64,000 bases of DNA from Moraxellaceae bacterium (lineage in GTDB: Bacteria > Pseudomonadota > Gammaproteobacteria > Pseudomonadales > Moraxellaceae). Position 1 is the first letter of the stretch. Every line of letters begins with the position of its first letter. Below the pieces are notes generated by a model. That model searched no databases and was not told where the DNA came from. It worked only from the letters and a program-made list of their open reading frames with translations. This document shows, piece by piece, positions 1 to 64,000 of the stretch. Both the position numbers and the translations under genes were made by a program. The stretch spans positions 62,001-126,000 of the forward strand of contig SECL01000001.1 in assembly GCA_004173455.1 (NCBI GenBank). Direction: 5' to 3'.

Positions 1-2
1 GT

Positions 3-272
3 GGCTGGCAATGGAGTGCCTCAACGGGGACAGACAGCGTGCCGTATTTCCGTATTTTTAATCCCATTACCCAGTCACAAAAAATTGATCCAGAAGGCAC
101 ATTTATCCGGCATTGGCTGCCAGCGCTGGCACATTTGGACAATAAATCCATTCATGCCCCACATTTATCACGTAATGTACAGGCCAGCGCGCTGGATTAT
201 CCGTTGCCTATAGTCGATCTCAAACAGAGCCGTGAGCGCGCCCTACAGGCATTTTCCGGACTAAAGGCTTAA
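3..272 (+). CDS. phrB: Deoxyribodipyrimidine photolyase, C-terminal fragment
   Basis: Only the last 89 codons are inside the window; the gene starts upstream. The reading frame begins at base 3 and contains NGWQWSASTGTD-like and YFRIFNP segments, followed by DPEGTFIRHWLP and the ending LDYPLPIVD. This is the characteristic C-terminal FAD-binding helical domain of class I cyclobutane pyrimidine dimer photolyases and cryptochromes, which use blue light and FADH- to split UV-induced dimers. The WQWSASTGTD/FRIFNP block forms part of the flavin pocket in the family. Photolyase rather than cryptochrome is assumed from the bacterial context; the discriminating N-terminal part is not visible. The stop codon is TAA at 270-272. 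Confidence 0.9.
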   Translation, partial: GWQWSASTGTDSVPYFRIFNPITQSQKIDPEGTFIRHWLPALAHLDNKSIHAPHLSRNVQASALDYPLPIVDLKQSRERALQAFSGLKA

Positions 273-445
273 TGTTTTTGCTGATTTAACAAAAAAATGC
301 TGCAAAATGAAGGCAAGCACTTGGCAAGTCCAATAAACGCGCTAATCTATGCTCACATTCGGGTAATGAAAACTGCTGGCCAGTATGCTAAAAAGAGCAT
401 GTCATGCACAGCAGGCACAATGATTGGTTTAATGATGGAATTTTT

Positions 446-1198
446 ATGAGTAAAGCGCTTCCCGTTGTTCTTGCAGCCGTCATTATTGGTGGTGCATTAA
501 CCCCGATTTATCTGGCCAAGCACGCCACGCCCGGTCAGCACACCAAGTCTGGTCTATCCAGTGCGGCGACCAGTAATATTCAGAAAATCAGCTATGCCAT
601 GGGCTACCAGATGGGTGGCCAAATCCCGCCTGAAGTGGACGACAGTCTGTTTGTCGATGGCATGCAGGACAGCAAGGCCAAAAAAAAGCCGCGCTTTACT
701 GAGCAGGAAGTGGGTCAAGCCCTGGTTGCTTATCAGCAAGACCTGCAAAAACAGCAGCAGCAACAGCAGGTGCAACAACAACAACAGCAGCAACAGGCCA
801 CTGCGCAAAGTAGCGCGCAGGCTGGTGATGCCTTTTTGACAGAAAATGCCAAAAAGCCGGGCGTGGTGACGACCGCCAGCGGCCTGCAATATCTGGTGAT
901 CAAAGAAGGTACTGGCACCAAGCCAACTGCCTCTTCTGAAGTCAAGGTGGACTATGAAGGCAAGCTGGTTGATGGCAGCGTGTTTGACAGCTCCATCAAG
1001 CGTGGCGAGCCATTGACCTTTGGTTTAAGTCAGGTGATTCCGGGCTGGACAGAAGGCCTTCAATTGATGAAAGAAGGCGCGCATTATCGCTTCTTTATTC
1101 CGGCTAAGCTGGGCTATGGGGAAACGGGTGCGGGTGAAGCAATTCCGCCCAATAGTACGCTGATTTTTGATGTGACCCTAATTAAGGTTAATCCTTAA
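446..1198 (+). CDS. FKBP-type peptidyl-prolyl cis-trans isomerase with polyglutamine linker
   Basis: A 250-residue envelope isomerase of the Mip/FkpA/FklB group, which catalyses proline cis-trans isomerisation and acts as a periplasmic folding helper. Residues 1-25 form a hydrophobic signal or anchor segment. Next comes an FKBP N-terminal dimerisation domain (KISYAMGYQMG, then FVDGMQD), a glutamine-rich helix ending in 6 Gln-Val-8 Gln, and a C-terminal FKBP fold with the usual VKVDYEGKLVDGSVFDSS, VIPGWTEGLQLM and RFFIPAKLGYGE blocks. The first possible ATG is at 404, but the one at 446 gives a normal signal sequence directly. It stands 209 bases upstream of a second FKBP gene of the same layout, so the two look like a tandem duplication. 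The polyglutamine run is unusual for the family. Confidence 0.9.
   Translation: MSKALPVVLAAVIIGGALTPIYLAKHATPGQHTKSGLSSAATSNIQKISYAMGYQMGGQIPPEVDDSLFVDGMQDSKAKKKPRFTEQEVGQALVAYQQDLQKQQQQQQVQQQQQQQQATAQSSAQAGDAFLTENAKKPGVVTTASGLQYLVIKEGTGTKPTASSEVKVDYEGKLVDGSVFDSSIKRGEPLTFGLSQVIPGWTEGLQLMKEGAHYRFFIPAKLGYGETGAGEAIPPNSTLIFDVTLIKVNP
752..796 (+). repeat. CAG/CAA trinucleotide tract coding polyglutamine
   Basis: Fifteen consecutive codons, all CAG or CAA except one GTG, encode six Gln, Val and eight Gln inside the FKBP gene. The tract lies between the dimerisation domain and the catalytic domain, where relatives have a plain charged helix. Mixed CAG and CAA codons reduce slippage compared with a pure repeat, but length variation between strains would stay in frame. 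Confidence 0.9.
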
Positions 1199-1252
1199 CG
1201 CTTGGGTAAAAAGACAGCGCCCTGCCTAATGAGTAGGCTGCTGTCCAGTTGT

Positions 1253-1288
1253 CAGATTGATCGTTTGAATCAGACTGATCGTTTGAGT
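1253..1288 (+). repeat. 18-base tandem duplication, two units
   Basis: Two adjacent 18-base units (1253-1270 and 1271-1288) of the form CAGAYTGATCGTTTGART agree at 16 of 18 positions. They lie in the spacer between the two FKBP genes. No function is evident; they may be a relic of slippage or part of the promoter region of the second gene. Confidence 0.7.
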
Positions 1289-1407
1289 CAAAGTGCTATT
1301 TGATTCAATGTGGGGTCTTTATCAATCCGCTGTGAGTCAGGCAGTAACACACCGCTACCACGGCTGGGTCAATGCCTTAGGTTAATAATAGTAATGGAAT
1401 TGAAGTC

Positions 1408-2142
1408 ATGAAAAAAATTGTTTTGGGACTAACCTGTGGTGTATTGAGCCTATATAGCGCGGCGTATGCAGCACCTGCTAAAAGCAGCACCAGCAATACC
1501 ACCAGCACGAGCAGCAGCATTAATGAAAAAAGCTCGGAGCTGCAAAAAGTTGGTTATAGCTTTGGTTATATTATGGGTAAAAGTAATACCGACGCGGTGA
1601 AGGATCTGGACGTCAATACTTTTATTCAGGGCTTCCGTGATGGCTATGCGGGCAAGCCTGCTGGCCTGAGCGAAGACCAGATGAAAGCTGCCTTGTTGAA
1701 CTACAAGCACAGTCAAGAAGCGCAGGACATGAAGGCTTTTGAGCAGCAAGGCAAGGTAAATGCCGAAGCAGGCGCCAAGTTTCTAGCCGACAATGCCAAA
1801 AAGCCCGGTATTACCACCACAGCCAGTGGCTTACAGTATGAAGTCCTCAAGCAAGGCAGCGGCAAACGCCCAACCGCCACGGACAAAGTGACCGTGCATT
1901 ATGAAGGCAAGCTAATCGACGGCACCGTATTTGATAGCTCGATTGATCGTGGTGAACCAGTCACCTTTCCATTGAATCAGGTGATTGCCGGCTGGACTGA
2001 AGGCTTGCAACTGATGCAGGAAGGTGGCAAATACCGCTTCTTTATTCCGGCCAAACTGGGCTATGGGGAAACGGGTGCGGGTGAAACCATTGGCCCCAAC
2101 AGCGCGCTGATTTTTGATGTTGAGCTGCTAAAAGTCGAATAG
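1408..2142 (+). CDS. FKBP-type peptidyl-prolyl cis-trans isomerase, periplasmic (Mip/FkpA-like)
   Basis: A 244-residue periplasmic prolyl isomerase. Residues 1-21 are a classical Sec signal peptide (MKKIVLGLTCGV..., cleavage after AYA). A Ser/Thr-rich linker precedes the FKBP N-terminal dimerisation domain (LQKVGYSFGYIMGKS, FIQGFRDGYAGK), a long helix, and a complete FKBP catalytic domain with VHYEGKLIDGTVFDSS, VIAGWTEGLQLMQEGG and FFIPAKLGYGE. The last ~110 residues are almost identical to those of the upstream FKBP gene, supporting duplication. This copy has no polyglutamine and is closer to the usual family form. It is followed by a strong intrinsic terminator. In other bacteria such proteins help outer-membrane and secreted proteins fold; the same role is inferred here. 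Confidence 0.93.
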   Translation: MKKIVLGLTCGVLSLYSAAYAAPAKSSTSNTTSTSSSINEKSSELQKVGYSFGYIMGKSNTDAVKDLDVNTFIQGFRDGYAGKPAGLSEDQMKAALLNYKHSQEAQDMKAFEQQGKVNAEAGAKFLADNAKKPGITTTASGLQYEVLKQGSGKRPTATDKVTVHYEGKLIDGTVFDSSIDRGEPVTFPLNQVIAGWTEGLQLMQEGGKYRFFIPAKLGYGETGAGETIGPNSALIFDVELLKVE

Positions 2143-2190
2143 TTGGGTTTTTAATGGCAGGATAAAAAAATCCTGTCATTAACACGCCAA

Positions 2191-2227
2191 AAAGCTGAAA
2201 ACCGGATTAAGGTTTTCAGCTTTTTTT
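2191..2227 (+). terminator. Intrinsic terminator after the FKBP genes
   Basis: A perfect 13-bp stem (2191-2203 with 2211-2223), a 7-base loop and a T run to 2227. It ends the FKBP transcript 49 bases after the stop codon. Confidence 0.9.
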
Positions 2228-2343
2228 ATGCTTTGCTGTCATACCCTGTTTTTAAATCAGGGACAGGCAGACTGGTTTGCCAATCATTTAATTCGACCTA
2301 TACAACCAGAGCCACCTGAAAAACTTGAGCCAGCTATTGAGGC

Positions 2344-3222
2344 TTAGCCATTGACAATCGTGCCGCCATTGACGTGGATCACTTGACCGGTAATGTAGCT
2401 GGCATCGTCCGAGGCCAAAAACAAATAGGCAGGGGCGACTTCGCTGGGCTGACCCATGCGACCCATTGGGGTATTTTGGCCAAATTTTTCGACTTCTTCG
2501 GCATCAAAGCTGCTGGGAATTAAAGGCGTCCAGATCGGACCCGGTGCCACACCGTTCACCCGGATACCGCGTTTTTGCTTCATCAGGTTGGTGGACAGGC
2601 TGCGAATAAAGGTGGTAATCGCGCCTTTGGTGGAGGCATAGTCAATCAGTTCATCATGGCCCTGATAACTGGTAATACTGGTGGTATTAATAATACTGTC
2701 GCCTGCATTCAGGTGCGGCAGCACGGCGCGCGTGGTATTGAACATGCCAATAATATTGGTTTTAAAGGTCTTTTCCAGTTGCTGGTCATCAATGTCAGTA
2801 ATGTCTTTTTGCGGATATTGCACACCCGCGTTATTGACCAGAATATTGATTTTACCAAACTGCTGAATCACCTGCTGTACGGCTTTTTTTACGCCCTCAT
2901 GATCGCCTACATCCTGCTGGATGATGAGGCAGCGACGGCCTTCCTGCTCGACCAGTTGTTGGGTTTGGGCGGCATCGTCATTTTCTTCCAGATAAATAAT
3001 CGCCACATCGGCACCTTCACGGGCAAACAGCACAGCGGTTGAGCGGCCAATGCCACTATCGCCGCCACTAATCAGCGCAACTTTATCTTTTAGTTTTTCG
3101 CTGCCTTGATGACTGGTCTTAATAATTTCCGGTGCTGGATACATGGCATCCTGATCACCGGGCTGATGGGTTTGATGTTGTGCGGGAGCGCTTTCTGGAT
3201 ATTGGTCAATATTATTGCTCAT
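2344..3222 (-). CDS. SDR family NAD(P)-dependent oxidoreductase (YghA/GSP39-like)
   Basis: A 292-residue short-chain dehydrogenase. A ~43-residue polar N-terminal extension, typical of the YghA / general stress protein 39 subgroup, precedes a Rossmann fold with the GGDSGIG cofactor loop (residues 53-59), NNAGV (130-134) and the catalytic Tyr195-x3-Lys199 in YASTK, with Ser182 just upstream. The C-terminal ITGQVIHVNGG is standard. A good ribosome site (GGAGA) lies before the ATG. Family members reduce aldehydes or ketones and are often stress-induced; the substrate here cannot be read from sequence. It lies 177 bases downstream of the disulphide oxidoreductase gene on the same strand, so co-transcription is possible. 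Confidence 0.9.
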   Translation of the reverse strand: MSNNIDQYPESAPAQHQTHQPGDQDAMYPAPEIIKTSHQGSEKLKDKVALISGGDSGIGRSTAVLFAREGADVAIIYLEENDDAAQTQQLVEQEGRRCLIIQQDVGDHEGVKKAVQQVIQQFGKINILVNNAGVQYPQKDITDIDDQQLEKTFKTNIIGMFNTTRAVLPHLNAGDSIINTTSITSYQGHDELIDYASTKGAITTFIRSLSTNLMKQKRGIRVNGVAPGPIWTPLIPSSFDAEEVEKFGQNTPMGRMGQPSEVAPAYLFLASDDASYITGQVIHVNGGTIVNG

Positions 3223-3399
3223 GTAAAATTCTCCGTGAAGTTGGGATGATGATTTACCCTAACAACAGGCCATGTAGCATTCATTAAAGCGTGGGTGGAT
3301 TTTTGGTAAGAGCTTGGCGCGCTGTGTAAGTCGGCGGCATTGACAACAGAATCAGCCGCGAGGAGATCAGCACGAGCAATGCTATAGACAATAACCTGT

Positions 3400-4836
3400 T
3401 TAGGCCAGTTGTGCTCGTAACCGAACCAGTGCGGTGCGCAAGCCTTCTTCCAGCACTGGATGATAAAACGGCATGGCCAATAACTGCGGCACAGTAAGGT
3501 TTTGCTGAATCGCCCATGCCAGCAAATGCGCCAGATGTTCTGCGTCATTTACCAGTAGTTCAGCACCCAATAAACGCTGTGTGGTGGGGCAGCCATACAA
3601 TTGAATCGCGCCGTGGTTTTTGTCCTGAATGGTGGCACGACCTTGATGCTGATAAGACACTTCAGCATGAATAAAAGGAATATTTGCGCTGCTCAGTGCC
3701 TTATGCGACTGGCCCGCCGTGGCCATTTGCGGAGCACTAAACACAATACTTAAGCCAGCATACGGCTCAAATGATTCGACCTGTGGATAGCGCGCGGCAT
3801 TTTTGCCAGCAATGCGACCATCATTGGCGGCTTCATGCTGTAGCGCATGGGGTGTGAGCACATCACCTGCAATAAAAATGGGTAAATCATCCAGTTGCAT
3901 GGTGTGAAGATCATGAATCGGTTTTTTAATGTCTTGGTATTTTGAATTAATTTTTTCCAAACCCAAATCATTGATACTGCTTTCACGACCAATGGCAGCC
4001 AGTAGATAGTCCGCTTTTATCTGTTCACTGTGTTGTTCGATGCTGGTCGACGTGCTGTGATAGTGCAGTACCACGTCATTGTCCTGCAAATAAACTTGCT
4101 CTACCGTACTTTGATGCACCAAGTTAAGTCCTGTGCCAATGAGTTTGGTAGCCAGCTGGCGCAAGTCAGGGTTGCTTAAGCCGCCCACGGTTTCACCCTG
4201 ATTAATCACCGTGACCTCAACCCCAAGTCGTGCCAAGGCTTGTGCCAGCTCAATGCCAATGGCACCTGCACCCACCACGATGATACTTTTGGGTAGCTCA
4301 GGCAGATTAAAAATCGTGTCGCTGGTCAGTAGCTTGTGCTTGAGCGCCTGTTGCCAGTCGCTAGGAATGCGCGGTGTTGAGCCAGTGGCAATAATGGTGG
4401 TTTTGGTGCGAATAATGTCATCACCCACCTGTAAGGTCGTGGCGTCAATAAATTGGGCTTTGCCTTGTTTTTTATGCTGTGCTGGCCATTGATCCACCAC
4501 GGCTTGCGCGTGACCTGTAAAATAATCACGTAAGTGCTGGACGCGCTGCACCACGGCTTTGGGATCAATGTGAGTTTGATTGCTGATGCCAAACTCACTG
4601 GCATGCTGGCTGGCATGGGCGTATTTGCTGGCTTCAATCAGCAGCTTGCTGGGCATGCAGCCCACACGCGCGCAGGTAGTATCCCAAGGGCCTGCATTAA
4701 CCACCAGCACATTGGCCGTCGATTTAACCACCTGATTATAAGCCGACTGACCTGCTGTACCCGCACCCAGGATCACGACATCATAGCAATGCGGTGCATC
4801 ACTGGTGCATTGCTGGGTTGTTGTCTGCTGTGTCAT
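3400..4836 (-). CDS. Dihydrolipoamide dehydrogenase-like FAD/NAD(P) disulphide oxidoreductase
   Basis: A 478-residue class I pyridine nucleotide-disulphide oxidoreductase. GAGTAG (24-29) binds FAD; the redox-active pair is Cys55 and Cys60 in TCARVGC; a second dinucleotide fold appears as VVGAGAIGIELAQAL; IFIAGDV marks the second FAD contact; and the C-terminal HPVLEE (about 459-464) supplies the catalytic His-Glu. All features needed for thiol-disulphide chemistry are present. It differs from housekeeping E3 subunits (GGTCVNVGC is replaced by WDTTCARVGC), and no 2-oxo acid dehydrogenase genes adjoin it, so it is better called a paralogue than lpd itself. Natural substrate unknown. No HMA domain or extra C-terminal Cys pair of mercuric reductase is present. 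Confidence 0.9.
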   Translation of the reverse strand: MTQQTTTQQCTSDAPHCYDVVILGAGTAGQSAYNQVVKSTANVLVVNAGPWDTTCARVGCMPSKLLIEASKYAHASQHASEFGISNQTHIDPKAVVQRVQHLRDYFTGHAQAVVDQWPAQHKKQGKAQFIDATTLQVGDDIIRTKTTIIATGSTPRIPSDWQQALKHKLLTSDTIFNLPELPKSIIVVGAGAIGIELAQALARLGVEVTVINQGETVGGLSNPDLRQLATKLIGTGLNLVHQSTVEQVYLQDNDVVLHYHSTSTSIEQHSEQIKADYLLAAIGRESSINDLGLEKINSKYQDIKKPIHDLHTMQLDDLPIFIAGDVLTPHALQHEAANDGRIAGKNAARYPQVESFEPYAGLSIVFSAPQMATAGQSHKALSSANIPFIHAEVSYQHQGRATIQDKNHGAIQLYGCPTTQRLLGAELLVNDAEHLAHLLAWAIQQNLTVPQLLAMPFYHPVLEEGLRTALVRLRAQLA

Positions 4837-5057
4837 AAAGCTGCATCCCTACGGCATGGGGTTGATTAAAATGGTTTTATCTACCATACCTTTTTTAGCA
4901 TGCAATTCCGTAAAATTTCTTTGCTCAGGCCAGCGCACTGAATGATTTTTGCCTGAGCATTGATCCTAAGTCACATCAAGTAACAGGCAACGTACAGCGC
5001 AGAAAGCCATGCGATCGGGGAATGTGACATATAGGCAGACTGGCGCATCTGAGCTAG

Positions 5058-6308
5058 TTAGCTGACGCGTGGACAGTGATGTGAAATACTCAATAACAGC
5101 CGTACCAAAGCAGGCAAGTGCGTGCCGACAATGGATTTGCCCGTATTTAACAACGACACACTAATGTCACGCATCGGATCTGCCCAGCAAAAAATATTGG
5201 ATAAACCCAGATGACCAAAAGCCTGTCCTGTCTGGGAGCCGTACATTCCAATCGGATTGGCTCCTAGCATAAAACCACTGCTATAGCGCATAGGCGCCCA
5301 TAAGGTATGATCAAATGACATGCCCGATTGCGGCATGATGGCATTGCGGATGGTTTCGGCCTGAATAATTCGTTTGCCCTGATACACACCACCATGCAGC
5401 AACATGTCAAAAAAACGGCTGGCTTGCTCAGCACTGGTAAAAATATTGGCGGCTGGCGAAATGACGTCCATAAAACGGGGATGGTTAGTAATCTCAATAA
5501 TTTGATCTAAGTTGCCACCCAGTGCCCGATTAAAAAATTGATTGGTGCCCAAGCCAGCATGCACGCCTGTGGGACTATTGGTGGCCACCAGATGCCGATA
5601 CTGTGGGGCAAGGCCATAGTCAAAATAGGGCATGTCCATCGGCTTTGCGATATTTTCCTGCAAAAACTGACTGGCCGTTTGACTGGTCACCCGTTCGATT
5701 AATTCTCCCAAAATATACCCTGCCGACACGGCATGATAGGCTTGACGTTGTCCCGCTGGGTAAATGGGCGTGGCAGCACACAGCAGCCTGACCACTTCAG
5801 CGCGGTCAAACATGAGCTCAGGAGATAGGGATTGGGTTAGACGCGGAATCCCGCCACGATGATTTAGCAACTGTAAAATAGTAGTGGCGTGCTTACCCTC
5901 AACACCATACTCTGGAATGTACTTGACCACGGGATCATTAAGGTCAATCAGCCCCCGTTCATGCAGTATATGAATCAGCACCGCCGTAATGGCTTTTGAG
6001 GCAGAAAACAAACATACGGGTGTGTCTGGTGTGGCAATGACTTTGGTGTTGTCCAATGCATCATGTAAACCATTGCCTTGTGCATGGCCAATACTGCGAT
6101 TAAGCACAATCTGGCCTTGACGCCGGATGCATAATGACAGCATCGGATGATTGCCGTTGCGATATAAATGCTGCGCTGCTTGCCAGATACTTTCTACTTG
6201 CTTATTGGTCATCCCTGCCTGTTGTGCAGGTAGTTCGTTGCTGGCAATTCGAATCACTGTGTCGATAGAACGTGGAGTACGAATGGTATTTAGAGAAAAA
6301 TATTTCAT
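5058..6308 (-). CDS. Beta-lactamase-fold serine hydrolase (class C / EstB-like esterase)
   Basis: A 416-residue serine hydrolase. The nucleophile motif SxxK is Ser102-Lys105 (FSASKAI), followed by a Y-containing second motif around residues 191-195 (YHAVSAGY) as in EstB-type esterases and class C beta-lactamases. FGHLGLSNIFCWADP near the C-terminus corresponds to the third active-site strand, with HLG in place of KTG, favouring an esterase or lipase-like activity over antibiotic hydrolysis. There is no clear signal peptide, so it is probably cytoplasmic. The start at 6308 has only a weak ribosome site; an alternative ATG at 6212 is preceded by a better purine run. It lies downstream of the lipase gene on the same strand, and the two may act on esters together. 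Confidence 0.85.
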   Translation of the reverse strand: MKYFSLNTIRTPRSIDTVIRIASNELPAQQAGMTNKQVESIWQAAQHLYRNGNHPMLSLCIRRQGQIVLNRSIGHAQGNGLHDALDNTKVIATPDTPVCLFSASKAITAVLIHILHERGLIDLNDPVVKYIPEYGVEGKHATTILQLLNHRGGIPRLTQSLSPELMFDRAEVVRLLCAATPIYPAGQRQAYHAVSAGYILGELIERVTSQTASQFLQENIAKPMDMPYFDYGLAPQYRHLVATNSPTGVHAGLGTNQFFNRALGGNLDQIIEITNHPRFMDVISPAANIFTSAEQASRFFDMLLHGGVYQGKRIIQAETIRNAIMPQSGMSFDHTLWAPMRYSSGFMLGANPIGMYGSQTGQAFGHLGLSNIFCWADPMRDISVSLLNTGKSIVGTHLPALVRLLLSISHHCPRVS

Positions 6309-6433
6309 AGAACGCGCAAAAATCCAGCAGGGAAGTAAAATGAACTGAACAACAAGGCGCTGCTAAATTCGCCCTGTTGCGCTTAAAACATAATTCACAC
6401 CGTGGGTAGTCGGTAGATTCAAAAATTACCTGG

Positions 6434-7513
6434 TTATAAACCCACGTTTTTAAGGCGGTTGGCATGCTGGCGATACAGCTCAACCGGGTTGGGGCCAAAA
6501 GGACTGACCAAGCCCATCACCTGATTGACTTCGTCCAGATGGTTTTGGTTGTAGTTATCACGGATGACTTGGCCTAAATGGCTTGAACAGGTTGGCACCA
6601 GACCATCACTGGCTTCGTTGATCAATAAACCAGTTGCCGTTAACAGGGGCGCGGCAGGATTGAGCGGATTGGTAAATTTGCCTGCACCGCTCCATGAATA
6701 ATAGCGCACGCCATTGACCTGACTGGCACCCTGCCCACAGTACTGATCCGGTATGCCTTGCGGAAAACGTGCATTAAAGGTGAGGGCGCTGGCACGGGTC
6801 AGCGCGTTTAAACTGCCTATGGCATCTTGTTCATACGCTTTGCCTGAGGAAATCCCCACCAGTTTTAAAAAAGCATTGAGCGGTGCAACCAGAATACCGG
6901 ACACAGATCCACCTTGTTCAAGCACTGGTAGCAACTGATCGGCCACGGGTGAGCCCATGTTGGGTCCACCGACACTGGTGACTGACGCCACTTCCTGTGG
7001 TATGAGGCCGGCTACATAACGTACTGCCTGACTGCCATGGCTATGGCCAATCAGGTTAACTTTTTGTGCACCGCTAATGGCCACAATATCTTCTACCTGT
7101 TGCAGCAGTTGCTCACCCCGAATATCAGAGTCATTCAGCGCTGCCATTTGGGTGACATATACACTGGCACCTGAGCGGCTTAAATCCTGTGGAATACCAT
7201 ACCAATAGTCATAAATTCCAGCGATGGCTGAAAAACCGCTGGCACCATGCGCCAGTACAATTGGATATTTGGTTTTGGCATAGTCGCTACGAGTCGTCAC
7301 CGTGCCTCCCGTGCGACAGCCATCGGTACTACAGTATTGATAGCTTTGATTGGTGGCTAAACTCACGCCTGACATGGACAGCAAGCTGCCCAATAGCAAG
7401 GCTTTGTTGAATGCAGCGCTTGTAAAGCGGTATCTGTGCGATGCTCTTTTCAACGAAACATAGGACATTAAGGGTGGATTGATTTTGTTGTTTGCGGCAG
7501 GTGTTGTGTTCAT
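6434..7513 (-). CDS. Secreted triacylglycerol lipase (Pseudomonas-type, family I)
   Basis: A 359-residue alpha/beta-hydrolase that cleaves long-chain triglycerides. A long signal region (to about residue 54, SLATNQ) is followed by PIVLAHGASGF (oxyanion loop), the nucleophile elbow GHSHG with Ser158, the acid Asp303 in ASDGLV and the base His325 in QNHLDEVN. Cys259 and Cys309 are placed to form the disulphide seen in family I lipases. The start at 7513 is chosen because AAAGGA precedes it; a GTG at 7531 is less likely. Family I.1/I.2 enzymes usually need a foldase (Lif) and type II secretion; no foldase gene is nearby, so it must be elsewhere or dispensable. The gene faces an AraC-family regulator. 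Confidence 0.93.
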   Translation of the reverse strand: MNTTPAANNKINPPLMSYVSLKRASHRYRFTSAAFNKALLLGSLLSMSGVSLATNQSYQYCSTDGCRTGGTVTTRSDYAKTKYPIVLAHGASGFSAIAGIYDYWYGIPQDLSRSGASVYVTQMAALNDSDIRGEQLLQQVEDIVAISGAQKVNLIGHSHGSQAVRYVAGLIPQEVASVTSVGGPNMGSPVADQLLPVLEQGGSVSGILVAPLNAFLKLVGISSGKAYEQDAIGSLNALTRASALTFNARFPQGIPDQYCGQGASQVNGVRYYSWSGAGKFTNPLNPAAPLLTATGLLINEASDGLVPTCSSHLGQVIRDNYNQNHLDEVNQVMGLVSPFGPNPVELYRQHANRLKNVGL

Positions 7514-7586
7514 GATAATCCTTTCACTCACTTTGGCTTAAAATTATATAAGAACAAGTATTTGCCAAAAGTGCCTGCATAGTGAG

Positions 7587-8699
7587 ATGCTAACTGGCCA
7601 ATTTACCAATCATTCGTGGCCAAATTGTATGAAGCTTGCACAGACGCTGGAGCTGGAAACTCTCTATAAGCCACTTATTCCTATCATTTATCTGCAAGTG
7701 GCGCTGCAAATTGCGCAAGTCCGTGGTTTGGATGCCAGCCAGTTGGCGCAAATGATTGGCCTCAAGCCGCAACAACTACAAGATGGTCAAGAGCTAATTA
7801 CTCCGTTGATGCATGCTTGGCTGATTGGCTTGATGATTGAACAAAGTGGTGAAAATGGTCTGGGTTTTGAAATTGGCTTGCGCTTAAGTCCAACGGTACA
7901 TGGGCAATTGGGACAAGCCATGTTGTGCTGTGCCAGTTTACGGCAGGCATTGGACATTGCCAGTCGATTTTGGCATTTGCGTGAACGTCTGATTCAGTTT
8001 GAGTTTAAAGTCCATCATTCTGTTGGCGTGGTGCATTTGCAGACCGAAGTGGCCTATCCCGATCCCTTACGTCGTATTCATTTTGATTGCATGTTGGCCA
8101 TGTTTTATCGCGTCACCCAAATTTTAACCTGCAATATGACAGCCATTGGTGAAATCTGGCTCGACTATCCGGCACCTGAAGATGCCACTTCAGAAGCCAT
8201 GCAACGACTGTATCAACAATTACCGATGGTGCGCTACAACATGCCGAGTTGCCAGTATCGGGTTCCGCTCGAATTGCTGGATCAACCCTTGGTCATGGCC
8301 AATCCAGAAGCTTTAGCACAAGCAATTGCCCAGTGTGAACGTGAGCAAAGTCTGTTGCCACAGCAACAAGGCCAGTTTCTACAGGCTATCAATGTACGAT
8401 TGCAACGACAAGAAGGCGGCTATGCCAGTCCAGCGCAGCTTGCCAGTGCCTTACATTTATCCTTGCGTACTTTTCGACGCCGTTTGCAGCAAGAAGGCAG
8501 CAGCTATCAGGTTCTATTGGATACGGTTAAACAACGTGACGCCTTGCAATTGCTTGAAGATCAGCAATTGTCGATTCAGCAGATTTCTAGTCAATTGGGC
8601 TATCGTAATCCTGCCAATTTTTCGCGAGTATTTAAAACATGGACAGGTAAAACGCCCACTGAATATCGGGCGTTGCTTGCTGGAAAATTACTGTCGTAA
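7587..8699 (+). CDS. AraC-family transcriptional regulator (arabinose-binding-like N domain)
   Basis: A 370-residue regulator. The N-terminal ~200 residues match the regulatory domain found in OruR/ArgR-like AraC proteins (GLDASQLAQMIGL, HGQLGQAMLCC, ASRFWHLRE). The C-terminal ~90 residues form a double helix-turn-helix (SLRTFRRRLQQEGSSYQ; IQQISSQLGYRNPANFSRVF; GKTPTEYR). It is divergent from the lipase gene with 73 bases between chosen starts, so it probably controls the lipase and perhaps itself; the inducer is likely a fatty acid or alcohol, an inference from the neighbours. An in-frame ATG at 7629 is an alternative start; neither has a strong ribosome site. Confidence 0.9.
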   Translation: MLTGQFTNHSWPNCMKLAQTLELETLYKPLIPIIYLQVALQIAQVRGLDASQLAQMIGLKPQQLQDGQELITPLMHAWLIGLMIEQSGENGLGFEIGLRLSPTVHGQLGQAMLCCASLRQALDIASRFWHLRERLIQFEFKVHHSVGVVHLQTEVAYPDPLRRIHFDCMLAMFYRVTQILTCNMTAIGEIWLDYPAPEDATSEAMQRLYQQLPMVRYNMPSCQYRVPLELLDQPLVMANPEALAQAIAQCEREQSLLPQQQGQFLQAINVRLQRQEGGYASPAQLASALHLSLRTFRRRLQQEGSSYQVLLDTVKQRDALQLLEDQQLSIQQISSQLGYRNPANFSRVFKTWTGKTPTEYRALLAGKLLS

Positions 8700-8721
8700 T
8701 TATTGTTGAATCAGTGCAGAT

Positions 8722-9537
8722 TTACTTGGCCAATCGTCCATTAATCCAGTGATTAATCCGATCGGGCGTCAGACTGGCCAATGAATACAGTAATCTGGAA
8801 GGCAAGCCAATGGGGGTATGAATGGGCAAAAATTTAGCCCCACGGTTTGATAACTTTACAATGGCTTGTGCCACATCATCGGCACTCAAATGCACACCCA
8901 GTTTATCAATGGCACCACTTTGCATGTCTTTGACCAACGCCGTTTGCACAAACAGCGGCATTACATCCACCACCCGAATGCCATAATGACACCATTCGTT
9001 ATCCAGTGCTTCGGTCAAGCCGCGCACCGCACATTTACTGGCAGAGTAACTGGATAAACTGGGCTGACCATAAATGGCTGAGGCAGACGATACATTAATC
9101 ACCCGCGATTGTGGGGTCTGTTTTAAATAAGGCAATGCAGTGTAGCAGCCCGTGATCACCCCGTTTAAATTAATGTTGAGCAAATTCAAATGCTGTTGCA
9201 AACCAATCTCTTCAAAACGGCCAGAGTATAAAATCCCGGCATTATTCACCAATATATCCAAGCGACCAGTGTGCTGAAAAAATGCTTCTAGCGCCTGTTG
9301 CCATTGTTCGGCATTGGTGACATCCAGCGCGCCTGCCAGCACATTTTGGCTGCTCGACTGTGCGTTTAATTCCTGCGCCAATGCTTGTACAGCGACATGG
9401 TCACGGTCATAAGCGCCTACAAACCAGCCAGCCGCCGCATAGGCTTGGGCGGTCGCGCGGCCAATACCGGCTCCTGCACCGGTAATAAACACGGTTTTTT
9501 TGTTCATGGCGCTGAGATTGGTGTTTTTACTGCTCAT
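8722..9537 (-). CDS. SDR family NAD(P)-dependent oxidoreductase
   Basis: A 271-residue classical short-chain dehydrogenase: TGAGAGIGRAT cofactor loop, LDVTN, NNAGIL, and the catalytic YSASK with a preceding Ser-Ser-Ala. The start at 9537 is preferred over 9639 because AGGAAA stands a proper distance before it and the longer version adds a low-quality 34-residue extension. The C-terminus (LPIHTPIGLPSRLLYSL) resembles SDRs of fatty-acid or alkanal metabolism in Acinetobacter relatives. It converges with the araC-type gene and is divergent from the aldehyde dehydrogenase gene, suggesting alcohol to aldehyde to acid chemistry; this is inference. Confidence 0.88.
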   Translation of the reverse strand: MSSKNTNLSAMNKKTVFITGAGAGIGRATAQAYAAAGWFVGAYDRDHVAVQALAQELNAQSSSQNVLAGALDVTNAEQWQQALEAFFQHTGRLDILVNNAGILYSGRFEEIGLQQHLNLLNINLNGVITGCYTALPYLKQTPQSRVINVSSASAIYGQPSLSSYSASKCAVRGLTEALDNEWCHYGIRVVDVMPLFVQTALVKDMQSGAIDKLGVHLSADDVAQAIVKLSNRGAKFLPIHTPIGLPSRLLYSLASLTPDRINHWINGRLAK

Positions 9538-9766
9538 TATGGTTTCCTGTTGTCGTTTTGGGTAAAGCGTTGCCGTCAAAAGTGACGATGAATTAGGCGT
9601 TTTGCTGCGCATTTGACAACAAAGATTGTCAAAAAACAAGACTTCGGTTTAAATCGGACTACAATCGCTGCACAGCCAATAGGTTGTAGCATTGCAAAAA
9701 AGTATTATGCTTTTCATCATTCATTGCGTCACACACTTCATCATTTTTTTGCGTTAAGGACAGCCC

Positions 9767-11209
9767 ATGAGCCAGCCATTTCAACTTAAAGCACAGTATC
9801 CCTTATATGTGGCCAATCAGCCGATTGAAACAGGTAGCTGGCTGGAGGTCACCGATAAATATAGCAATAAAGTAGTTAGTCGGGTGGCGCAAGCCGATCC
9901 CCAAACTCTAGAACAAGCCATTGCTGCGGCAGTAGGTGCTGAAAAAGCCATGGCTGCCCTAAAGCCGTTTCAAAAGCAGGAAATTCTGCTGCATTGTGTC
10001 AAACGCTTTAAGGAGCGCAGTGAGGAACTGGCGCAAATTCTAGTGATTGAAGGCGGTAAACCAGTCGGGTCGGCCAAGGCTGAAGTGTTGCGCTTAATTA
10101 GTACCTTTCAGCTGGCGGCCGATGCGGTCACCCAACTGGATCAGGGCGTGGTCATGCCGCTGGCAGTGACCGAAGCAGCTGCAAGCTATCGCGGCATGAC
10201 CCAGCGCGTGCCCGTAGGTGCGGTGTCCTTGATTAGCCCGTTTAACTTTCCCTTAAATTTAACCGCACATAAAATCGCACCAGCCATTGTGGCGGGCTGT
10301 CCGTTTGTTTTAAAACCTGCCAGTCTCACGCCGATTAGTGCCATTATTATTGCCGAGGTACTGGCCGAAACCAGCTTGCCGCAAGGGGCATTTTCCATCG
10401 TGCCCTGTCACCGTGATGCTGCCGACAGTATGGTGACCGATGACCGGTTTAAACTCTTAAGCTTTACCGGTTCGGATCAGGTGGGCTGGGACATGAAAGC
10501 CCGTTCAGGCCGCAAAAAAGTAGTGCTCGAGTTGGGTGGTAATGCCGCCGTGATGCTGGAAGATGATGCCAATGTGGATGCTGCGCTGGATCGCTTGGTC
10601 GCAGGAGGTTACTCACAAGCAGGTCAGGTGTGTATTAGTGTGCAGCGTATTTTGGCGCATGAAAAAATCTATGATGAGCTCAAAGACAAGTTTGTGGCAC
10701 GCGTAAAACAATTAAAAGCCGCTGATCCTGCCTTGGCTGACACGATCGTTGGTCCGATGATTAAAGAAAATGAAGCAGTACGGCTTAAAGGATGGATTAA
10801 TGATGCAGTGGCGCAAGGTGCTAGTTTGCTGGCAGGCGGCGAATTAAATGGCGTGATGTTAGAAGCCACTGTGCTTGAAAATGTCAGCCTTGATGCCGAT
10901 GTGTATAAAAACGAAGCGTTTGGCCCCGTAGTAATTTTGGAAAAATATAGCAATTTTGATGAAGGGATTGAGCTGATTAACAACAGCCGTTTTGGTTTAC
11001 AGGCTGGGGTGTATACGCAAAATTTAAATAAAATGTTTAAAGCGTGGGATACCTTGCATGTGGGCGGCGTGATTATTAATGATGTGCCGACTTTCCGCGT
11101 GGATAACATGCCCTACGGTGGCGTAAAAGACAGCGGTCTTGGTCGTGAAGGAATTAAAGCGGCAGTACTGGATATGACGGAAGAACGGGTGCTGGTGATT
11201 AAGCAGTAG
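9767..11209 (+). CDS. NAD(P)-dependent aldehyde dehydrogenase
   Basis: A 480-residue member of the aldehyde dehydrogenase superfamily, oxidising an aldehyde to its acid in the cytoplasm. Key residues are in place: Asn160 in PFNFPL, the general base Glu255 in LELGGNA, and the nucleophile Cys289 in GQVCIS. FTGSDQVG marks the NAD-binding turn and NEAFGPV the C-terminal signature. AAGGA precedes the ATG. The sequence is nearest to the lactaldehyde / phosphonoacetaldehyde / glyceraldehyde-3-phosphate ALDH branch by its GQVCISVQR block, but the substrate is not decided. It may work with the divergent SDR. Confidence 0.92.
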   Translation: MSQPFQLKAQYPLYVANQPIETGSWLEVTDKYSNKVVSRVAQADPQTLEQAIAAAVGAEKAMAALKPFQKQEILLHCVKRFKERSEELAQILVIEGGKPVGSAKAEVLRLISTFQLAADAVTQLDQGVVMPLAVTEAAASYRGMTQRVPVGAVSLISPFNFPLNLTAHKIAPAIVAGCPFVLKPASLTPISAIIIAEVLAETSLPQGAFSIVPCHRDAADSMVTDDRFKLLSFTGSDQVGWDMKARSGRKKVVLELGGNAAVMLEDDANVDAALDRLVAGGYSQAGQVCISVQRILAHEKIYDELKDKFVARVKQLKAADPALADTIVGPMIKENEAVRLKGWINDAVAQGASLLAGGELNGVMLEATVLENVSLDADVYKNEAFGPVVILEKYSNFDEGIELINNSRFGLQAGVYTQNLNKMFKAWDTLHVGGVIINDVPTFRVDNMPYGGVKDSGLGREGIKAAVLDMTEERVLVIKQ

Positions 11210-11534
11210 TTTTGTCTAATTTAATTAGAAAAATTTAGCACGTCGGAGTCTTACCATTTTAGGTATGATGAGAGGATTTGCCTGCGGCTGGCCTTACTTT
11301 TGTTTCGACAAAAGTAAGCAAAACCATTTTCATTCGTAGAACTCGGTTAATATTAGCGCGATAGTTTTTACTTGTATTCTTGACATACACGTATAGTTTA
11401 AATGTAGTCCTGTCTCGAACAATTACGAATGACTTTAAGGGCACAAGCATCTTTAAACGGTATTTTTAGTCAGGCTGCACAAGGAGTCCGTGCAGTTTTA
11501 TGTATAATTATAATATTGGAAAAGGACAATAACG
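11210..11534. other. Intergenic stretch with one hairpin
   Basis: This 325-base gap between the aldehyde dehydrogenase and the transporter has no credible gene. It contains the hairpin at 11293-11318 and otherwise AT-rich sequence. The transporter promoter presumably lies near its end; no convincing -35/-10 pair was recognised. Confidence 0.6.
11292..11319. repeat. Perfect inverted repeat closing on TTCG tetraloop
   Basis: An 11-bp perfect stem (11293-11303 with 11308-11318) encloses TTCG. As RNA this would be an extra-stable UUCG hairpin. CTTACTTTTG...CAAAAGTAAGC is reminiscent of short palindromes scattered between genes in many proteobacteria, recalled from memory and not checked. No T run follows, so it is not a normal terminator. 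Confidence 0.7.
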
Positions 11535-13097
11535 ATGTCAGCAGCTGGGTCAAATGTACGTGAAAACTGGTCAGCCCGATCTGGTTTTATTTTTGCCGCG
11601 GTGGGTTCGGCGGTGGGATTGGGTAATATCTGGCGCTTTCCGTATGTGGCTTATGAAAACGGCGGTGGTGCATTTTTACTGCCTTATCTGATTGCGTTGG
11701 TGACTGCGGGTTTGCCCCTGTTATTTTTAGATTATATCGTGGGACACAAGTACCGCCGTTCGGCGCCGTTATCGTATCAGCAAATTACCGCCAAAGCTGA
11801 AAGTATTGGCTGGTGGCAAGTGATGGTGTGCCTGTTTATTGGTCTGTATTACGCCAGTGTGCTGGCATGGGCGGCGAGCTATGTGTATTTTTCCTTTGGG
11901 CAAAAATGGCAGGCCGATCCTGAGAATTTTTTTACCAACCAATATTTACAGAGTAATACCTTACAAAGTGGCAGCAGCGCGGGTTTAAGTCTGGATATTA
12001 TTCCGCATTTGTTTTTTCCAATTGTCGCCATGTGGCTAATTGTGCTGACCATTTTATTATTAGGCATTAAGCGCGGTATTGAGTGGTCAAACAAAATTTT
12101 TATTCCACTGTTGATGGTTTTATTTTTAATTTTGGTGGTCACTGCGGTGCGTTTGCCGGGCGCGATGACGGGACTGGATGCGTTTTTTACCCCCAATTGG
12201 CAAGCCATGAGCAGCTATAAAGTGTGGCTGGCGGCGTATGGTCATATCTTTTTCTCACTGTCGGTGGGCTTTGGCATCATGGTGACCTATGCGTCTTACT
12301 TGGGTAAAAAAGTCAATTTGACCGCGTCTGGCTTGGTGGTGGGTTTGGCCAACTCCTCGTTTGAGTTACTGGCGGGTATTGGTGTGTTTGCGGCATTGGG
12401 CTTTATGGCACAAGTGCAGGGCGTGCCTGTAAGCGATGTGGTCAAAGGCGGTATTGGACTGGCATTTATTGTGTTTCCCAAGCTGATTAGTAGTTTAGGA
12501 TCTGGTGGCGATTGGTTTGGTTGTTTGTTTTTTAGCTGTTTGGTGTTTGCTGGCATTACCTCGTTGGTAAGTGTAATGGAAGTGCCGATTAGTGCCATTG
12601 TCGATAAAACCGGCTGCCAGCGTAAAACCGCAGTTTTGGGAGTGGGCGGCGGTACGGCTCTCGTGTCAACGTTATTATTTTCAACCGCCAGTGCCATGAT
12701 GCTGGTTGATATTATTGATCATTTTATTAATAACATTGGCGTGGTGCTAGGGGCGTTGTTGTCGATTGTGTTGGTGGCGTGGTTGATGAGAAGCAAGCTA
12801 AGCGAATATACCCGTCATGTGAATGCCATTTCGAGTATCAAGCTGGGTAAGGTGTGGCAAATCCTATTGATGGTGGTAACGCCCCTGAGTTTGATTGTGG
12901 CGCTAGTGCTGACCATGTCCGAATTATTTAGCGCGGGTTATGGCGATTATTCACGTGCGATGGTCATGACTTTTGGCTGGGGTAGTGTGCTGTGCTGTTT
13001 GCTGGGTGCGATTTTATTGCCGTATTTACCGCATCAAAAAAATAAACGTGGTGATGCGAAATCAACTACTTCTATCAGGGAAAGCCATCATGAATAA
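11535..13097 (+). CDS. Sodium-dependent neurotransmitter-symporter family transporter, large subunit
   Basis: A 520-residue inner-membrane Na+-coupled symporter of the NSS/SNF family with roughly twelve hydrophobic segments. The N-terminal block WSARSGFIFAAVGSAVGLGN is the family hallmark that forms the sodium and substrate sites in TM1; FPYVAYENGGGAFL follows. Later, FFSLSVGFGIMVTYASYL matches TM6 and nearby. The gene end overlaps by 8 bases the start of a tiny membrane protein typical of the MetPS arrangement, in which the pair imports methionine and alanine in Corynebacterium. Amino-acid import is therefore likely; the exact substrate is inference. AAAGGA precedes the ATG. Confidence 0.9.
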   Translation: MSAAGSNVRENWSARSGFIFAAVGSAVGLGNIWRFPYVAYENGGGAFLLPYLIALVTAGLPLLFLDYIVGHKYRRSAPLSYQQITAKAESIGWWQVMVCLFIGLYYASVLAWAASYVYFSFGQKWQADPENFFTNQYLQSNTLQSGSSAGLSLDIIPHLFFPIVAMWLIVLTILLLGIKRGIEWSNKIFIPLLMVLFLILVVTAVRLPGAMTGLDAFFTPNWQAMSSYKVWLAAYGHIFFSLSVGFGIMVTYASYLGKKVNLTASGLVVGLANSSFELLAGIGVFAALGFMAQVQGVPVSDVVKGGIGLAFIVFPKLISSLGSGGDWFGCLFFSCLVFAGITSLVSVMEVPISAIVDKTGCQRKTAVLGVGGGTALVSTLLFSTASAMMLVDIIDHFINNIGVVLGALLSIVLVAWLMRSKLSEYTRHVNAISSIKLGKVWQILLMVVTPLSLIVALVLTMSELFSAGYGDYSRAMVMTFGWGSVLCCLLGAILLPYLPHQKNKRGDAKSTTSIRESHHE

Positions 13098-13197
13098 GTC
13101 AGCTTTAATAATGATGGTGTTATCCATGATTTTATTGTGGGGTGGTTTGCTTGCGGCAGTGGTGCATTTGGCGCGGCATCCTGATGAGGCTGAATAG
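13090..13197 (+). CDS. MetS-family NSS transporter small subunit
   Basis: A 35-residue single-pass membrane protein beginning MNKSALIMMVLSMILLWGG and ending HPDEAE. Small partners of this form (a methionine-rich helix with WGG and a short charged tail) accompany MetP-type NSS transporters. It overlaps the large subunit by 8 bases, so the two are translationally coupled. The gene is too short for most gene callers. Confidence 0.85.
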   Translation: MNKSALIMMVLSMILLWGGLLAAVVHLARHPDEAE

Positions 13198-13401
13198 ATA
13201 AAATAATTTGGTATAGGGTGGGGAAGTGGCAATAGCAAATAACAGATGTTCTTTACATAACATTCCTTGTCTCACTTAAACAACTGCCAATTTAGTTATG
13301 GTTTTAACCCTCTGTTACTAGCGTTAAATCATTTACAGCGCAATGACCTTGGCTTGCGTATAATGCAATTTCTGAATTGTTGAAAAAGACCATTGCTCGC
13401 C

Positions 13402-14358
13402 GTGAAGATTATTTTTGCTGGAACGCCCGAATTTGCTGCCACTGCGTTACAAGCGCTTATTGATGCAGGCCATGAGATTGTGGCGGTGTATACCCAGCCA
13501 GATCGGCCAGCCGGTCGCGGCCAAAAACTCAGTCCTTCTGCGGTAAAAGCGTTGGCCTTGCAACATGATTTGCCGATTCACCAACCGTTGAGCCTCAAAA
13601 GTAATAGTGAAGAAGGACTCGCCGCGCAGCAACAACTGAACAGTTATGCGGCTGATGTGATGGTGGTAGCGGCTTATGGCTTGATTTTGCCCAAGGTAGT
13701 GCTCGAAACACCACGCTTTGGTTGCTTAAATATTCATGCGTCATTACTACCCAAATGGCGCGGTGCGGCTCCGATTCATCGTGCGGTATTAGCGGGTGAC
13801 GCCGCCTCTGGCATTACCATCATGCAAATGGATGTGGGACTAGATACGGGTGCCATGCTGTATAAAACCCATTGCCCCATTGAAGCCAGCGACAGCAGCA
13901 GTAGCTTGCACGATAAGCTGGCTGTACAAGGCGGACAAGCCATTAGCCAAGTGCTGCAAAATATTGAGGTATTACAAGATTATCAGCGCAATCAGCAAGT
14001 TCAGGACGACAGTCAAGCCACTTATGCCCATAAGCTGGTGAAAGCAGAAGCCAAAATGAACTGGCAACTGCCTGCTATAGAACTTGATCGTCAGATTCGC
14101 GCATATCAACCGTGGCCAGTGTCGTTTTGCGAGCTGGATGGGCAAACCTTACGGGTCTGGTCAGCGCGCGTCATGGATCAGCACAGCGAGCAACCAGCTG
14201 GTACTGTCCTGCATATTGATAAACATGGCGTACAAGTGGCCTGTGGTGACAACACGGTTTTACAACTGACTAGCCTGCAATGGTCAGGCGGCAAAGCCTT
14301 AAACAGTGTGCAAATGCTTCAAGCCCAAAAAATAACCACAGGACAGGTGTTGCAATGA
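13402..14358 (+). CDS. fmt: Methionyl-tRNA formyltransferase
   Basis: A 318-residue enzyme that formylates initiator Met-tRNA using 10-formyltetrahydrofolate. The catalytic triad Asn110, His112 and Asp148 is present in NIHASLLPKWRGAAP and MDVGLDTG, matching E. coli N106/H108/D144. A C-terminal OB-fold tRNA-binding domain follows. The GTG at 13402 gives the family start MKIIFAGTPEFA; a TTG three codons earlier (13393) is less likely. The usual partner def (peptide deformylase) is not upstream. The stop overlaps the ATG of rsmB (ATGA), showing a two-gene operon. Confidence 0.96.
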   Translation: MKIIFAGTPEFAATALQALIDAGHEIVAVYTQPDRPAGRGQKLSPSAVKALALQHDLPIHQPLSLKSNSEEGLAAQQQLNSYAADVMVVAAYGLILPKVVLETPRFGCLNIHASLLPKWRGAAPIHRAVLAGDAASGITIMQMDVGLDTGAMLYKTHCPIEASDSSSSLHDKLAVQGGQAISQVLQNIEVLQDYQRNQQVQDDSQATYAHKLVKAEAKMNWQLPAIELDRQIRAYQPWPVSFCELDGQTLRVWSARVMDQHSEQPAGTVLHIDKHGVQVACGDNTVLQLTSLQWSGGKALNSVQMLQAQKITTGQVLQ

Positions 14359-15809
14359 GTAATGACAACAATCACGCCAAGCGTAACCGTCCTCATTTTA
14401 GCAATCACGCCTTGCCTAATGATGCACGTCGCAAAATAGACAACAGGCATTTTGCCCATTTAAATTTGCGTGCGCGTGCCATTGAGTTGTTGGAGCAGGT
14501 GTATCACGGTCAATCATTGAATCAAATTTTGCCGCAAGCCATCGAAAATACCCCTGCCAAAGACAAAGGCTTGTTAAATGAGCTGGTTATGGGCACGTTG
14601 CGTCATTGGTTTGCGTTGGATACGCAGATCAAACCGATGCTGAGCAAGCCACTGACCGATACGCGTGTGCATATCGCGCTATTGCTCGGTTTGTATCAGT
14701 TATTGCAAACCCGTATTCCAGCACATGCGGCCATTAGTGAAACCGTTGAAGCCATCAAACAATTAAAGCTGGATAAAGCCAGTGGCTTGGTCAATGCCTT
14801 ATTGCGCCGTGCCAGTCGTGAGTTGGACAGCATGCAGGCACAATTTGAGGCCAATCATGCGTTACCCGCGTGGTTGTATAAACAGCTCAAAAAAGACTGG
14901 CCACAACAAGCCAATCATATTGCCCAGAATTTGCGCCATGCTGCACCAGTGACCTTGCGTATCAATAGCCGCGAGGGCAAACGCGATGATTATCTGGTAG
15001 AGCTTAAAGACTGGGATATTGATGCAGGCGCGTGCAAACTGTCAGATGACGGCATTGAGCTACGGCAATCGGCATCTATTGTGGAGTTGCCCGGCTATCA
15101 TCAAGGCTGGTTTTCAGTACAAGATGAACATGCCCAATTGTGTGCGCAGTTTTCGGGCGATTTAAATGGCAAGCGCGTGCTGGATGCCTGTGCCGCACCG
15201 GGCGGAAAAACCGCGCATCTGTTAGAAAAAAATAAACCTGCCTTGCTGGTGGCGATTGATTACGATGAAAAACGTCTGAGCCGTGTGCATGAAAACCTTG
15301 AACGCTTGCAGCTCGATGGCGCGCATGTTCAGGTCATTACCGCAGATGCCGCCACATGGCAGCCTGATGCCCAGCTTGATGATGCCGAGCTTGACCATGT
15401 TCAGTTTGACCATATTTTGCTGGATGCACCGTGTACCGCCACAGGGGTAATTCGCCGTCATCCTGATATTCGGCTACTACGTCAGCAATCCGATGTGCAG
15501 CAAACCGCGCAGTTGCAAGCCCAGTTATTGGATCATTTATGGCAGCAACTTAAGCTTGGCGGCACGTTATTGTATGTGACCTGTTCTATTTTAAAACAAG
15601 AAAATCATCAGCAAATTGCAGCATTTTTAAAGCGCACGGCCAATGCACAATTGGTGCCGCTTGAATTAGAGGCACTACAGCAGAACACCAGTGTATTGGA
15701 TTTACAGCCGAATATCATTGAGGGGCAGGCTGTGATCGGTTTGCAGTTATTACCGCAACAACAGGGTGGTGACGGATTTTATTTTGCCAAGTTACTCAAA
15801 ACCGCTTAA
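14355..15809 (+). CDS. rsmB: 16S rRNA (cytosine(967)-C5)-methyltransferase
   Basis: A 484-residue S-adenosylmethionine-dependent RNA methylase. An N-terminal NusB-like RNA-binding domain (RARAIELLEQVYHGQSL; LLNELVMGTLRHW) is followed by a Rossmann methyltransferase with DACAAPGGKTAHLLE (SAM motif I), LDAPCTATGVIRRHPDIR (motif IV cysteine) and YVTCSI (motif VI catalytic cysteine). The start at 14355 overlaps the fmt stop. At 484 residues it is longer than the ~430 of E. coli; the extra comes from a polar N-terminal tail of about 40 residues and a repeated Asp-rich segment around QPDAQLDDAELDHVQFDH. Confidence 0.95.
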   Translation: MSNDNNHAKRNRPHFSNHALPNDARRKIDNRHFAHLNLRARAIELLEQVYHGQSLNQILPQAIENTPAKDKGLLNELVMGTLRHWFALDTQIKPMLSKPLTDTRVHIALLLGLYQLLQTRIPAHAAISETVEAIKQLKLDKASGLVNALLRRASRELDSMQAQFEANHALPAWLYKQLKKDWPQQANHIAQNLRHAAPVTLRINSREGKRDDYLVELKDWDIDAGACKLSDDGIELRQSASIVELPGYHQGWFSVQDEHAQLCAQFSGDLNGKRVLDACAAPGGKTAHLLEKNKPALLVAIDYDEKRLSRVHENLERLQLDGAHVQVITADAATWQPDAQLDDAELDHVQFDHILLDAPCTATGVIRRHPDIRLLRQQSDVQQTAQLQAQLLDHLWQQLKLGGTLLYVTCSILKQENHQQIAAFLKRTANAQLVPLELEALQQNTSVLDLQPNIIEGQAVIGLQLLPQQQGGDGFYFAKLLKTA

Positions 15810-16235
15810 AAATAAAGCGGTCTGATCATGCGATGAGCATCGAATCACTGTCATGATCGGCTAAAACGTAGCGTAACTCCTTTCTGCAAAAATAAAATGG
15901 CCTGCACGAGGCCATTTTTGCGGAGATTATAAATCTGCATGGCTTGATAACATTCAGGTTTTTATACAAGATAATTGTTGATAAATTAATCAGTACAACC
16001 GCATACTAGCCGCTGATGGCGAAACAATAAAACTGCCTTATTTACACAAAAATTAACAGAGTGTTACCTATCTGCTGTATTGGTTATTCTGTCGTAAAGT
16101 CATGTATCCGAATTGCTAAATGTCAAAGGATGAAATAAAGTTTATCCTGACACAATTGCTGTCTGAAATTTGCAATAGTTCACATTTTTCGTGAGGCGAT
16201 CTCACCACTCTTTATATACTGGAATGAGGTAAGGC
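15810..16235. other. Intergenic stretch upstream of the DUF11 locus
   Basis: The 426 bases between rsmB and the first surface-protein gene hold a terminator (15894-15919), a short hairpin around the rsmB stop (15801-15821), a 7-bp inverted repeat GATCATG/CATGATC (15824-15858), and about 300 bases of AT-rich DNA without any ORF. The length suggests a regulated promoter for the following 22-kb locus, but no -35/-10 pair could be called with confidence. Confidence 0.6.
15894..15919 (+). terminator. Intrinsic terminator after rsmB
   Basis: A 9-bp stem AAAATGGCC/GGCCATTTT (15894-15902 with 15910-15918), a 7-base loop and a T run ending at 15919. The A/T flanks also allow function on the opposite strand. 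Confidence 0.85.
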
Positions 16236-18911
16236 ATGCACAGGCCTTGTAATCTAAAAAAACGGGTTCTTCCAACAATGATAAAAACCGCTGGACTCGC
16301 TGGCCTGTTATTACTGGTTGCTCAGGCAGCCTACGCCTTGCCGCTCGCAGGAAGCCAGATCACCAACATTGCCAGTGGCGATTATGTGGATGATCAGGGC
16401 AATGTGCAGGTGATCAATTCCAATCCGGTGTCACTGACCATCCAGAAAGTCTATGCCTTAACCCTGCAACAAAACCAGCAGCAAGTGGCCACACTGGGCG
16501 CACCGGTGGTGTTTCCGCATTTGCTGACCAATACCGGCAACAGCCCTGATCAATATACTTTGACCCTGACCCCATTGACTTCAGCGTTTAGCCTGACTGG
16601 TTTGTCGGTATATGCTGACCGCAATCAGGATGGGGTGGCCGATGACAATGTCAACCTGAACAACGCACAGGTGAATCTGGACGCTGGTGAGTCACTGGCC
16701 GTGGTGGTGATTGGGTCGGTGCCGGTAAATGCCAGCGCCGCCAGCCAGTCCAGCACCACGCTAGGTGCCACTAGCCAGCAAAATCCGGCACTCAGTCAAT
16801 TGGTGACTGATGTGGTAACCGTAGTCGATCAGGCGGTGATTAATGTCACCAAGTCGCAAAGCATCAGCACCGGCAGCAATGGCGCCATTATTACCTATAC
16901 CTTTACTTATAATAATACCGGCACCGCAGCCGGACGTTTGGCTTTAAGTGATGTATTAAATGCCTCGCTGCAATATCAGGCCGGCAGTGCAGTGTGGTCT
17001 AGTGGCACACTGTTGACCGATGCCGACGACAATGAAAGCAGCGTCAACCCCAGCAACAGCGGCATTAGTTACCGGCTGGTGGGCAGCAGCCAGATTGAAT
17101 TCGGGCTGGACAGTATTGCCCCGCTGAGTACGGGTTCGGTGAGCTTTAAGGCGAGCGTGCGCAGTAATGCTGACAAGAAAATCCCCAACACCGGCAGCTA
17201 TAGCCAGTACAACGGCAGCAACCCTACCGCGGTCAAAACCACCACCACCAATACCGTGGTATTTACCCGACAAGACCAGTTGGGCGTTGTACTGAACAAT
17301 ACTTCGCTGTCCAGCAGCAATAGTGGCAACCCCAGTAACAGCCCTGATAACCTGATTATTAAAAACGGCGTGGTAGCAGGGCAGGACGTTAGTTTTGACA
17401 ACTATGTCTGGAATACCGGCAATGCCAGTGATACCTATAATTTAAGCTATGCGGCCAGCAACCTGCCTGCTTGTGCACAGGTACAGTTTTTTGCAGGGGA
17501 TGGCAGAAGTCCACTGACCGACAGCAATGGTGATGGACTGGTCGATACCGGTGCGTTGGCCAGTGGGCAGGCGCGTTTGATCAAGGTGGTGGTTCTCACC
17601 ACGCCAACCTGTAGCACCAATAGTGTAATCAATATTGACGTGCTGGCGCGTTCAGTCACCAACAGTACGGTTTCCGATCCAGTGCGTGACCAGATTAGCC
17701 AGATTGCCAGTCAGGGTGCCACCGACCTAACCAACGCCAATGGCAGCGGTAACGGTGTTGGCAACATTGACAGCGGTGGCAATGCATGGCTGAGCAAACC
17801 CATTGTGGCAGGCCAATCCACTGCTTTTCCGCTGGTGATTAACAACACTGGTAGCAGCAGCAATAATTACAACCTGATCGTGTCGGCCAGTGCCATTAAT
17901 CTGGCGACCCTCAATAGCGCCAGTAGCCTGCCCACCGGCTGGGATGTCAAGTTTTATGAGGGTGATGCCAGCTGTAACACGCTGGGTCAGCAAATTGTCA
18001 ATTCAGGCAATATTGCCGCTGGTGCCAGCAAAACCTACTGTGCCGTGGTCAGTGCGCCGGTAAATGCATCACAAACGGCATTGCCACTCTGGTTTGCGAT
18101 TGTATCCCCGATAAACGGGCAGGGCGATGTGATCAAGGATCAGGTGGATTTACCACAGGCGCGCCGTTTGGAACTGACCAATGACCAGCAGGGTCAAGTA
18201 CGTGCAGGTGGCACGACGGTGTATTTGCATACTTTAAAAAATACCGGTGCTGTGACCGAAGGCCAAAACAATGGCGATGTGTTATTGAGTTTGCAAGGGT
18301 TAAACAGCAATGACGGTTTTAGTTACACCTTGTATTTTGATGCCAATAACAATGGACTGCTGGACAGTGCCGATCCGATTGCCAGCGACTTGCACAGCAT
18401 TGCAGCCAGTGGTTTAAGCCCCAACCAGTCTGTGCAACTGCTGGTCAAGGTACAGGCGCCGGCCAGTGCCAGTAATGGCGTTCGCAGTCAGGTACAACTG
18501 CTGGTCACGCCCACTGGACAGGTTGCAGGTTTGACCGCCAGCAGCGTGCAAAATACCGACACCACCACGGTCAATCCCAACCAGTTACGCCTGACCAAGG
18601 CACAAGCCAAAGATGTTTTGTGTACTACCAGCAATTTTGCCAACCTGAGCTTTGGCACCACGGCGGTGAATGTCAAGCCCAACCAGTGTGTGGTGTATCG
18701 CCTCACCGTACGCAATGACGGTGCTGAAGCCGTGGATGCGGTGATGATTCAGGATATGGTGCCCGCGTATACCACCTTACTGACGCCGCCCGGGGTAAGT
18801 GTCAGTCAGGGCAGTGCCAGCGTGAGCAATGGCCAGATTGCCGGTAATGTGGGCACCTTGTTACCGCAGCAAGACGCTTCGCTGTATTTCTCCATTCGGG
18901 TTAATCCTTAA
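16236..18911 (+). CDS. Secreted DUF11-repeat surface protein, paralogue A
   Basis: An 891-residue exported modular protein. A signal peptide ends near residue 34 (QAAYA/LP). The mature start SQITNIASGDYVDDQGN has the pattern of large DUF11 proteins, which open with 'IxNxAxxxYxD...SNxVxxTI'. Aspartate/asparagine-rich loops resembling calcium sites occur near residue 127 (DRNQDGVADD), 429 (DSNGDGLVD) and 702 (DANNNGLLDSAD). A DUF11-like beta domain starts near residue 205 (AVINVTKSQSIS) and the protein ends in another (CVVYRLTVRNDGAEAV, LYFSIRVNP). There are no catalytic motifs, no LPXTG and no transmembrane C-terminus. GAGGTA precedes the ATG. It is first of seven co-directional surface genes and shares its whole architecture with the genes at 18939 and 28488. 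Likely a structural surface component; function unproven. Confidence 0.8.
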   Translation: MHRPCNLKKRVLPTMIKTAGLAGLLLLVAQAAYALPLAGSQITNIASGDYVDDQGNVQVINSNPVSLTIQKVYALTLQQNQQQVATLGAPVVFPHLLTNTGNSPDQYTLTLTPLTSAFSLTGLSVYADRNQDGVADDNVNLNNAQVNLDAGESLAVVVIGSVPVNASAASQSSTTLGATSQQNPALSQLVTDVVTVVDQAVINVTKSQSISTGSNGAIITYTFTYNNTGTAAGRLALSDVLNASLQYQAGSAVWSSGTLLTDADDNESSVNPSNSGISYRLVGSSQIEFGLDSIAPLSTGSVSFKASVRSNADKKIPNTGSYSQYNGSNPTAVKTTTTNTVVFTRQDQLGVVLNNTSLSSSNSGNPSNSPDNLIIKNGVVAGQDVSFDNYVWNTGNASDTYNLSYAASNLPACAQVQFFAGDGRSPLTDSNGDGLVDTGALASGQARLIKVVVLTTPTCSTNSVINIDVLARSVTNSTVSDPVRDQISQIASQGATDLTNANGSGNGVGNIDSGGNAWLSKPIVAGQSTAFPLVINNTGSSSNNYNLIVSASAINLATLNSASSLPTGWDVKFYEGDASCNTLGQQIVNSGNIAAGASKTYCAVVSAPVNASQTALPLWFAIVSPINGQGDVIKDQVDLPQARRLELTNDQQGQVRAGGTTVYLHTLKNTGAVTEGQNNGDVLLSLQGLNSNDGFSYTLYFDANNNGLLDSADPIASDLHSIAASGLSPNQSVQLLVKVQAPASASNGVRSQVQLLVTPTGQVAGLTASSVQNTDTTTVNPNQLRLTKAQAKDVLCTTSNFANLSFGTTAVNVKPNQCVVYRLTVRNDGAEAVDAVMIQDMVPAYTTLLTPPGVSVSQGSASVSNGQIAGNVGTLLPQQDASLYFSIRVNP

Positions 18912-18938
18912 GACGCTAGAGATTAAAGGTAATTGAAC

Positions 18939-21635
18939 ATGATCACTTGTCATACTAGAGCGGCTTTTGGTTCCCGGCGGTTTTTATGGGGACAGTTGGG
19001 TTTGCTGGCGTTAGGGGTTGGTAGCCTATTTTGTCATGATGTCCATGCCGCAACGCTGGCAGGCACCATTATCAGTAATATGGCCATTGGCGAATATAAG
19101 GAAGAAGGTTCCAGCGTGGTGCAAACCAGTCGCTCCAATCTGGTTCAAACCACCATTATTCCAGTGTATATCCATACCCTGACGGCCAATCGCAGCATAC
19201 AAGCCAGCGCCGGACAACGGGTATTTTTTTCGCATGAACTGAGCAATACCGGCAACAGCAGCGATCGCTATAATTTAAATGCCGCCAACCTAAACGGCGA
19301 CAGTTTTGATTACAGCAATATTGTGGTGTATCTGGATGCCAACCGCGATGGCGTACCCGATGGTAATGCCATTGGCAGTTATAGTTTGGCCGCTGGCGAG
19401 TCAGTGGGCTTGCTGGTGGGTGCTACTATTCCCGCCGGCAGCAGTAATGCCACCAATGGCGATGTGCAACTAACAGCAACCTCGCAAACCAGTAGCTTGT
19501 CGCAGCAAAATACTGACCGCAGCACCGTGAGTAATCAGGCGGTGATTCTGTTGCGCAAGTCATTTTCGGTCAGTAACGTCAGCCAGAACCAGATTGTGAC
19601 CGTGCGCTTGGATTATGAAAATCCCGGCGTAGTGGCCAGCGGGCAGGTCAGCATTAGCGACACCCTTAACGCGGCACAACTGTCGTATGTCAGTGACGGC
19701 ACCGAAAACTGGAATGGCCAGATTGTCAATCCTGCCACGGGTAGCAATGATCCAGTGGGAATCAACTATTACCTCAATGGTAATACCATTAATGCAGTGC
19801 TCAGCAGTGTTCCAGCAGGCGGCTCCGGTTTTATTCAGTTTAAAGTCAAGGTCAATCAGGCCTTGCCGGGTCGTATTCCCAATATCGCGCAGGTGAGTTA
19901 CGACCACGACAACAGTGCGGCAACCGCCGACCTGAGCACCAGCAGTAACACCGCCATTTTAACCATTAGCCCCAGCTATGGCGTTGAAATCAACGGACTT
20001 GCAACCAGTGCCAGCAGTGCCACCGCCGATAATCTGGTAGTTGCGCCTGCGGTCAATTCCGGTAGTGAGCTACTGTTTAGGAACTATGTCTGGAACACCG
20101 GCAACAGCGAAGACCGCTTTAATTTAAGCTTTAGCAGTGACAATTTTCCCGCGCCGCATCAGGTCGAGTTTTATCGGGCTGATGGCGTAACGCCACTGCT
20201 GGACAGTAATGGCGATGGCATTGCCGACACCGGACTATTACAGGCTAGCGAAAAGCTGGAAATCGTGGTCAAGCTGCGTACACCCACCACCTTTGCTGCG
20301 ACGGCTGCAACCAATTACAGCGTGTTTCCACAGGCACAATCGCTGGGCAATCGCAGCAAAACCGATACGGTAGAAGACCGTGGCAGTATATTAGTCACCA
20401 CCGCTAACCGGTTGGTCGACTTAATTAATAGTCCAGAAATCAGTAATAATGGCACTGGCAACGGCAATATTAAAAATGGCACCAACCCTTGGAAAACCTT
20501 AAGCGTGAACTCCTCTGGGACAGTGACCTTTCCTTTGTCAGTAAAACATACCGGCACCCCAACCGCTTATGATTTAAGCGTAGATGGTGATGGCAACTTC
20601 AGCCAGATTGAATTGCCACAAGGGGTGAGTGCAGTCCGTTTCTATGAATCAACCGCAGGAAGCTGCGCAACATTAGGTCAGCAAATTGAACAAACCCGTT
20701 TAATGGCCGATGGCGAAAGCCAGCTTTACTGTGCGGTGGTTAGCCTAAAAGCCGATGTGACCAGTGCCAGCAATGTGCCGGTGTATTTTAAAGTCGCATC
20801 CGCTACTTATGTGAGCAGTAACAATAGCAGCAATCCCAGCTTTGACACCCTGATGAATGCCATTAGCATTACCAGCCTGAACAGTACCGGTAATGTGATC
20901 TTGACGCCGGATTTACGCGGACAAATTGCGCCAAATGGCACGATTGTCTACAGCCATAACCTGATCAATAACGGCACAACGGCCTTAAATGGCAACTATT
21001 ATCTGGATGTCAGCAATGACCAGCCCGGTTTTGAAACTACCTTGTATTACGACCTCAACAACAATGGTGCGCTGGACAGCAACGACCTGCTGATTAACGG
21101 CACCTACAATATTAATGGCAGCATGATCGCAGCCGGTGCCCAGTTACGGATTTTTGCCAAAGTACAAAATACTGGTTATAGCGGGGTAGGCGTGGTCAAT
21201 ACCACCAGCATGGTGATGCGTGATGGCAATAACAATGTCATTGATAGCGTGACGGACATTACCACCATTAGCGCCACCCAGATTCGCCTGTCCAAACTGC
21301 AAGCCAAGGATAACAACTGCGATGGTGTGGCTGAAGGCAGCTATACCGCTACCACTTTGACCATTGGCCGCAATGCCGATGGCTCGGGTCAGTGTGTACT
21401 GTATCGCGTCACGGTACAAAATCAGGGTGCGCTGGGAATTGGCACCTTTAACTTCCGCGATACCACACCAGCCGCCACCGTAATGGCCATTGCACCAGTG
21501 TGTGGTAGTTGTACGGCAAATACCATCAGCGCACCAGCCATTGGCCAGTCCGGCAGTATTAGCGGCAGCGTTCCAGCGGTTGCCAGCGGCGCAAGCCATG
21601 TCTTTGAATTTGGGGTGCGCTATGTTGGCCAATAA
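18939..21635 (+). CDS. Secreted DUF11-repeat surface protein, paralogue B
   Basis: An 898-residue exported protein with the same architecture as paralogue A. A signal peptide ends around VHAA/TLAG; the mature start is TIISNMAIGEYKEEG. Calcium-type loops lie near residue 132 (DANRDGVPDG), 423 (DSNGDGIADTG) and 704 (DLNNNGALDSNDL), matching A and D. The block RNYVWNTGNSEDRFNLSF corresponds to DNYVWNTGNASDTYNLSY in A. The C-terminal segment has the shared RLSKLQAKDNNCDG and CVLYRVTVQNQG, then a last DUF11-like domain. ATG 18939 is preferred to TTG 18933 because AAAGG is correctly spaced only for the ATG. It follows A by 27 bases. Only the general role, surface structure, can be inferred. Confidence 0.8.
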   Translation: MITCHTRAAFGSRRFLWGQLGLLALGVGSLFCHDVHAATLAGTIISNMAIGEYKEEGSSVVQTSRSNLVQTTIIPVYIHTLTANRSIQASAGQRVFFSHELSNTGNSSDRYNLNAANLNGDSFDYSNIVVYLDANRDGVPDGNAIGSYSLAAGESVGLLVGATIPAGSSNATNGDVQLTATSQTSSLSQQNTDRSTVSNQAVILLRKSFSVSNVSQNQIVTVRLDYENPGVVASGQVSISDTLNAAQLSYVSDGTENWNGQIVNPATGSNDPVGINYYLNGNTINAVLSSVPAGGSGFIQFKVKVNQALPGRIPNIAQVSYDHDNSAATADLSTSSNTAILTISPSYGVEINGLATSASSATADNLVVAPAVNSGSELLFRNYVWNTGNSEDRFNLSFSSDNFPAPHQVEFYRADGVTPLLDSNGDGIADTGLLQASEKLEIVVKLRTPTTFAATAATNYSVFPQAQSLGNRSKTDTVEDRGSILVTTANRLVDLINSPEISNNGTGNGNIKNGTNPWKTLSVNSSGTVTFPLSVKHTGTPTAYDLSVDGDGNFSQIELPQGVSAVRFYESTAGSCATLGQQIEQTRLMADGESQLYCAVVSLKADVTSASNVPVYFKVASATYVSSNNSSNPSFDTLMNAISITSLNSTGNVILTPDLRGQIAPNGTIVYSHNLINNGTTALNGNYYLDVSNDQPGFETTLYYDLNNNGALDSNDLLINGTYNINGSMIAAGAQLRIFAKVQNTGYSGVGVVNTTSMVMRDGNNNVIDSVTDITTISATQIRLSKLQAKDNNCDGVAEGSYTATTLTIGRNADGSGQCVLYRVTVQNQGALGIGTFNFRDTTPAATVMAIAPVCGSCTANTISAPAIGQSGSISGSVPAVASGASHVFEFGVRYVGQ

Positions 21636-21669
21636 ATCTATCTATAAAAATTTAACAGGGTGCAACCGC

Positions 21670-24600
21670 ATGCCAGCCCAGTCTGTGATCATCGGCTCAG
21701 CAAGTCAGAATTCTCAAGCATCAGCGACATCAAACAGGCTGCTGTCAGTATGGCTAAAAACGGCCATGTTACTTGTGCTGGCTGTCGGTTCTGGTGCGTA
21801 TGCTGCACCACCGACGATTGAGTTGTTTGCAGGTGGAGGAAGTACATCGGCAAATGGTCCCGTTACGGCTGCGCAGACGAACACCTATCAAGGTAATTTA
21901 AATAATCCGACTGATAATGTGGCAAGCACTTATTCGCCTACTACAACGGTGACTTATTCTTTAAGCTCATCACGTAATTCATCACGTTACTCATCAAATA
22001 ATGGTGCTTCTACCAATAATCCTGATCTGATGTTTGGTGGAACTATTAATAACAATAGTAATGTAGTAACAGGAGCAACAGTTTATAGTCCGCTAAACGG
22101 CATTGGCGCACCTTCAAATGCTAACTTTGCAGCAACCTTACAGAATGCACCATCCAGTTGTAGCAACGGAGCTAATTGCTCTAGTGGTACAACTGGCGGT
22201 ATTGATGTTGCTGTCAATTACGGCTCAGGTATTTTTGCTGCTACTAAGGGACTAGATATTGCAAATCTACCCACTAATGGCCGTTATAAAATAGGGTCAA
22301 TTACTGTAACTTTTAACCGATCTGTCACTAATCCTATTTTGCAGGTAGCAGGTTTGGGTGGTACTACGGGTAGTGGTCTTGGTTTTAGCGCAGAGTTTGA
22401 CCTAGTGAGTAATAATTCACTTAATAATACTGTAAGCATGTCGCGCTTGGCTGGTAGTAAAGAGTTATCTGTCACTTCAACCCGAATTAGTAATAATGCT
22501 TCGACTATTACAGCAAATACAGGATCAGGTGGTGCTAGTGGTAGCGTCTATATACAAGGAAAGCGTATTACATCCCTGACTTTTGATGTATATGTACGCG
22601 GTGATGGAGGCGGAACAGATTGGGATACCACAAATACCGTTTTTGGTGATCGTTTTTTCTTTGGTGTATCCAGCATTGAAGCTGATAACGATTTAAGTAT
22701 TACTAAGACCCAGCGTGCTGGTACAACGGGTACTTTTGTCGGCACGCAGTTGGATGTTATTCAAGGTAGCACTGTACAGTATCGTTTGGTATTGGCGAAT
22801 TCAACTACAAGTGCAGTGAGTGGAGCGACCTATTCAGATAGCGTGCCTTCAGCCATTACTGGATTAAGTATTGTCAGTACTACACCAAGCGCAGGTGCTT
22901 CTTGTGCGCCTACTCTAAGCGGAAATACTATTAGCGGTACTTATAATGGACCTTCGGGATCGACCTGTACCATCATTGTCAAAGGCACCGCTACAACGCT
23001 TGGTCTAATTACAAATACTGCAACATTATTAGAAAATGCGACTGATCCTGATCTCAGTAATAACAGTAGTAGCGTGAATACTAATATCATTGCTGCCACC
23101 AATCTGGCCATCACCAAAACTGGCACCACATCGGTCAAAGCCGGTCAGCCAGTTAGCTATACCATCAAAGTCTGGAACAAAGGGCCAACCGCAGTTTCTG
23201 ATGCAGTGATGATGGATGTGGTGCCCAACAATATTTCTGGGGTTTACTTAAGATGTGCTGCAACTGGAACAGCAACCTGCGGCACGTATAATAGCTATGT
23301 CGCCAGTAGCAACACCAGAGTGGCGAGCGGCATTAGCCTGCCAGTCGATGCGACAGGCAATACCAATTATGTGACTTACACCGTGTCTGGTCTGGCTTAT
23401 CAAACCGGATCGTTTAGCAATACTGCCACGATTAGCTCTGCTGCGGTGCCGGAATCGGATAGTTCAGATAATACTGATTCGCAAGCCACCACAATTACTG
23501 TTGATCCACCTGTTACAACTGGTAATGCCGCCAATCAGTGTTTGGCAAATCAGGCTAGTAATGTTATTGCACCAATAAATTTTACAGGCTATTCAGACAA
23601 TAACACCACCCAAACTCAAAGCATGACTGTCAATAATGCAGGCACAGGCTATGGCACTGCGACCAATGGTGCGATTACAGTTAATGGAAAAATTAGCTGG
23701 TCTTATGGCAATCCGCGTATTACTGCGGCAACTTTAACCCTTTATATCAATAATACTGCCTATGCAGTATTAACCACGGTGGGTGCCAGTTCAAACGGGG
23801 ATCAGGCCACGTGGACTGCACTCAATGGCGCCAGTATTACACCTGCTACTGTGGCCTTGGGTTCTTATGGCAACGCCAATACCGCAGTGCCTTTTACCCT
23901 GACATTACCCACTAGCGTCACCAGTGTGACCTCAGGGTATGCAGAGTTTACAAACATCAGCCCAACCAATGCCAGTAATATGGCAGGGGATGATATTGGC
24001 ATTGCCATTGACTCTATTTTGCAGTGCCAAAAACCTATCATCAAAATTGCCAAGATTTCAAATGGCGGTACCGGTACATTTGGGTTTACCGGCTTAAGCA
24101 ATCTGAGCAATGGCAGTAACAGCGCAGTGACTACCGATAGCGTGACCACCACCACGGCAGGCACGGCTGCTATCTCTACTCAGATTAATTATGCAACAGC
24201 CAACAATACTGCCATTGGCATTACAGAGGCTGCCGCCACAAATTATGGCCTCACTGCGGCCAGCTGTACCGATGCAAATAGTGCTACAACAGGCAATACC
24301 GGTAGTTTTGGTAGCTTGTCTGGCACCACCTTAACCATTCCGGCCGCCAATATAAAATATGGCGCCAACCTGACCTGTACCTTTAGTAATACCAAGCAAC
24401 GCACCCTGACCTTAAGAAAAACCTGGGCGAACGCACGGATCAATGATGCAGCAACGATTACTGCAACTGGTTTAAACAGCTTGGCATCTGTCGCCAATAC
24501 CGCCAGCGAAACTGATATGGCAGCCGCACAGGCTGTGAATGTGGGCAGTACGGTGACCTTGGGTGAAAATATTTCTACTGGCGTGGGCTATTATAATGCC

Positions 24601-27600
24601 GCGCTGAGCTGTACTCGTAACAGTGATAATGCCGTGGTGAGTGTAAATGGCAACAATCTGACCATACCGGATGCTGATGTAACCTGTACCTACACCAATA
24701 GCCGCAAGTCAGCAACTTTGATACTGGCCAAAATATGGTCAGCAGGCAGCATTGCAGGCAACACCGCCACCGTAACGAGTGCTGGTTTTGCCAATAATGC
24801 AACGTCTGGGACTTCCACTGCAACTGCTGCCGGTAATACCACCACAGGTAGCGCCGTTACCGTGTATGCCGGTGAAACTGGAACTATTAGTGAAACTTTT
24901 GGAACAGGTAATGCCAGCAATTACAGCGCAGCCTTGGTTTGTAGCGGCAACAGTACAGCACTCAGTGGCAATACGCTGACAATTAATCCAGCTGACACAG
25001 CCATTAACTGTAGCTACACCAATACAATAGCTGGTGCCGATCTTGCCATTGACAAGACCGGCAGCAGTAGCGTGACGCAGGGCGGCACGGTGAGCTACAC
25101 CATTAAGGTCTGGAACAAAGGGCCAGCAGTAGCCAGCAGCAGTACCTTTACCGATACCGTGCCAACTGCTTTAACCAATGTAATTTGGAGCTGTAGTGTC
25201 AGTGGTAGCGCTGTGTGTGGTACTGCCAGCGGTACTGGCAACAGCATTAATGTCACGACGGGCACATTGCCAGTCAACAACGTAACCACTGCGCCAACCA
25301 GCGGCAGTTACCTGATTTTTACCGTAACAGGTACAGCCGGCACAGTCGGTACTATCAACAATACCGCCAGCATTGCGGTCACCTCAGGCACCGATCCACT
25401 AGCTACTAATAACAGCAGCAGTGCCAGTACCACGGTTAATGCACCCGCTGCCATTGTGCCCGACACCCCGCAAAAAGAAGCGCGTTTCACCATTACACCT
25501 GACTTGCCGACTATTTATCGCGGGCAAGCAGGTACTCAGCTCATTACCATTAACAACGTAGGGCCAGATGACGCCAGTGGTACGGTTGCAACGTTTAAAC
25601 CGCGCACCCAGACAGGCGTTACCGTCACCAGCGTCAAAGTGGCAGGCGGTGCGAACTGTAGCTTTTCTGCGGGTGCATGGTCATGCCCGGTTGGCAGCGT
25701 CGCCAATGGAGGCAGCTTCCAGTTGGAAGTGGGGTATGACACCACTACTTCCTCGACGCTCGGTACTGCTATTCAGGCCGACATTCGTGTGAATAGTAAT
25801 GAATTTAACCCGGGCAGTGGGGTAGGCGAAACCCTGTATAAAGTATGGGGCAGCAACACCACCAATGAAACGCGTCCCAATGGTGCGTTCTGGGCAGGTT
25901 TTAAAGGCCCACAGGGTTCAACCCCGGCCAGTGGTTATGACGATGAAACCACGCCTATTGCTAATGCATGGCCTATTGGTCAAGTCAGCCCAACCGGATC
26001 GTATCTAGTCACAGCCGTACCGGGCATCAACAATAATATTTATGCGGCCTCCAGCACCACGGCCAGTCCCATGATCAACCGCATTATTAGCAATATGAGC
26101 ACTGATCCTGCGCGCAGTGTGACCCTGCCTTCAATGGATTCTACCAGTGCAGGTGATAACCGCCGTGCCTGGGAATTCAGGACAGGAGTATTTGTGCCAC
26201 AGACCACCAATGTGACCTTATGTATTGGCAATACCTCAGTGGGTATTGATGATGGGGCTTATATTGTACTGGATGGCCAAATCATTGGCACACAGGACAG
26301 CTATGCACCGGGCGGTTATGTGTCTGCTACCGTATCATTTCCAGCGGGTTATCGTACCTTGAGCTACCGGATTCTCAACCAGAATACACAGGGCGGTTCG
26401 GCTGAAGTCGCGCAAGGTCTGTATGGTGCCATTGGCATTTTGTACAACGGCAGCTGTAATGTAGCGGGCTTTGATGCGTGGGTGAATACCCAGATTCCAG
26501 CCAGCATTAACATTATCGAAAAACAGGTAGTGACTATCACTGGTCAGGTGTTTGAAGACAACAGTGGCAGCACCGCGGTCAACAGCAATGCCTACAATGG
26601 CATTAAAGACACTGGCGAAATCGGCATTGCCGACAGTACAGTAACAATTAACAACTGTAGCAATACCACGGCGATTGCAACGACCAAAACTGACGCCAAC
26701 GGCGACTACAGCTTTAACCTGTCACCCACTGATGTGCCAGCGGGTAATTTCTGTATTGCACAAAGCAACCTGACTGGCTATAGCTCGGTGAGTGGCAGCA
26801 CGGGGTATAACCGTGCAGCTGACCGTATTACCGTGAGTAATAGCGGTGCCAGCAGTTATAGCAACCATAACTTTGGTGATGCCCGCTTAAATGCCATTCT
26901 TACAGAAGATGGCCAGCAAACCATTATTGCCGGCGGCGTGGCAGATTATCCGCATCGTTTAGCGGCACAAAGTGTATTAACTGTCACTAGCTTGAATCAA
27001 ACCAGTACACAACAACCCGCCAACAGCAATGACCAGAGCTGGCAAGCGCTGGTGTATCGCGACAGCAATTGTAATGGGCAAGTGGATAGCGAAGAAAGCT
27101 TATTTAGCCAAAGCCTGCCACTTACCCTAAAAAATGCAGAGCAGATTTGTCTGGTGCAGCGGGTTTATGCACCTGCAACTGCCAGCTTGGGCGCGCAGCA
27201 TATTGGACAATTGCAAGCCAGCTTTAATGTAGCTTTGGCAAACCCTAGCGAAACAATTACTGGCACAAGTATTAAGCGTCAGGACACCACATTGTTAGGG
27301 AGTGCTGGATTGAGTATGCAAAAAGCGGTGCGTAGTGTGGCCAGTTGTCCATCTACCGCAGCGGACACAAGTGCATTTGCTACCAATAATCAAGCACAAA
27401 GTGGCGGTTATCTGGAGTATGAAATTACTTACCGCAATAACAGCAGCAAAAATCTGCTGGATATCAGCCTGAAAGACAGTGTGCCAACCGGAACAGTGTA
27501 TAAGACTGCGTCCTGTCTCAGTACACCATCTGGTAGCTGTAATGCCAGTCATACCAATGGCGCATTGCTATGGCAAACCGTGGGTACTTTATTGCCAAAT

Positions 27601-27639
27601 CAGCAAGGTAAAGTTCGCTTTTGTGTACAGGTGCCCTAA
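21670..27639 (+). CDS. Giant secreted adhesin-like protein with DUF11, PA14-like and SdrD-B-like domains
   Basis: A 1989-residue exported mosaic. The signal peptide ends near residue 46 (VGSGAYAA). A ~290-residue Ser/Asn/Gly-rich beta domain comes first, then DUF11 domains near 338-473 and 476-613, a domain at about 620-786, three shorter beta modules (about 787-1120; for example LTLRKTW...CTYTNS and LILAKIW...CSYTNT), further DUF11-like domains (about 1121-1385), a PA14-like domain (about 1395-1610; IDDGAYIVLDGQIIG), an SdrD-B-like domain (about 1620-1740; ITGQVFEDNSG, KTDANGDYSF), and a C-terminal part like the ends of A, B and D (YRDSNCNGQVDSEE, FCVQVP). PA14 domains often bind sugars. The start at 21670 has AGGG upstream; an ATG at 21625 inside the previous gene is possible. 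Probably the tip or adhesive element of the locus, by inference. Confidence 0.78.
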   Translation: MPAQSVIIGSASQNSQASATSNRLLSVWLKTAMLLVLAVGSGAYAAPPTIELFAGGGSTSANGPVTAAQTNTYQGNLNNPTDNVASTYSPTTTVTYSLSSSRNSSRYSSNNGASTNNPDLMFGGTINNNSNVVTGATVYSPLNGIGAPSNANFAATLQNAPSSCSNGANCSSGTTGGIDVAVNYGSGIFAATKGLDIANLPTNGRYKIGSITVTFNRSVTNPILQVAGLGGTTGSGLGFSAEFDLVSNNSLNNTVSMSRLAGSKELSVTSTRISNNASTITANTGSGGASGSVYIQGKRITSLTFDVYVRGDGGGTDWDTTNTVFGDRFFFGVSSIEADNDLSITKTQRAGTTGTFVGTQLDVIQGSTVQYRLVLANSTTSAVSGATYSDSVPSAITGLSIVSTTPSAGASCAPTLSGNTISGTYNGPSGSTCTIIVKGTATTLGLITNTATLLENATDPDLSNNSSSVNTNIIAATNLAITKTGTTSVKAGQPVSYTIKVWNKGPTAVSDAVMMDVVPNNISGVYLRCAATGTATCGTYNSYVASSNTRVASGISLPVDATGNTNYVTYTVSGLAYQTGSFSNTATISSAAVPESDSSDNTDSQATTITVDPPVTTGNAANQCLANQASNVIAPINFTGYSDNNTTQTQSMTVNNAGTGYGTATNGAITVNGKISWSYGNPRITAATLTLYINNTAYAVLTTVGASSNGDQATWTALNGASITPATVALGSYGNANTAVPFTLTLPTSVTSVTSGYAEFTNISPTNASNMAGDDIGIAIDSILQCQKPIIKIAKISNGGTGTFGFTGLSNLSNGSNSAVTTDSVTTTTAGTAAISTQINYATANNTAIGITEAAATNYGLTAASCTDANSATTGNTGSFGSLSGTTLTIPAANIKYGANLTCTFSNTKQRTLTLRKTWANARINDAATITATGLNSLASVANTASETDMAAAQAVNVGSTVTLGENISTGVGYYNAALSCTRNSDNAVVSVNGNNLTIPDADVTCTYTNSRKSATLILAKIWSAGSIAGNTATVTSAGFANNATSGTSTATAAGNTTTGSAVTVYAGETGTISETFGTGNASNYSAALVCSGNSTALSGNTLTINPADTAINCSYTNTIAGADLAIDKTGSSSVTQGGTVSYTIKVWNKGPAVASSSTFTDTVPTALTNVIWSCSVSGSAVCGTASGTGNSINVTTGTLPVNNVTTAPTSGSYLIFTVTGTAGTVGTINNTASIAVTSGTDPLATNNSSSASTTVNAPAAIVPDTPQKEARFTITPDLPTIYRGQAGTQLITINNVGPDDASGTVATFKPRTQTGVTVTSVKVAGGANCSFSAGAWSCPVGSVANGGSFQLEVGYDTTTSSTLGTAIQADIRVNSNEFNPGSGVGETLYKVWGSNTTNETRPNGAFWAGFKGPQGSTPASGYDDETTPIANAWPIGQVSPTGSYLVTAVPGINNNIYAASSTTASPMINRIISNMSTDPARSVTLPSMDSTSAGDNRRAWEFRTGVFVPQTTNVTLCIGNTSVGIDDGAYIVLDGQIIGTQDSYAPGGYVSATVSFPAGYRTLSYRILNQNTQGGSAEVAQGLYGAIGILYNGSCNVAGFDAWVNTQIPASINIIEKQVVTITGQVFEDNSGSTAVNSNAYNGIKDTGEIGIADSTVTINNCSNTTAIATTKTDANGDYSFNLSPTDVPAGNFCIAQSNLTGYSSVSGSTGYNRAADRITVSNSGASSYSNHNFGDARLNAILTEDGQQTIIAGGVADYPHRLAAQSVLTVTSLNQTSTQQPANSNDQSWQALVYRDSNCNGQVDSEESLFSQSLPLTLKNAEQICLVQRVYAPATASLGAQHIGQLQASFNVALANPSETITGTSIKRQDTTLLGSAGLSMQKAVRSVASCPSTAADTSAFATNNQAQSGGYLEYEITYRNNSSKNLLDISLKDSVPTGTVYKTASCLSTPSGSCNASHTNGALLWQTVGTLLPNQQGKVRFCVQVP

Positions 27640-27948
27640 GGGCGCCTGTGCGTCTGGCTATATCTTTAGTCGTAGATCACTTGTGAAAAATGAACGAATT
27701 TCAATAAAAATGCACTTATTTGGTGCTTTTTGGTCAGTGAGTAATAAAAAAACACCGCCTATCTGTATATTATTTGTATAGTTAAGTAACGCTAGAAATA
27801 TTTTTGTTAAAAGGCTATATTAGCGACTAATAGTGTGACGTATGCAACATTTTGTTGCATGTTAAAACAACTTTTTATCAATAAAGTGCTAAGTGCCCAT
27901 GGTAACGGCGGTTTTTTAGTTATCCAGATCTTAGCCTTGGGAGAAATT
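27640..27948. other. Intergenic stretch dividing the DUF11 locus
   Basis: This 309-base gap carries a small hairpin over the preceding stop codon (about 27627-27648, AGGTGCCC-TAA-GGGCGCCT with one G-T pair), then AT-rich DNA and an 8-bp inverted repeat ATGCAACA/TGTTGCAT at 27842-27860. It is the longest gap inside the locus, so a second promoter for the last four genes probably lies here. No promoter was clear enough to mark. Confidence 0.55.
27842..27860. promoter_or_regulatory. Short palindrome upstream of the second half of the DUF11 locus
   Basis: ATGCAACA and TGTTGCAT form a perfect 8-bp inverted repeat with a 3-base centre, 89 bases before the next start codon. It has no T run, so it could be a regulator binding site rather than a terminator. 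Confidence 0.35.
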
Positions 27949-28443
27949 ATGCGTACATTGAGTTACATCGCAACAACAATTACAGCATTCGTATTCATGA
28001 CTGGCGTAGCACAGGCAGAATCACCGGCTGCAAAGCCTCCGGTTTCTGTTGAGCTATCTGCCTATCAGGTCAGTACGAATGCCAAAGGCGAATCTGTGGC
28101 CAAGCCATTAAAGCAGGCCAAGCCCAATGACATTATCGAATACCGCGCTATCTATACCAACAATACCGCAAAAAGTGTGAAAGGTTTGGTTGCAACCCTG
28201 CCTATCCCTGCGGATACCCAGTTTTTAGCAAAATCAACACCTGCGCAGGCTCAAGCCAGTACTGACGGGGTGAATTTTGCTGCGATGCCATTAAAACGTA
28301 AAACCGGCACGCAAACCGTAAATGTACCACTGCAAGAGTATCGTGCATTACGCTGGACCATTGCTGAACTTCCTGCCGGAAAATCCATCACTGTCACAGC
28401 ACAAACCCGTGTTAACAGCACCACCAGTGCCGTTGCGCAGTAA
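27949..28443 (+). CDS. Small secreted single-domain DUF11-like protein
   Basis: A 164-residue protein with a signal peptide cleaved near residue 23 (TGVAQA/ES). The mature part is one DUF11-like beta domain: PNDIIEYRAIYTNNTAKSV, LVATLPIPADTQF and LPAGKSITVTAQTRV are the usual strands. The start at 27949 is chosen because GGGAGA stands just before it; a longer reading from 27835 lacks a signal sequence at its N-terminus. It is followed after 44 bases by paralogue D. As the only short member of the locus it could be a cap, initiator or periplasmic partner of the larger proteins; nothing in the sequence decides this. Confidence 0.78.
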   Translation: MRTLSYIATTITAFVFMTGVAQAESPAAKPPVSVELSAYQVSTNAKGESVAKPLKQAKPNDIIEYRAIYTNNTAKSVKGLVATLPIPADTQFLAKSTPAQAQASTDGVNFAAMPLKRKTGTQTVNVPLQEYRALRWTIAELPAGKSITVTAQTRVNSTTSAVAQ

Positions 28444-28487
28444 TTTATCCACACTTACCCATCTAACAAACAACTAGGGGCAACAAG

Positions 28488-31199
28488 ATGTCAAAGCACA
28501 TCGCATTACCACGTTTAAATCAACTGGCTGCGTCGATTGCAGTCGTGGTCGGCGGTCTGGCACTGGTACCGGCAGCACATGCTGCAGCACCAGCGGCAGG
28601 AACCAATATCAGTAACATTGCAACCGCAAGCTATACCGATGCCAACAACACGCCACGTAGCGTAACTTCCAATGAAGTTAAAACAACTGTATTGCAGGTT
28701 GCCAGCTTTACGCTGACTTCGGATCAGACTGCAACTGCCAACCCGAATGGTCAGGTGAGCCTGTCGCATACCCTAACCAACACCGGTAACGGTGCAGATA
28801 CCTTTACGGTAAATCTGGCCAACGTGGCGGGTGATAACTACGATTTCACCAATATTCATGTGTATCTGGATGCCGACAAAAATGGTGTGCCGGACAACAA
28901 TGTTGACATCAAAGGCACTACGATCAGTGTGGGCGCGGGTCAATCTGTTGGCTTGATTGTTGTTGGTACAACATCAAATACTGCGACCAATGGCCAAGCA
29001 GGTCAGTTACTGGTTTCTGCCACCAACGTGTATACCGCAACAGCTGCTGGCGGTAGTAACACGGCAACCACGGCCAACAATACCGATACAGTAACGATTG
29101 TTGCCGGTGCAGTGATTCAGGTGACCAAATCTGCCAATGTGACCAATGTTAATCCAACAGGCACTGCTGCCCAGCGTACCGTTGAATATACCTTGACGTA
29201 TAAAAACACCGGTAATGCGACTGCGACCAACGTGACCTTAAAAGACATTCTGCCTGCGAATGTTACGTATGTACAAAATTCTGGTGTATGGAGTGGTTCT
29301 GCCACAGCGCGTACTGATGCGACCGGTGATGAAGTGGGTTCAGCCTATGACTTCACCAGCAATACGGTGAATTTTGTACTGGGTAGCGTAGCACCTAACA
29401 CCACAGGTACCTTGAAATTCCAAGTAGTGGTAAATGCCAATACACCAGCAGGCTCTATTGCCAATACTGCAACCTTTGATCCAGATGGCACTGGTACTGG
29501 TACCCCAGAACAACCTACCAACACCACCATTGTGACTGTCAATTCCCAATATCTGGGTACGATCAACGACTCACAAACTGATGCCTATGCCGATGTCGAC
29601 AAGATTGCTGGCACCCCGGCAAAAGACGACATCATCACTGCCACCACGCAACAGGGTGTAGCGGTTAACTTTGGCAATAACGGCGGCGAGACAATCTGGA
29701 TTCACAACACCGGTAACGTGTCTGAAACCTATAATGTTGCTGTGAACAAATCTGGCTTGCCAGCCGGCAGTATTGTTGAGCTGTTAAAAGCCGATGGCCT
29801 CACGCCATTAACCGATACCAATGGTGATCCATTAACCGATACTGGTCCTATCGCTGTAGGGACTGCCCAGAAAATCGTTGCGCGCGTGACCCTGCCAAGC
29901 ACTTACACGGGCCCTGCTCCAGTTAGTGCGATTTTGACCATTACCCCGGTAACCAATAGCAGTGCAACAGATACCCTGACCCTGACGATTAGCAGTATTA
30001 CTGCGTCCAAAGTGGATCTGAGCAATGGTAAAGGCGACAAGGACGGCGTTAAAAATGATACGCCAAATGCCGGTGAAGGGGCGTATGTTGCTGGTGACAT
30101 TATTGACACCAAAGCCATCAATCCTGCGACACCAGTCACTTTCCCACTGGCAGTGACCAATTTTGGTAGCACGCCGGACAACTTTAACATCAGTTCTGAC
30201 CTGCCAGCTGGCTGGACAGTGAAGTACTACACTTCTGATGTGAATGGTAACTGTTCTACCAATCAGGTAACCAACACCGGTAGCATTGCGACCAATGGAA
30301 CTGCTTACCTGTGTGCCGTAGTGACGTCTCCAGCTAATGCAGCACCAACGGATAGCCGTGACATTGTATTTACCGTCACTTCTGCTGGTACTGGCTTGAC
30401 AGATTCCATGAAAGATCGTGTCACCATTAATGAAGTGCGTAACCTGTCATTTACACCAGACCGTACTGGTCAAATTGCACCGGGTGGCACGGTGACTTAC
30501 ATTCATACCTTGACCAACAACGGTAACGTGACAGAAGGCGCGGGTGCCAATACCCTGCCATTTGTGATTAGCCATGCGGGTAATCTGGGTGCAACTACCT
30601 CTGTTTATGTTGACCTGAATAACAATGGTCTGGCAGAAAATGGCGAGTTGGTTACTGGTACTGATTTAACCACCTTACTGGCAACTGGTACCCCAAATGG
30701 CGCTGGTCTGCAACCGGGCGAAGCAGTCACCATTCTGGTGAAAGTGGAAGCCCCAGCCAATGCAACCGCTGGTCAGGCTGATACCTCAACCGTCACTATT
30801 ACACCAACTGCTGGTGCTGTGGTGCATATTGATGACACCAGTACAGTCAACATTGGACAGGTTCGCCTGACCAAGCAGCAAGCAGTGGATGCCAACTGTG
30901 ATGGTGCGGCAGATGGTGGTAGCAGCAGCTATACCCAAAATACCATTCAGGCCAAGCCAGGCACCTGTATTGCTTACCAGATTACCGCTGCCAATGATGG
31001 CAACGCTGCTGTCAGCAATGTAGTGGTCAATGACGCCGTACCGGTTTACACCACACTGCAAGCTGCTCCAGCTCCTGCATTGACACCGGCTGCCAAAGGT
31101 AGCGTCACTGTGAATGGTGGGGCATTGGCCAGCAGCGCGTTTACACTAGCGCCTACTGAGTCTGTAAACCTGAACTTTACTGTAAAAATCAATAACTAA
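28488..31199 (+). CDS. Secreted DUF11-repeat surface protein, paralogue D
   Basis: A 903-residue exported protein with a signal peptide ending near VPAAHA/AAPAAG and the mature start TNISNIATASYTDANN. Calcium-type loops lie near residue 127 (DADKNGVPDNN), 443 (DTNGDPLTDTG) and 708 (DLNNNGLAENGE), in register with A and B. A classic DUF11 domain begins around residue 205 (VIQVTKSANVT, EYTLTYKNTGNATATNV). The segment LSFTPDRTGQIAPGGTVTYI parallels VILTPDLRGQIAPNG in B. The C-terminus has RLTKQQAVDANCDG, CIAYQITAANDGNAAV and FTVKINN. AGGGGC precedes the ATG. It has the most regular sequence of the three paralogues and could be the major structural subunit; that is inference. Confidence 0.8.
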   Translation: MSKHIALPRLNQLAASIAVVVGGLALVPAAHAAAPAAGTNISNIATASYTDANNTPRSVTSNEVKTTVLQVASFTLTSDQTATANPNGQVSLSHTLTNTGNGADTFTVNLANVAGDNYDFTNIHVYLDADKNGVPDNNVDIKGTTISVGAGQSVGLIVVGTTSNTATNGQAGQLLVSATNVYTATAAGGSNTATTANNTDTVTIVAGAVIQVTKSANVTNVNPTGTAAQRTVEYTLTYKNTGNATATNVTLKDILPANVTYVQNSGVWSGSATARTDATGDEVGSAYDFTSNTVNFVLGSVAPNTTGTLKFQVVVNANTPAGSIANTATFDPDGTGTGTPEQPTNTTIVTVNSQYLGTINDSQTDAYADVDKIAGTPAKDDIITATTQQGVAVNFGNNGGETIWIHNTGNVSETYNVAVNKSGLPAGSIVELLKADGLTPLTDTNGDPLTDTGPIAVGTAQKIVARVTLPSTYTGPAPVSAILTITPVTNSSATDTLTLTISSITASKVDLSNGKGDKDGVKNDTPNAGEGAYVAGDIIDTKAINPATPVTFPLAVTNFGSTPDNFNISSDLPAGWTVKYYTSDVNGNCSTNQVTNTGSIATNGTAYLCAVVTSPANAAPTDSRDIVFTVTSAGTGLTDSMKDRVTINEVRNLSFTPDRTGQIAPGGTVTYIHTLTNNGNVTEGAGANTLPFVISHAGNLGATTSVYVDLNNNGLAENGELVTGTDLTTLLATGTPNGAGLQPGEAVTILVKVEAPANATAGQADTSTVTITPTAGAVVHIDDTSTVNIGQVRLTKQQAVDANCDGAADGGSSSYTQNTIQAKPGTCIAYQITAANDGNAAVSNVVVNDAVPVYTTLQAAPAPALTPAAKGSVTVNGGALASSAFTLAPTESVNLNFTVKINN

Positions 31200-31241
31200 G
31201 ATCTGTAATTGATGCCACAGGCATTCAGTATGTTGTCTTTC

Positions 31242-31270
31242 ATGGAAGCCGGTGCCACACCGGCTTCCAT
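31242..31270 (+). promoter_or_regulatory. Strong hairpin between paralogue D and the barrel protein
   Basis: A perfect 13-bp stem (31242-31254 with 31258-31270; ATGGAAGCCGGTG/CACCGGCTTCCAT) with a 3-base loop, 42 bases after the D stop and 32 bases before the next start. No T run follows, so full termination is unlikely. It may stabilise the upstream message or reduce read-through into the barrel gene. Confidence 0.7.
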
Positions 31271-31302
31271 TCATATTAAAACTTTATTCAAGGTATATTG
31301 CT

Positions 31303-34300
31303 GTGTTGCGACATACGAAAAATAACGCATACCACGCGACATTCTTACTGTCTACACTTGCCGCATCCATTGGGATGGCTCAGCAGGCTTACGCAATAGC
31401 GCCTGTGATTCCGGTTGCTGGTGTCGCCATCAAGAATACAGCATACGCCACTTATATTTCCCCTGAAGGAAAAACCCGTAATACCGAATCCAATACTGTT
31501 CAGGTCGAAGTTGCTGCCCTGTACGCCATTTCGCTCACCCAGCCCGCAACACAAGAAATTGAAGCCGGTGCGCGTGTGGTGTGGCTCAACACCCTGACCA
31601 ATACCAGCAACACCCAAGCCAGCATTAATATTGAAAAACTGGCAGCCAGTGGTTTAAGCAACATCAAGATTTATATTGATAAAAATAAAAATGGCCAATT
31701 TGATGCCCAAGATGAAATTTTAAGCGGCTCCATCGTGCTTGACCGCTTGCAATCGGTAAATTTGTGGGTGGTTGCAACGGCGGCCACCAATTTGCAAGAC
31801 CAGCAACAACTGAATTTGCCCATTAAGGCGGTAGTGGTTGAAGACAGTAATGTGACTGCAACCGCCACAGACAGCCTGATGGCTTACCTGCCGCAACTGT
31901 ACGCCAGCAAAAGCGTGGATGTAGAAAATTTTACTCCCGGTAGCGGCAAAAGCTATGAGCTAAACTATACCCTGACGCTGGAAAACAAAGGCAGTCAGGC
32001 CATTCGTCCGACCCGGATTTTTGTGGACGGGCAGGCGCAGGACATGGTGGTGATGATTGATGCATTGCCTGCCAACACCACCTATAAAAATGCGCAAAGC
32101 AGCAATGCCAAGGCACTGATTTTATTTAAAACTGGTGACAATACCTTTACCCGTCAGCAGCCCAGCAATTTAAAAGATATTAATGAAGTCGTGGTGGCCT
32201 ATCCAGCCATTGAAGCGCACAGTATTGAGCGGGTACAGCTTAGCGTGAGCATGAACGACAATATTGCCAGCACCACCTTAAACAACCAGTTTGCGGTCAA
32301 ATACCAGCTGGCCACAGGTGAAAAAACCACCCTGTCCAATATTGCCAAAACCGTGGTATCCGGCAAGTCTGAAATCAGCAATAACAGTGGCAATTACAAC
32401 CGGATTCTGGCGACAGGCAGCCTGAACAAACCCTTGTATATTTCTGCGGACAGCGCGGTATGTAATGCCAGCCGCACAGTGAGCGATCAGGTTAAAATCC
32501 GGGTAAAATCCACCCTGACTGGTGATGTGGTTGAAGTGATTGGTGTGGAAACCGCGCCCAATAGCGGCCTGTTTCACTATGAGCTGGCCACTACTGAAAG
32601 CACTACTGCCAATCCCAATGATCAGGTATTGCAAACTGTCAAACGTGACACCGTGCTGGTGAGTCTGGTGAACTGTCTGGATGCCAGCGGGACGGTGACC
32701 AACACCATTGACAACGTCAACACCACGGTACTAATTGACCCGTATGGCATTGTATTTGATGCCAAAACTGGCAAGCCCATTGCGGGTGCCAAAGTCACGC
32801 TGATGGATGCCAGTGGTAATCCGGTCGGCAACAATGTGGCCTTTAATGTGGATGTGGAAACTGGCAAACTGATTCCTATTCCAGCCACGCAGCTCACCAA
32901 TGAACTGGGCGAATTTATTTATCCGCAGGTGATTGCCGGTACTTATAGCCTGCAAGTGGACACCTCTACCATTCCCGGCGCAACCCAATACACTTTTGTG
33001 AGCGACAAGTCGGTTTATTCCAGTTTTCCGGGTAAGGCAGTCAATGCGGATTGGTCGTATGGCGGTAATTTTGCCTTAAACAATGGTGACCCAGCGCTGA
33101 ATATTGATATTCCGGTTGATCCGGTATTAGCCACGCCAACCTCACCGTTATTTGTGAAAAAAACGGCCACGCACACCAGTGCCGAGCTGGGTGATTTTGA
33201 AGAATATACCGTGACTGTGGCCAACCGGGGCACCACGCTGTCGCAGGATGTGTCGATCAAGGACACGCTGCCACGCGGCTTTATTTATGTGGCGGGCACC
33301 GCGCGGGTTAATGGCGTCAAGGTCAATGATCCACTGGGCGGCAAAGGCCCTTATTTAACCTTAGGTCTGGGTAATCTGGATGCCAATAAAGAAGCCAAAA
33401 TCCAGTATCGTGTCCAAATTGGCCCCAATGCCTTAAATGGCGATGGTATTAACCGCGTGCGTGCGCGTGATGCCAGCGGGGTGGAATCCAACGAAGCCTC
33501 GGCCAAGATTGAGGTGACGCCCGGCGTGCTGATGTCAGATGCCTTTATTGTCGGCAAGGTCTTTATGGACTGTAACCGCAATGGTATGCAGGATATTGGC
33601 GAGCGCGGTGTGCCCGGCATCCGGCTGTATATGGAAGATGGCAGCTATGTGGTCACCGACCGTGAAGGCAAATATGACTTTTACGGCGTGAGTGCCAAAA
33701 CCCATGTGTTAAAGCTCGATCGCAGCACTTTGCCGGGCAATGCCGAAATGATCCTACTGGGTAACCGCAATGCGGGCGATGCCGGTAGCCGTTTTGTTGA
33801 CCTCAAGCGTGGCGAATTGCACCGTGCGGATTTTGCCATTGCCGATGGCGCAGGCACCTGTACCCAGCCATTGATTGAGCAGGTTGAAACACGCCAAGAA
33901 AAAATTGAACAGCAAAATATCAATTTAGAACAAGTGCTGCGTGCTGATCTGTCGCTTGACCCGCTGCGTTATAGCGTGGGCGATGTACGCAGCCAGCCAG
34001 CCAGTGGCTGTATTAGTGCGCAAGGTGTGACTGCCAACTGTAATATTGAGCTGTCCAAAGACCAGATTAAAGAATTGCGTGCGGTACAAATTGAACCGGT
34101 AAAAGCGCCGGTACTGGTGGATCTGGAGCAAGCACTGGCTGAAGCCACCAACAACCAGCTGGCGATTTTAAACTTAAAAGATGGCCAGACCCTGCCGTAT
34201 GCGCAGACCACCATTCAGGTCAAAGGCGTGGCGGGTGCCAGCATTGAGCTGTGGGTCAATGGCCAGCAAATTGATGACAAGCGCATTGGCAAAAAAGCCG

Positions 34301-37300
34301 TGCTACCAGACTTCCAGATTGCCGGTTTTGACTATATTGGGGTGGATTTAAAGCCCGGCAAAAACCAGATTGAACTGCGCCAGCTAGATGCCATGGGCAA
34401 CCTGCGTGAACAGCAAAAAATTCAGGTGATTGCACCGGATCAAATGAGCAAGCTGGCTTTGAACGCGCCCAAGCAGGAAGCACAGGCCAACGGTTCGGAT
34501 GTATTTAGTGCGGTACTCAAAATTGTGGATCACAATGGCACGCTGGTGGCCAGTCGCACGCCGATTACGCTAGACAGCACCATTGGCCAGATAGACCTAA
34601 AAGACCTTGACCCGAGCCAACCCGGCATTCAGGTGTTTGTCGAAGGCGGTACGCTGTTGGTGCCGATTAATGCACCCAGTGAAGCAGGCGCTGGCACCTT
34701 AAATGTGACCAGTGGTATTTATAATGCCAATCTGCCGGTACGTTTTTTACCGGCGCTGCGTCCCATGATTGCCGCCGGTATTGTCGAAGGCGCAGTGTCG
34801 TTTGAAAAATTTGACCCCAAGCAATTAAGCCAAGTGAACCGTAACGATGGTTTTGAAGAAGAGCTGAATGATCTGGCTTCCAGCAATGGCGGCAAAACCA
34901 ATACCACCGGTCGCGCGGCATTATTTTTAAAAGGTAAGGTCAAGGGCGAATACCTGCTCACACTGGCCTATGACTCCGACAAGGACAAAGACCAGCGCCT
35001 GTTCCGTGACATCCGTCCCGACGAATACTATCCGGTGTATGGCGATGCCGCAGCCAAGGGCTTTGACGCACAGTCCACCAGCAAACTGTATGTTCGTGTG
35101 GATAAAGGTCGCTCGTATGCGCTGTATGGCGATTATGTCACCCGTACCGAAAACGACGATGGCCTGTCCTTAGGCCAGTACAACCGTTCCCTCACCGGCG
35201 CACGCACCAGCATCGAAACCGACCGTAGCAAAATCACTGGTTTTGTGGCGCAAACCAATGCCACCCAGATTACCAATGAGCAACGCGGTTTGGGTATTAC
35301 CGGCCCCTATTCACTGGGTCAGGTCAGCAGTGATGATGTGCTGCGCAACAGTGAAAAAGTCGAAGTGATTGTGCGTGACCGCAATAATCCCGGCCTGATC
35401 ATTTCACAGCGTACGCTGGCGCGTTTTACCGACTATGAAGTTGATACGTTTAGCAACAGTATTTATTTAAAAGAAGCGGTATCTAGTGTTGATAGTGACT
35501 TAAATCCGGTTTACCTGCGCATTACCGTAGAAGCCGATCAGGGCGGTGAAGAATATACCGTGGGCGGCGTATCTGGCTCGGTCAAAGTCACCCATAAAGT
35601 GCAAGTGGGCGGTTCTTACGTTAAAAGTAATGACCCACTGACCAATGAACAACTGGCCAGTGTCAACACCGTGATCAAGCTGAGCGAACGTGCCAAGCTG
35701 GTGGCTGAAGTGGCACGCAGTGAAAACACCATTGATCCAGCCAACAGCCTGTCAAATATTAATGCCAGCACCTCGGTAACCGGTGAGCAATCCGGCAATG
35801 CAGGCCGTATTGAGCTGGATTACAGCATTAATAATATTGAATTGCGCGCCTATCACAATCAGGCCGATCGCGGGTTTTACAACACCGCTTCACCGATTAC
35901 CGCTGGGCGCAAAGAAAGTGGCATCAAGGCACAGGCGCGGGTCGAAAAACTGGGTCTAACCCGTTTTGAAGCCATCCGTACCGAAGATGATGCCAATCAG
36001 GGCGTGCGTCAGGGCTTGTCCGCCAGTGTGGAACGTGCCTTAAACCGTCTGATGTCGCTGGAACTGGGCGTACGTTATTACGAAGAAACGGTCAGTGCGG
36101 CCAGTGCCACCAGCCAGCAAGTCACGCCGTATGATGGCACCACCTTGCGTGCCAAGTTAAACACCGTACTGCCGTGGGAAGGCTCCAATGCCTTTTTAGA
36201 ATACGAGCAGGACGTGAGCAATACCGATCGCCGGATTTTTGCGCTGGGCGGTAATTACCAGATCACGCAAAAAACCCGCTTGTACGCGCGTCAGGAAATC
36301 CTGTCCAGTATCAATGGCCTGTATGAACTCAATGATACCCAGCGCCGTAATACCACGGTGGTGGGGATTGACAGCAACTACAGTCAGGATGGCTCGGTAT
36401 TTAGTGAATACCGGGTGCGTGATGGCATTAGCGCGCGCGAAGCCGAAGCCGCCATTGGCACCCGCAATCGCTGGCAAGTGGCCAAGGGCATTTATGCCAA
36501 TACCAGTCTGGAAAAAGTCAAAGCCATTGCCGGTACTGACAACCAGTCACTGGACAGCACGGCGGCCTCGGTGGGTCTTGAATACCTGACCAATCCGGAC
36601 TGGAAAGGCGTGGCACGCTTAGAGATGCGCTGGGCCGACCAGTCGGACACCTTATTGAATACGCTGGGTCTGGCCTACAAGCTCACCGATGATGTCACCT
36701 TGCTGACCAAAAACGTATTTAGCCAGATTGACAACAAGGGCGATACCACCGGTGACCGCGTGATTGACCGCTTTCAAGTGGGTGCGGCCTACCGTGACTT
36801 TGACCAGAACCGCTTTGATGCGCTGACCAAGCTGGAATACCGTTATGAAAATGACGAAACCAACCTGTCCAGTCCGTACTTGCGCAATGTATATATTTTG
36901 TCCAACCATGCCAACTTTCATCCTAATCGCAAAACCACGCTGTCCGGTCAGTATGCAGTCAAGTATGTGAAAGCTGACTTTGAAGGCATCAAGTCTACGG
37001 GTGCAACCCAGTTACTCAGTGGCCGCGCCATGTATGACATCAATGAACGCTGGGATGCCGGCATCAATGCCGGCCTGCTGTGGAGCGATGCCAGTGAAGG
37101 CCGCCGCCTGCTGCTGGGCGGTGAAGTGGGATACTTGCTGGCTGCCAATTTATGGCTGTCTGCCGGTTATAACTTCTCCGGCTACAAGGACAAGGATCTG
37201 GCGGACAGCAACACCACCATTCAGGGCGCTTATGTCCGCTTCCGCTTCAAGTTTGATGAAGACCTGCTGAACTTTGATCACAGCAATGTCAATAAATCGC

Positions 37301-37326
37301 AGGAGCCAGACGATGCAGGCCATTAA
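31303..37326 (+). CDS. Outer-membrane protein: DUF11/SdrD-B-like N-terminal region fused to large beta-barrel
   Basis: A 2007-residue protein. The GTG at 31303 is taken as the start (AAGG nine bases upstream). The signal peptide ends at QQAYA. Domains in order: the locus-specific N-terminal domain with an IDKNKNGQFDAQDE loop near 125; a beta domain from about 197; an SdrD-B/carboxypeptidase-regulatory-like fold at about 483-606 (DAKTGKPIAGAKV); a DUF11 domain at about 615-736 (EEYTVTVANRGTTLSQDV); an SdrD-B-like domain at about 746-849 (GKVFMDCNRNGMQDIGE); a short Gln/Glu-rich helix; an Ig-like domain at about 1052-1160; then ~850 residues of alternating amphipathic strands, rich in aromatic and charged residues, to VRFRFKFDED. 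That last part looks like an outer-membrane barrel. It likely anchors or exports the other locus proteins; this is inference. It overlaps the next gene by 14 bases. Confidence 0.78.
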   Translation: MLRHTKNNAYHATFLLSTLAASIGMAQQAYAIAPVIPVAGVAIKNTAYATYISPEGKTRNTESNTVQVEVAALYAISLTQPATQEIEAGARVVWLNTLTNTSNTQASINIEKLAASGLSNIKIYIDKNKNGQFDAQDEILSGSIVLDRLQSVNLWVVATAATNLQDQQQLNLPIKAVVVEDSNVTATATDSLMAYLPQLYASKSVDVENFTPGSGKSYELNYTLTLENKGSQAIRPTRIFVDGQAQDMVVMIDALPANTTYKNAQSSNAKALILFKTGDNTFTRQQPSNLKDINEVVVAYPAIEAHSIERVQLSVSMNDNIASTTLNNQFAVKYQLATGEKTTLSNIAKTVVSGKSEISNNSGNYNRILATGSLNKPLYISADSAVCNASRTVSDQVKIRVKSTLTGDVVEVIGVETAPNSGLFHYELATTESTTANPNDQVLQTVKRDTVLVSLVNCLDASGTVTNTIDNVNTTVLIDPYGIVFDAKTGKPIAGAKVTLMDASGNPVGNNVAFNVDVETGKLIPIPATQLTNELGEFIYPQVIAGTYSLQVDTSTIPGATQYTFVSDKSVYSSFPGKAVNADWSYGGNFALNNGDPALNIDIPVDPVLATPTSPLFVKKTATHTSAELGDFEEYTVTVANRGTTLSQDVSIKDTLPRGFIYVAGTARVNGVKVNDPLGGKGPYLTLGLGNLDANKEAKIQYRVQIGPNALNGDGINRVRARDASGVESNEASAKIEVTPGVLMSDAFIVGKVFMDCNRNGMQDIGERGVPGIRLYMEDGSYVVTDREGKYDFYGVSAKTHVLKLDRSTLPGNAEMILLGNRNAGDAGSRFVDLKRGELHRADFAIADGAGTCTQPLIEQVETRQEKIEQQNINLEQVLRADLSLDPLRYSVGDVRSQPASGCISAQGVTANCNIELSKDQIKELRAVQIEPVKAPVLVDLEQALAEATNNQLAILNLKDGQTLPYAQTTIQVKGVAGASIELWVNGQQIDDKRIGKKAVLPDFQIAGFDYIGVDLKPGKNQIELRQLDAMGNLREQQKIQVIAPDQMSKLALNAPKQEAQANGSDVFSAVLKIVDHNGTLVASRTPITLDSTIGQIDLKDLDPSQPGIQVFVEGGTLLVPINAPSEAGAGTLNVTSGIYNANLPVRFLPALRPMIAAGIVEGAVSFEKFDPKQLSQVNRNDGFEEELNDLASSNGGKTNTTGRAALFLKGKVKGEYLLTLAYDSDKDKDQRLFRDIRPDEYYPVYGDAAAKGFDAQSTSKLYVRVDKGRSYALYGDYVTRTENDDGLSLGQYNRSLTGARTSIETDRSKITGFVAQTNATQITNEQRGLGITGPYSLGQVSSDDVLRNSEKVEVIVRDRNNPGLIISQRTLARFTDYEVDTFSNSIYLKEAVSSVDSDLNPVYLRITVEADQGGEEYTVGGVSGSVKVTHKVQVGGSYVKSNDPLTNEQLASVNTVIKLSERAKLVAEVARSENTIDPANSLSNINASTSVTGEQSGNAGRIELDYSINNIELRAYHNQADRGFYNTASPITAGRKESGIKAQARVEKLGLTRFEAIRTEDDANQGVRQGLSASVERALNRLMSLELGVRYYEETVSAASATSQQVTPYDGTTLRAKLNTVLPWEGSNAFLEYEQDVSNTDRRIFALGGNYQITQKTRLYARQEILSSINGLYELNDTQRRNTTVVGIDSNYSQDGSVFSEYRVRDGISAREAEAAIGTRNRWQVAKGIYANTSLEKVKAIAGTDNQSLDSTAASVGLEYLTNPDWKGVARLEMRWADQSDTLLNTLGLAYKLTDDVTLLTKNVFSQIDNKGDTTGDRVIDRFQVGAAYRDFDQNRFDALTKLEYRYENDETNLSSPYLRNVYILSNHANFHPNRKTTLSGQYAVKYVKADFEGIKSTGATQLLSGRAMYDINERWDAGINAGLLWSDASEGRRLLLGGEVGYLLAANLWLSAGYNFSGYKDKDLADSNTTIQGAYVRFRFKFDEDLLNFDHSNVNKSQEPDDAGH

Positions 37327-38509
37327 GTTGAAACTGGCGCTGGCTATTTGTATGGCCAGCGGTTTGACTGTTAGTCTACCTGCCCTGAGCCAGCCGACAG
37401 CCACTCAGTCTGTCCATCAGCTAGAACAAAACAGTTTGGCTGAAAAAACTACGGTTCAAAATACTGTGGCTGGGCTACATCAGCGACTGCTAGCATTTTT
37501 AAATAATCCCGATGTGTGGACACAATACCACGCGCAAAAAGCACAAATGTGGTTGACCTATGCCGCCAACCAGCACAGCGAAGGCGGCTGGACGGCAGCT
37601 GAACAACAAGCACAGGCACAAGCTACCCAGCTTATTGAACAGTTGGAACAGCAGCAGCCTATTTCGACCACCACGCCAATTATTCAGGCGTCCAAAGTGA
37701 TGCGTCGTGATCTGTGGGTCAATGCCGAATTGCTCAAGCAGCAAGCGGGTTTTGACTGTGCATCCACCGAAGTGGCACAGGCGGAAGTGATGCTGGTCTG
37801 GGCAGCCGCCGAGCATTGTGAACTGGGCTGGCGTCATTCGCGTGAACTGTTTGCAGCGGCCGAACGGCTGATTGACAAGGCCAATGATCAGGTGACCCAT
37901 TGTCAGGGTGGCGGTATGCAGCCATTGCCCCAGTGGAACCAGAATAATTATCCAAGCCTTGAGCAGCTTAATGGCACAAAAAAAGGCTGTCATGGCGTGA
38001 TTGGCGCATGGCCGCTGGTCAGTGCAGGAGTTATGTCCGCCGTTGTCCCGCCAATCAGTTCACTGCCGGTAGCAGAAGCTGAAACGCCAGCCCCAGCCAC
38101 CGAACCTGTAGTGCAGGACGTACTGCCCAATGTGGTTCATTTTGCGCTGGATCAGGCCAGCTTGTCGGCCACCTCACAGCAAGTGCTTCGCCAGATTGTG
38201 GAGGTACTGAACCAAAATACCAATGCTTCACTTACCCTATATGGCCATACCGATCCTCGAGGTAGCGCGGCCTACAATTTACAGTTAAGCCAGCGCCGTG
38301 CCAAAGCGGTTGAACACTTTTTAGTTCAGCAGGGCATTGAGGCCAGCCGGATTGCCACAGTGGCCGCCGGTGAGCAACACGTGATTGCTGATCCGGTTGC
38401 AATCCAAGGCCATGCCTTGAGCCGTCGGGTGATACTGGTGTATAGCAGCGCCGATGGGCAGGAAATACAAACCATCCCTCAAACCGGTGACTTACAGCCT
38501 GAACAGTGA
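37313..38509 (+). CDS. OmpA-family peptidoglycan-binding protein of the DUF11 locus
   Basis: A 398-residue exported protein. Signal peptide to about ALSQ (residue 28). The middle ~240 residues are Gln/Ala-rich and helical (QAQAQATQLIEQLEQQQ) with four cysteines, unlike an OmpA barrel. Residues ~275-385 are an OmpA C-terminal domain: VHFALDQASLS, LTLYGHTDPRGSAAYNLQLS, QRRAKAVEHFL, ALSRRVILVY. These residues bind diaminopimelate in peptidoglycan. The start at 37313 has AGGAG eight bases upstream and overlaps the barrel gene by 14 bases, so the two are translationally coupled. A periplasmic clamp between the outer-membrane barrel protein and the cell wall is the natural reading. Confidence 0.85.
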   Translation: MQAIKLKLALAICMASGLTVSLPALSQPTATQSVHQLEQNSLAEKTTVQNTVAGLHQRLLAFLNNPDVWTQYHAQKAQMWLTYAANQHSEGGWTAAEQQAQAQATQLIEQLEQQQPISTTTPIIQASKVMRRDLWVNAELLKQQAGFDCASTEVAQAEVMLVWAAAEHCELGWRHSRELFAAAERLIDKANDQVTHCQGGGMQPLPQWNQNNYPSLEQLNGTKKGCHGVIGAWPLVSAGVMSAVVPPISSLPVAEAETPAPATEPVVQDVLPNVVHFALDQASLSATSQQVLRQIVEVLNQNTNASLTLYGHTDPRGSAAYNLQLSQRRAKAVEHFLVQQGIEASRIATVAAGEQHVIADPVAIQGHALSRRVILVYSSADGQEIQTIPQTGDLQPEQ

Positions 38510-38522
38510 TTCAGGTTTTTTT
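38498..38522 (+). terminator. Intrinsic terminator ending the DUF11 locus
   Basis: CCTGAA (38498-38503) pairs with TTCAGG (38510-38515), followed by seven T. The loop contains the stop codon of the OmpA-type gene, so termination is immediate. Confidence 0.8.
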
Positions 38523-38555
38523 AGCAATATCAAAAAGATCTAAAATTTATAATAT

Positions 38556-38591
38556 CAGGCACCTGCTGTTGTTGTTTTACTCAGGTGCCTG
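38556..38591. terminator. 10-bp inverted repeat between convergent genes
   Basis: CAGGCACCTG (38556-38565) pairs with CAGGTGCCTG (38582-38591) around a 16-base loop. It lies between the ends of two convergent genes and has AT-rich flanks but no clean T run; a bidirectional stop signal is likely but not certain. Confidence 0.5.
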
Positions 38592-38638
38592 TTCATATAT
38601 GACCATTAAAACTATTTTTATTAAATTATTTTAAAGAC

Positions 38639-39139
38639 TTACTGGCAGGCCTTGGCTTGCTGAATCACCTGCAATGCCGCCAGTTGCTGGCTGAGTGCCG
38701 CTGCCGCTTGTGGCGCAGCCGTTGTGGTGTTGGCCGCCAGTGAATTGGCCTGCTGTGCCATTTCACCCGCCTGCTGCACTGCGCGTACATCTACGCCGGC
38801 CAGTGCGCCCACCGAGGCAAACAGTCCACCGGCTTTGCCCAGCATACCAGCGGTTTTACTCACCTGATTTTCCTGCGGCGCGGCCTGTATCTGTTGTGTC
38901 AGGGTGCTTGCCATCACCTGCAAACTGGCACAATCCAGTGCCGCATAGCTTTGCATCAACTGTTGATTATTGGCGGCCAGCTGTGCTGGGGCAGGTGCAG
39001 TTACGGGGACATTGGCCGTGTTACCACGGACGGTATTAACGGCCTGATTGACCTTGCTTAAGGTATCAAACAGACCCGCGTGACTACTGCCCATACCAAC
39101 AACCATGACGGTCATGGCGGCGAAAATTTGCTTGTTCAT
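38639..39139 (-). CDS. Small secreted Ala/Gln-rich protein of unknown function
   Basis: A 166-residue protein with a clear signal peptide (MNKQIFAAMTVMVVGMGSSHA/GL). The mature part is helical and low in complexity (Ala, Gln, Asn), with a short GKAGGLFASVGALAG glycine-rich stretch and two cysteines (LDCASLQ and the final AKACQ) that could form a disulphide linking the first helix to the C-terminus. It converges on the DUF11 locus and is separated from ilvD by a divergent promoter region. I do not recognise a family. A periplasmic or surface location is probable; association with the neighbouring locus is possible but unproven. Confidence 0.7.
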   Translation of the reverse strand: MNKQIFAAMTVMVVGMGSSHAGLFDTLSKVNQAVNTVRGNTANVPVTAPAPAQLAANNQQLMQSYAALDCASLQVMASTLTQQIQAAPQENQVSKTAGMLGKAGGLFASVGALAGVDVRAVQQAGEMAQQANSLAANTTTAAPQAAAALSQQLAALQVIQQAKACQ

Positions 39140-39357
39140 AAAATGCGTCCTAGCTCATTCATAATACGCTGAATATGACCAAAATCACGTTATTTGCCTA
39201 TCACCTAAATAGGGGGGTCGCACGTTTTTTTTGACCCTCAATCATAAATTTTCCAATCTGCCGTGTTAAAGACTTTCGTAAAAATACAGACAACTATAGA
39301 ATGAACGCTTTCTTTATTTAGCCAAGGCTTTTTGCCCAGCCGTCGGAGTACTTCATC

Positions 39358-41040
39358 ATGAGCAATGACAATCTACGCAAATATTCATCTCAGGTGGTCG
39401 ATGGCGTGGAATGCGCCCCAGCCCGTGCCATGCTGCGCGCGGTGGGATTTAGTGATGAAGACTTTAAAAAACCACAAGTGGGCATTGCCTCCACCTGGGC
39501 CAATGTTACGCCGTGCAACATGCACATTGATGGTCTAGCGCGCGATGCCGAAAGCGGCGTGAATGCAGCAGGCGGCAAGGGCGTTATTTTTAACACCATT
39601 ACCATTTCTGACGGCATTGCCAACGGCACCGAAGGCATGAAATATTCCATGGTATCGCGCGAGATTATTGCCGATTCTATTGAAGCCGTAGCCGGTTGTG
39701 AAGGCTTTGATGCACTGGTTGCCATTGGTGGCTGTGATAAAAACATGCCCGGTTGCATCATGGGCTTGGCGCGTTTAAACCGTCCTTCGATTTTTGTGTA
39801 TGGTGGCTCCATTCAGCCGGGCAAAGGCCACACTGATATTATTTCGGTATTTGAAGCTGTGGGTCAACATGCCAAGGGCGAGCTGAACGAAATTCAGGTC
39901 AAGCAAATTGAAGAAGTGGCCATTCCGGGGCCGGGTTCCTGTGGCGGCATGTATACCGCCAATACCATGGCGTCTGCCATTGAAGCACTGGGCATGAGCT
40001 TGCCAGGATCGTCGGCGCAGGATGCCGTGTCACAGGAAAAACAGGACGACTGTACCCGTGCTGGCGAAGCGGTACTGAATCTGCTGAAACTGGATATCAA
40101 GCCGCGCGACATCATGACCAAGTCAGCGTTTGAAAATGCCATTAAAGTAGTGATTGTGCTGGGTGGTTCAACCAATGCGGTGCTGCATTTGATTGGTATG
40201 GCGCGTACTGCGGATGTTGAGCTAAGCCTTGATGACTTTGTACGCATTGGTAAGGAAACCCCGCTGCTGGCTGACTTGCGTCCTTCCGGCAAATACATGA
40301 TGTCCGAGCTGGTCGCGATTGGCGGGATTCAGCCGCTGATGAAACGCATGTTAGACGCGAGCATGCTGGATGGTTCTTGCTTAACGGTGACTGGTAAAAC
40401 ACTGGCCGAAAACTTGACGGATGTGCAGGACTATCCAAGCGATCAGCAAATTATCATGCCGTTTAATGCCCCGATCAAAAAAGATTCCCATTTGGTCATC
40501 TTAAAGGGCAATCTGGCCTCAGAAGGTTCCGTCGCCAAAATTACCGGCAAAGAGGGCTTGCGTTTTGAAGGCCCAGCGCGCGTATTTGAAGGCGAAGAAG
40601 GCGCGATGGCCGGTATTTTAAACGGTGAAGTCCAGGCCGGTGAAGTGGTAGTGATTCGTGGTGAAGGGCCGAAAGGTGGTCCCGGCATGCGCGAAATGCT
40701 CAAACCAACTTCAGCCATTATGGGTAAAGGCTTGGGTCAATCAGTCGCCTTAATTACCGATGGCCGTTTTAGTGGGGGTAGCCATGGCTTTGTGGTCGGT
40801 CACGTGACACCCGAAGCCTTTGAAGGTGGCCTGATTGGTTTGGTCAATACGGGTGACCGGATTAGTATTGATGCGGAAAGCCGTGAAATAACCCTGCATG
40901 TGGATGAAACAGAACTGGCCACGCGTCGTGCCAACTGGACACGCCCTGCACCAAAATATACCCGTGGTGTACTGGCCAAATATGCGCGTCTGGTATCTAG
41001 CGCATCCACTGGTGCGCTCACCGATATGAATCTTGATTAA
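39358..41040 (+). CDS. ilvD: Dihydroxy-acid dehydratase
   Basis: A 560-residue cytoplasmic enzyme of valine, isoleucine and pantothenate synthesis that dehydrates 2,3-dihydroxy acids to 2-oxo acids. It has the IlvD/Edd hallmarks: [10 protein letters not shown] (iron-sulphur cysteines), [25 protein letters not shown] and [15 protein letters not shown] near the C-terminus, and CNMH near the N-terminus. The length fits the shorter, [2Fe-2S]-type IlvD group. It is a single gene with its own terminator, not part of an ilv operon here. Confidence 0.97.
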
Positions 41041-41072
41041 ACCAAACAATCGCTAACTCTAATCAGCGATAC

Positions 41073-41115
41073 AAAATACCCTGTCACGCGGTAATGGTGA
41101 CAGGGTATTTTTTTG
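41073..41115 (+). terminator. Intrinsic terminator after ilvD
   Basis: A perfect 15-bp stem (41073-41087 with 41097-41111), a 9-base loop and a T run to 41114. The A-rich left arm also allows termination of the gene converging from the right. Confidence 0.92.
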
Positions 41116-41156
41116 CTTGATTTTTTTTACTTAAATAGCAGTGCTGCTTCAAAGCG

Positions 41157-42275
41157 CTATTTAGGTCGTACCAGTGCCACCTGTTGCGCAGGCTCTAAAT
41201 CTACACCCTGACGCAGTCTTTGAATGGTAACGTGTAATGCTTCGGCCACCATTTTGGCTTCATCCTGTACCGCTTGATCCCGATCCAGTGCTTCATGGCT
41301 TTCGGCATAGGATTCATAATAGCCAATATAGCGATCTAGCCGTCCCTTAAAGCCTGCGGCCACAAAGCCCATCCAGTCCAGTTGATCACACAGGTTGCGG
41401 CGCTGCGCTTCAATGCCTGCCACATCGCCATGCACGATCACCGCATAGGCACGATTGGGCAAATGCTTGGGATAATCCCAGCCGTTCAATTCAATTTGCT
41501 TGGCTTCAATGGCTTTTTTGCCGTGCGTGCTGGTCGGATCGGGATTGCCGCCATCGACACACACCAGCCGATCCATCAGGTTTTTCAGGCCACCGGGTGA
41601 CTGATACCAGTAAGTTGGCGTGACAATCAATAAGCCATGCGCTGCCGCCAGTTTGGTATAAATTTCATTCATCCAGTCGCCGGTCTGGTTGAGCGAATGA
41701 TTGGGGTAACAGCTACAGGGGAAGTGGCATAGCGGCATGGCCGTCGCCACACAGCCCTTGCACGGATGAATAGCGATGCCGTATTCTGAAGTTAAACGGC
41801 TTAAATCAATCACCTCGCACACCGTCCCCGCACTTTCAAGCCGCGCTTTGGCAATATTGGCCAGTCGCCAGCTTTTGCTCACTTCGCCGGGGCAGGTGTC
41901 ATCGTTGCGATGGCTGGCAATGATAATCAGGACATTATCTGGCGTATTTTGATCCTGCTGGGTTTGCTTGGCAGCATCAATTGCAGCTTTGGTATCCAGC
42001 CATTCCACCGCCACCTCATAATCCGGATCGGCATAGCCTGCACCTGCTTTACGCGTCACAGGTGCTTTACGGCCATCCTGATAATTTTTCCAGGCAATAT
42101 CTTCAAGTAGCGCAATTTGATTGGAAGCCTGTTCAAAACGGGGATCGGCAAATGACTGGCGAAACCGCTCACCAAAGGTTACACGATCCAAATGTCCCTC
42201 ACCCTGACCGGTGCGGGGAGTAGGCGCAACACGCGCTGGATTGGGTGTGGAATTTACCGCTGTTTCAGACGACAT
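41157..42275 (-). CDS. NAD(P)H-dependent flavodoxin-fold oxidoreductase
   Basis: A 372-residue protein. After a ~110-residue polar N-terminal region (RVTFGERFRQSFADPRFEQA) comes a flavodoxin-like FMN-binding fold: VLIIIASHRNDDTCPG, KARLESAGTVCEVIDL, then a cysteine-rich insert (HPCKGCVATAMPLCHFPCSCYP), LLIVTPTYWYQSPGGLKNLMDR and YAVIVHGDVAG. PTYW..PG..K is the typical flavin loop of NADPH-dependent FMN reductases. The five-cysteine insert suggests metal or iron-sulphur binding, as in iron-sulphur flavoproteins. The start is set at 42275 rather than the TTG at 42311; neither has a strong ribosome site. Physiological partner unknown. Confidence 0.82.
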   Translation of the reverse strand: MSSETAVNSTPNPARVAPTPRTGQGEGHLDRVTFGERFRQSFADPRFEQASNQIALLEDIAWKNYQDGRKAPVTRKAGAGYADPDYEVAVEWLDTKAAIDAAKQTQQDQNTPDNVLIIIASHRNDDTCPGEVSKSWRLANIAKARLESAGTVCEVIDLSRLTSEYGIAIHPCKGCVATAMPLCHFPCSCYPNHSLNQTGDWMNEIYTKLAAAHGLLIVTPTYWYQSPGGLKNLMDRLVCVDGGNPDPTSTHGKKAIEAKQIELNGWDYPKHLPNRAYAVIVHGDVAGIEAQRRNLCDQLDWMGFVAAGFKGRLDRYIGYYESYAESHEALDRDQAVQDEAKMVAEALHVTIQRLRQGVDLEPAQQVALVRPK

Positions 42276-42393
42276 AATAAACGTATCAATTTGAGAGGTT
42301 AGCCCTATCAAAAACTGAAAACGGCGGGGTGACTAGCCATGCCCGGTAAGAAATTGTTGTACGTCAACCCGAAATATCTTGCTGAATGGTGAA

Positions 42394-42442
42394 CCAATCA
42401 ACAACTGGGCGATGGGCATGTCCAGTTGTTGATTGGGTTTTT
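42394..42442 (+). terminator. Terminator-like hairpin without an upstream gene on its strand
   Basis: A 15-bp perfect stem (42394-42408 with 42422-42436), a 13-base loop and TTTTT at 42438-42442. On the plus strand the nearest upstream gene (ilvD) already has its own terminator. It may end a short leader or small RNA, or act as an attenuator before the gene at 42537. Confidence 0.7.
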
Positions 42443-42536
42443 AACTGGGTTTTTCACTGCTAAACTTGCGTCAAGGCCATTAGTATTCTAGATTGATAAC
42501 CCTTAACAACTGCTGTGCAATCTCAAGGAAATATTC

Positions 42537-43856
42537 ATGTCGCTGGCGCGAAGGTGGTTAGATCCAATCCGTTCCCGATGGTTTTTTAACCGGCCTTACC
42601 GGCAGCGTCACCTGTCTTCGCGCAATGGCATTACGGTTTACCTGCGTTTTGATGATGCCTATAGCTATTTGCTGGTGCAGTTGTTGCCACAGCTGGAAGA
42701 GTTGCTGGTAGATCGGCTCAAGCCACTCAAAATTGTGATGTGTACACAAACCAGTCCGCCACCCAATGGCATGAGTACGCAAGCATGGCAGCAATATATG
42801 CTGGATGATGCCGCAGCGCTGGCCATGCAGCACCGCTTTGTATTTGATGTTAATGACACCGTCCGCGCTAGTTTGCCCAATCCTGCCCTAATGCAACAAG
42901 CCAGCGATATTTTAAAAACCTCACCGCTACAGGACAGCGATTACCTGCATTTGTTGCAGGACATTTTTCACATGCTGTGGCAAAACCAGCAAGGCAAACT
43001 CAATACCCTGCACCACATGGCAACCCGCCGACCCGTTTTGACCAGCGTAGCGCATACCGCAGTTCCCCAGAGCCTGAGCATCCGGTTTGCCGATGAAGCT
43101 ATTGCCAGTGGTTTTTTGCTGTTTGGCGGACGGCATTACCGTGCGATTGATGATTTTTTACGCCTGACCCGCCGTTTAAAGCAACAAAAATTACTCAATA
43201 ATGAGCCGATTTTTTTAATCAATCATATTGAATGGGGCGAGCATCTGGTCAATGACCCGGAAAGCCTCAATGACGTGCAGGCGCTGCATGCCCGACTGGA
43301 TATTTATCTGGCGCTGGAAGATCCAATTAGCTGGCTAATTCTGGCCTATATCAAGCGTGAGTTGGTGGATTACTACAATATCAGCCTCAATGTACATCCG
43401 CTGCCGTATCAGGGGCGCGATGAATTTGACTGGGGTTTGATTGCGCGTTTGTCACGTCGTACCGAAACCAGCATTGCCCCGTTTTGCCGGCCAACGCAGG
43501 CTGCCACTTTAAATCTGGCGCGTCTTTTATATGCAGTGGATGAGGAGCAGCGTGCTGAAATCCTGCTGGATTTGCTCAAGTGCATCTGGTGCAAAGGGCT
43601 GGATGCCAGCTTTGCACCGCATGTGCAGCGTTTAACTGCCATGGTGCAGGAATCTGCTGTCGCGCCATTAACGGCTGTCGATCCAGCGCAGGCACTGGCA
43701 TGGCTGGATGCCAATCAGGCCATTTGTGACGCCTATCAGCAGCCAGACTTGCCGGTGATGGTGTTGCAGATTGGGGAACAAAAACAGGTGTTTAACAGCC
43801 TGTACCGGGTCTGGCGCATTGAAAGTTTGCTGGTTGAGGCGCTGGAAGAAAGCTAA
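42537..43856 (+). CDS. Protein with two thioredoxin/DsbA-like (HCCA-isomerase-type) halves
   Basis: A 439-residue cytoplasmic protein without signal peptide. Each half opens with a strand-plus-acidic motif resembling 2-hydroxychromene-2-carboxylate isomerase / DsbA-like thioredoxin folds: ITVYLRFDDAYSYLLVQLLP (from residue ~29) and LDIYLALEDPISWLILAYIK (from ~255), each followed by a second strand (LKPLKIVMC; ISLNVHPLP). FADEAIASGFLLFGGRHYR lies between. The CxxC of oxidoreductases is absent, so a glutathione-transferase-kappa/HCCA-like non-redox role is more likely than thiol exchange. This family call is by fold pattern only. It may be a conserved Moraxellaceae hypothetical protein. A terminator-like hairpin lies ~95 bases upstream. 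Confidence 0.65.
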   Translation: MSLARRWLDPIRSRWFFNRPYRQRHLSSRNGITVYLRFDDAYSYLLVQLLPQLEELLVDRLKPLKIVMCTQTSPPPNGMSTQAWQQYMLDDAAALAMQHRFVFDVNDTVRASLPNPALMQQASDILKTSPLQDSDYLHLLQDIFHMLWQNQQGKLNTLHHMATRRPVLTSVAHTAVPQSLSIRFADEAIASGFLLFGGRHYRAIDDFLRLTRRLKQQKLLNNEPIFLINHIEWGEHLVNDPESLNDVQALHARLDIYLALEDPISWLILAYIKRELVDYYNISLNVHPLPYQGRDEFDWGLIARLSRRTETSIAPFCRPTQAATLNLARLLYAVDEEQRAEILLDLLKCIWCKGLDASFAPHVQRLTAMVQESAVAPLTAVDPAQALAWLDANQAICDAYQQPDLPVMVLQIGEQKQVFNSLYRVWRIESLLVEALEES

Positions 43857-43966
43857 TTCCAGTGCAGTTCCAGTTTTTTTATAACACTCCGGATTGAATA
43901 TAACCTGATGATTGACAGGTTCATGCTAAGTGAAACGGCAAGGTTAAATGAGCGGCAAAACGCTAC

Positions 43967-44383
43967 TCAGGCCTGTTCCAATCGGGCAATCATGGCTTCA
44001 ACATTGCCAAGCCAAGTGGGATAGTCCACCTCATTTTCCTGCCACAGTTCACCCAGTTCGGACTGGCCAGAAGTCATCAGTTTCAAGCCGCGCACGATCA
44101 GGGGCTTAAAATCGGTAAACTGGCCAGCGTTGTCAGGCGCCGCCTGTTGTTCCAGCCAGTTTTCAAAGGCTTCATCATTGGTCTCATACGGCGTGCCGTT
44201 AAGCACGTGATCCAGAATCACCCCGGCGATCATCACCTGATGCGCCTCGCTAAATTCCAGATAATCCTGTTCACAATATGGCAAAATCTGAGTCATGTAA
44301 TCGCTGGCGCTTGTCTGCATGGCTTGTTCCATGGCATCCAGTGCGGTGTCATCCTCAAAAATTCCAGTGCCCCAGGTTCCCAT
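43967..44383 (-). CDS. DUF4259-family protein
   Basis: A 138-residue cytoplasmic protein starting MGTWGTGIFEDDTALDAM, the diagnostic N-terminus of DUF4259 proteins (MGxWGxGxFxNDxAxD). The remainder is acidic and helical, with ILDHVLNGTPY and LGELWQENEVDYPTWLGNV. AGGAG precedes the ATG at 44383. Function unknown for the family; relatives are often found near toxin-immunity genes, but no toxin is visible here. It follows ppc on the same strand, 78 bases after its end. Confidence 0.85.
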   Translation of the reverse strand: MGTWGTGIFEDDTALDAMEQAMQTSASDYMTQILPYCEQDYLEFSEAHQVMIAGVILDHVLNGTPYETNDEAFENWLEQQAAPDNAGQFTDFKPLIVRGLKLMTSGQSELGELWQENEVDYPTWLGNVEAMIARLEQA

Positions 44384-44461
44384 AGCTTTCTCCTGTGTTT
44401 GAAAAAAAATCAATGAATACTGCGTATTGCCAGTGAGCTATCAAGGTTAGACGGCATGTTG

Positions 44462-47254
44462 TCAACCGGTATTCCTTAACCCCGCGGCAATCCCGGCAAT
44501 AGACACCATTAACGCATGGTCATATTTGTGGTCGTCATGCGCGCGGCGACGCTGCATCAGTTCGGCCTGCAACAAATGCAGCGGCAAAATATACGGCGTG
44601 CGCACGTTAATTGAACGCTTTAGCACCGATTCATGCTGCAACAGCGCAGGCTGATCAATCACTTGCAGCAGGGTGTGGGTGGCGCTATTCAAGCGACGGC
44701 GTAGCTCAATGCCCAGCTCAATCAAGGCCGGATCCTGCGTCAGTCGTGATTCATAATAGGCTGCAATCGCTGGGTCTGCCTTGGCCAGTACCATTTCCAG
44801 CATGTCGAGCAAGGTTTGAAAATACGGCCAGTGCTGTTGCATGTCTTCAATCACGTCACGCTTACCTTCGGCCAGAGCAGTGCGCAAGGCGCGTCCGGTG
44901 CCAAGCCATGCGGTGAGCATCAGGCGCACTTGTGTCCATGCAAACACCCAGGGAATGGCGCGTAGCGATTCGATGCCACCACTGACCTTGCGGCGTGCCG
45001 GACGTGAACCCAGTGGCAGCATTTGTAGTTCCAGCTCCGGCGTCACGGTACGTAAATACTGAATAAACACCGGATTTTCGCGCACGGTTTGCCGATAGGT
45101 GGCCACCGACACCTCGGTCATGCTGTCCATCAGTGCACGCCACTCCGGCTTAGGAGCAGGCGGCGGCAACAGGGTAGCTTCCAATGTGGCACTGGCATAC
45201 AGCTCCAGATTGCGCAGGGCAATACCCGGCATACCAAACTTGAAACGGATCATTTCGCCCTGTTCGGTCACGCGGATTTTGCCTTTGACTGAACCCGGCG
45301 GTTGTGACAGCAGCGCCTGATAGGTTGGCGCACCGCCTCGGCTAATCGACCCACCACGACCATGAAATAAGGTTAATTGCACGCCATGTTGTTCAGCCAC
45401 TTGCGCCAGTTGTTCCTGTGCGCGGTACTGTGCCCAGTTAGCTGCCAGAAATCCGGCATCCTTGGCCGAGTCGGAATAGCCAATCATGATCTCCTGTTTA
45501 GCTTGTGATTTTCCTTGAGCGTCGCTATCGGTAATGGCTTGCTTGTACCAGTCAATTTCCAGCAGTTGTTGCAAGCTACTGGCCGCATTATTGAGGTCAT
45601 CTAAGGTTTCAAATAATGGCACCACCCGCATGGGCTTAGGCATTTCCGCTTCTTTTTGCAGCAGCATCACCGCCAGCACATCACTGGGCGATGACGCCAT
45701 TGAAATCACATACGCCCCCAGCGATTGATGCGGCTGGCGCGCCAGCATGTCAAAGGTGGCCATGACTTCCTGCACATTGTCCGACCAGCCACTATGCGAT
45801 TGATCGACATGCAAATCATGCGGCAACAGCGGGCGCGGGTTATTGAGTTCTTGCAACAAAAACTGCTGGCGCTGGGCTTCATCCCAGTCCAGATACGAGC
45901 CGAGTTTTAAATATTCGGTAATGGCATTGAGCGCTTCACGATGGCGGCCGGATTCCTGCCGCACATCCAGCTTAAGCAGTTCAATGCCAAAACAGGCCAC
46001 CCGCCGGATCAAGTCCAGCAGTTCGCCATTGGCCACATCCTGCATGTTGCAATCCACCAGCGACTGATAGCACAGCAACAGCGGTTGCATCAGCTCATCC
46101 GTGTTATGGTAAACCGCATTGCTATCAACGGCGGTACTGTTGCCGGCAGTGCTAGAAAAACCACTGCTTACACCCTGATCTGCGCTCTGATCTACACCTT
46201 GGCCTGCACCACGAATCTGAGCATGCAGCCAGTTGCGGGTGTGTTCCAGCCGGGTGCGTACCGTGCGTAAAATATCGCGGTAAGGTTCGCGGGACTGTTC
46301 ACCAACCACCTCACGCAAGGCCGTATTACAGTCTTCCATCGATAAATCCCAGCGCAGCGCATCCACGTCGTGCCAGTACAAATCAGCCGCCTGCCAGCGT
46401 GACAGCAACAGCACTTCTTGCGTCACCTGATGGGTCACATTGGGGTTGCCATCGCGGTCACCGCCCATCCACGAGGCGAACCGCATCGGCGCATGGGTGA
46501 GTGGCAAATGCCTGCCGGTATGCTGCAATACCACAGCATCCAGCTCACGCATAAACTGCGGGATGGTCATCCACAGGGTTTGCTCAATGGCGGTAAAGCC
46601 CCATTTGGCTTCATCCACCGGCGTGGGCTTATGGCTGCGGATTTCATCGGTATGCCATGCCGCAATAATCTGGCGCTTGAGCCGATCCAGTACCGCCTGT
46701 TTTTCCTGTACGGTTAAACACTGCTGATCCAGAATTTGCAGGCATTCGGCAATATCATCATATTTTTGAATCAGGGTACGACGGCTGATTTCAGTGGGAT
46801 GCGCCGTCAGCACCAGTTCAATATCCAGCTCCAGCACGGTTTGCCACAACTGGTCGGGTGTACAATTGGCTGCCAGCAAACGTGGAATCAGCTCTTGCAG
46901 TGACCCGGCCTGCGCTGGCGTGTCTTCACGGCTTTGCCAGTCACGGCGGCGGCGCACGCGGTGATACTGCTCGGCAATATTGGCAAAGTTTAAAAACTGG
47001 GTAAATGCGCGTGCAACGGGCAATAGTTCCTGTTCCGTTAAATGGGATAACACTGCATCCAGCCGCGCCTTGGCCTGTTCATCACCATCGCGGGTTTGCT
47101 TGGCCAAATGCCGGATTTGCTCCACTTTTTCAAACAATGCCTGTCCAACCTGCTGCTTGAGCGTGTCGCCCAGCAGGTTACCCAGCAGGCGCACATCATC
47201 ACGCAGCGGGGCATGTGGATCGGTTGAGGTCGCAGAATGGTTGGCAACAGACAT
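44462..47254 (-). CDS. ppc: Phosphoenolpyruvate carboxylase
   Basis: A 930-residue cytoplasmic enzyme adding bicarbonate to phosphoenolpyruvate to make oxaloacetate, replenishing the citric acid cycle. The catalytic histidine lies in VLTAHPTEISRRT; later come MGGDRDGNPNVT, the mobile loop FHGRGGSISRGGAP, GYSDSAKDAGFLAANWAQYRAQ and the conserved C-terminal RNTG. CGGAG precedes the ATG at 47254. Compared with E. coli there is an insert of roughly 15-20 residues rich in Gln, Asp, Ser and Gly (coded around 46100-46215) between two helices; this is not a catalytic region. The enzyme is usually a tetramer inhibited by aspartate. Confidence 0.97.
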   Translation of the reverse strand: MSVANHSATSTDPHAPLRDDVRLLGNLLGDTLKQQVGQALFEKVEQIRHLAKQTRDGDEQAKARLDAVLSHLTEQELLPVARAFTQFLNFANIAEQYHRVRRRRDWQSREDTPAQAGSLQELIPRLLAANCTPDQLWQTVLELDIELVLTAHPTEISRRTLIQKYDDIAECLQILDQQCLTVQEKQAVLDRLKRQIIAAWHTDEIRSHKPTPVDEAKWGFTAIEQTLWMTIPQFMRELDAVVLQHTGRHLPLTHAPMRFASWMGGDRDGNPNVTHQVTQEVLLLSRWQAADLYWHDVDALRWDLSMEDCNTALREVVGEQSREPYRDILRTVRTRLEHTRNWLHAQIRGAGQGVDQSADQGVSSGFSSTAGNSTAVDSNAVYHNTDELMQPLLLCYQSLVDCNMQDVANGELLDLIRRVACFGIELLKLDVRQESGRHREALNAITEYLKLGSYLDWDEAQRQQFLLQELNNPRPLLPHDLHVDQSHSGWSDNVQEVMATFDMLARQPHQSLGAYVISMASSPSDVLAVMLLQKEAEMPKPMRVVPLFETLDDLNNAASSLQQLLEIDWYKQAITDSDAQGKSQAKQEIMIGYSDSAKDAGFLAANWAQYRAQEQLAQVAEQHGVQLTLFHGRGGSISRGGAPTYQALLSQPPGSVKGKIRVTEQGEMIRFKFGMPGIALRNLELYASATLEATLLPPPAPKPEWRALMDSMTEVSVATYRQTVRENPVFIQYLRTVTPELELQMLPLGSRPARRKVSGGIESLRAIPWVFAWTQVRLMLTAWLGTGRALRTALAEGKRDVIEDMQQHWPYFQTLLDMLEMVLAKADPAIAAYYESRLTQDPALIELGIELRRRLNSATHTLLQVIDQPALLQHESVLKRSINVRTPYILPLHLLQAELMQRRRAHDDHKYDHALMVSIAGIAAGLRNTG

Positions 47255-47407
47255 GAATACTCCGGCAATCAAATTTGTTTAAGACCATTGTTGCGGGTCT
47301 ACTGCTGAATATATGCCAGTTTCAGGCCGGATAAAGGTGTTTAATTGCAAATTATTTTTAATAGAGGTGACATGCCATAGCAGCCACGGCAGTACTTTAA
47401 TCAAATT

Positions 47408-47518
47408 ATGACAGACTTAATACGACAAGAAGCAGCACGCAATCCGCATTCACGCACGGCTTTACTCAAACAACTGGGTTTACCACTGATGATCTGGCTC
47501 AATCCGTTTAGCCAATAA
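47408..47518 (+). CDS. Possible 36-residue protein, unrecognised
   Basis: A short frame from ATG 47408 to TAA 47516-47518 codes a peptide with an even, protein-like composition (RNPHSRTALLKQLGLPLMIW, ending LNPFSQ). It lies between ppc and the tetR-type gene, both on the other strand. No ribosome site is apparent, so it may be chance or a gene remnant. Confidence 0.25.
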   Translation: MTDLIRQEAARNPHSRTALLKQLGLPLMIWLNPFSQ

Positions 47519-47539
47519 GCTTTTAAAGGCTAGAGTGGG

Positions 47540-48199
47540 TTATTGCAGACAGCCATAAGCTCGTACAAAAAAGGCAATATTATCCTGTGCCAGTTGCTGT
47601 TGCTGCTGTTCACTGGGCGCAGGTTCAATGTCAAACAGCACGCGCATGTGACGATGTCCACAAAACAGGCTTAAAAAATGCTCGGCGGCCTGCTGGCTAT
47701 CTTGAATATCCAGTTTTTTCTGGCGATGCGCCTGTTCGAGCAAGCGGGTCATGTGACTCAGCACCCGCGTGGGACCTGCTGCAAAAAACTTGTGTACCAG
47801 TACGGGATTTTGCTGGGTCATGCTGCACATCAGGCGGTGCAGTTCCAGCCCTTCCTTGCTGTAAATGATCGACTGAAAACGCAGGGCAATGCGTGCCAAG
47901 GCACTTTCAATGGTCATGTCAGGTTTTAAGTCAAAATCCAATGCAGGCAACTGATTTTCACAATGGTTTTCCACCGCTGCAATAAACAGGGTTTCTTTGT
48001 CATTAAAGTGGTTATACACCGTGAGCTTGGACACCCCAGCTTCCTGTGCAATGGCATCCATGCTGCTGCCTTCAAAACCCAGTTGCAAAAACAGGCATTT
48101 GGCAGCATCCAGAATGGCTTGCCGTTTGGCCAGATCCTTTGGCCGACCCGGTGTGGCCGTGTGAGGGGAGTTGCTCATGCGCGACAGCTTGCCTGACAT
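47540..48199 (-). CDS. TetR/AcrR-family transcriptional regulator of the adjacent RND pump
   Basis: A 219-residue repressor. The N-terminal helix-turn-helix is typical: RQAILDAAKCLFLQLGFEGS, MDAIAQEAGVSKLTVYNHF, then NDKETLF. The C-terminal ligand domain is helical, resembling the AefR-like subgroup. It is divergent from the efflux adaptor gene with 121 bases between, the usual layout for a local pump repressor. Start at 48199 has a modest CGGA upstream; an in-frame ATG at 48178 is possible. The inducer is unknown. Confidence 0.92.
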   Translation of the reverse strand: MSGKLSRMSNSPHTATPGRPKDLAKRQAILDAAKCLFLQLGFEGSSMDAIAQEAGVSKLTVYNHFNDKETLFIAAVENHCENQLPALDFDLKPDMTIESALARIALRFQSIIYSKEGLELHRLMCSMTQQNPVLVHKFFAAGPTRVLSHMTRLLEQAHRQKKLDIQDSQQAAEHFLSLFCGHRHMRVLFDIEPAPSEQQQQQLAQDNIAFFVRAYGCLQ

Positions 48200-48247
48200 C
48201 CGATAAATTCCGTAAATTGTACCTGATTTATGTCGTGAAATTACTGT

Positions 48248-48283
48248 ACTGATTAGTTTACTTTATTTTATAAACTCATTAGT
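48248..48283. promoter_or_regulatory. Candidate TetR operator between regulator and pump
   Basis: ACTGATTAGTTTA (48248-48260) and TAAACTCATTAGT (48271-48283) form an inverted repeat matching at 11 of 13 positions around a 10-base centre. It lies in the divergent promoter region of the tetR-type and adaptor genes, where a repressor dimer would be expected to bind. Confidence 0.5.
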
Positions 48284-48320
48284 ATAAAAATGAGCAAAAC
48301 TGACAAAAGAATAGTAAAAC

Positions 48321-49541
48321 ATGCGTGATCATATGAATTCCACTGCCGTCAATTTCATGGGGAAGTGGCACGGCCACCATTGGGTGTCACCGTTAGGCAG
48401 TGGCTTTACCATCAGCAGTATAGCAGCCATGACCCTGTTGATATTGGGATTTGGGCTTTCGGGTTGCCAGAAAACCGATCCACCACCAGCACCGCTACGT
48501 GCGGTAATGGTAGCGCATCCAGTAAGTAGTAATAGCGGACAAAGTAATTATTCCGGTGAAGTCCGGGCGCGACAGGAAGCAGATTTATCGTTCCGCGTGG
48601 CGGGCAAGGTCACCCAGCGTCTGGTAGAAGTAGGTGATCGGGTACGCAATGGTCAGGTACTGGCAGTCCTCGATCCGACCGATGCCAATTTGCAACTGGG
48701 TGCCGCACGCGCGCAACTGGACAGCGCATTATCGGTAGAACGAACCGCAAAAGGCGAACTGGAGCGTTACCGCCAGTTATTGCCGGCGAATGCCATCAGC
48801 CGCTCGCAGTTTGACCAGATTGAAAACCAGTACAAAACTGCCCGTAGCAATGTGCAACAGGCGCAGGCCAACGTTAATGTGGTCAGTAATCAGGCCAATT
48901 ATGCCACCTTGCGCGCCAGCCAAAACGGCGTGGTGACCAGCCGTAGTATCGAAACTGGACAAGTGGTGAGTGCGGGTCAGCCGGTGTATCGTCTGGCGCT
49001 GGATGGTGAACGTGAAGTGTTGATTGGCGTGCCAGAGCAGATGATTGCGCAATTCAAGCCGCGCCAGCCGGTGCAGGTGTCGTTATGGTCCAGTCCAGAC
49101 CAGTTATTGCCTGCGTATGTGCGGGAAATTGCGCCGGCTACCGATGCCTCGCGCACATTTGCAGTGCGGGTCGCATTTGCCAATCGCGCAGCACCGGTCA
49201 AAATTGGCCAGAGTGCGCGAGTGTTGGTCAGCAATAGCTTGGATACCACTGCCTTAACCGTGCCACTGGCCGCCGTCACTGCCGAGCAGCAGCAAAGCTA
49301 TGTAATGGTGGTCAATCCAGCCAATTCGATACTGGTGAAAAAACCAGTGAAAATTGGTGCTTATGGCCGCGATAGTGTGCCCGTGCAGGCGGGTTTAAGC
49401 CCACAGGACTGGGTGGTGATTGGCGGCGTGCATTTATTGCAGCCGGGGCAAAAAGTCCGTGCGATCAATCGTGACAACCAGCCTGTTTTGCCACAAGCTA
49501 CCCCAGCAGTTGTTCAGTCAGCAATGGCCAAAAAGGACTAG
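48321..49541 (+). CDS. RND efflux periplasmic adaptor lipoprotein
   Basis: A 406-residue membrane-fusion protein linking an inner-membrane RND pump to an outer-membrane channel. A hydrophobic segment ending in LSGC marks a lipoprotein signal; the mature protein begins CQKTDPPP. The family pattern follows: a barrel-sandwich half (SGEVRARQEADLSFRVAGKV, VEVGDRVRNGQVLAVLDPTD), a helical hairpin (residues about 130-195), the second lipoyl half (LRASQNGVVTSRSIETGQVV), then beta-barrel and membrane-proximal domains. Three in-frame ATGs (48321, 48333, 48357) could start it. It is followed three bases later by the pump gene. No outer-membrane factor gene is in the window, so TolC-like protein must come from elsewhere. 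Confidence 0.92.
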   Translation: MRDHMNSTAVNFMGKWHGHHWVSPLGSGFTISSIAAMTLLILGFGLSGCQKTDPPPAPLRAVMVAHPVSSNSGQSNYSGEVRARQEADLSFRVAGKVTQRLVEVGDRVRNGQVLAVLDPTDANLQLGAARAQLDSALSVERTAKGELERYRQLLPANAISRSQFDQIENQYKTARSNVQQAQANVNVVSNQANYATLRASQNGVVTSRSIETGQVVSAGQPVYRLALDGEREVLIGVPEQMIAQFKPRQPVQVSLWSSPDQLLPAYVREIAPATDASRTFAVRVAFANRAAPVKIGQSARVLVSNSLDTTALTVPLAAVTAEQQQSYVMVVNPANSILVKKPVKIGAYGRDSVPVQAGLSPQDWVVIGGVHLLQPGQKVRAINRDNQPVLPQATPAVVQSAMAKKD

Positions 49542-49544
49542 ATC

Positions 49545-52500
49545 ATGCGCTTTAATCTGTCTGAATGGGCGCTGAACAACCGCGCATTGGTATTGTTTTT
49601 GATGATCCTGCTGGCGCTGATTGGTTTTGTGTCCTACAGCAAGCTGGGTCAAAGTGAAGATCCACCCTTTACCTTTAAGGTGATGGTGATTCAAACCTAC
49701 TGGCCGGGAGCCAGCGCTGAGCAAGTGTCCTTACAGGTCACCGATCGCATTGAAAAAAAGCTGATGGAAACCGGCGAATACGACAAGATCATTGCCTATT
49801 CACGTCCCGGCGAATCCATGATTACCTTTATGGCGCGTGATTCCATGCGCTCCAAGGACATTCCCGACCTGTGGTACAACGTGCGCAAAAAAGTCGGTGA
49901 CATCAAGCAAACCCTGCCAGTGGGCGTACAAGGGCCGTATTTTAACGATGAATTTGGCGATACCTTTGGCAATATTTATGTGCTGACCGGCAAGGATTTT
50001 GACTATGCCGTGCTTAAGGAATATGCCGACCGCCTGCAACTGCAATTGCAGCGGGTCAAGGATGTGGCCAAAGTCGATCTGGTCGGCTTGCAGGATGAAA
50101 AAATCTGGATTGAGCTGTCCAACACCAAAGCGGTGAGTCTGGGTTTGCCGTTGAGTGCAGTGCAACAGGCGCTCGAAGCCCAGAATGCAGTGATGCCCGC
50201 CGGATATTTTGAAACGCCAACCGATCGTATTCAGCTTCGGGTCAGTGGCCAGTTTAAGTCGCTTGATGACATTAAAAACATGCCGATTTATGTGGCAGGT
50301 CGCAGCATTCGCTTAAATGACGTGGCTGATGTTTACCGAGGTTTTAGTGAACCGGCACAGCCGCGCATGCGTTTTATGGGCGACAATGGCATTGGCATTG
50401 CGGTGGCGATGAAAAAGGGCGGCGACATTCTGGCGTTAGGCCAAAATCTGGAAACTGAGTTTGCCCGTTTGCAGGATACCTTGCCGGCTGGCATGCAGTT
50501 GCGCAAAGTGTCGGATCAGCCTGCTGCGGTGAAGGAAAGCGTGGGTGAATTTATCCGGGTGCTGGCCGAAGCGGTGATTATTGTTTTAATTGTCAGCTTT
50601 TTTTCCCTAGGTTTTCGCACTGGACTGGTGGTGGCATTTTCCATTCCGCTGGTGTTAGCCATGACCTTTGCGGTGATGAATTATTTTGATGTGGGACTGC
50701 ACAAGATTTCCTTGGGTGCCTTGGTACTGGCGCTGGGTCTGCTGGTGGATGATGCCATTATTGCAGTCGAAATGATGGCGATTAAAATGGAGCAGGGCTT
50801 TACCCGGATTAAGGCAGCCGGATTTATGTGGCAAAGCACCGCCTTTCCCATGCTCACTGGCACGCTGATTACTGCGGCGGGCTTTTTGCCGATTGCCACC
50901 GCACAGTCCGGCACTGGCGAATATACCCGTTCCATTTTTGAAGTGGTGACCATTGCGTTGCTGGTGTCGTGGGTGGCTGCTGTGATGTTTGTGCCTTACT
51001 TGGGCGACAAGCTGCTGCCGGATTTGAGCCAAATGAATCATCAGGCGCCGTGGTATCAACGTCTGTGGTTACGGCTTAAATCCAAAAAAAGGTCTCCAAC
51101 AGATCCATCAATTCCACCAGACCAAGCCCTTTATCCGCAGGGACGCAATCAACAGGAACTTCACCAACAGGCGCTTACGCAATCAACGCTTGAGGCACAA
51201 CACGATACACATGATCCCTATGCCAGCCGCTTTTACCAGCAGTTCCGCCGACTGGTGCAGTGGTGCGTACGCTACCGTAAAACCGTGATTGGTATTACCG
51301 TGGCGGCGTTTATTGGCTCGATCATGCTATTTGGTCTGGTGCAGCAGCAGTTTTTCCCGCCATCTAACCGGCTGGAAATCATGGTGGATTTAAAACTGGC
51401 TGAAGGCGCTTCCTTAAAAGCCACCGAAAGCCAAGTAGCACGCCTTGAAAAACTACTCAAAAACCATCCGGGCATTGAAAACTATGTGGCGTATGTCGGC
51501 ACCGGTTCGCCGCGCTTTTATTTGCCGCTGGATCAGCAATTGCCACAGGCCAGCTTTGCCCAGTTTGTGGTGTTGGCCAAAACTATTGAAGACCGCGATG
51601 CACTGCGGCAGTGGCTCATCAATACCTTAAATACCCAGTTCCCTGATGTGCGCAACCGGGTGTCATTGCTGGAAAATGGCCCGCCAGTGGGCTATCCGGT
51701 GCAATTTCGCGTGTCTGGTGAAGACATGCAGCAGGTACGCCAGATTGCGCGTCAGGTGGCCGCCAAGATTGGTGAAAATCCCAATGTGACCAATGTGCAT
51801 CTGGACTGGCAGGAACCCAGCAAGATCATTTATCTGGACATTGATCAGGATCGGGCGCGGGCACTGGGTGTGAACAGCAGCACGCTGGCACAGTTTTTAC
51901 AAAGTTCGATTAGCGGCATGGACATTAGCCAGTACCGTGAAAAACGCGAACTGATTCAAATCCGCATCCGGGGCGCTGAACAGGAGCGGGCACAGGTCGA
52001 AAATCTGGCCAGTCTTGCCGTGCCCAGCAGCAATGGCGGCAGCGTGCCACTGGCGCAAATTGCCAGCCTGCGCTATGGTTTTGAAGAAGGCATTATCTGG
52101 CATCGTAACCGCTTGCCCACTGTGACCGTGCGTGCCGATATTCGCACCAAAGAGCAGCCGGTAACACTGGTTAACCAGATTTCGCCCACGCTGGATGGTA
52201 TTCGCCAAAACCTGCCCAGTGGTTATTTGCTGGATGTAGGCGGTACGGTTGAGGACTCTGCGCGCGGCCAAAGTTCAGTCAATGCCGGTATGCCGTTGTT
52301 TCTGGTGGTGGTGATGGCCCTACTCATGCTGCAACTGCGCAGTATTTCGCGCACCCTCATGGTGATGCTGACCGCGCCGCTGGGTCTGATCGGCGTGGTA
52401 CTGTTTTTGCTGCTGCTCAACAAGCCCTTTGGCTTTGTGGCCATGCTGGGCACCATTGCATTGTCCGGTATGATTATGCGTAATTCGCTGATTTTAATTG

Positions 52501-52760
52501 ATCAGATTGAGCAGGATATCCTGAGTGGTTTGAGTCCGTGGCACGCTATTACCGAAGCCACTGTTCGACGTTTCCGGCCGATCGTACTAACAGCATTGGC
52601 GGCGGTGCTGGCCATGATTCCGCTGTCACGCAGTATTTTCTTTGGCCCCATGGCAGTGGCGATTATGGGTGGCCTGATCGTGGCCACCGCATTAACCCTG
52701 TTGTTCCTGCCTGCGCTCTATGCAGCGTGGTTTAAGGTAAAACCTCCACAAGCCAGCTAA
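49545..52760 (+). CDS. RND-family efflux pump, inner-membrane subunit
   Basis: A 1071-residue proton-driven exporter. Twelve membrane segments in the usual 1+5, 1+5 arrangement flank two large periplasmic loops. FNLSEWALNNRALVLFLMIL is TM1; LVLALGLLVDDAIIAVEMMA in TM4 carries the proton-relay Asp pair; GTLITAAGFLPIA and MLGTIALSGMIMRNSLILID are further signatures. The central cytoplasmic loop (coded about 51075-51235) is unusually long and Gln/Pro-rich. By sequence style it belongs to the VexF/MexK-like or 'efflux RND permease' group close to AcrB but shorter in loop detail; substrates are unknown. Co-transcribed with the adaptor. Confidence 0.93.
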   Translation: MRFNLSEWALNNRALVLFLMILLALIGFVSYSKLGQSEDPPFTFKVMVIQTYWPGASAEQVSLQVTDRIEKKLMETGEYDKIIAYSRPGESMITFMARDSMRSKDIPDLWYNVRKKVGDIKQTLPVGVQGPYFNDEFGDTFGNIYVLTGKDFDYAVLKEYADRLQLQLQRVKDVAKVDLVGLQDEKIWIELSNTKAVSLGLPLSAVQQALEAQNAVMPAGYFETPTDRIQLRVSGQFKSLDDIKNMPIYVAGRSIRLNDVADVYRGFSEPAQPRMRFMGDNGIGIAVAMKKGGDILALGQNLETEFARLQDTLPAGMQLRKVSDQPAAVKESVGEFIRVLAEAVIIVLIVSFFSLGFRTGLVVAFSIPLVLAMTFAVMNYFDVGLHKISLGALVLALGLLVDDAIIAVEMMAIKMEQGFTRIKAAGFMWQSTAFPMLTGTLITAAGFLPIATAQSGTGEYTRSIFEVVTIALLVSWVAAVMFVPYLGDKLLPDLSQMNHQAPWYQRLWLRLKSKKRSPTDPSIPPDQALYPQGRNQQELHQQALTQSTLEAQHDTHDPYASRFYQQFRRLVQWCVRYRKTVIGITVAAFIGSIMLFGLVQQQFFPPSNRLEIMVDLKLAEGASLKATESQVARLEKLLKNHPGIENYVAYVGTGSPRFYLPLDQQLPQASFAQFVVLAKTIEDRDALRQWLINTLNTQFPDVRNRVSLLENGPPVGYPVQFRVSGEDMQQVRQIARQVAAKIGENPNVTNVHLDWQEPSKIIYLDIDQDRARALGVNSSTLAQFLQSSISGMDISQYREKRELIQIRIRGAEQERAQVENLASLAVPSSNGGSVPLAQIASLRYGFEEGIIWHRNRLPTVTVRADIRTKEQPVTLVNQISPTLDGIRQNLPSGYLLDVGGTVEDSARGQSSVNAGMPLFLVVVMALLMLQLRSISRTLMVMLTAPLGLIGVVLFLLLLNKPFGFVAMLGTIALSGMIMRNSLILIDQIEQDILSGLSPWHAITEATVRRFRPIVLTALAAVLAMIPLSRSIFFGPMAVAIMGGLIVATALTLLFLPALYAAWFKVKPPQAS

Positions 52761-52771
52761 ATTTGGTTATA

Positions 52772-52820
52772 TTGCTACACCTTAAGCCATGCAGTGTTAG
52801 ATCAGCTTAAGGTGTAGCAA
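52772..52820. terminator. 15-bp inverted repeat after the RND operon
   Basis: TTGCTACACCTTAAG (52772-52786) pairs perfectly with CTTAAGGTGTAGCAA (52806-52820) around a 19-base loop, 12 bases after the pump stop. There is no T run; it probably blocks or trims the 3' end of the message. Confidence 0.6.
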
Positions 52821-52921
52821 CGGGATGGTGATGAGTTAGGCATTTACAGCATAGACTGATGTGCCAGTCACCCATCCAGAATAATCATAATGTGGGCAAT
52901 TGGGGAAATCAGAGGGACAGC

Positions 52922-53293
52922 ATGGCAGCACGGACAGCACTTTCACAGCAGCAGTGGGTAGGCATCAATTATGGTCTGATGTTGCTGTCGCTGTTTTTAG
53001 GAATTGGCGTACTGATTGCGCTATGGAGCAGTTATCATTTTTTAAACCAGAGTCAGGATTTGTGGTTGCGCGCCCATCACTTGTGGATCATGCGAAGTTG
53101 TGCGGGTTTGCTTGGGTTCTTGATGGTAAATAGTCTATTGCTTGTGCCATTGTTTTGGCTGCCCATTACTCAGGGCGTTGGCTATTATTGTGTGCTGGCT
53201 GGGGTAGGGTTTGCTGCCTTAGTTTGGCTATGGTTTTTATATCGCAGTGTTCAGGGATTAGCGGCATTTATAAAAGGTAAATCGGTATATTGA
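52922..53293 (+). CDS. Small integral membrane protein of unknown function
   Basis: A 123-residue protein with three clear hydrophobic segments: GLMLLSLFLGIGVLIALW, SCAGLLGFLMVNSLLLVPLF and VGYYCVLAGVGFAALVWLW. A conserved-looking polar stretch (LWLRAHHLWIMRS) lies between the first two, as in DUF4870-like or YIP1-like small membrane proteins. The ATG at 52922 has AGAGGG just upstream and removes an unlikely 21-residue extension. It lies between two inverted repeats and has normal base composition for the region. Family not recognised. Confidence 0.75.
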   Translation: MAARTALSQQQWVGINYGLMLLSLFLGIGVLIALWSSYHFLNQSQDLWLRAHHLWIMRSCAGLLGFLMVNSLLLVPLFWLPITQGVGYYCVLAGVGFAALVWLWFLYRSVQGLAAFIKGKSVY

Positions 53294-53296
53294 TTA

Positions 53297-53349
53297 AATA
53301 GTAGGCTTTAGACTGGCAGAACTCATATGTTAGTCTAAAGCCTACTATT
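53297..53349. repeat. 18-bp perfect inverted repeat at the edge of the AT-rich gene
   Basis: AATAGTAGGCTTTAGACT (53297-53314) pairs with its exact complement at 53332-53349 around a 17-base loop, four bases after the membrane-protein stop and 27 bases before the next start. It could be a terminator without a T run, or the boundary of an inserted segment. Confidence 0.65.
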
Positions 53350-53375
53350 GAGAAACTTAATGGCTAGCTAATAAT

Positions 53376-54911
53376 ATGGAAAATAATCAAAAAAACCTCG
53401 AAATATTCTTTAAAGAATATCTAGAAAAATGGTCTTGTATTCAACAAAACCCTTTAATGAGTGAAACTAAAATTATTCGCTTTGCACGAGATAGAGGAAT
53501 ACTAGTTTCAGGTAGCATAACCGGCGATCCAAGCAATTTTTTAGAAAGGGATTGGTTGAGTTCAGATGAGCTACCTGCTAATAAAAGAACCTTATTTCAT
53601 CCCTTTAGAATATATTCTTTACATATAATTGTAAGTATGTGTGATTTACATATATCGCCATCTTCCTCTTTAAATAGAGATTCTTATAAAAATTATTTGA
53701 TAAAAGTAAGTGAGTTTTTACCTTCATTAGAATTTATTACAGAAAAAGTAAGAGTAGCAAATGAGATTACTAATTTAGCGATACTCTTAGAACCTATATA
53801 CTGGCCAATAATTACATCACGTACTAGATATTCAAGTCCTATGACTTATGACGAACATAAATTAAAAGTAGAGCTTTACAAAGAAAAAATATTAGTTTTT
53901 GTGAAAAATCTTGATCCTAATATATGGTGTGAGCACCATAAAAATTTAAGAATAACTGCGGCAAAACTAGATGGTAATACTGACCTTTATCTATTGCTTC
54001 GTTCAGCACCTTGGGAAAAAAGGAAGCAAATCACTGGTCAGATAGGCGGTGCATTGTGGTTTAGGCATATTGCTGAGGTTATCAGACGGGCATTTACTGA
54101 CGTTCACAATGTCACTTGGTTAGAAGAGGATCAGGCTGTTGGACAGTGGCATATTGGAACTAGAGAAAGAATATATGGTACAGAACGTCCTATTGATAAT
54201 ATTCTGATATCCAGACCACACTTGGCATTTGAATTTGGTTTATATACTGGAAGTACTATCAGATGGTATTTAGAAGGTGAGACTGAGTATTACGCTGCAC
54301 TATTTGCTTTGCCAAAAGCAGCCTTAGGCGGAATAGAGGTTATTAACCTAAAGGGTGCTGTTGGAAATGAAAAAGCAAATATTGCATTACGGTTAACTGA
54401 TGGTTTAGCTCAAGATAAAGAGTTGCGAAGATTTAGTTTCATATCTTTTGATAATGATGTGCCTGCAAATACAAAAGCTATTAGAAAGCAGATTGAGGCT
54501 GGTAATGTGGTGGGATACATCAATTGCAATCAGCCTGATTTTGAGTTCGGTAATTTTACCTTAGAAGAATTAGTAGAAATTGCTGCTCGGATAGATGAAG
54601 AACAGGGAGCTGATACTGAAAAACTTAGAACAGGTAATCAAGATAAAATAGATACTGGTAAAAAATTTGAAGCTTATTATTGTCAATATTCAAATATAGG
54701 AAAAGCCTTGAAAGGTGAAAAATGGGGCAGAGCTTTAGCTAATTATGCATTAGATTATCCACTAAGAGAGGATAATAATTGCAAGCGTCCATTCATTGAA
54801 ACATTGGATTGGGTGTTATCGAGCAGAAAAGTGAGATATGAATATCAAAGAGATAACTTCTATATAGATTTACATGACTTTAAAAATAAAAATATAATTT
54901 CCAATAATTAA
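53376..54911 (+). CDS. Stand-alone TOPRIM-like nuclease-domain protein, horizontally acquired
   Basis: A 511-residue cytoplasmic protein of unrecognised family. The N-terminal ~290 residues look helical with no known motif. Residues ~295-395 show a TOPRIM-type core as in OLD-family nucleases: WYLEGETEYYAAL with Glu300 and Glu304, GIEVINLKGAVGN, and FISFDNDVP with Asp359 and Asp361 in the DxD position. These acidic residues bind metal in TOPRIM enzymes. There is no Walker A motif, so unlike OLD or GajA it has no built-in ATPase. The gene is strongly AT-rich (15 G/C in the 60 bases 53641-53700, against 32 in 52681-52740), with matching codon use, and stands alone between an 18-bp inverted repeat and a terminator. 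Phage defence is a reasonable guess, not shown. Confidence 0.7.
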   Translation: MENNQKNLEIFFKEYLEKWSCIQQNPLMSETKIIRFARDRGILVSGSITGDPSNFLERDWLSSDELPANKRTLFHPFRIYSLHIIVSMCDLHISPSSSLNRDSYKNYLIKVSEFLPSLEFITEKVRVANEITNLAILLEPIYWPIITSRTRYSSPMTYDEHKLKVELYKEKILVFVKNLDPNIWCEHHKNLRITAAKLDGNTDLYLLLRSAPWEKRKQITGQIGGALWFRHIAEVIRRAFTDVHNVTWLEEDQAVGQWHIGTRERIYGTERPIDNILISRPHLAFEFGLYTGSTIRWYLEGETEYYAALFALPKAALGGIEVINLKGAVGNEKANIALRLTDGLAQDKELRRFSFISFDNDVPANTKAIRKQIEAGNVVGYINCNQPDFEFGNFTLEELVEIAARIDEEQGADTEKLRTGNQDKIDTGKKFEAYYCQYSNIGKALKGEKWGRALANYALDYPLREDNNCKRPFIETLDWVLSSRKVRYEYQRDNFYIDLHDFKNKNIISNN

Positions 54912-54954
54912 AGTATGAGTAGTTAGCTATTTTATGAGTAACTTTTATTTGGAT

Positions 54955-54986
54955 AAAATGGAAGCTGAGCCTGAGCTTCCATTTTT
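54955..54986 (+). terminator. Intrinsic terminator after the AT-rich gene
   Basis: A 12-bp perfect stem (54955-54966 with 54974-54985; AAAATGGAAGCT/AGCTTCCATTTT) with a 7-base loop and T run. The symmetrical A/T ends make it usable from both sides, and the next gene converges here. Confidence 0.88.
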
Positions 54987-55027
54987 ATTAAGGGCGGTAA
55001 TTTAATTTTTTTGAGTGGTTTTTCACT

Positions 55028-56341
55028 TCACTGTGGCGACACCCGCCAGATCACATCACCCACGTCATCAGCGACTAGAATCGCACCGGCCTTACCCACT
55101 GCAACGCCCACTGGTCGACCCAGCGCATCGCCTTTTTCATTGACAAAACCAGTCAATACATCCTGCGGTTGACCAGCCGGCTGACCATTCTGGAACGGCA
55201 CAAACACCACTTTATAACCACTGCGCGGTTTGCGGTTCCATGAACCATGCTGGCCAATTAAGGCACCATTTTTATATTGCGGCATCAAATTGGCGTTATA
55301 AAACGTCAGGCCAAGTGATGCGGTATGGTTGCCCAGTGCATAATCCGGTTGGATGGCTTTGGCCACCAGAGCGGGATTTTGTGACTTGACCCGAGCATCG
55401 ACATGCTGGCCATAATAGCTGTACGGCCAGCCATAAAAACCGCCGTCTTTTACCGAGGTCATGTAGTCGGGCACCAGATCATTACCAATCTCATCACGTT
55501 CATTCACAGCCGTCCATAGCGCGCCACTTTGCGGCTGCCAGTCCATGCCGTTGGGATTGCGCAATCCGGTTGCAAAAGGGCGTACCTGCTTACTGGCAAT
55601 ATCAAATTCCAGAATGCGTGCGCGGTCTGTTTCCTTGTCCAGTCCATTTTCAGCGGCATTGCTGTTAGAACCCACGGTAATATACAGTTTGCTGCCATCA
55701 GCACTGGCAATCACATTTTTGGTCCAGTGATGGTTAATTGGCCCGGCAGGCAAGTCCAGCACCTTTTGCCCTGCTGTGCTAATGCTGGTTGCGCCCACTT
55801 GATACGGAAAGCTAAGCACTGCATCGGTATTGGCCACATACAGGGTGTTGCCGACCAGCGTCATGCCAAAAGGCGAGTTCAGATTTTTCAAAAACACGCT
55901 GTGCTGATCGGCAATGCCATCGCCATTGGTATCGCGCAGTAAGCTAATTTGGTTGGCGCTGGGATGCGATGAACCCGCGCGTTTCATCACCAGTTTCATG
56001 ATTTTGCCCTTAATACCGGCACTGTCCTTGGGCTTGGGCGGGGCATCAGTTTCAGCCACCAGCACATCACCATTGGGCAGCACGTATAGCCAACGCGGGT
56101 GCATTAGGCCAGCCGCAAATTTTTGTACTTTTAGGCCACTTGCTGCCACGGGCATGCGATCGGCAGGCCAGCCTTTGGCTGGTGCAATATTGACGGTGGG
56201 AATCAGTTTTTTGTGTGGCGCGGGCAGTACCGGATTGGCACCGTAACTGGCTGACAACGGTAGGGTGGCTTGGTGCATGCAGCCGCTCAGGCACAGCAGG
56301 CTGGCACTGGCCAGTACAGAAATTTTAAAGTGGACAAACAT
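55028..56341 (-). CDS. PQQ-dependent sugar (sorbosone/glucose) dehydrogenase-like lipoprotein
   Basis: A 437-residue exported lipoprotein; the signal ends in CLSGC, so the protein is membrane-anchored in the periplasm. The mature part is a six-bladed beta-propeller of the GSDH/L-sorbosone dehydrogenase family: [105 protein letters not shown] and [19 protein letters not shown]. Family members oxidise aldose sugars with pyrroloquinoline quinone; no PQQ synthesis genes are in the window. The start at 56341 has TGGAG upstream, better than 56362. Substrate unknown. Confidence 0.88.
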
Positions 56342-56703
56342 AATAGCAGCTCCAGTCAGCATAGATAAAATGGCCTGAAGATGCCTATTTTCTGGATCCG
56401 ATTTATCTCAAAAACCGGTTCAGCTTGTCTGGGGCAGCGACATCCGTGGCCTGTGCGCGTTGTTGTGGATCTACTGTAGGCCAATGCGCAAAAATTATTG
56501 TCATGGTCGTGTTGATTCAGGTAGCGGATTGGTTACAGCAAATAATTCATTTTAGACGGTTTTTTATATACCGCTGTCTTGGATTTTTTTATACAGCGCC
56601 TTTGCCGCAATTTTTATGAAAAATAGGGCTTGCAAAAACACCACATTGCCCCAAGATTAGCCGCAATTGTTCAATTGATTTTCGGTTAGGAGTTGTGCCA
56701 GCC
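56342..56703. other. Intergenic stretch upstream of dnaJ
   Basis: The 362 bases between the divergent propeller-protein and dnaJ genes contain a heat-shock type promoter close to dnaJ (56629-56657). The rest has no credible ORF or RNA gene that I can recognise. Confidence 0.6.
56629..56657 (+). promoter_or_regulatory. Sigma-32 (heat-shock) type promoter of dnaJ
   Basis: CTTGCA at 56629-56634 and CCCCAAGAT at 56649-56657 with a 14-base spacer fit the sigma-32 pattern CTTGAA-N13-16-CCCCATnT. The site lies 46 bases before the dnaJ start, exactly where a heat-shock promoter is expected. Confidence 0.75.
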
Positions 56704-57810
56704 ATGGCAAAGAGAGATTACTACGAGGTTCTAGGGTTATCCAAAGGTGCCAGCGAAGACGAAATTAAAAAGGCCTATCGCAAGCTGGCCATGAAATATC
56801 ATCCAGATCGTAATCCTGATAACAAGGACGCGGAAGACAAGTTCAAGGAGGCTTCCGAAGCCTATGAAGTTTTGTCCGATAGCGACAAGCGTTCTGCCTA
56901 TGATCGCATGGGTCACAGTGCCTTTGAGGGCATGGGCGGTATGGGCGGCGGTGGCTTTAATGCGCAGGATATCTTTAGCCAGTTTGGTGATATTTTTGGT
57001 GACATGTTTGGTGGTCGTGGTGGCGGCGGCCAGCGTCAACGCCGTGGTGCCGACCTGCGCTATGTGATGGAACTGACCCTTGAAGAAGCGGTCAAGGGTG
57101 TGAAAAAAACCATCAGCTTTACCGCGCCTGCTGCCTGTGAAGCCTGTAACGGCAAAGGTTCCAAAAACCCTGAAGATGTCACTACCTGCCAGACCTGTCA
57201 TGGTGCTGGACAAGTGCGTATGCAACAGGGTTTCTTTTCGGTACAGCAAACCTGTCATACCTGTCATGGCAGTGGCAAGATTGTTAAAAACCCGTGTAAT
57301 GTCTGCCATGGTGCGGGTGTGGCCGAACGTAAGCGTACTTTGGAAGTGAGCATTCCTGCTGGCGTAGACAATGGCGACCGCGTGCGCCTGACCGGTGAAG
57401 GTGAAGCCGGTGGTGCTGGTGCGCAGGCTGGTGATTTGTACGTGGAAGTGGTGGTGCGCGAGCATGCAGTATTCCAGCGTGACGGTGCCGACCTGTATAT
57501 GGACGTGCCGATTAGCTTTACCGATGCGGCGCTGGGCAAGGAAGTAGAAATTCCAACCCTTGATGGCCGTGTGAGCCTGAAAGTGCCAGAAGGTTCTCAG
57601 ACCGGCAAGCTGTTCCGTTTGCGTGGCAAAGGAGTCAAACCGGTACGCACTAGCATGGTCGGTGATTTGCTGTGCCGTGTGGTGGTTGAAACCCCGGTTA
57701 ACCTGACCAGCCGCCAAAAAGAATTGCTACAGGAATTGCAAGCCACGCTGGATGGCGATGACAAACAATCACCCAAGAAAAAATCATTCTTTGAGCGGTT
57801 GTTTGACTAA
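56704..57810 (+). CDS. dnaJ: Molecular chaperone DnaJ (Hsp40)
   Basis: A 368-residue co-chaperone that delivers clients to DnaK and stimulates its ATPase. The J domain (residues ~3-70) has the HPD tripeptide in KYHPDRNP; a Gly/Phe-rich linker follows; the zinc domain has four CxxCxGxG repeats ([32 protein letters not shown]); and the C-terminal substrate domains end in [16 protein letters not shown] lies 11 bases before the ATG at 56704, so the GTG at 56695 is rejected. dnaK is not adjacent. dapB follows after a terminator, an order common in Acinetobacter relatives. Confidence 0.98.
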
Positions 57811-57861
57811 AGCGTGCTGTGACGAAATGCCGATTCAGGTAGCCTGAGTTGGCGCATTGCT

Positions 57862-57903
57862 AAAAAAAGCCCATGGCTGTGAACTGCACCGTGGGCTTTT
57901 TTC
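57862..57903 (+). terminator. Intrinsic terminator after dnaJ
   Basis: AGCCCATGG (57868-57876) pairs with CCGTGGGCT (57889-57897, one T-G pair), flanked by six A and followed by six T. Confidence 0.88.
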
Positions 57904-58040
57904 TGTCTTTTTGACTGATAAATCCTGCTAAGTAGGGGAATTTACCCGCAAATCTGTAGCTTAATTCAAATTTACTCTATAGTAATGTGTTCAGATCCTT
58001 TGGGTCTCCAAACATTTTATACAAGGCTTTAGGAGCAAGC

Positions 58041-58853
58041 ATGGCAAATTCACCACGCATTGGCATTTTGGGCGCAGGCGGGCGCATGGGTCGTATGCTG
58101 ATTCAGGCAGTGCATCAGGCCGGTTATCCGCTTGCCGCCGCAGTAGAGCGTGCCGGAAGTTCGCTGATTGGCACCGATGCAGGTGAGTTGGCTGGGGTCG
58201 GCAAGCTGGATGTACCGGTTGCCGCCAGTTTGCAGGACGTAATTGGCCAGTGCGATGTGGTGATTGATTTTTCCACGCCAGAGGCGACCGTCACTCATTT
58301 GCAGATTTGCCGTGATGCCAAGGTAGCTATTGTCATTGGCACTACCGGTCTATCTGAGGTACAACAGCAACTGGTCAGTGATACGGCGCAACAGATTCCG
58401 GTGGTATATTCCGGCAATTATTCGGTGGGCGTCAATGTGTCACTCAAAATGCTGGAACTGGCCGCCAAAGCCTTTGGTGACACAGTGGATATTGAAATTA
58501 TTGAAGCCCATCACCGTCATAAAGTGGATGCACCATCCGGCACCGCGTATATGATGGGGGAAACCGTTGCCAATGCGCTAGGGCGTAAGCTCAAGGACGT
58601 TGCGGTTTATGGGCGTGAAGGCCACACCGGCCCGCGCGATCGCCAGACCATTGGCTTTGAAACCATTCGGGGTGGCGATATTGTGGGCGAGCATACCGTG
58701 ATGTTTATTGGCGAAGGCGAGCGGGTTGAGGTCAAACATCTGGCCACCAACCGGATGAATTTTGCCAGTGGTGCGGTACGTGCCGCCGCATGGGTTATCC
58801 AGCAACCGGTAGCCCGTTACGACATGCAGGACGTATTGTCATTAAAAAATTAA
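58041..58853 (+). CDS. dapB: 4-hydroxy-tetrahydrodipicolinate reductase
   Basis: A 270-residue cytoplasmic enzyme of lysine and diaminopimelate synthesis, reducing hydroxy-tetrahydrodipicolinate with NAD(P)H. It has the GAGGRMGR cofactor loop at residues ~11-18, the DFSTPEA motif, GTTG, the active-site [14 protein letters not shown] and a C-terminal [18 protein letters not shown] precedes the ATG at 58041, so upstream in-frame starts are rejected. A TATAGT at 57978-57983 could be its -10 box, but no good -35 matches it. Confidence 0.97.
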
Positions 58854-58909
58854 TGATCAAAACAACTAAAATCTCAGCCTTATACGCTGATCAGGCAGGA
58901 TAGTAAATC

Positions 58910-59608
58910 ATGAAAAATCGCATCAACCGGCTTTCTGTACGCACACTGTGCCAAAGCATAGGCCTTAGCCTGCTGACCTTGGGTGCAGCGCATGCGGCGG
59001 CTGATATGTCCCAAGCCAAGCTTGCGATCAATAAGCACGGCATCAAGGTCTGGACGTATCAGTTGCCCAATAATCCTGCCTTTAACTATCGAGCCACCAG
59101 CGTGATTAATGCCAATGTGACCAGCGTTGCAGCGGTGATTCTGGATACCGATTCCCTGACGCGCTGGGTGCCCTATGTCAGTGATGTCGATGTGATTGAG
59201 CGCAATGACAGTAATGGCACGTTTATTATTCGCATGCAGCTGGATTTTCCGTTCCCCTTGCAGGATCGTGATGTGCTGATTCAGGGCAGGATCAGTCAGG
59301 CTAGCGACGGTACGGTGACCATCAAAAACAAGGCCATTCAGGACAGTCGTGCGCCTGTACAGCATAATGTGGTGCGTTTAAATCACTATGAAGGCGACTG
59401 GACGTTAAAACCCTTGGGCGCTACCAAAACAGAAGTATCAACCACCGGTTATGGTGATCCGGGCGGTGTAATTCCCCTGAGCGTGGCCAACCTGTTTGTG
59501 CAGCAGCAGCCTTACCAGATGCTGGGACGCATGCAGGATTATGTTAAAAATAGCCGTTACCAAAATCCACGGCTGACCATGGTCAAAGACCCGTACGCCA
59601 AAAAATAA
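58910..59608 (+). CDS. Periplasmic START-domain lipid-binding protein
   Basis: A 232-residue protein with signal peptide (cleavage near GAAHAA/ADM) and a START-like fold: GIKVWTYQLPNNPAFNYRA, NVTSVAAVILDTDSLTRWVP, IIRMQLDFPFPLQDRDVLI and TTGYGDPGGVIPLSVANLFV match proteins annotated as START domain in gammaproteobacteria. START folds hold a lipid or sterol in a deep pocket. The sterol-desaturase-type gene a few genes away makes a lipid role appealing, though this is a loose link. It is 56 bases after dapB. Confidence 0.85.
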   Translation: MKNRINRLSVRTLCQSIGLSLLTLGAAHAAADMSQAKLAINKHGIKVWTYQLPNNPAFNYRATSVINANVTSVAAVILDTDSLTRWVPYVSDVDVIERNDSNGTFIIRMQLDFPFPLQDRDVLIQGRISQASDGTVTIKNKAIQDSRAPVQHNVVRLNHYEGDWTLKPLGATKTEVSTTGYGDPGGVIPLSVANLFVQQQPYQMLGRMQDYVKNSRYQNPRLTMVKDPYAKK

Positions 59609-59661
59609 AATTTTTATGTAAAAAGCGGTACTTGCTCAATCAGTTTGGCCAGTACATGACC

Positions 59662-59705
59662 AAAAAAACAGGACGACAGCGTATAGGCCGTCGTCCTGTT
59701 TTTTT
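59662..59705. terminator. Bidirectional terminator between convergent genes
   Basis: ACAGGACGAC pairs with GTCGTCCTGT (59668-59677 with 59690-59699). Seven A precede and seven T follow, so it can stop transcription from both sides. Confidence 0.9.
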
Positions 59706-59716
59706 ATATAAAGTGC

Positions 59717-60745
59717 TTATTCAAAATCAGCTTTTAGCACCACCCGGTAACGTGCCTTGCCATCACGCAAATGCTGAATGGCATCATTGATTTGCGACAT
59801 GGGAAACACTTCCACGGTAGGCTCAACCTTGGTGCGGGCAGCAAAGCGGAGTAACTGGCGCAGTGCCAGTGGCGATCCGGTGGGAGAACCCGTAACTACC
59901 TTGGCACCGCCAATCAGTACTCCGGCTGGCACAGGCAGTGGTTCAAGCACCACGCCCACAGTATGAAACTTGCCTTCTGGTGCCAGCGCCGCAAAGTAAG
60001 GCATCCAGTCCAGACTGACATTGATGGTGTTAATAATCAGGTCAAACTGGCCACGCAGGGCTTTGAGCTGGTCTTTGTCACGGCTATTAATCACCTGATC
60101 CGCGCCCATATCCAGAATTTCCTGGGTTTTATCGGGACTGGAACTAAACGCGGTGACTTCACAGCCCCACGCCTTGGCCAGCTTGATGGCAATATGCCCA
60201 AGACCGCCAATACCAATCACGCCAACTTTATGCACCCCTTGAATCTGGTGACGCAGCAACGGATCAAACACGGTAATGCCACCACACAGCAATGGCCCTG
60301 CCACTTCAGGGTTGAGGTCATCCGGCACGGGGATTACCCATTGCCAGCCAGCCCGCACCGTTTCGGCAAAACCACCAGCATGGCCGACGATGGTGGCGGT
60401 GGTGCCGTTCTGGCACAACACCTGTTTGCCACCAATACAGCAATCACAATGCTGGCAGCTATCGGCCGTCCAGCCAATGCCAACACGCTGGCCAACTTTC
60501 AGGCCTTTCTGTTGTGCTTCTTGGCCAAGCTCGGTCACAATGCCAATCACTTCATGTCCGGCAATCAGCGGGTATTTGGCACCGCCCCATTCGTTGTCAA
60601 TCATGGACAAATCCGAATGACACACGCCGCAATATTCGACCTTGACTTCAACTTCATAGGCTTTGAGTTCGCCGGCATCATAGTCATAAGGTTGCAGGGG
60701 CTCACCCTGTTTTAGTGCTGCATAGCTACGGATGGTGGTCATCAT
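59717..60745 (-). CDS. Zinc-dependent NAD(P) alcohol dehydrogenase (CAD/YahK-type)
   Basis: A 342-residue cytoplasmic medium-chain dehydrogenase interconverting alcohols and aldehydes, probably with NADPH. Catalytic zinc ligands are in [13 protein letters not shown] and AGHEVIGIV; structural zinc ligands are the four Cys of [34 protein letters not shown] is the cofactor loop, followed by FSSSPDK, where Ser residues in the fold favour NADPH. It closely follows the cinnamyl-alcohol-dehydrogenase-like YahK/YjgB pattern. AAGGAA precedes two adjacent ATGs; either may be used. Confidence 0.92.
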
Positions 60746-60804
60746 CTATTCCTTCAATCAATGTTCTGGCACAACAGTCTGGCAGGTCATTTACGGGCGC
60801 TGGC

Positions 60805-61419
60805 TTAGTCATGCGAGTGCAAGACGAATGATGTCGTGTAACGATAACAATGCGGATCATGATCACTGATCATCCCCACGGCTTGCATAAAAGCATGACA
60901 GGTGGTCGCGCCCACAAACTGAAAGCCTGCTGTTTTGAGTGCTTTTGACATTGCCAGACTTGCCGCTGTTTGCACAGGGTTTTGTGTGTAATTCTGAATG
61001 ACCTGCGGTTGTAGTTTTGCATTGACAAATGACCATAGCCATTTCACGGGATCAATGTCTTGTTGTTCCAGTACTAGCCAGCAGCGCGCGTTATGCACAA
61101 TGGCGTTGAGCTTGCCACGATGACGGATCAGGCCGGCGTTGTGCAAGTACCGTGCAATATCATCCTCATCAAGTTTTGCCACTTTTTCCGGTAAAAAATC
61201 AAAAAAGCACTGCCGGTAGCCGTCGCGTTTTTTCAGCACGGTAAACCATGACAACCCCGCTTGCTGGCCTTCCAGACACAACATTTCAAACAAATATTGC
61301 CGGTCATGGCTGGGCGTGCCCCATTCGTGATCGTGATAGTGCTGATATAGCGGATCGCTGCTACACCAGTCACAGCGTGGGATCAGGGCATGAGCCAAAG
61401 TGGGGGATTGAGCTGTCAT
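60805..61419 (-). CDS. tag: DNA-3-methyladenine glycosylase I
   Basis: A 204-residue base-excision repair enzyme removing 3-methyladenine. The N-terminal CDWCSSDP supplies the first zinc cysteine and YHDHEWGTPSHDRQYLFEML follows as in Tag; LEGQQAGLSWFTVLKKRDGY contains the substrate-pocket Glu and Trp; GFQFVGATTCHAFMQAVG and the C-terminal His/Cys residues (DHDPHCYRY) complete the zinc site. The start at 61419 is chosen because the upstream extension reads through the previous gene. It begins 5 bases after the hydroxylase stop, so the two are probably co-transcribed. Confidence 0.93.
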   Translation of the reverse strand: MTAQSPTLAHALIPRCDWCSSDPLYQHYHDHEWGTPSHDRQYLFEMLCLEGQQAGLSWFTVLKKRDGYRQCFFDFLPEKVAKLDEDDIARYLHNAGLIRHRGKLNAIVHNARCWLVLEQQDIDPVKWLWSFVNAKLQPQVIQNYTQNPVQTAASLAMSKALKTAGFQFVGATTCHAFMQAVGMISDHDPHCYRYTTSFVLHSHD

Positions 61420-61423
61420 GTTG

Positions 61424-62596
61424 CTATGACTGGGGTGAGCTTGGCGGATGTGGCAGCGTGGCTGGCGCTTTCTTTTTCTTGCGTTTTTTAAATGGATACA
61501 CCAGCTGGTCGACAAAGCCTTCGGGTACTTTGGTGCCGGGTGTGGTGCCATAACGCTGCGGCAAATGAGAGGGCATATACGCCGTCTTAAAAATCACATC
61601 ATAAATGGGCAAAAAAGCGGCAAAGTTCTTGTCCAGCGCCTCATCTTCGGACGAGTGATGCCAGTGATGAAACTCGGGCGTGGCAAGCATCCAGCGCAGA
61701 TACGGAAAACGAAAGCGCACATTGGCATGGATAAAAATCGCATGAAAGGAAATAAAAATCAGGTATGCATAGGTGGCTGCTGGTGCAAAGCCTAAAAATA
61801 ATAAGGGAATATAGCCCACAAATCGGTTCATGATCAGCTCAGCCACATGCACACGACTGGAAGCCAGCCAGTCCATTTGCAGCGAGGAATGATGCACGGC
61901 ATGAATGCGCCAAAGCCGCGGCACCTTGTGCATGCTGCGGTGAATCCAGTAACTGAAAAAATCCACCACCAGCAGGATTTCAATAAACTGTAAGGCCAAG
62001 GGCTGGCTGCTCACCATCTGGTGCAACTGCGGATTGATCCACTGGTTGAATAGCACCTGCGCCGGAATAATGGTAAAAAATGCCAGCAACTGAATGCCTA
62101 GATGGCTAAACATAAAATATTTCAGGTCAGTGACCCAGCCTTTACGCAGGATTTTTTGCTGGTGATATTTGGCAAACATGCGTTCCATGGGAATAAACAC
62201 CAGCGCCAGTACCAGCAGGGTTAAAATAAAATAATCCAGTCCGGCATACATGTTGCGCGGCGCATAGGGATTGCCTTCAATTTGCCCACTGGCCAGCAAG
62301 GCCGCACAGGTATTTAAAAAAATCCCGCTTAACCCCCACATCCGGTTGGGATTGCGAAACACCGAACACACCCCGGCAATAAAGCCAATAGCAATGCCGG
62401 CAAACAGCAAAATCTTGATCAGCAGTGGGTTATACACCGTGCGGAGTTCCGGCATGGTCAGCAGGTTGGGAAATAAAAAACAAAACGCAGTCAGGCAGCC
62501 CAGCAGGCCAAGGCTAATGGCAATAAATGCCGAGATTTTGCCATGGCCGTAATTGAGCGGCTGGTCTTCCAGATGTTTGCGGATCAGCTCAGTCAT
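61424..62596 (-). CDS. Sterol desaturase / fatty acid hydroxylase-family membrane enzyme
   Basis: A 390-residue integral membrane di-iron enzyme. Several membrane helices occupy the N-terminal half (ISLGLLGCLTAFCFLFP, LLIKILLFAGIAIGFIAG, YFILTLLVLALVFI). The histidine clusters of the superfamily are all visible: HRSMH, HAVHHSS, HANVRF and PEFHHWHHSSEDEA. Such enzymes hydroxylate or desaturate sterols, fatty acids or carotenoids with oxygen. The C-terminal tail is basic and disordered (KKRKKKKAP). Substrate cannot be decided. The N-terminal extra helices make it longer than minimal family members (~270 residues). Confidence 0.9.
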   Translation of the reverse strand: MTELIRKHLEDQPLNYGHGKISAFIAISLGLLGCLTAFCFLFPNLLTMPELRTVYNPLLIKILLFAGIAIGFIAGVCSVFRNPNRMWGLSGIFLNTCAALLASGQIEGNPYAPRNMYAGLDYFILTLLVLALVFIPMERMFAKYHQQKILRKGWVTDLKYFMFSHLGIQLLAFFTIIPAQVLFNQWINPQLHQMVSSQPLALQFIEILLVVDFFSYWIHRSMHKVPRLWRIHAVHHSSLQMDWLASSRVHVAELIMNRFVGYIPLLFLGFAPAATYAYLIFISFHAIFIHANVRFRFPYLRWMLATPEFHHWHHSSEDEALDKNFAAFLPIYDVIFKTAYMPSHLPQRYGTTPGTKVPEGFVDQLVYPFKKRKKKKAPATLPHPPSSPQS

Positions 62597-62701
62597 TGTT
62601 ATTCCAGATTATTTCAATTTTTGTGTGGTTAATATGGAGCTGTTTTAGCATAAAAATTTTAATAAAATAAAGAACTTGTGCTGGCAATTAGCCCAGCCTA
62701 T

Positions 62702-62959
62702 TTATTGCCCCGGCATCTGCCAGCTCAGCCATTGTTGTTGTCCAATATCCCAAAATTCAAGACGGCTTAAATCCATCTCGGCAAAATTCACCCAGCTGTC
62801 CTGTCCGGATTTTTCATTAAAACCCGTACTGATCAGCAGCGCATCTTCATTAATTTCCATGATCCAGCCTTGCAGCATAGAGCCGTTTTGCAGATAAATA
62901 CGCTGCTGGTTACCGCTTTCGGCAAAATTTGCCATGTGTTCTGCCAGTTCAATGGACAT
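62702..62959 (-). CDS. Small Sm-like (Hfq-like fold) protein, hypothetical
   Basis: An 85-residue cytoplasmic protein. Residues ~19-50 read IYLQNGSMLQGWIMEINEDA, then LLIS, resembling the first three strands of an Sm/Hfq fold (strand, G-x-x-L-x-G-x-I, bend, L-L-I), but it lacks the Hfq signature (VYLVNG.KLQGQ with KH). The rest is acidic with SWVNFAEMDLSRLEFWDI. AGGAAA precedes the ATG. It follows the M23 peptidase gene by 45 bases on the same strand. RNA binding is only a structural guess. Confidence 0.75.
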   Translation of the reverse strand: MSIELAEHMANFAESGNQQRIYLQNGSMLQGWIMEINEDALLISTGFNEKSGQDSWVNFAEMDLSRLEFWDIGQQQWLSWQMPGQ

Positions 62960-63004
62960 GTTGGTTTCCTAAAAATAAAAAGTAGCCCATATTCAAATAA
63001 GCCA

Positions 63005-63622
63005 TCACGACCTGAACAAATACAGGTAAGGATTGACTGCGCCGCGTCCTTTACCCGCCAGATAAATGCCGTAATGCAAGTGCGGAGAGCCACCGCGTGC
63101 ATTGCCGGTATTGCCCACATAGCCAATGACCTGACCTTTTTTGACCCGGTCGCCAACCTGTAAGCCACGCTTGTGCTTGTCGAGATGCGCATAATAATGA
63201 TAGCTACCAGCCGGCCCTGCAATCCAGATGACTTTTCCGCCCAAGTTGTTATTGCGCATATCCACCACCACGCCGGGCGTCGCACTTAACACCTTGGTGC
63301 CACGATCCGCCATAATATCAATGCCTTCATGGCGGCGGCCGCGACTGCGTGCTGCACCCCATGTGTCAGTGAGCCGGGCGGCTTTAATGCCCTTGACCGG
63401 AATCGGCAGACGATCGGATAGCGCCATGCTGCGTAACTGGGCAATTTGCGCTTGTGCGGCAGGGGGTAGGGGTTTTTTCTTGGGGGTGGACGCGCAGCCT
63501 GCCAAAATAACCAGCCCAGCAATCAGTAGGCCGCGTAACGAAAAGTGGCATAAGCCGCTAAGCATGCTGGGCACATTGAAGCCCAAAATATGAGGAGTCT
63601 GGGTTAAAACACGCGCCTTCAT
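63005..63622 (-). CDS. M23-family metallopeptidase lipoprotein (LytM-type)
   Basis: A 205-residue envelope protein. The signal ends in LVILAGC, so it is a lipoprotein. The peptidase M23 core is complete: GRRHEGIDIMADRGT (zinc His and Asp), GVVVDMRNN, YHYYAHLDKH, GQVIGYVGNTGNARGGSPHL and HLHYGIYL (catalytic and zinc His). Active enzymes of this type cut peptidoglycan cross-links; activity is expected because the H, D, HxH set is intact. ATG 63622 is taken; an internal ATG (63562) would also leave the lipobox. Confidence 0.9.
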   Translation of the reverse strand: MKARVLTQTPHILGFNVPSMLSGLCHFSLRGLLIAGLVILAGCASTPKKKPLPPAAQAQIAQLRSMALSDRLPIPVKGIKAARLTDTWGAARSRGRRHEGIDIMADRGTKVLSATPGVVVDMRNNNLGGKVIWIAGPAGSYHYYAHLDKHKRGLQVGDRVKKGQVIGYVGNTGNARGGSPHLHYGIYLAGKGRGAVNPYLYLFRS

Positions 63623-63721
63623 CAATCCGTAACCTTGCAGCTAGTCCAATCAGCCCTGATCATAACGCGCACCATTGGCCAATCCTACCCAAAAAAAATA
63701 TTTTAATCGTTAAAAATAGAT

Positions 63722-64000
63722 TTAGGCCTGTTGTGCCAATACTTTTAGCATGGCCTTGGGTAAGCCCTTGGCGATGGCCTGTTGCTTTTGCAGCCACTGG
63801 CTATGGGCAAAATACTGTTGTAACGCCGCCGTTTGGGTTGTATCGACTTTGAATATCTGCGGGGTGAGAAACCAAGTAAAGTGAGTAAAAGAGTGCTTCA
63901 CCACGGGCAAGCGATGATCAGCTAGCAGCTTAAAATGTTGTAAAAATGCAGCCATTTCCTGCGTGTCAACAATCGGCAAGCCATACAAGCCACCCCATAA
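63722..64000 (-). CDS. mutY: A/G-specific adenine glycosylase, C-terminal fragment
   Basis: The last 92 codons of a gene that continues beyond the window edge. The visible part starts LWGGLYGLPIVDT, which is the junction into the NUDIX-like C-terminal domain of MutY that recognises 8-oxoguanine opposite the mispaired adenine, and continues VKHSFTHFTWFLTPQIFKV, the typical H-x-x-T-H-F strand. The ending LPKAMLKVLAQQ is the usual MutY tail. The catalytic and iron-sulphur parts lie outside. Confidence 0.88.
   Translation of the reverse strand, partial: LWGGLYGLPIVDTQEMAAFLQHFKLLADHRLPVVKHSFTHFTWFLTPQIFKVDTTQTAALQQYFAHSQWLQKQQAIAKGLPKAMLKVLAQQA

Follow-up and report, generated by a model that had tools for sequence, protein, structure and literature searches.

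A Moraxellaceae locus that probably encodes a barrel-anchored surface fibre of split DUF11 domains

Our analysis of a 64,000-nucleotide stretch of Moraxellaceae DNA (the window) points to a locus that probably encodes a surface fibre whose split CLIPPER (DUF11) domains would be complemented by donor hairpins and which would be anchored to a barrel. As the proposal goes, A1, A2 and A3 would each begin with an Asn-carrying two-strand hairpin that their own last DUF11 domain is without, and would each end with an incomplete DUF11 domain holding the reactive Lys and the catalytic Asp. Successive subunits would join as the N-terminus of one fills out the C-terminal domain of its neighbour; by CLIPPER chemistry, a Lys-Asn isopeptide bond would then close spontaneously between the two chains. 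GIANT, which would only receive a hairpin, would be the tip; the A proteins, donating and receiving, would form the shaft; BARREL would only donate and would be the base, so that a covalent link to the outer-membrane barrel would terminate the fibre. The barrel would serve as exit port, OMPA would clamp peptidoglycan and small would act as a reversible acceptor.

The ORF coordinates bear out the seven co-directional genes (16236-38509) described in the initial annotation; all lie on the plus strand, bounded by rsmB (end 15809) and by a minus-strand gene at 38639, which is followed by ilvD (Table 1). A signal-peptide-like N-terminus, also noted there, can be recognised by eye in each of the seven proteins, and the three paralogues are related as described, A1 and A2 being 35% and 32% identical to A3. 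The 14-base overlap of the last two genes holds provided that OMPA starts at 37313. Pfam DUF11 matches are above the cut-off in A1, GIANT, A3 and BARREL and below it in small, and A2 has zero Pfam matches; BARREL also has an SdrD_B match and the last gene an OmpA match. The 309-bp gap upstream of small contains a terminator-like site (27712-27726) and a promoter-like site (27793-27821), both of them consensus matches only, and promoter scans gave counts close to those of shuffles or at most about 2 standard deviations higher.

Table 1. Genes, domains and segments of the locus, in positions of the window
Feature	Position	Strand	Description
A1	16236..18911	+	891 aa, multi-domain, exported; shaft-type: donor hairpin at the N-terminus, truncated DUF11 at the C-terminus
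A1 mature N-terminal donor hairpin	16341..16445	+	Asn44 by count
A1 acceptor domain	18576..18908	+	Lys and Asp, without Asn strand; Pfam DUF11 profile 11-85 of 114
A2	18939..21635	+	ATG 18939; 898 aa; shaft-type paralogue
A2 donor hairpin	19053..19157	+	Weakest of the hairpins
A2 acceptor domain, truncated	21273..21632	+	Local model only; no Pfam match
GIANT	21670..27639	+	ATG 21670; 1989 aa; C-terminal acceptor domain; donor hairpin not found; tip-type
GIANT acceptor domain, truncated DUF11	27316..27636	+	Pfam DUF11 profile 8-85 of 114
Gap, accessory block/core	27640..27948	+	309 bp
small	27949..28443	+	164 aa, exported; one truncated DUF11 domain that lacks the isopeptide Lys and Asp
A3	28488..31199	+	903 aa; shaft subunit of core
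A3 donor hairpin	28587..28697	+	Asn43 in 36/36 aligned rows
A3 acceptor domain, truncated	30849..31196	+	Pfam DUF11 profile 7-86 of 114
BARREL	31252..37326	+	2024 aa; donor hairpin, DUF11, SdrD_B, Big_1-like domain, large C-terminal barrel, in this order
BARREL N-terminal donor hairpin	31408..31521	+	Asn62 by count
BARREL barrel domain	34801..37323	+	Model: 32 strands after a plug-like insert, 4 to 6 before (own count)
OMPA	37313..38509	+	ATG 37313; exported; C-terminal OmpA peptidoglycan-binding domain, approximately 38141-38407

How does a split domain differ from a complete one? The internal DUF11 domain of A3 has the Lys-Asp-Asn set of the family (Lys214 in 35/36 aligned rows, Asp253 and Asn326 in 36/36). 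The isopeptide bond of an Acinetobacter silvestris DUF11 domain has been solved; it joins Lys715 to Asn806, and Asp748 lies close by (PMC12617251). The A3 model matches this structure (PDB 9ifr) with Z 11.3 and rmsd 3.0 over 121 aa. The Foldseek hits of A3 on ciliary, complement and titin proteins were set aside, as they resemble generic Ig-rod matches. The last DUF11 domain of A1, A3 and GIANT retains the Lys and the Asp but breaks off at Pfam position 84-86 of 114, short of the hairpin with the Asn; that of A2 is likewise cut short, by the local model. Five of the other six Pfam DUF11 matches in the locus extend to 98-113 and one ends at 90. In the A3 acceptor, Lys796, Asp849, Cys804 and Cys827 are each present in 36/36 rows, and the C-terminal Lys and Asp are kept in 75/75 core A proteins. 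Among distant acceptors the Lys falls outside the alignment in 22/32, and by eye it stands at the expected place in 15 of the 19 tails inspected, a twentieth protein (107 aa) being unrelated; counts for non-core acceptors were taken from 74 and 32 non-core proteins, core A proteins being left out.

The mature N-terminus of A1-A3 and BARREL is a hairpin with an Asn, similar to the hairpin missing from the truncated domains. When aligned with hhalign on the internal DUF11 profile (143 columns), the C-terminal domain covers columns 1-113 and the N-terminal segment columns 109-143, with Asn on Asn; the hairpin by itself gives a weak match (probability 10.7%, E 0.0029). We also fused each of 12,438 segments of 45 aa, drawn from 19 proteins of the window, to the four C-terminal domains. 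The hairpins add 8.9-15.5 bits to these domains. The best eight other segments per domain come from BARREL 698-710 and GIANT 438-442, which are the ends of other DUF11 domains, and from A3 587-589 and A2 522-526. Segments of the internal domains of A1-A3 (starts 195-345) were set apart, since the model was built on that region. The A2 hairpin is the weakest, and segments beyond the best eight may equal its gain. With the Pfam DUF11 model, a hairpin adds 4.3-7.4 bits, compared with 1.5 and 1.7 bits for two control segments, one of which, too, extended the match as far as position 105. The Asn of the hairpin is conserved in 77/77 aligned barrels (79 queried) and 71/73 aligned core A proteins (75 queried), and in the distant set in 20/21 A proteins (23 queried) and 11/12 barrels (20 queried), proteins without an alignment being counted neither way. 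Truncation, hairpin resemblance and residue conservation, like the gene order and co-occurrence described below, are features of the sequences themselves; we infer from them pairing between chains, and closure of the fibre by intermolecular isopeptide bonds is probable.

The cluster is common to Alkanindiges, Acinetobacter, Psychrobacter and more distant bacteria. Recurrence of the gene order was a check set beforehand, and the order small-A-barrel is kept in 71 of 79 named Moraxellaceae loci, with OmpA also present in 61. Other genera show the core genes in this order too, and the cluster is therefore not a product of chance. The A1-A2-GIANT block was found in the source genus and some Acinetobacter. 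Small, A3, BARREL and OMPA are a conserved core and A1, A2 and GIANT an accessory block. In 199 Moraxellaceae genomes, A and barrel occur together in 90 and one occurs alone in 3; that is, they co-occur in 90 of the 93 genomes having either, against 42 expected by chance. A barrel match, in some cases partial, is present in 53/369 genomes of the class and 55/398 of the phylum. The core subunit A3 diverges strongly within the genus, with 54-57% identity in two strains compared with 91-92% for the barrel. The earlier picture of one complete surface structure therefore stands insofar as the recurring order and the A/barrel co-occurrence fit parts of a single whole, but the locus divides into a core of four genes and an accessory block of three and is not one indivisible unit. 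The genes might also have occurred singly and unlinked; A and barrel do not, being linked and co-occurring, but the small family is also found in 32/199 genomes without them.

Small, a truncated DUF11 domain that has neither the isopeptide Lys nor the Asp, is a likely reversible acceptor, either a cap or a holding chaperone. The alignments of small proteins covered 56/71 in one case and 65/71 in another. That it is a dedicated chaperone is only a guess, because the family also occurs without A and barrel.

The barrel is likely the exit port for the fibre, a role suggested by gene order and by a middling model (mean pLDDT 67.7). The count of approximately 36-38 strands carries doubt, since the first two barrel strands are modelled at pLDDT below 50. 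The best PDB match in Foldseek is SprA (6h3i, E 1.4e-7). SprA, of the type IX translocon, is a very large single-chain barrel, and BARREL resembles it in this respect. One could thus suppose a T9SS-type secretion channel, for which the C-terminal domain of the shaft and giant proteins is the sorting signal, while truncation and hairpin serve folding; the C-terminal position of the acceptor domain in those proteins would suit it. We regard this as unlikely. The SprA entries have low TM-scores of 0.07-0.20 (0.19 and 0.11 for the match at E 1.4e-7), a PDB sequence search with the barrel profile gave no match up to E 1, and the Pfam and NCBIfam SprA models did not match the barrel. It also leaves unexplained why the C-terminal domain is without the hairpin piece and why the barrel and the A proteins have in common an N-terminal hairpin with a conserved Asn. 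The T9SS is termed specific to Bacteroidetes in the available text of one study (PMC7463736). In VIA, ranks 1-8 for the barrel are FimD or PapC (9fy9_D: Z 17.4, rmsd 4.7, 325 aa), other barrels scoring Z 14-15.4. With hhalign, the usher profile reaches a probability of 80% and TonB receptors 96.5%; because the latter score better, the usher signal may reflect a generic barrel pattern. PF00577 gave no match in 15 barrels at E up to 10, in a search whose HMMER filters remove most weak matches.

In distant relatives an OmpA domain lies inside the barrel protein, directly before the barrel (in the L168 protein, for example, Pfam OmpA spans 784-885), and the segment directly before the barrel in BARREL is therefore probably periplasmic. 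The same relatives make it less likely that BARREL exposes its entire N-terminal rod as a surface passenger, but its far N-terminus could still be outside the cell. OMPA is likely a peptidoglycan clamp. In SlpA/OmpM a peptidoglycan-binding domain lies N-terminal to the barrel in one chain; the window has OmpA on a gene of its own, and the one-chain form is found only in distant relatives. This placement of OmpA, next to the barrel gene or inside the barrel protein, would also fit a tether from outer membrane to peptidoglycan with a large porin, like Deinococcus SlpA or Veillonella OmpM, in which DUF11 domains are periplasmic spacers and there is no fibre. SlpA (8ae1, E 1.7e-7) is indeed the second Foldseek match, but we consider such a tether improbable, as it accounts neither for the matched ends of the giants and shaft proteins nor for the strong divergence of A3 within the genus.

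In the window, GIANT has an acceptor only, A1-A3 have donor and acceptor, and BARREL has a donor only. Across loci, and counting only proteins with any match, an acceptor lies within 15 aa of the C-terminus in 76/76 core A proteins and 0/78 barrels, and a hairpin is at the protein start in 74/76 and 73/78, respectively. Tip-, shaft- and base-type proteins occur together in 62 of the 79 named loci; the absence of a hairpin from the tip-type protein is truly seen in only 42, where its N-terminus is inside the fetched DNA, many other tip-type proteins being cut at the left edge of the fetched locus. In the distant set, to which models built on Moraxellaceae were applied, the three types occur together in 4/20 loci. 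A 900-aa A monomer might bend to complete its own C-terminal domain, and in the A3 monomer model the N-terminal strand (residues 41-50) has a pLDDT of 93 and may dock within a single chain. The A proteins would then be stabilised monomers or rings, not fibres. This is highly improbable in our view: the acceptor of GIANT has no hairpin in its own chain and the hairpin of BARREL no acceptor, and these can therefore pair only between chains. That the locus is an ordinary DUF11 adhesin set with ends alike through shared ancestry only is hardly credible given that gene order is fixed, the ends are reciprocal and residues are conserved at specific positions, even if tandem DUF11 domains are common surface-protein stalks according to the available text of two studies (PMC12617251, PMC9210967).

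Is the proposed fibre one of the known kinds? No named appendage operon was found to match, and the initial annotation had not recognised one either. Chaperone-usher pili (FimA-H, Pap) share with the locus a donor-strand logic (here proposed) with an acceptor-only tip, a two-ended shaft and a base, and a large outer-membrane barrel with, in our own reading of the barrel model, a plug-like insert after the first strands. They differ in that the locus has subunits of approximately 330-1000 aa, a donor that is a two-strand hairpin with the isopeptide Asn, and a barrel that would itself be the base. The sortase pili of Gram-positive bacteria likewise have CnaA-type isopeptide domains and a covalent chain (here proposed), and the VIA matches of A3 include RrgB, SpaA, SpaD and BcpA; in the locus, by contrast, the link would form by itself inside a split domain. 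The absence of both pathways that had been reported for the window extends to its own genome, with 0 matches to sortase PF04203 (3/14 controls positive), to the PapD-like chaperone PF00345 (E. coli control positive) and to usher PF00577. SpyTag/SpyCatcher and isopeptag are engineered split isopeptide domains in which a strand rebuilds the domain and an isopeptide bond forms spontaneously; the split in the locus would instead be natural and used to polymerise. The CLIPPER fibrillar adhesin B9T28_05395 of A. silvestris (PDB 9IFR) has the same domain family and Lys-Asp-Asn triad, but its domain is complete and its bond intramolecular, and the available part of the source describes neither a split domain nor an operon for CLIPPER adhesins (PMC12617251). 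Archaeal threads (Saci_0406) are also donor-strand filaments, for which isopeptide bonds between subunits have been proposed and whose gene cluster includes a putative cap protein; they differ in linking the N-terminal Asp24 amine to Asn57 of the subunit two places away and in having no outer membrane (PMC9715654). In an open-access full-text search, with bioRxiv preprints outside its scope, the titles and abstract openings found name neither the operon nor a split DUF11 domain.

The initial annotation had missed both the split isopeptide domain and the probably periplasmic segment before the barrel. The split domain offers a possible way to polymerise and anchor a fibre without sortase, and we further infer export through the barrel, a surface location, adhesion and the role of small. 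The donor-strand principle is already known; what would be new is the chemistry of a split isopeptide domain, the use of the barrel as base, and a machine for which no family tie to any named pathway was detected. It is tempting to go further and see here a new pilus class, in which a naturally split isopeptide domain self-welds the subunits, a barrel of approximately 36-38 strands is both exporter and terminal subunit, and the non-reactive small is a reversible cap keeping donor hairpins unreacted until export; we offer this only tentatively. If true, pili would here be made in a new manner that needs neither a sortase nor a pilus chaperone, and Gram-negative bacteria would polymerise and anchor surface fibres by a split self-reacting domain such as engineers have built by hand. 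It would explain covalent sortase-free fibres in Moraxellaceae and other Pseudomonadota, would assign a role to many genes whose sole annotation is DUF11 or OmpA family, and would be a source of new covalent protein-joining pairs.

In the 3.0 Mb genome that carries the window, all nine matches to DUF11 (PF01345) lie in a single locus of seven co-directional genes for predicted exported proteins, flanked by fmt-rsmB and ilvD. We call the genes, in order, A1, A2, GIANT, small, A3, BARREL and OMPA. DUF11 recently received the name CLIPPER; the domain resembles CnaA and carries an isopeptide bond between a Lys and an Asn, which an Asp presumably assists. In structure 9IFR, from an Acinetobacter silvestris protein, these residues are Lys715, Asp748 and Asn806 (PMC12617251). 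An internal domain of A3 (approximately residues 205-350) keeps the Lys, Asp and Asn in 35, 36 and 36 of 36 aligned rows, and its predicted model matches 9ifr in VIA (Z 11.3, rmsd 3.0, 121 residues). At the C-termini of A1, A3 and GIANT the domain is truncated: the Pfam matches end at positions 85, 86 and 85 of 114, where the proteins themselves end. A2 has no Pfam DUF11 match; a local model finds the same truncated domain at its C-terminus. These four C-terminal domains, which we call acceptors, all have the Lys and Asp (Lys796 and Asp849 of A3 in 36 of 36 rows) and no subsequent Asn-bearing strand.

A1, A2, A3 and BARREL share a mature N-terminus of the form A-G-x-x-I-x-N-x-A, some with one extra residue before the Ile; next comes a second strand containing S-N. 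Judged by sequence, this segment looks like the missing DUF11 hairpin (the donor), and three comparisons agree in pointing to a split domain. On a 143-column profile of the internal domain, hhalign placed the C-terminal domain at columns 1-113 and the N-terminal segment at columns 109-143, Asn aligned with Asn; the N-terminal piece alone is a weak match (E 0.0029, probability 10.7%). We also fused 12,438 windows of 45 residues, from 19 proteins of the 64,000-nt stretch, to each of the four C-terminal domains. The hairpins add 8.9-15.5 bits, and are outscored by some of the best eight other windows per domain (from the region outside model building), which come from the ends of other BARREL or GIANT DUF11 domains, from a short segment of A2 and from one of A3. 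With the Pfam DUF11 model, the hairpin adds 4.3-7.4 bits versus 1.5 and 1.7 for two controls, one of which likewise lengthened the match, to position 105.

Is this pairing code kept in relatives? Among proteins with any match, an acceptor is found no more than 15 residues from the C-terminal end of 76/76 core A proteins (A3-type) versus 0/78 barrels, and the hairpin stands at the N-terminal start of 74/76 and 73/78, respectively. Its Asn is present in 77/77 aligned barrels and 71/73 core A proteins, and, in a distant set of 20 loci, in 20/21 A proteins and 11/12 barrels, a count outside which the 8 of 20 distant barrels without alignment fall. Acceptor Lys and Asp are both present in 75/75 core A proteins. 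The 74 non-core acceptor proteins of the 79 named Moraxellaceae loci have the Asp in 72 and the Lys in 59, the other 15 being beyond the alignment at the Lys; for the 32 of the distant set the numbers are 31 and 10, with 22 beyond the alignment. By eye, the Lys is at the expected position in 15 of 19 relevant acceptor tails. Distant A proteins of just 333-420 residues likewise have the same end strand and a similar hairpin at the start. Proteins with an acceptor only (tip-type), both ends (shaft-type) and a donor only (base-type) occur jointly in 62/79 named loci, or 42/79 when only tip-type proteins with their N-terminus inside the fetched DNA are counted, and in 4/20 distant loci. The product of small terminates at the same strand as the acceptors; in the 65 aligned of 71, the Asp column never holds Asp (Leu 63, Val 2) and the Lys column holds no Lys. 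Loci L215, L216 and L217 have a more divergent small-like gene (ORFs 178-197 amino acids long), with no A or barrel gene nearby; they belong to genus g10, apart from an additional copy carried by one g9 genome.

The C-terminal 841 residues of BARREL have matches in 92/199 family genomes and 9/16 genera; barrels of three Alkanindiges records are 95-96% identical to it, so that the genome with the window is probably an Alkanindiges. The named loci are mostly from Alkanindiges, Acinetobacter and Psychrobacter, with others from Moraxella, Agitococcus and Fluviicoccus. The initial annotation had read the locus as one surface structure, and its core order does recur across genera: small-A-BARREL is ordered and co-directional in 71/79 named loci, with OMPA next in 61. 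Of the remaining 18, in which the order is incomplete, 5 are interrupted by contig ends, 9 are Acinetobacter loci without a recognisable OmpA at that position, and 4 have genes missing, broken or replaced. The flanks of the core vary among genera and inside Acinetobacter and one copy, in Acinetobacter haemolyticus, is plasmid-borne, so the core genes appear to be mobile as a block. A1, A2 and GIANT are common to the genus and part of Acinetobacter; other genera have different giant-type proteins upstream or downstream of the core. One genome (G115) has a tandem double small-A-barrel (L059-L060), with OmpA after the second copy only. The split A3 of L043 is either a broken gene or a sequencing error.

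Positions of the locus, its neighbour and two unusual copies in relatives
Feature	Sequence	Position	Strand	Description
Seven-gene locus	window	16236-38509	plus	A1 to OMPA
166-aa protein	window	38639-39139	minus	signal-like start, no Pfam match; three relatives from the genus have it beside the locus too, at 78-83% identity
Split A3	L043 (G106)	12702-15418		two ORFs (591 + 298 aa)
Plasmid module	L220, A. haemolyticus plasmid p4	9056-22563		close to arsenic resistance genes; A gene annotated as several short pieces, looks broken

A-type proteins match in 91/199 family genomes and occur together with the barrel in 90, versus 42 expected by chance. The single genome with A and no barrel is a draft, 88% complete. 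The two with a barrel and no A are Psychrobacter-type, their barrel matches marginal (E 5e-4, 1e-4), and small and OmpA are still at the locus. Small and OmpA stand within the same flanks, with no A, in Psychrobacter-type L212 (G149), L213 (G073), L218 (G095) and L219 (G193), the last retaining in addition a 121-aa piece of the barrel. In such loci, the A and barrel genes seem to have been lost jointly. At wider ranks, the barrel has matches, some of them partial, in 53/369 class and 55/398 phylum genomes, two sets that partly overlap.

In the predicted barrel structure (mean pLDDT 67.7), 32 strands come after an insert at approximately 287-359 and 4 to 6 ahead of it, the first two falling in a low-confidence region. 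Foldseek ranks SprA and SlpA highest, at low TM-scores; VIA places FimD and PapC at the top (9fy9_D: Z 17.4, rmsd 4.7, 325 residues aligned), other barrels reaching Z 14-15.4, and hhalign gives a probability of 80% for an usher profile and 96.5% for TonB receptors. The model comparison suggests a usher-like port. A Pfam scan of five distant barrel proteins finds an OmpA domain within the chain, N-terminal to the barrel, in four, and a local model finds it in two others. This connects the separate OmpA gene with the barrel and points to a periplasmic location for the segment ahead of the barrel, where these relatives have the domain. Of four barrel relatives on alphaproteobacterial plasmids (H3, H4, H7, H9), three are annotated as TonB-dependent receptors, probably a wrong name.

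Models for sortase, PapD-type chaperone and usher have zero matches in this genome. The nearest analogue in logic is the chaperone-usher pilus, and in chemistry the sortase pilus. Donor-strand complementation is an already known principle, and engineered split isopeptide tags are another near analogue. Archaeal threads (PMC9715654) are a further one, with a donor strand plus a different proposed isopeptide link. We found no description of this operon or of a split DUF11 domain in the open-access literature, and NCBIfam has no named model for the barrel domain.

A3 of the window and of L070 are 97% identical over the first 30 residues, 73-80% until residue 120 and 17-70% per 30-residue block beyond, versus 91% for the two barrels; such fast divergence would fit surface exposure. 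A probable assembly mechanism can be proposed; the data themselves supply no more than its pairing code, its residues and the linkage of the genes. Signal peptides would take the subunits over the inner membrane, and small may keep hold of the reactive hairpins. The barrel would pick up the periplasmic subunits and deliver them outward, tip leading, each hairpin filling the acceptor of the preceding subunit before the isopeptide bond closes. Finally, the barrel's own hairpin would cap the base of the fibre, which would thereby be fastened to the barrel and, via OmpA, to the wall.
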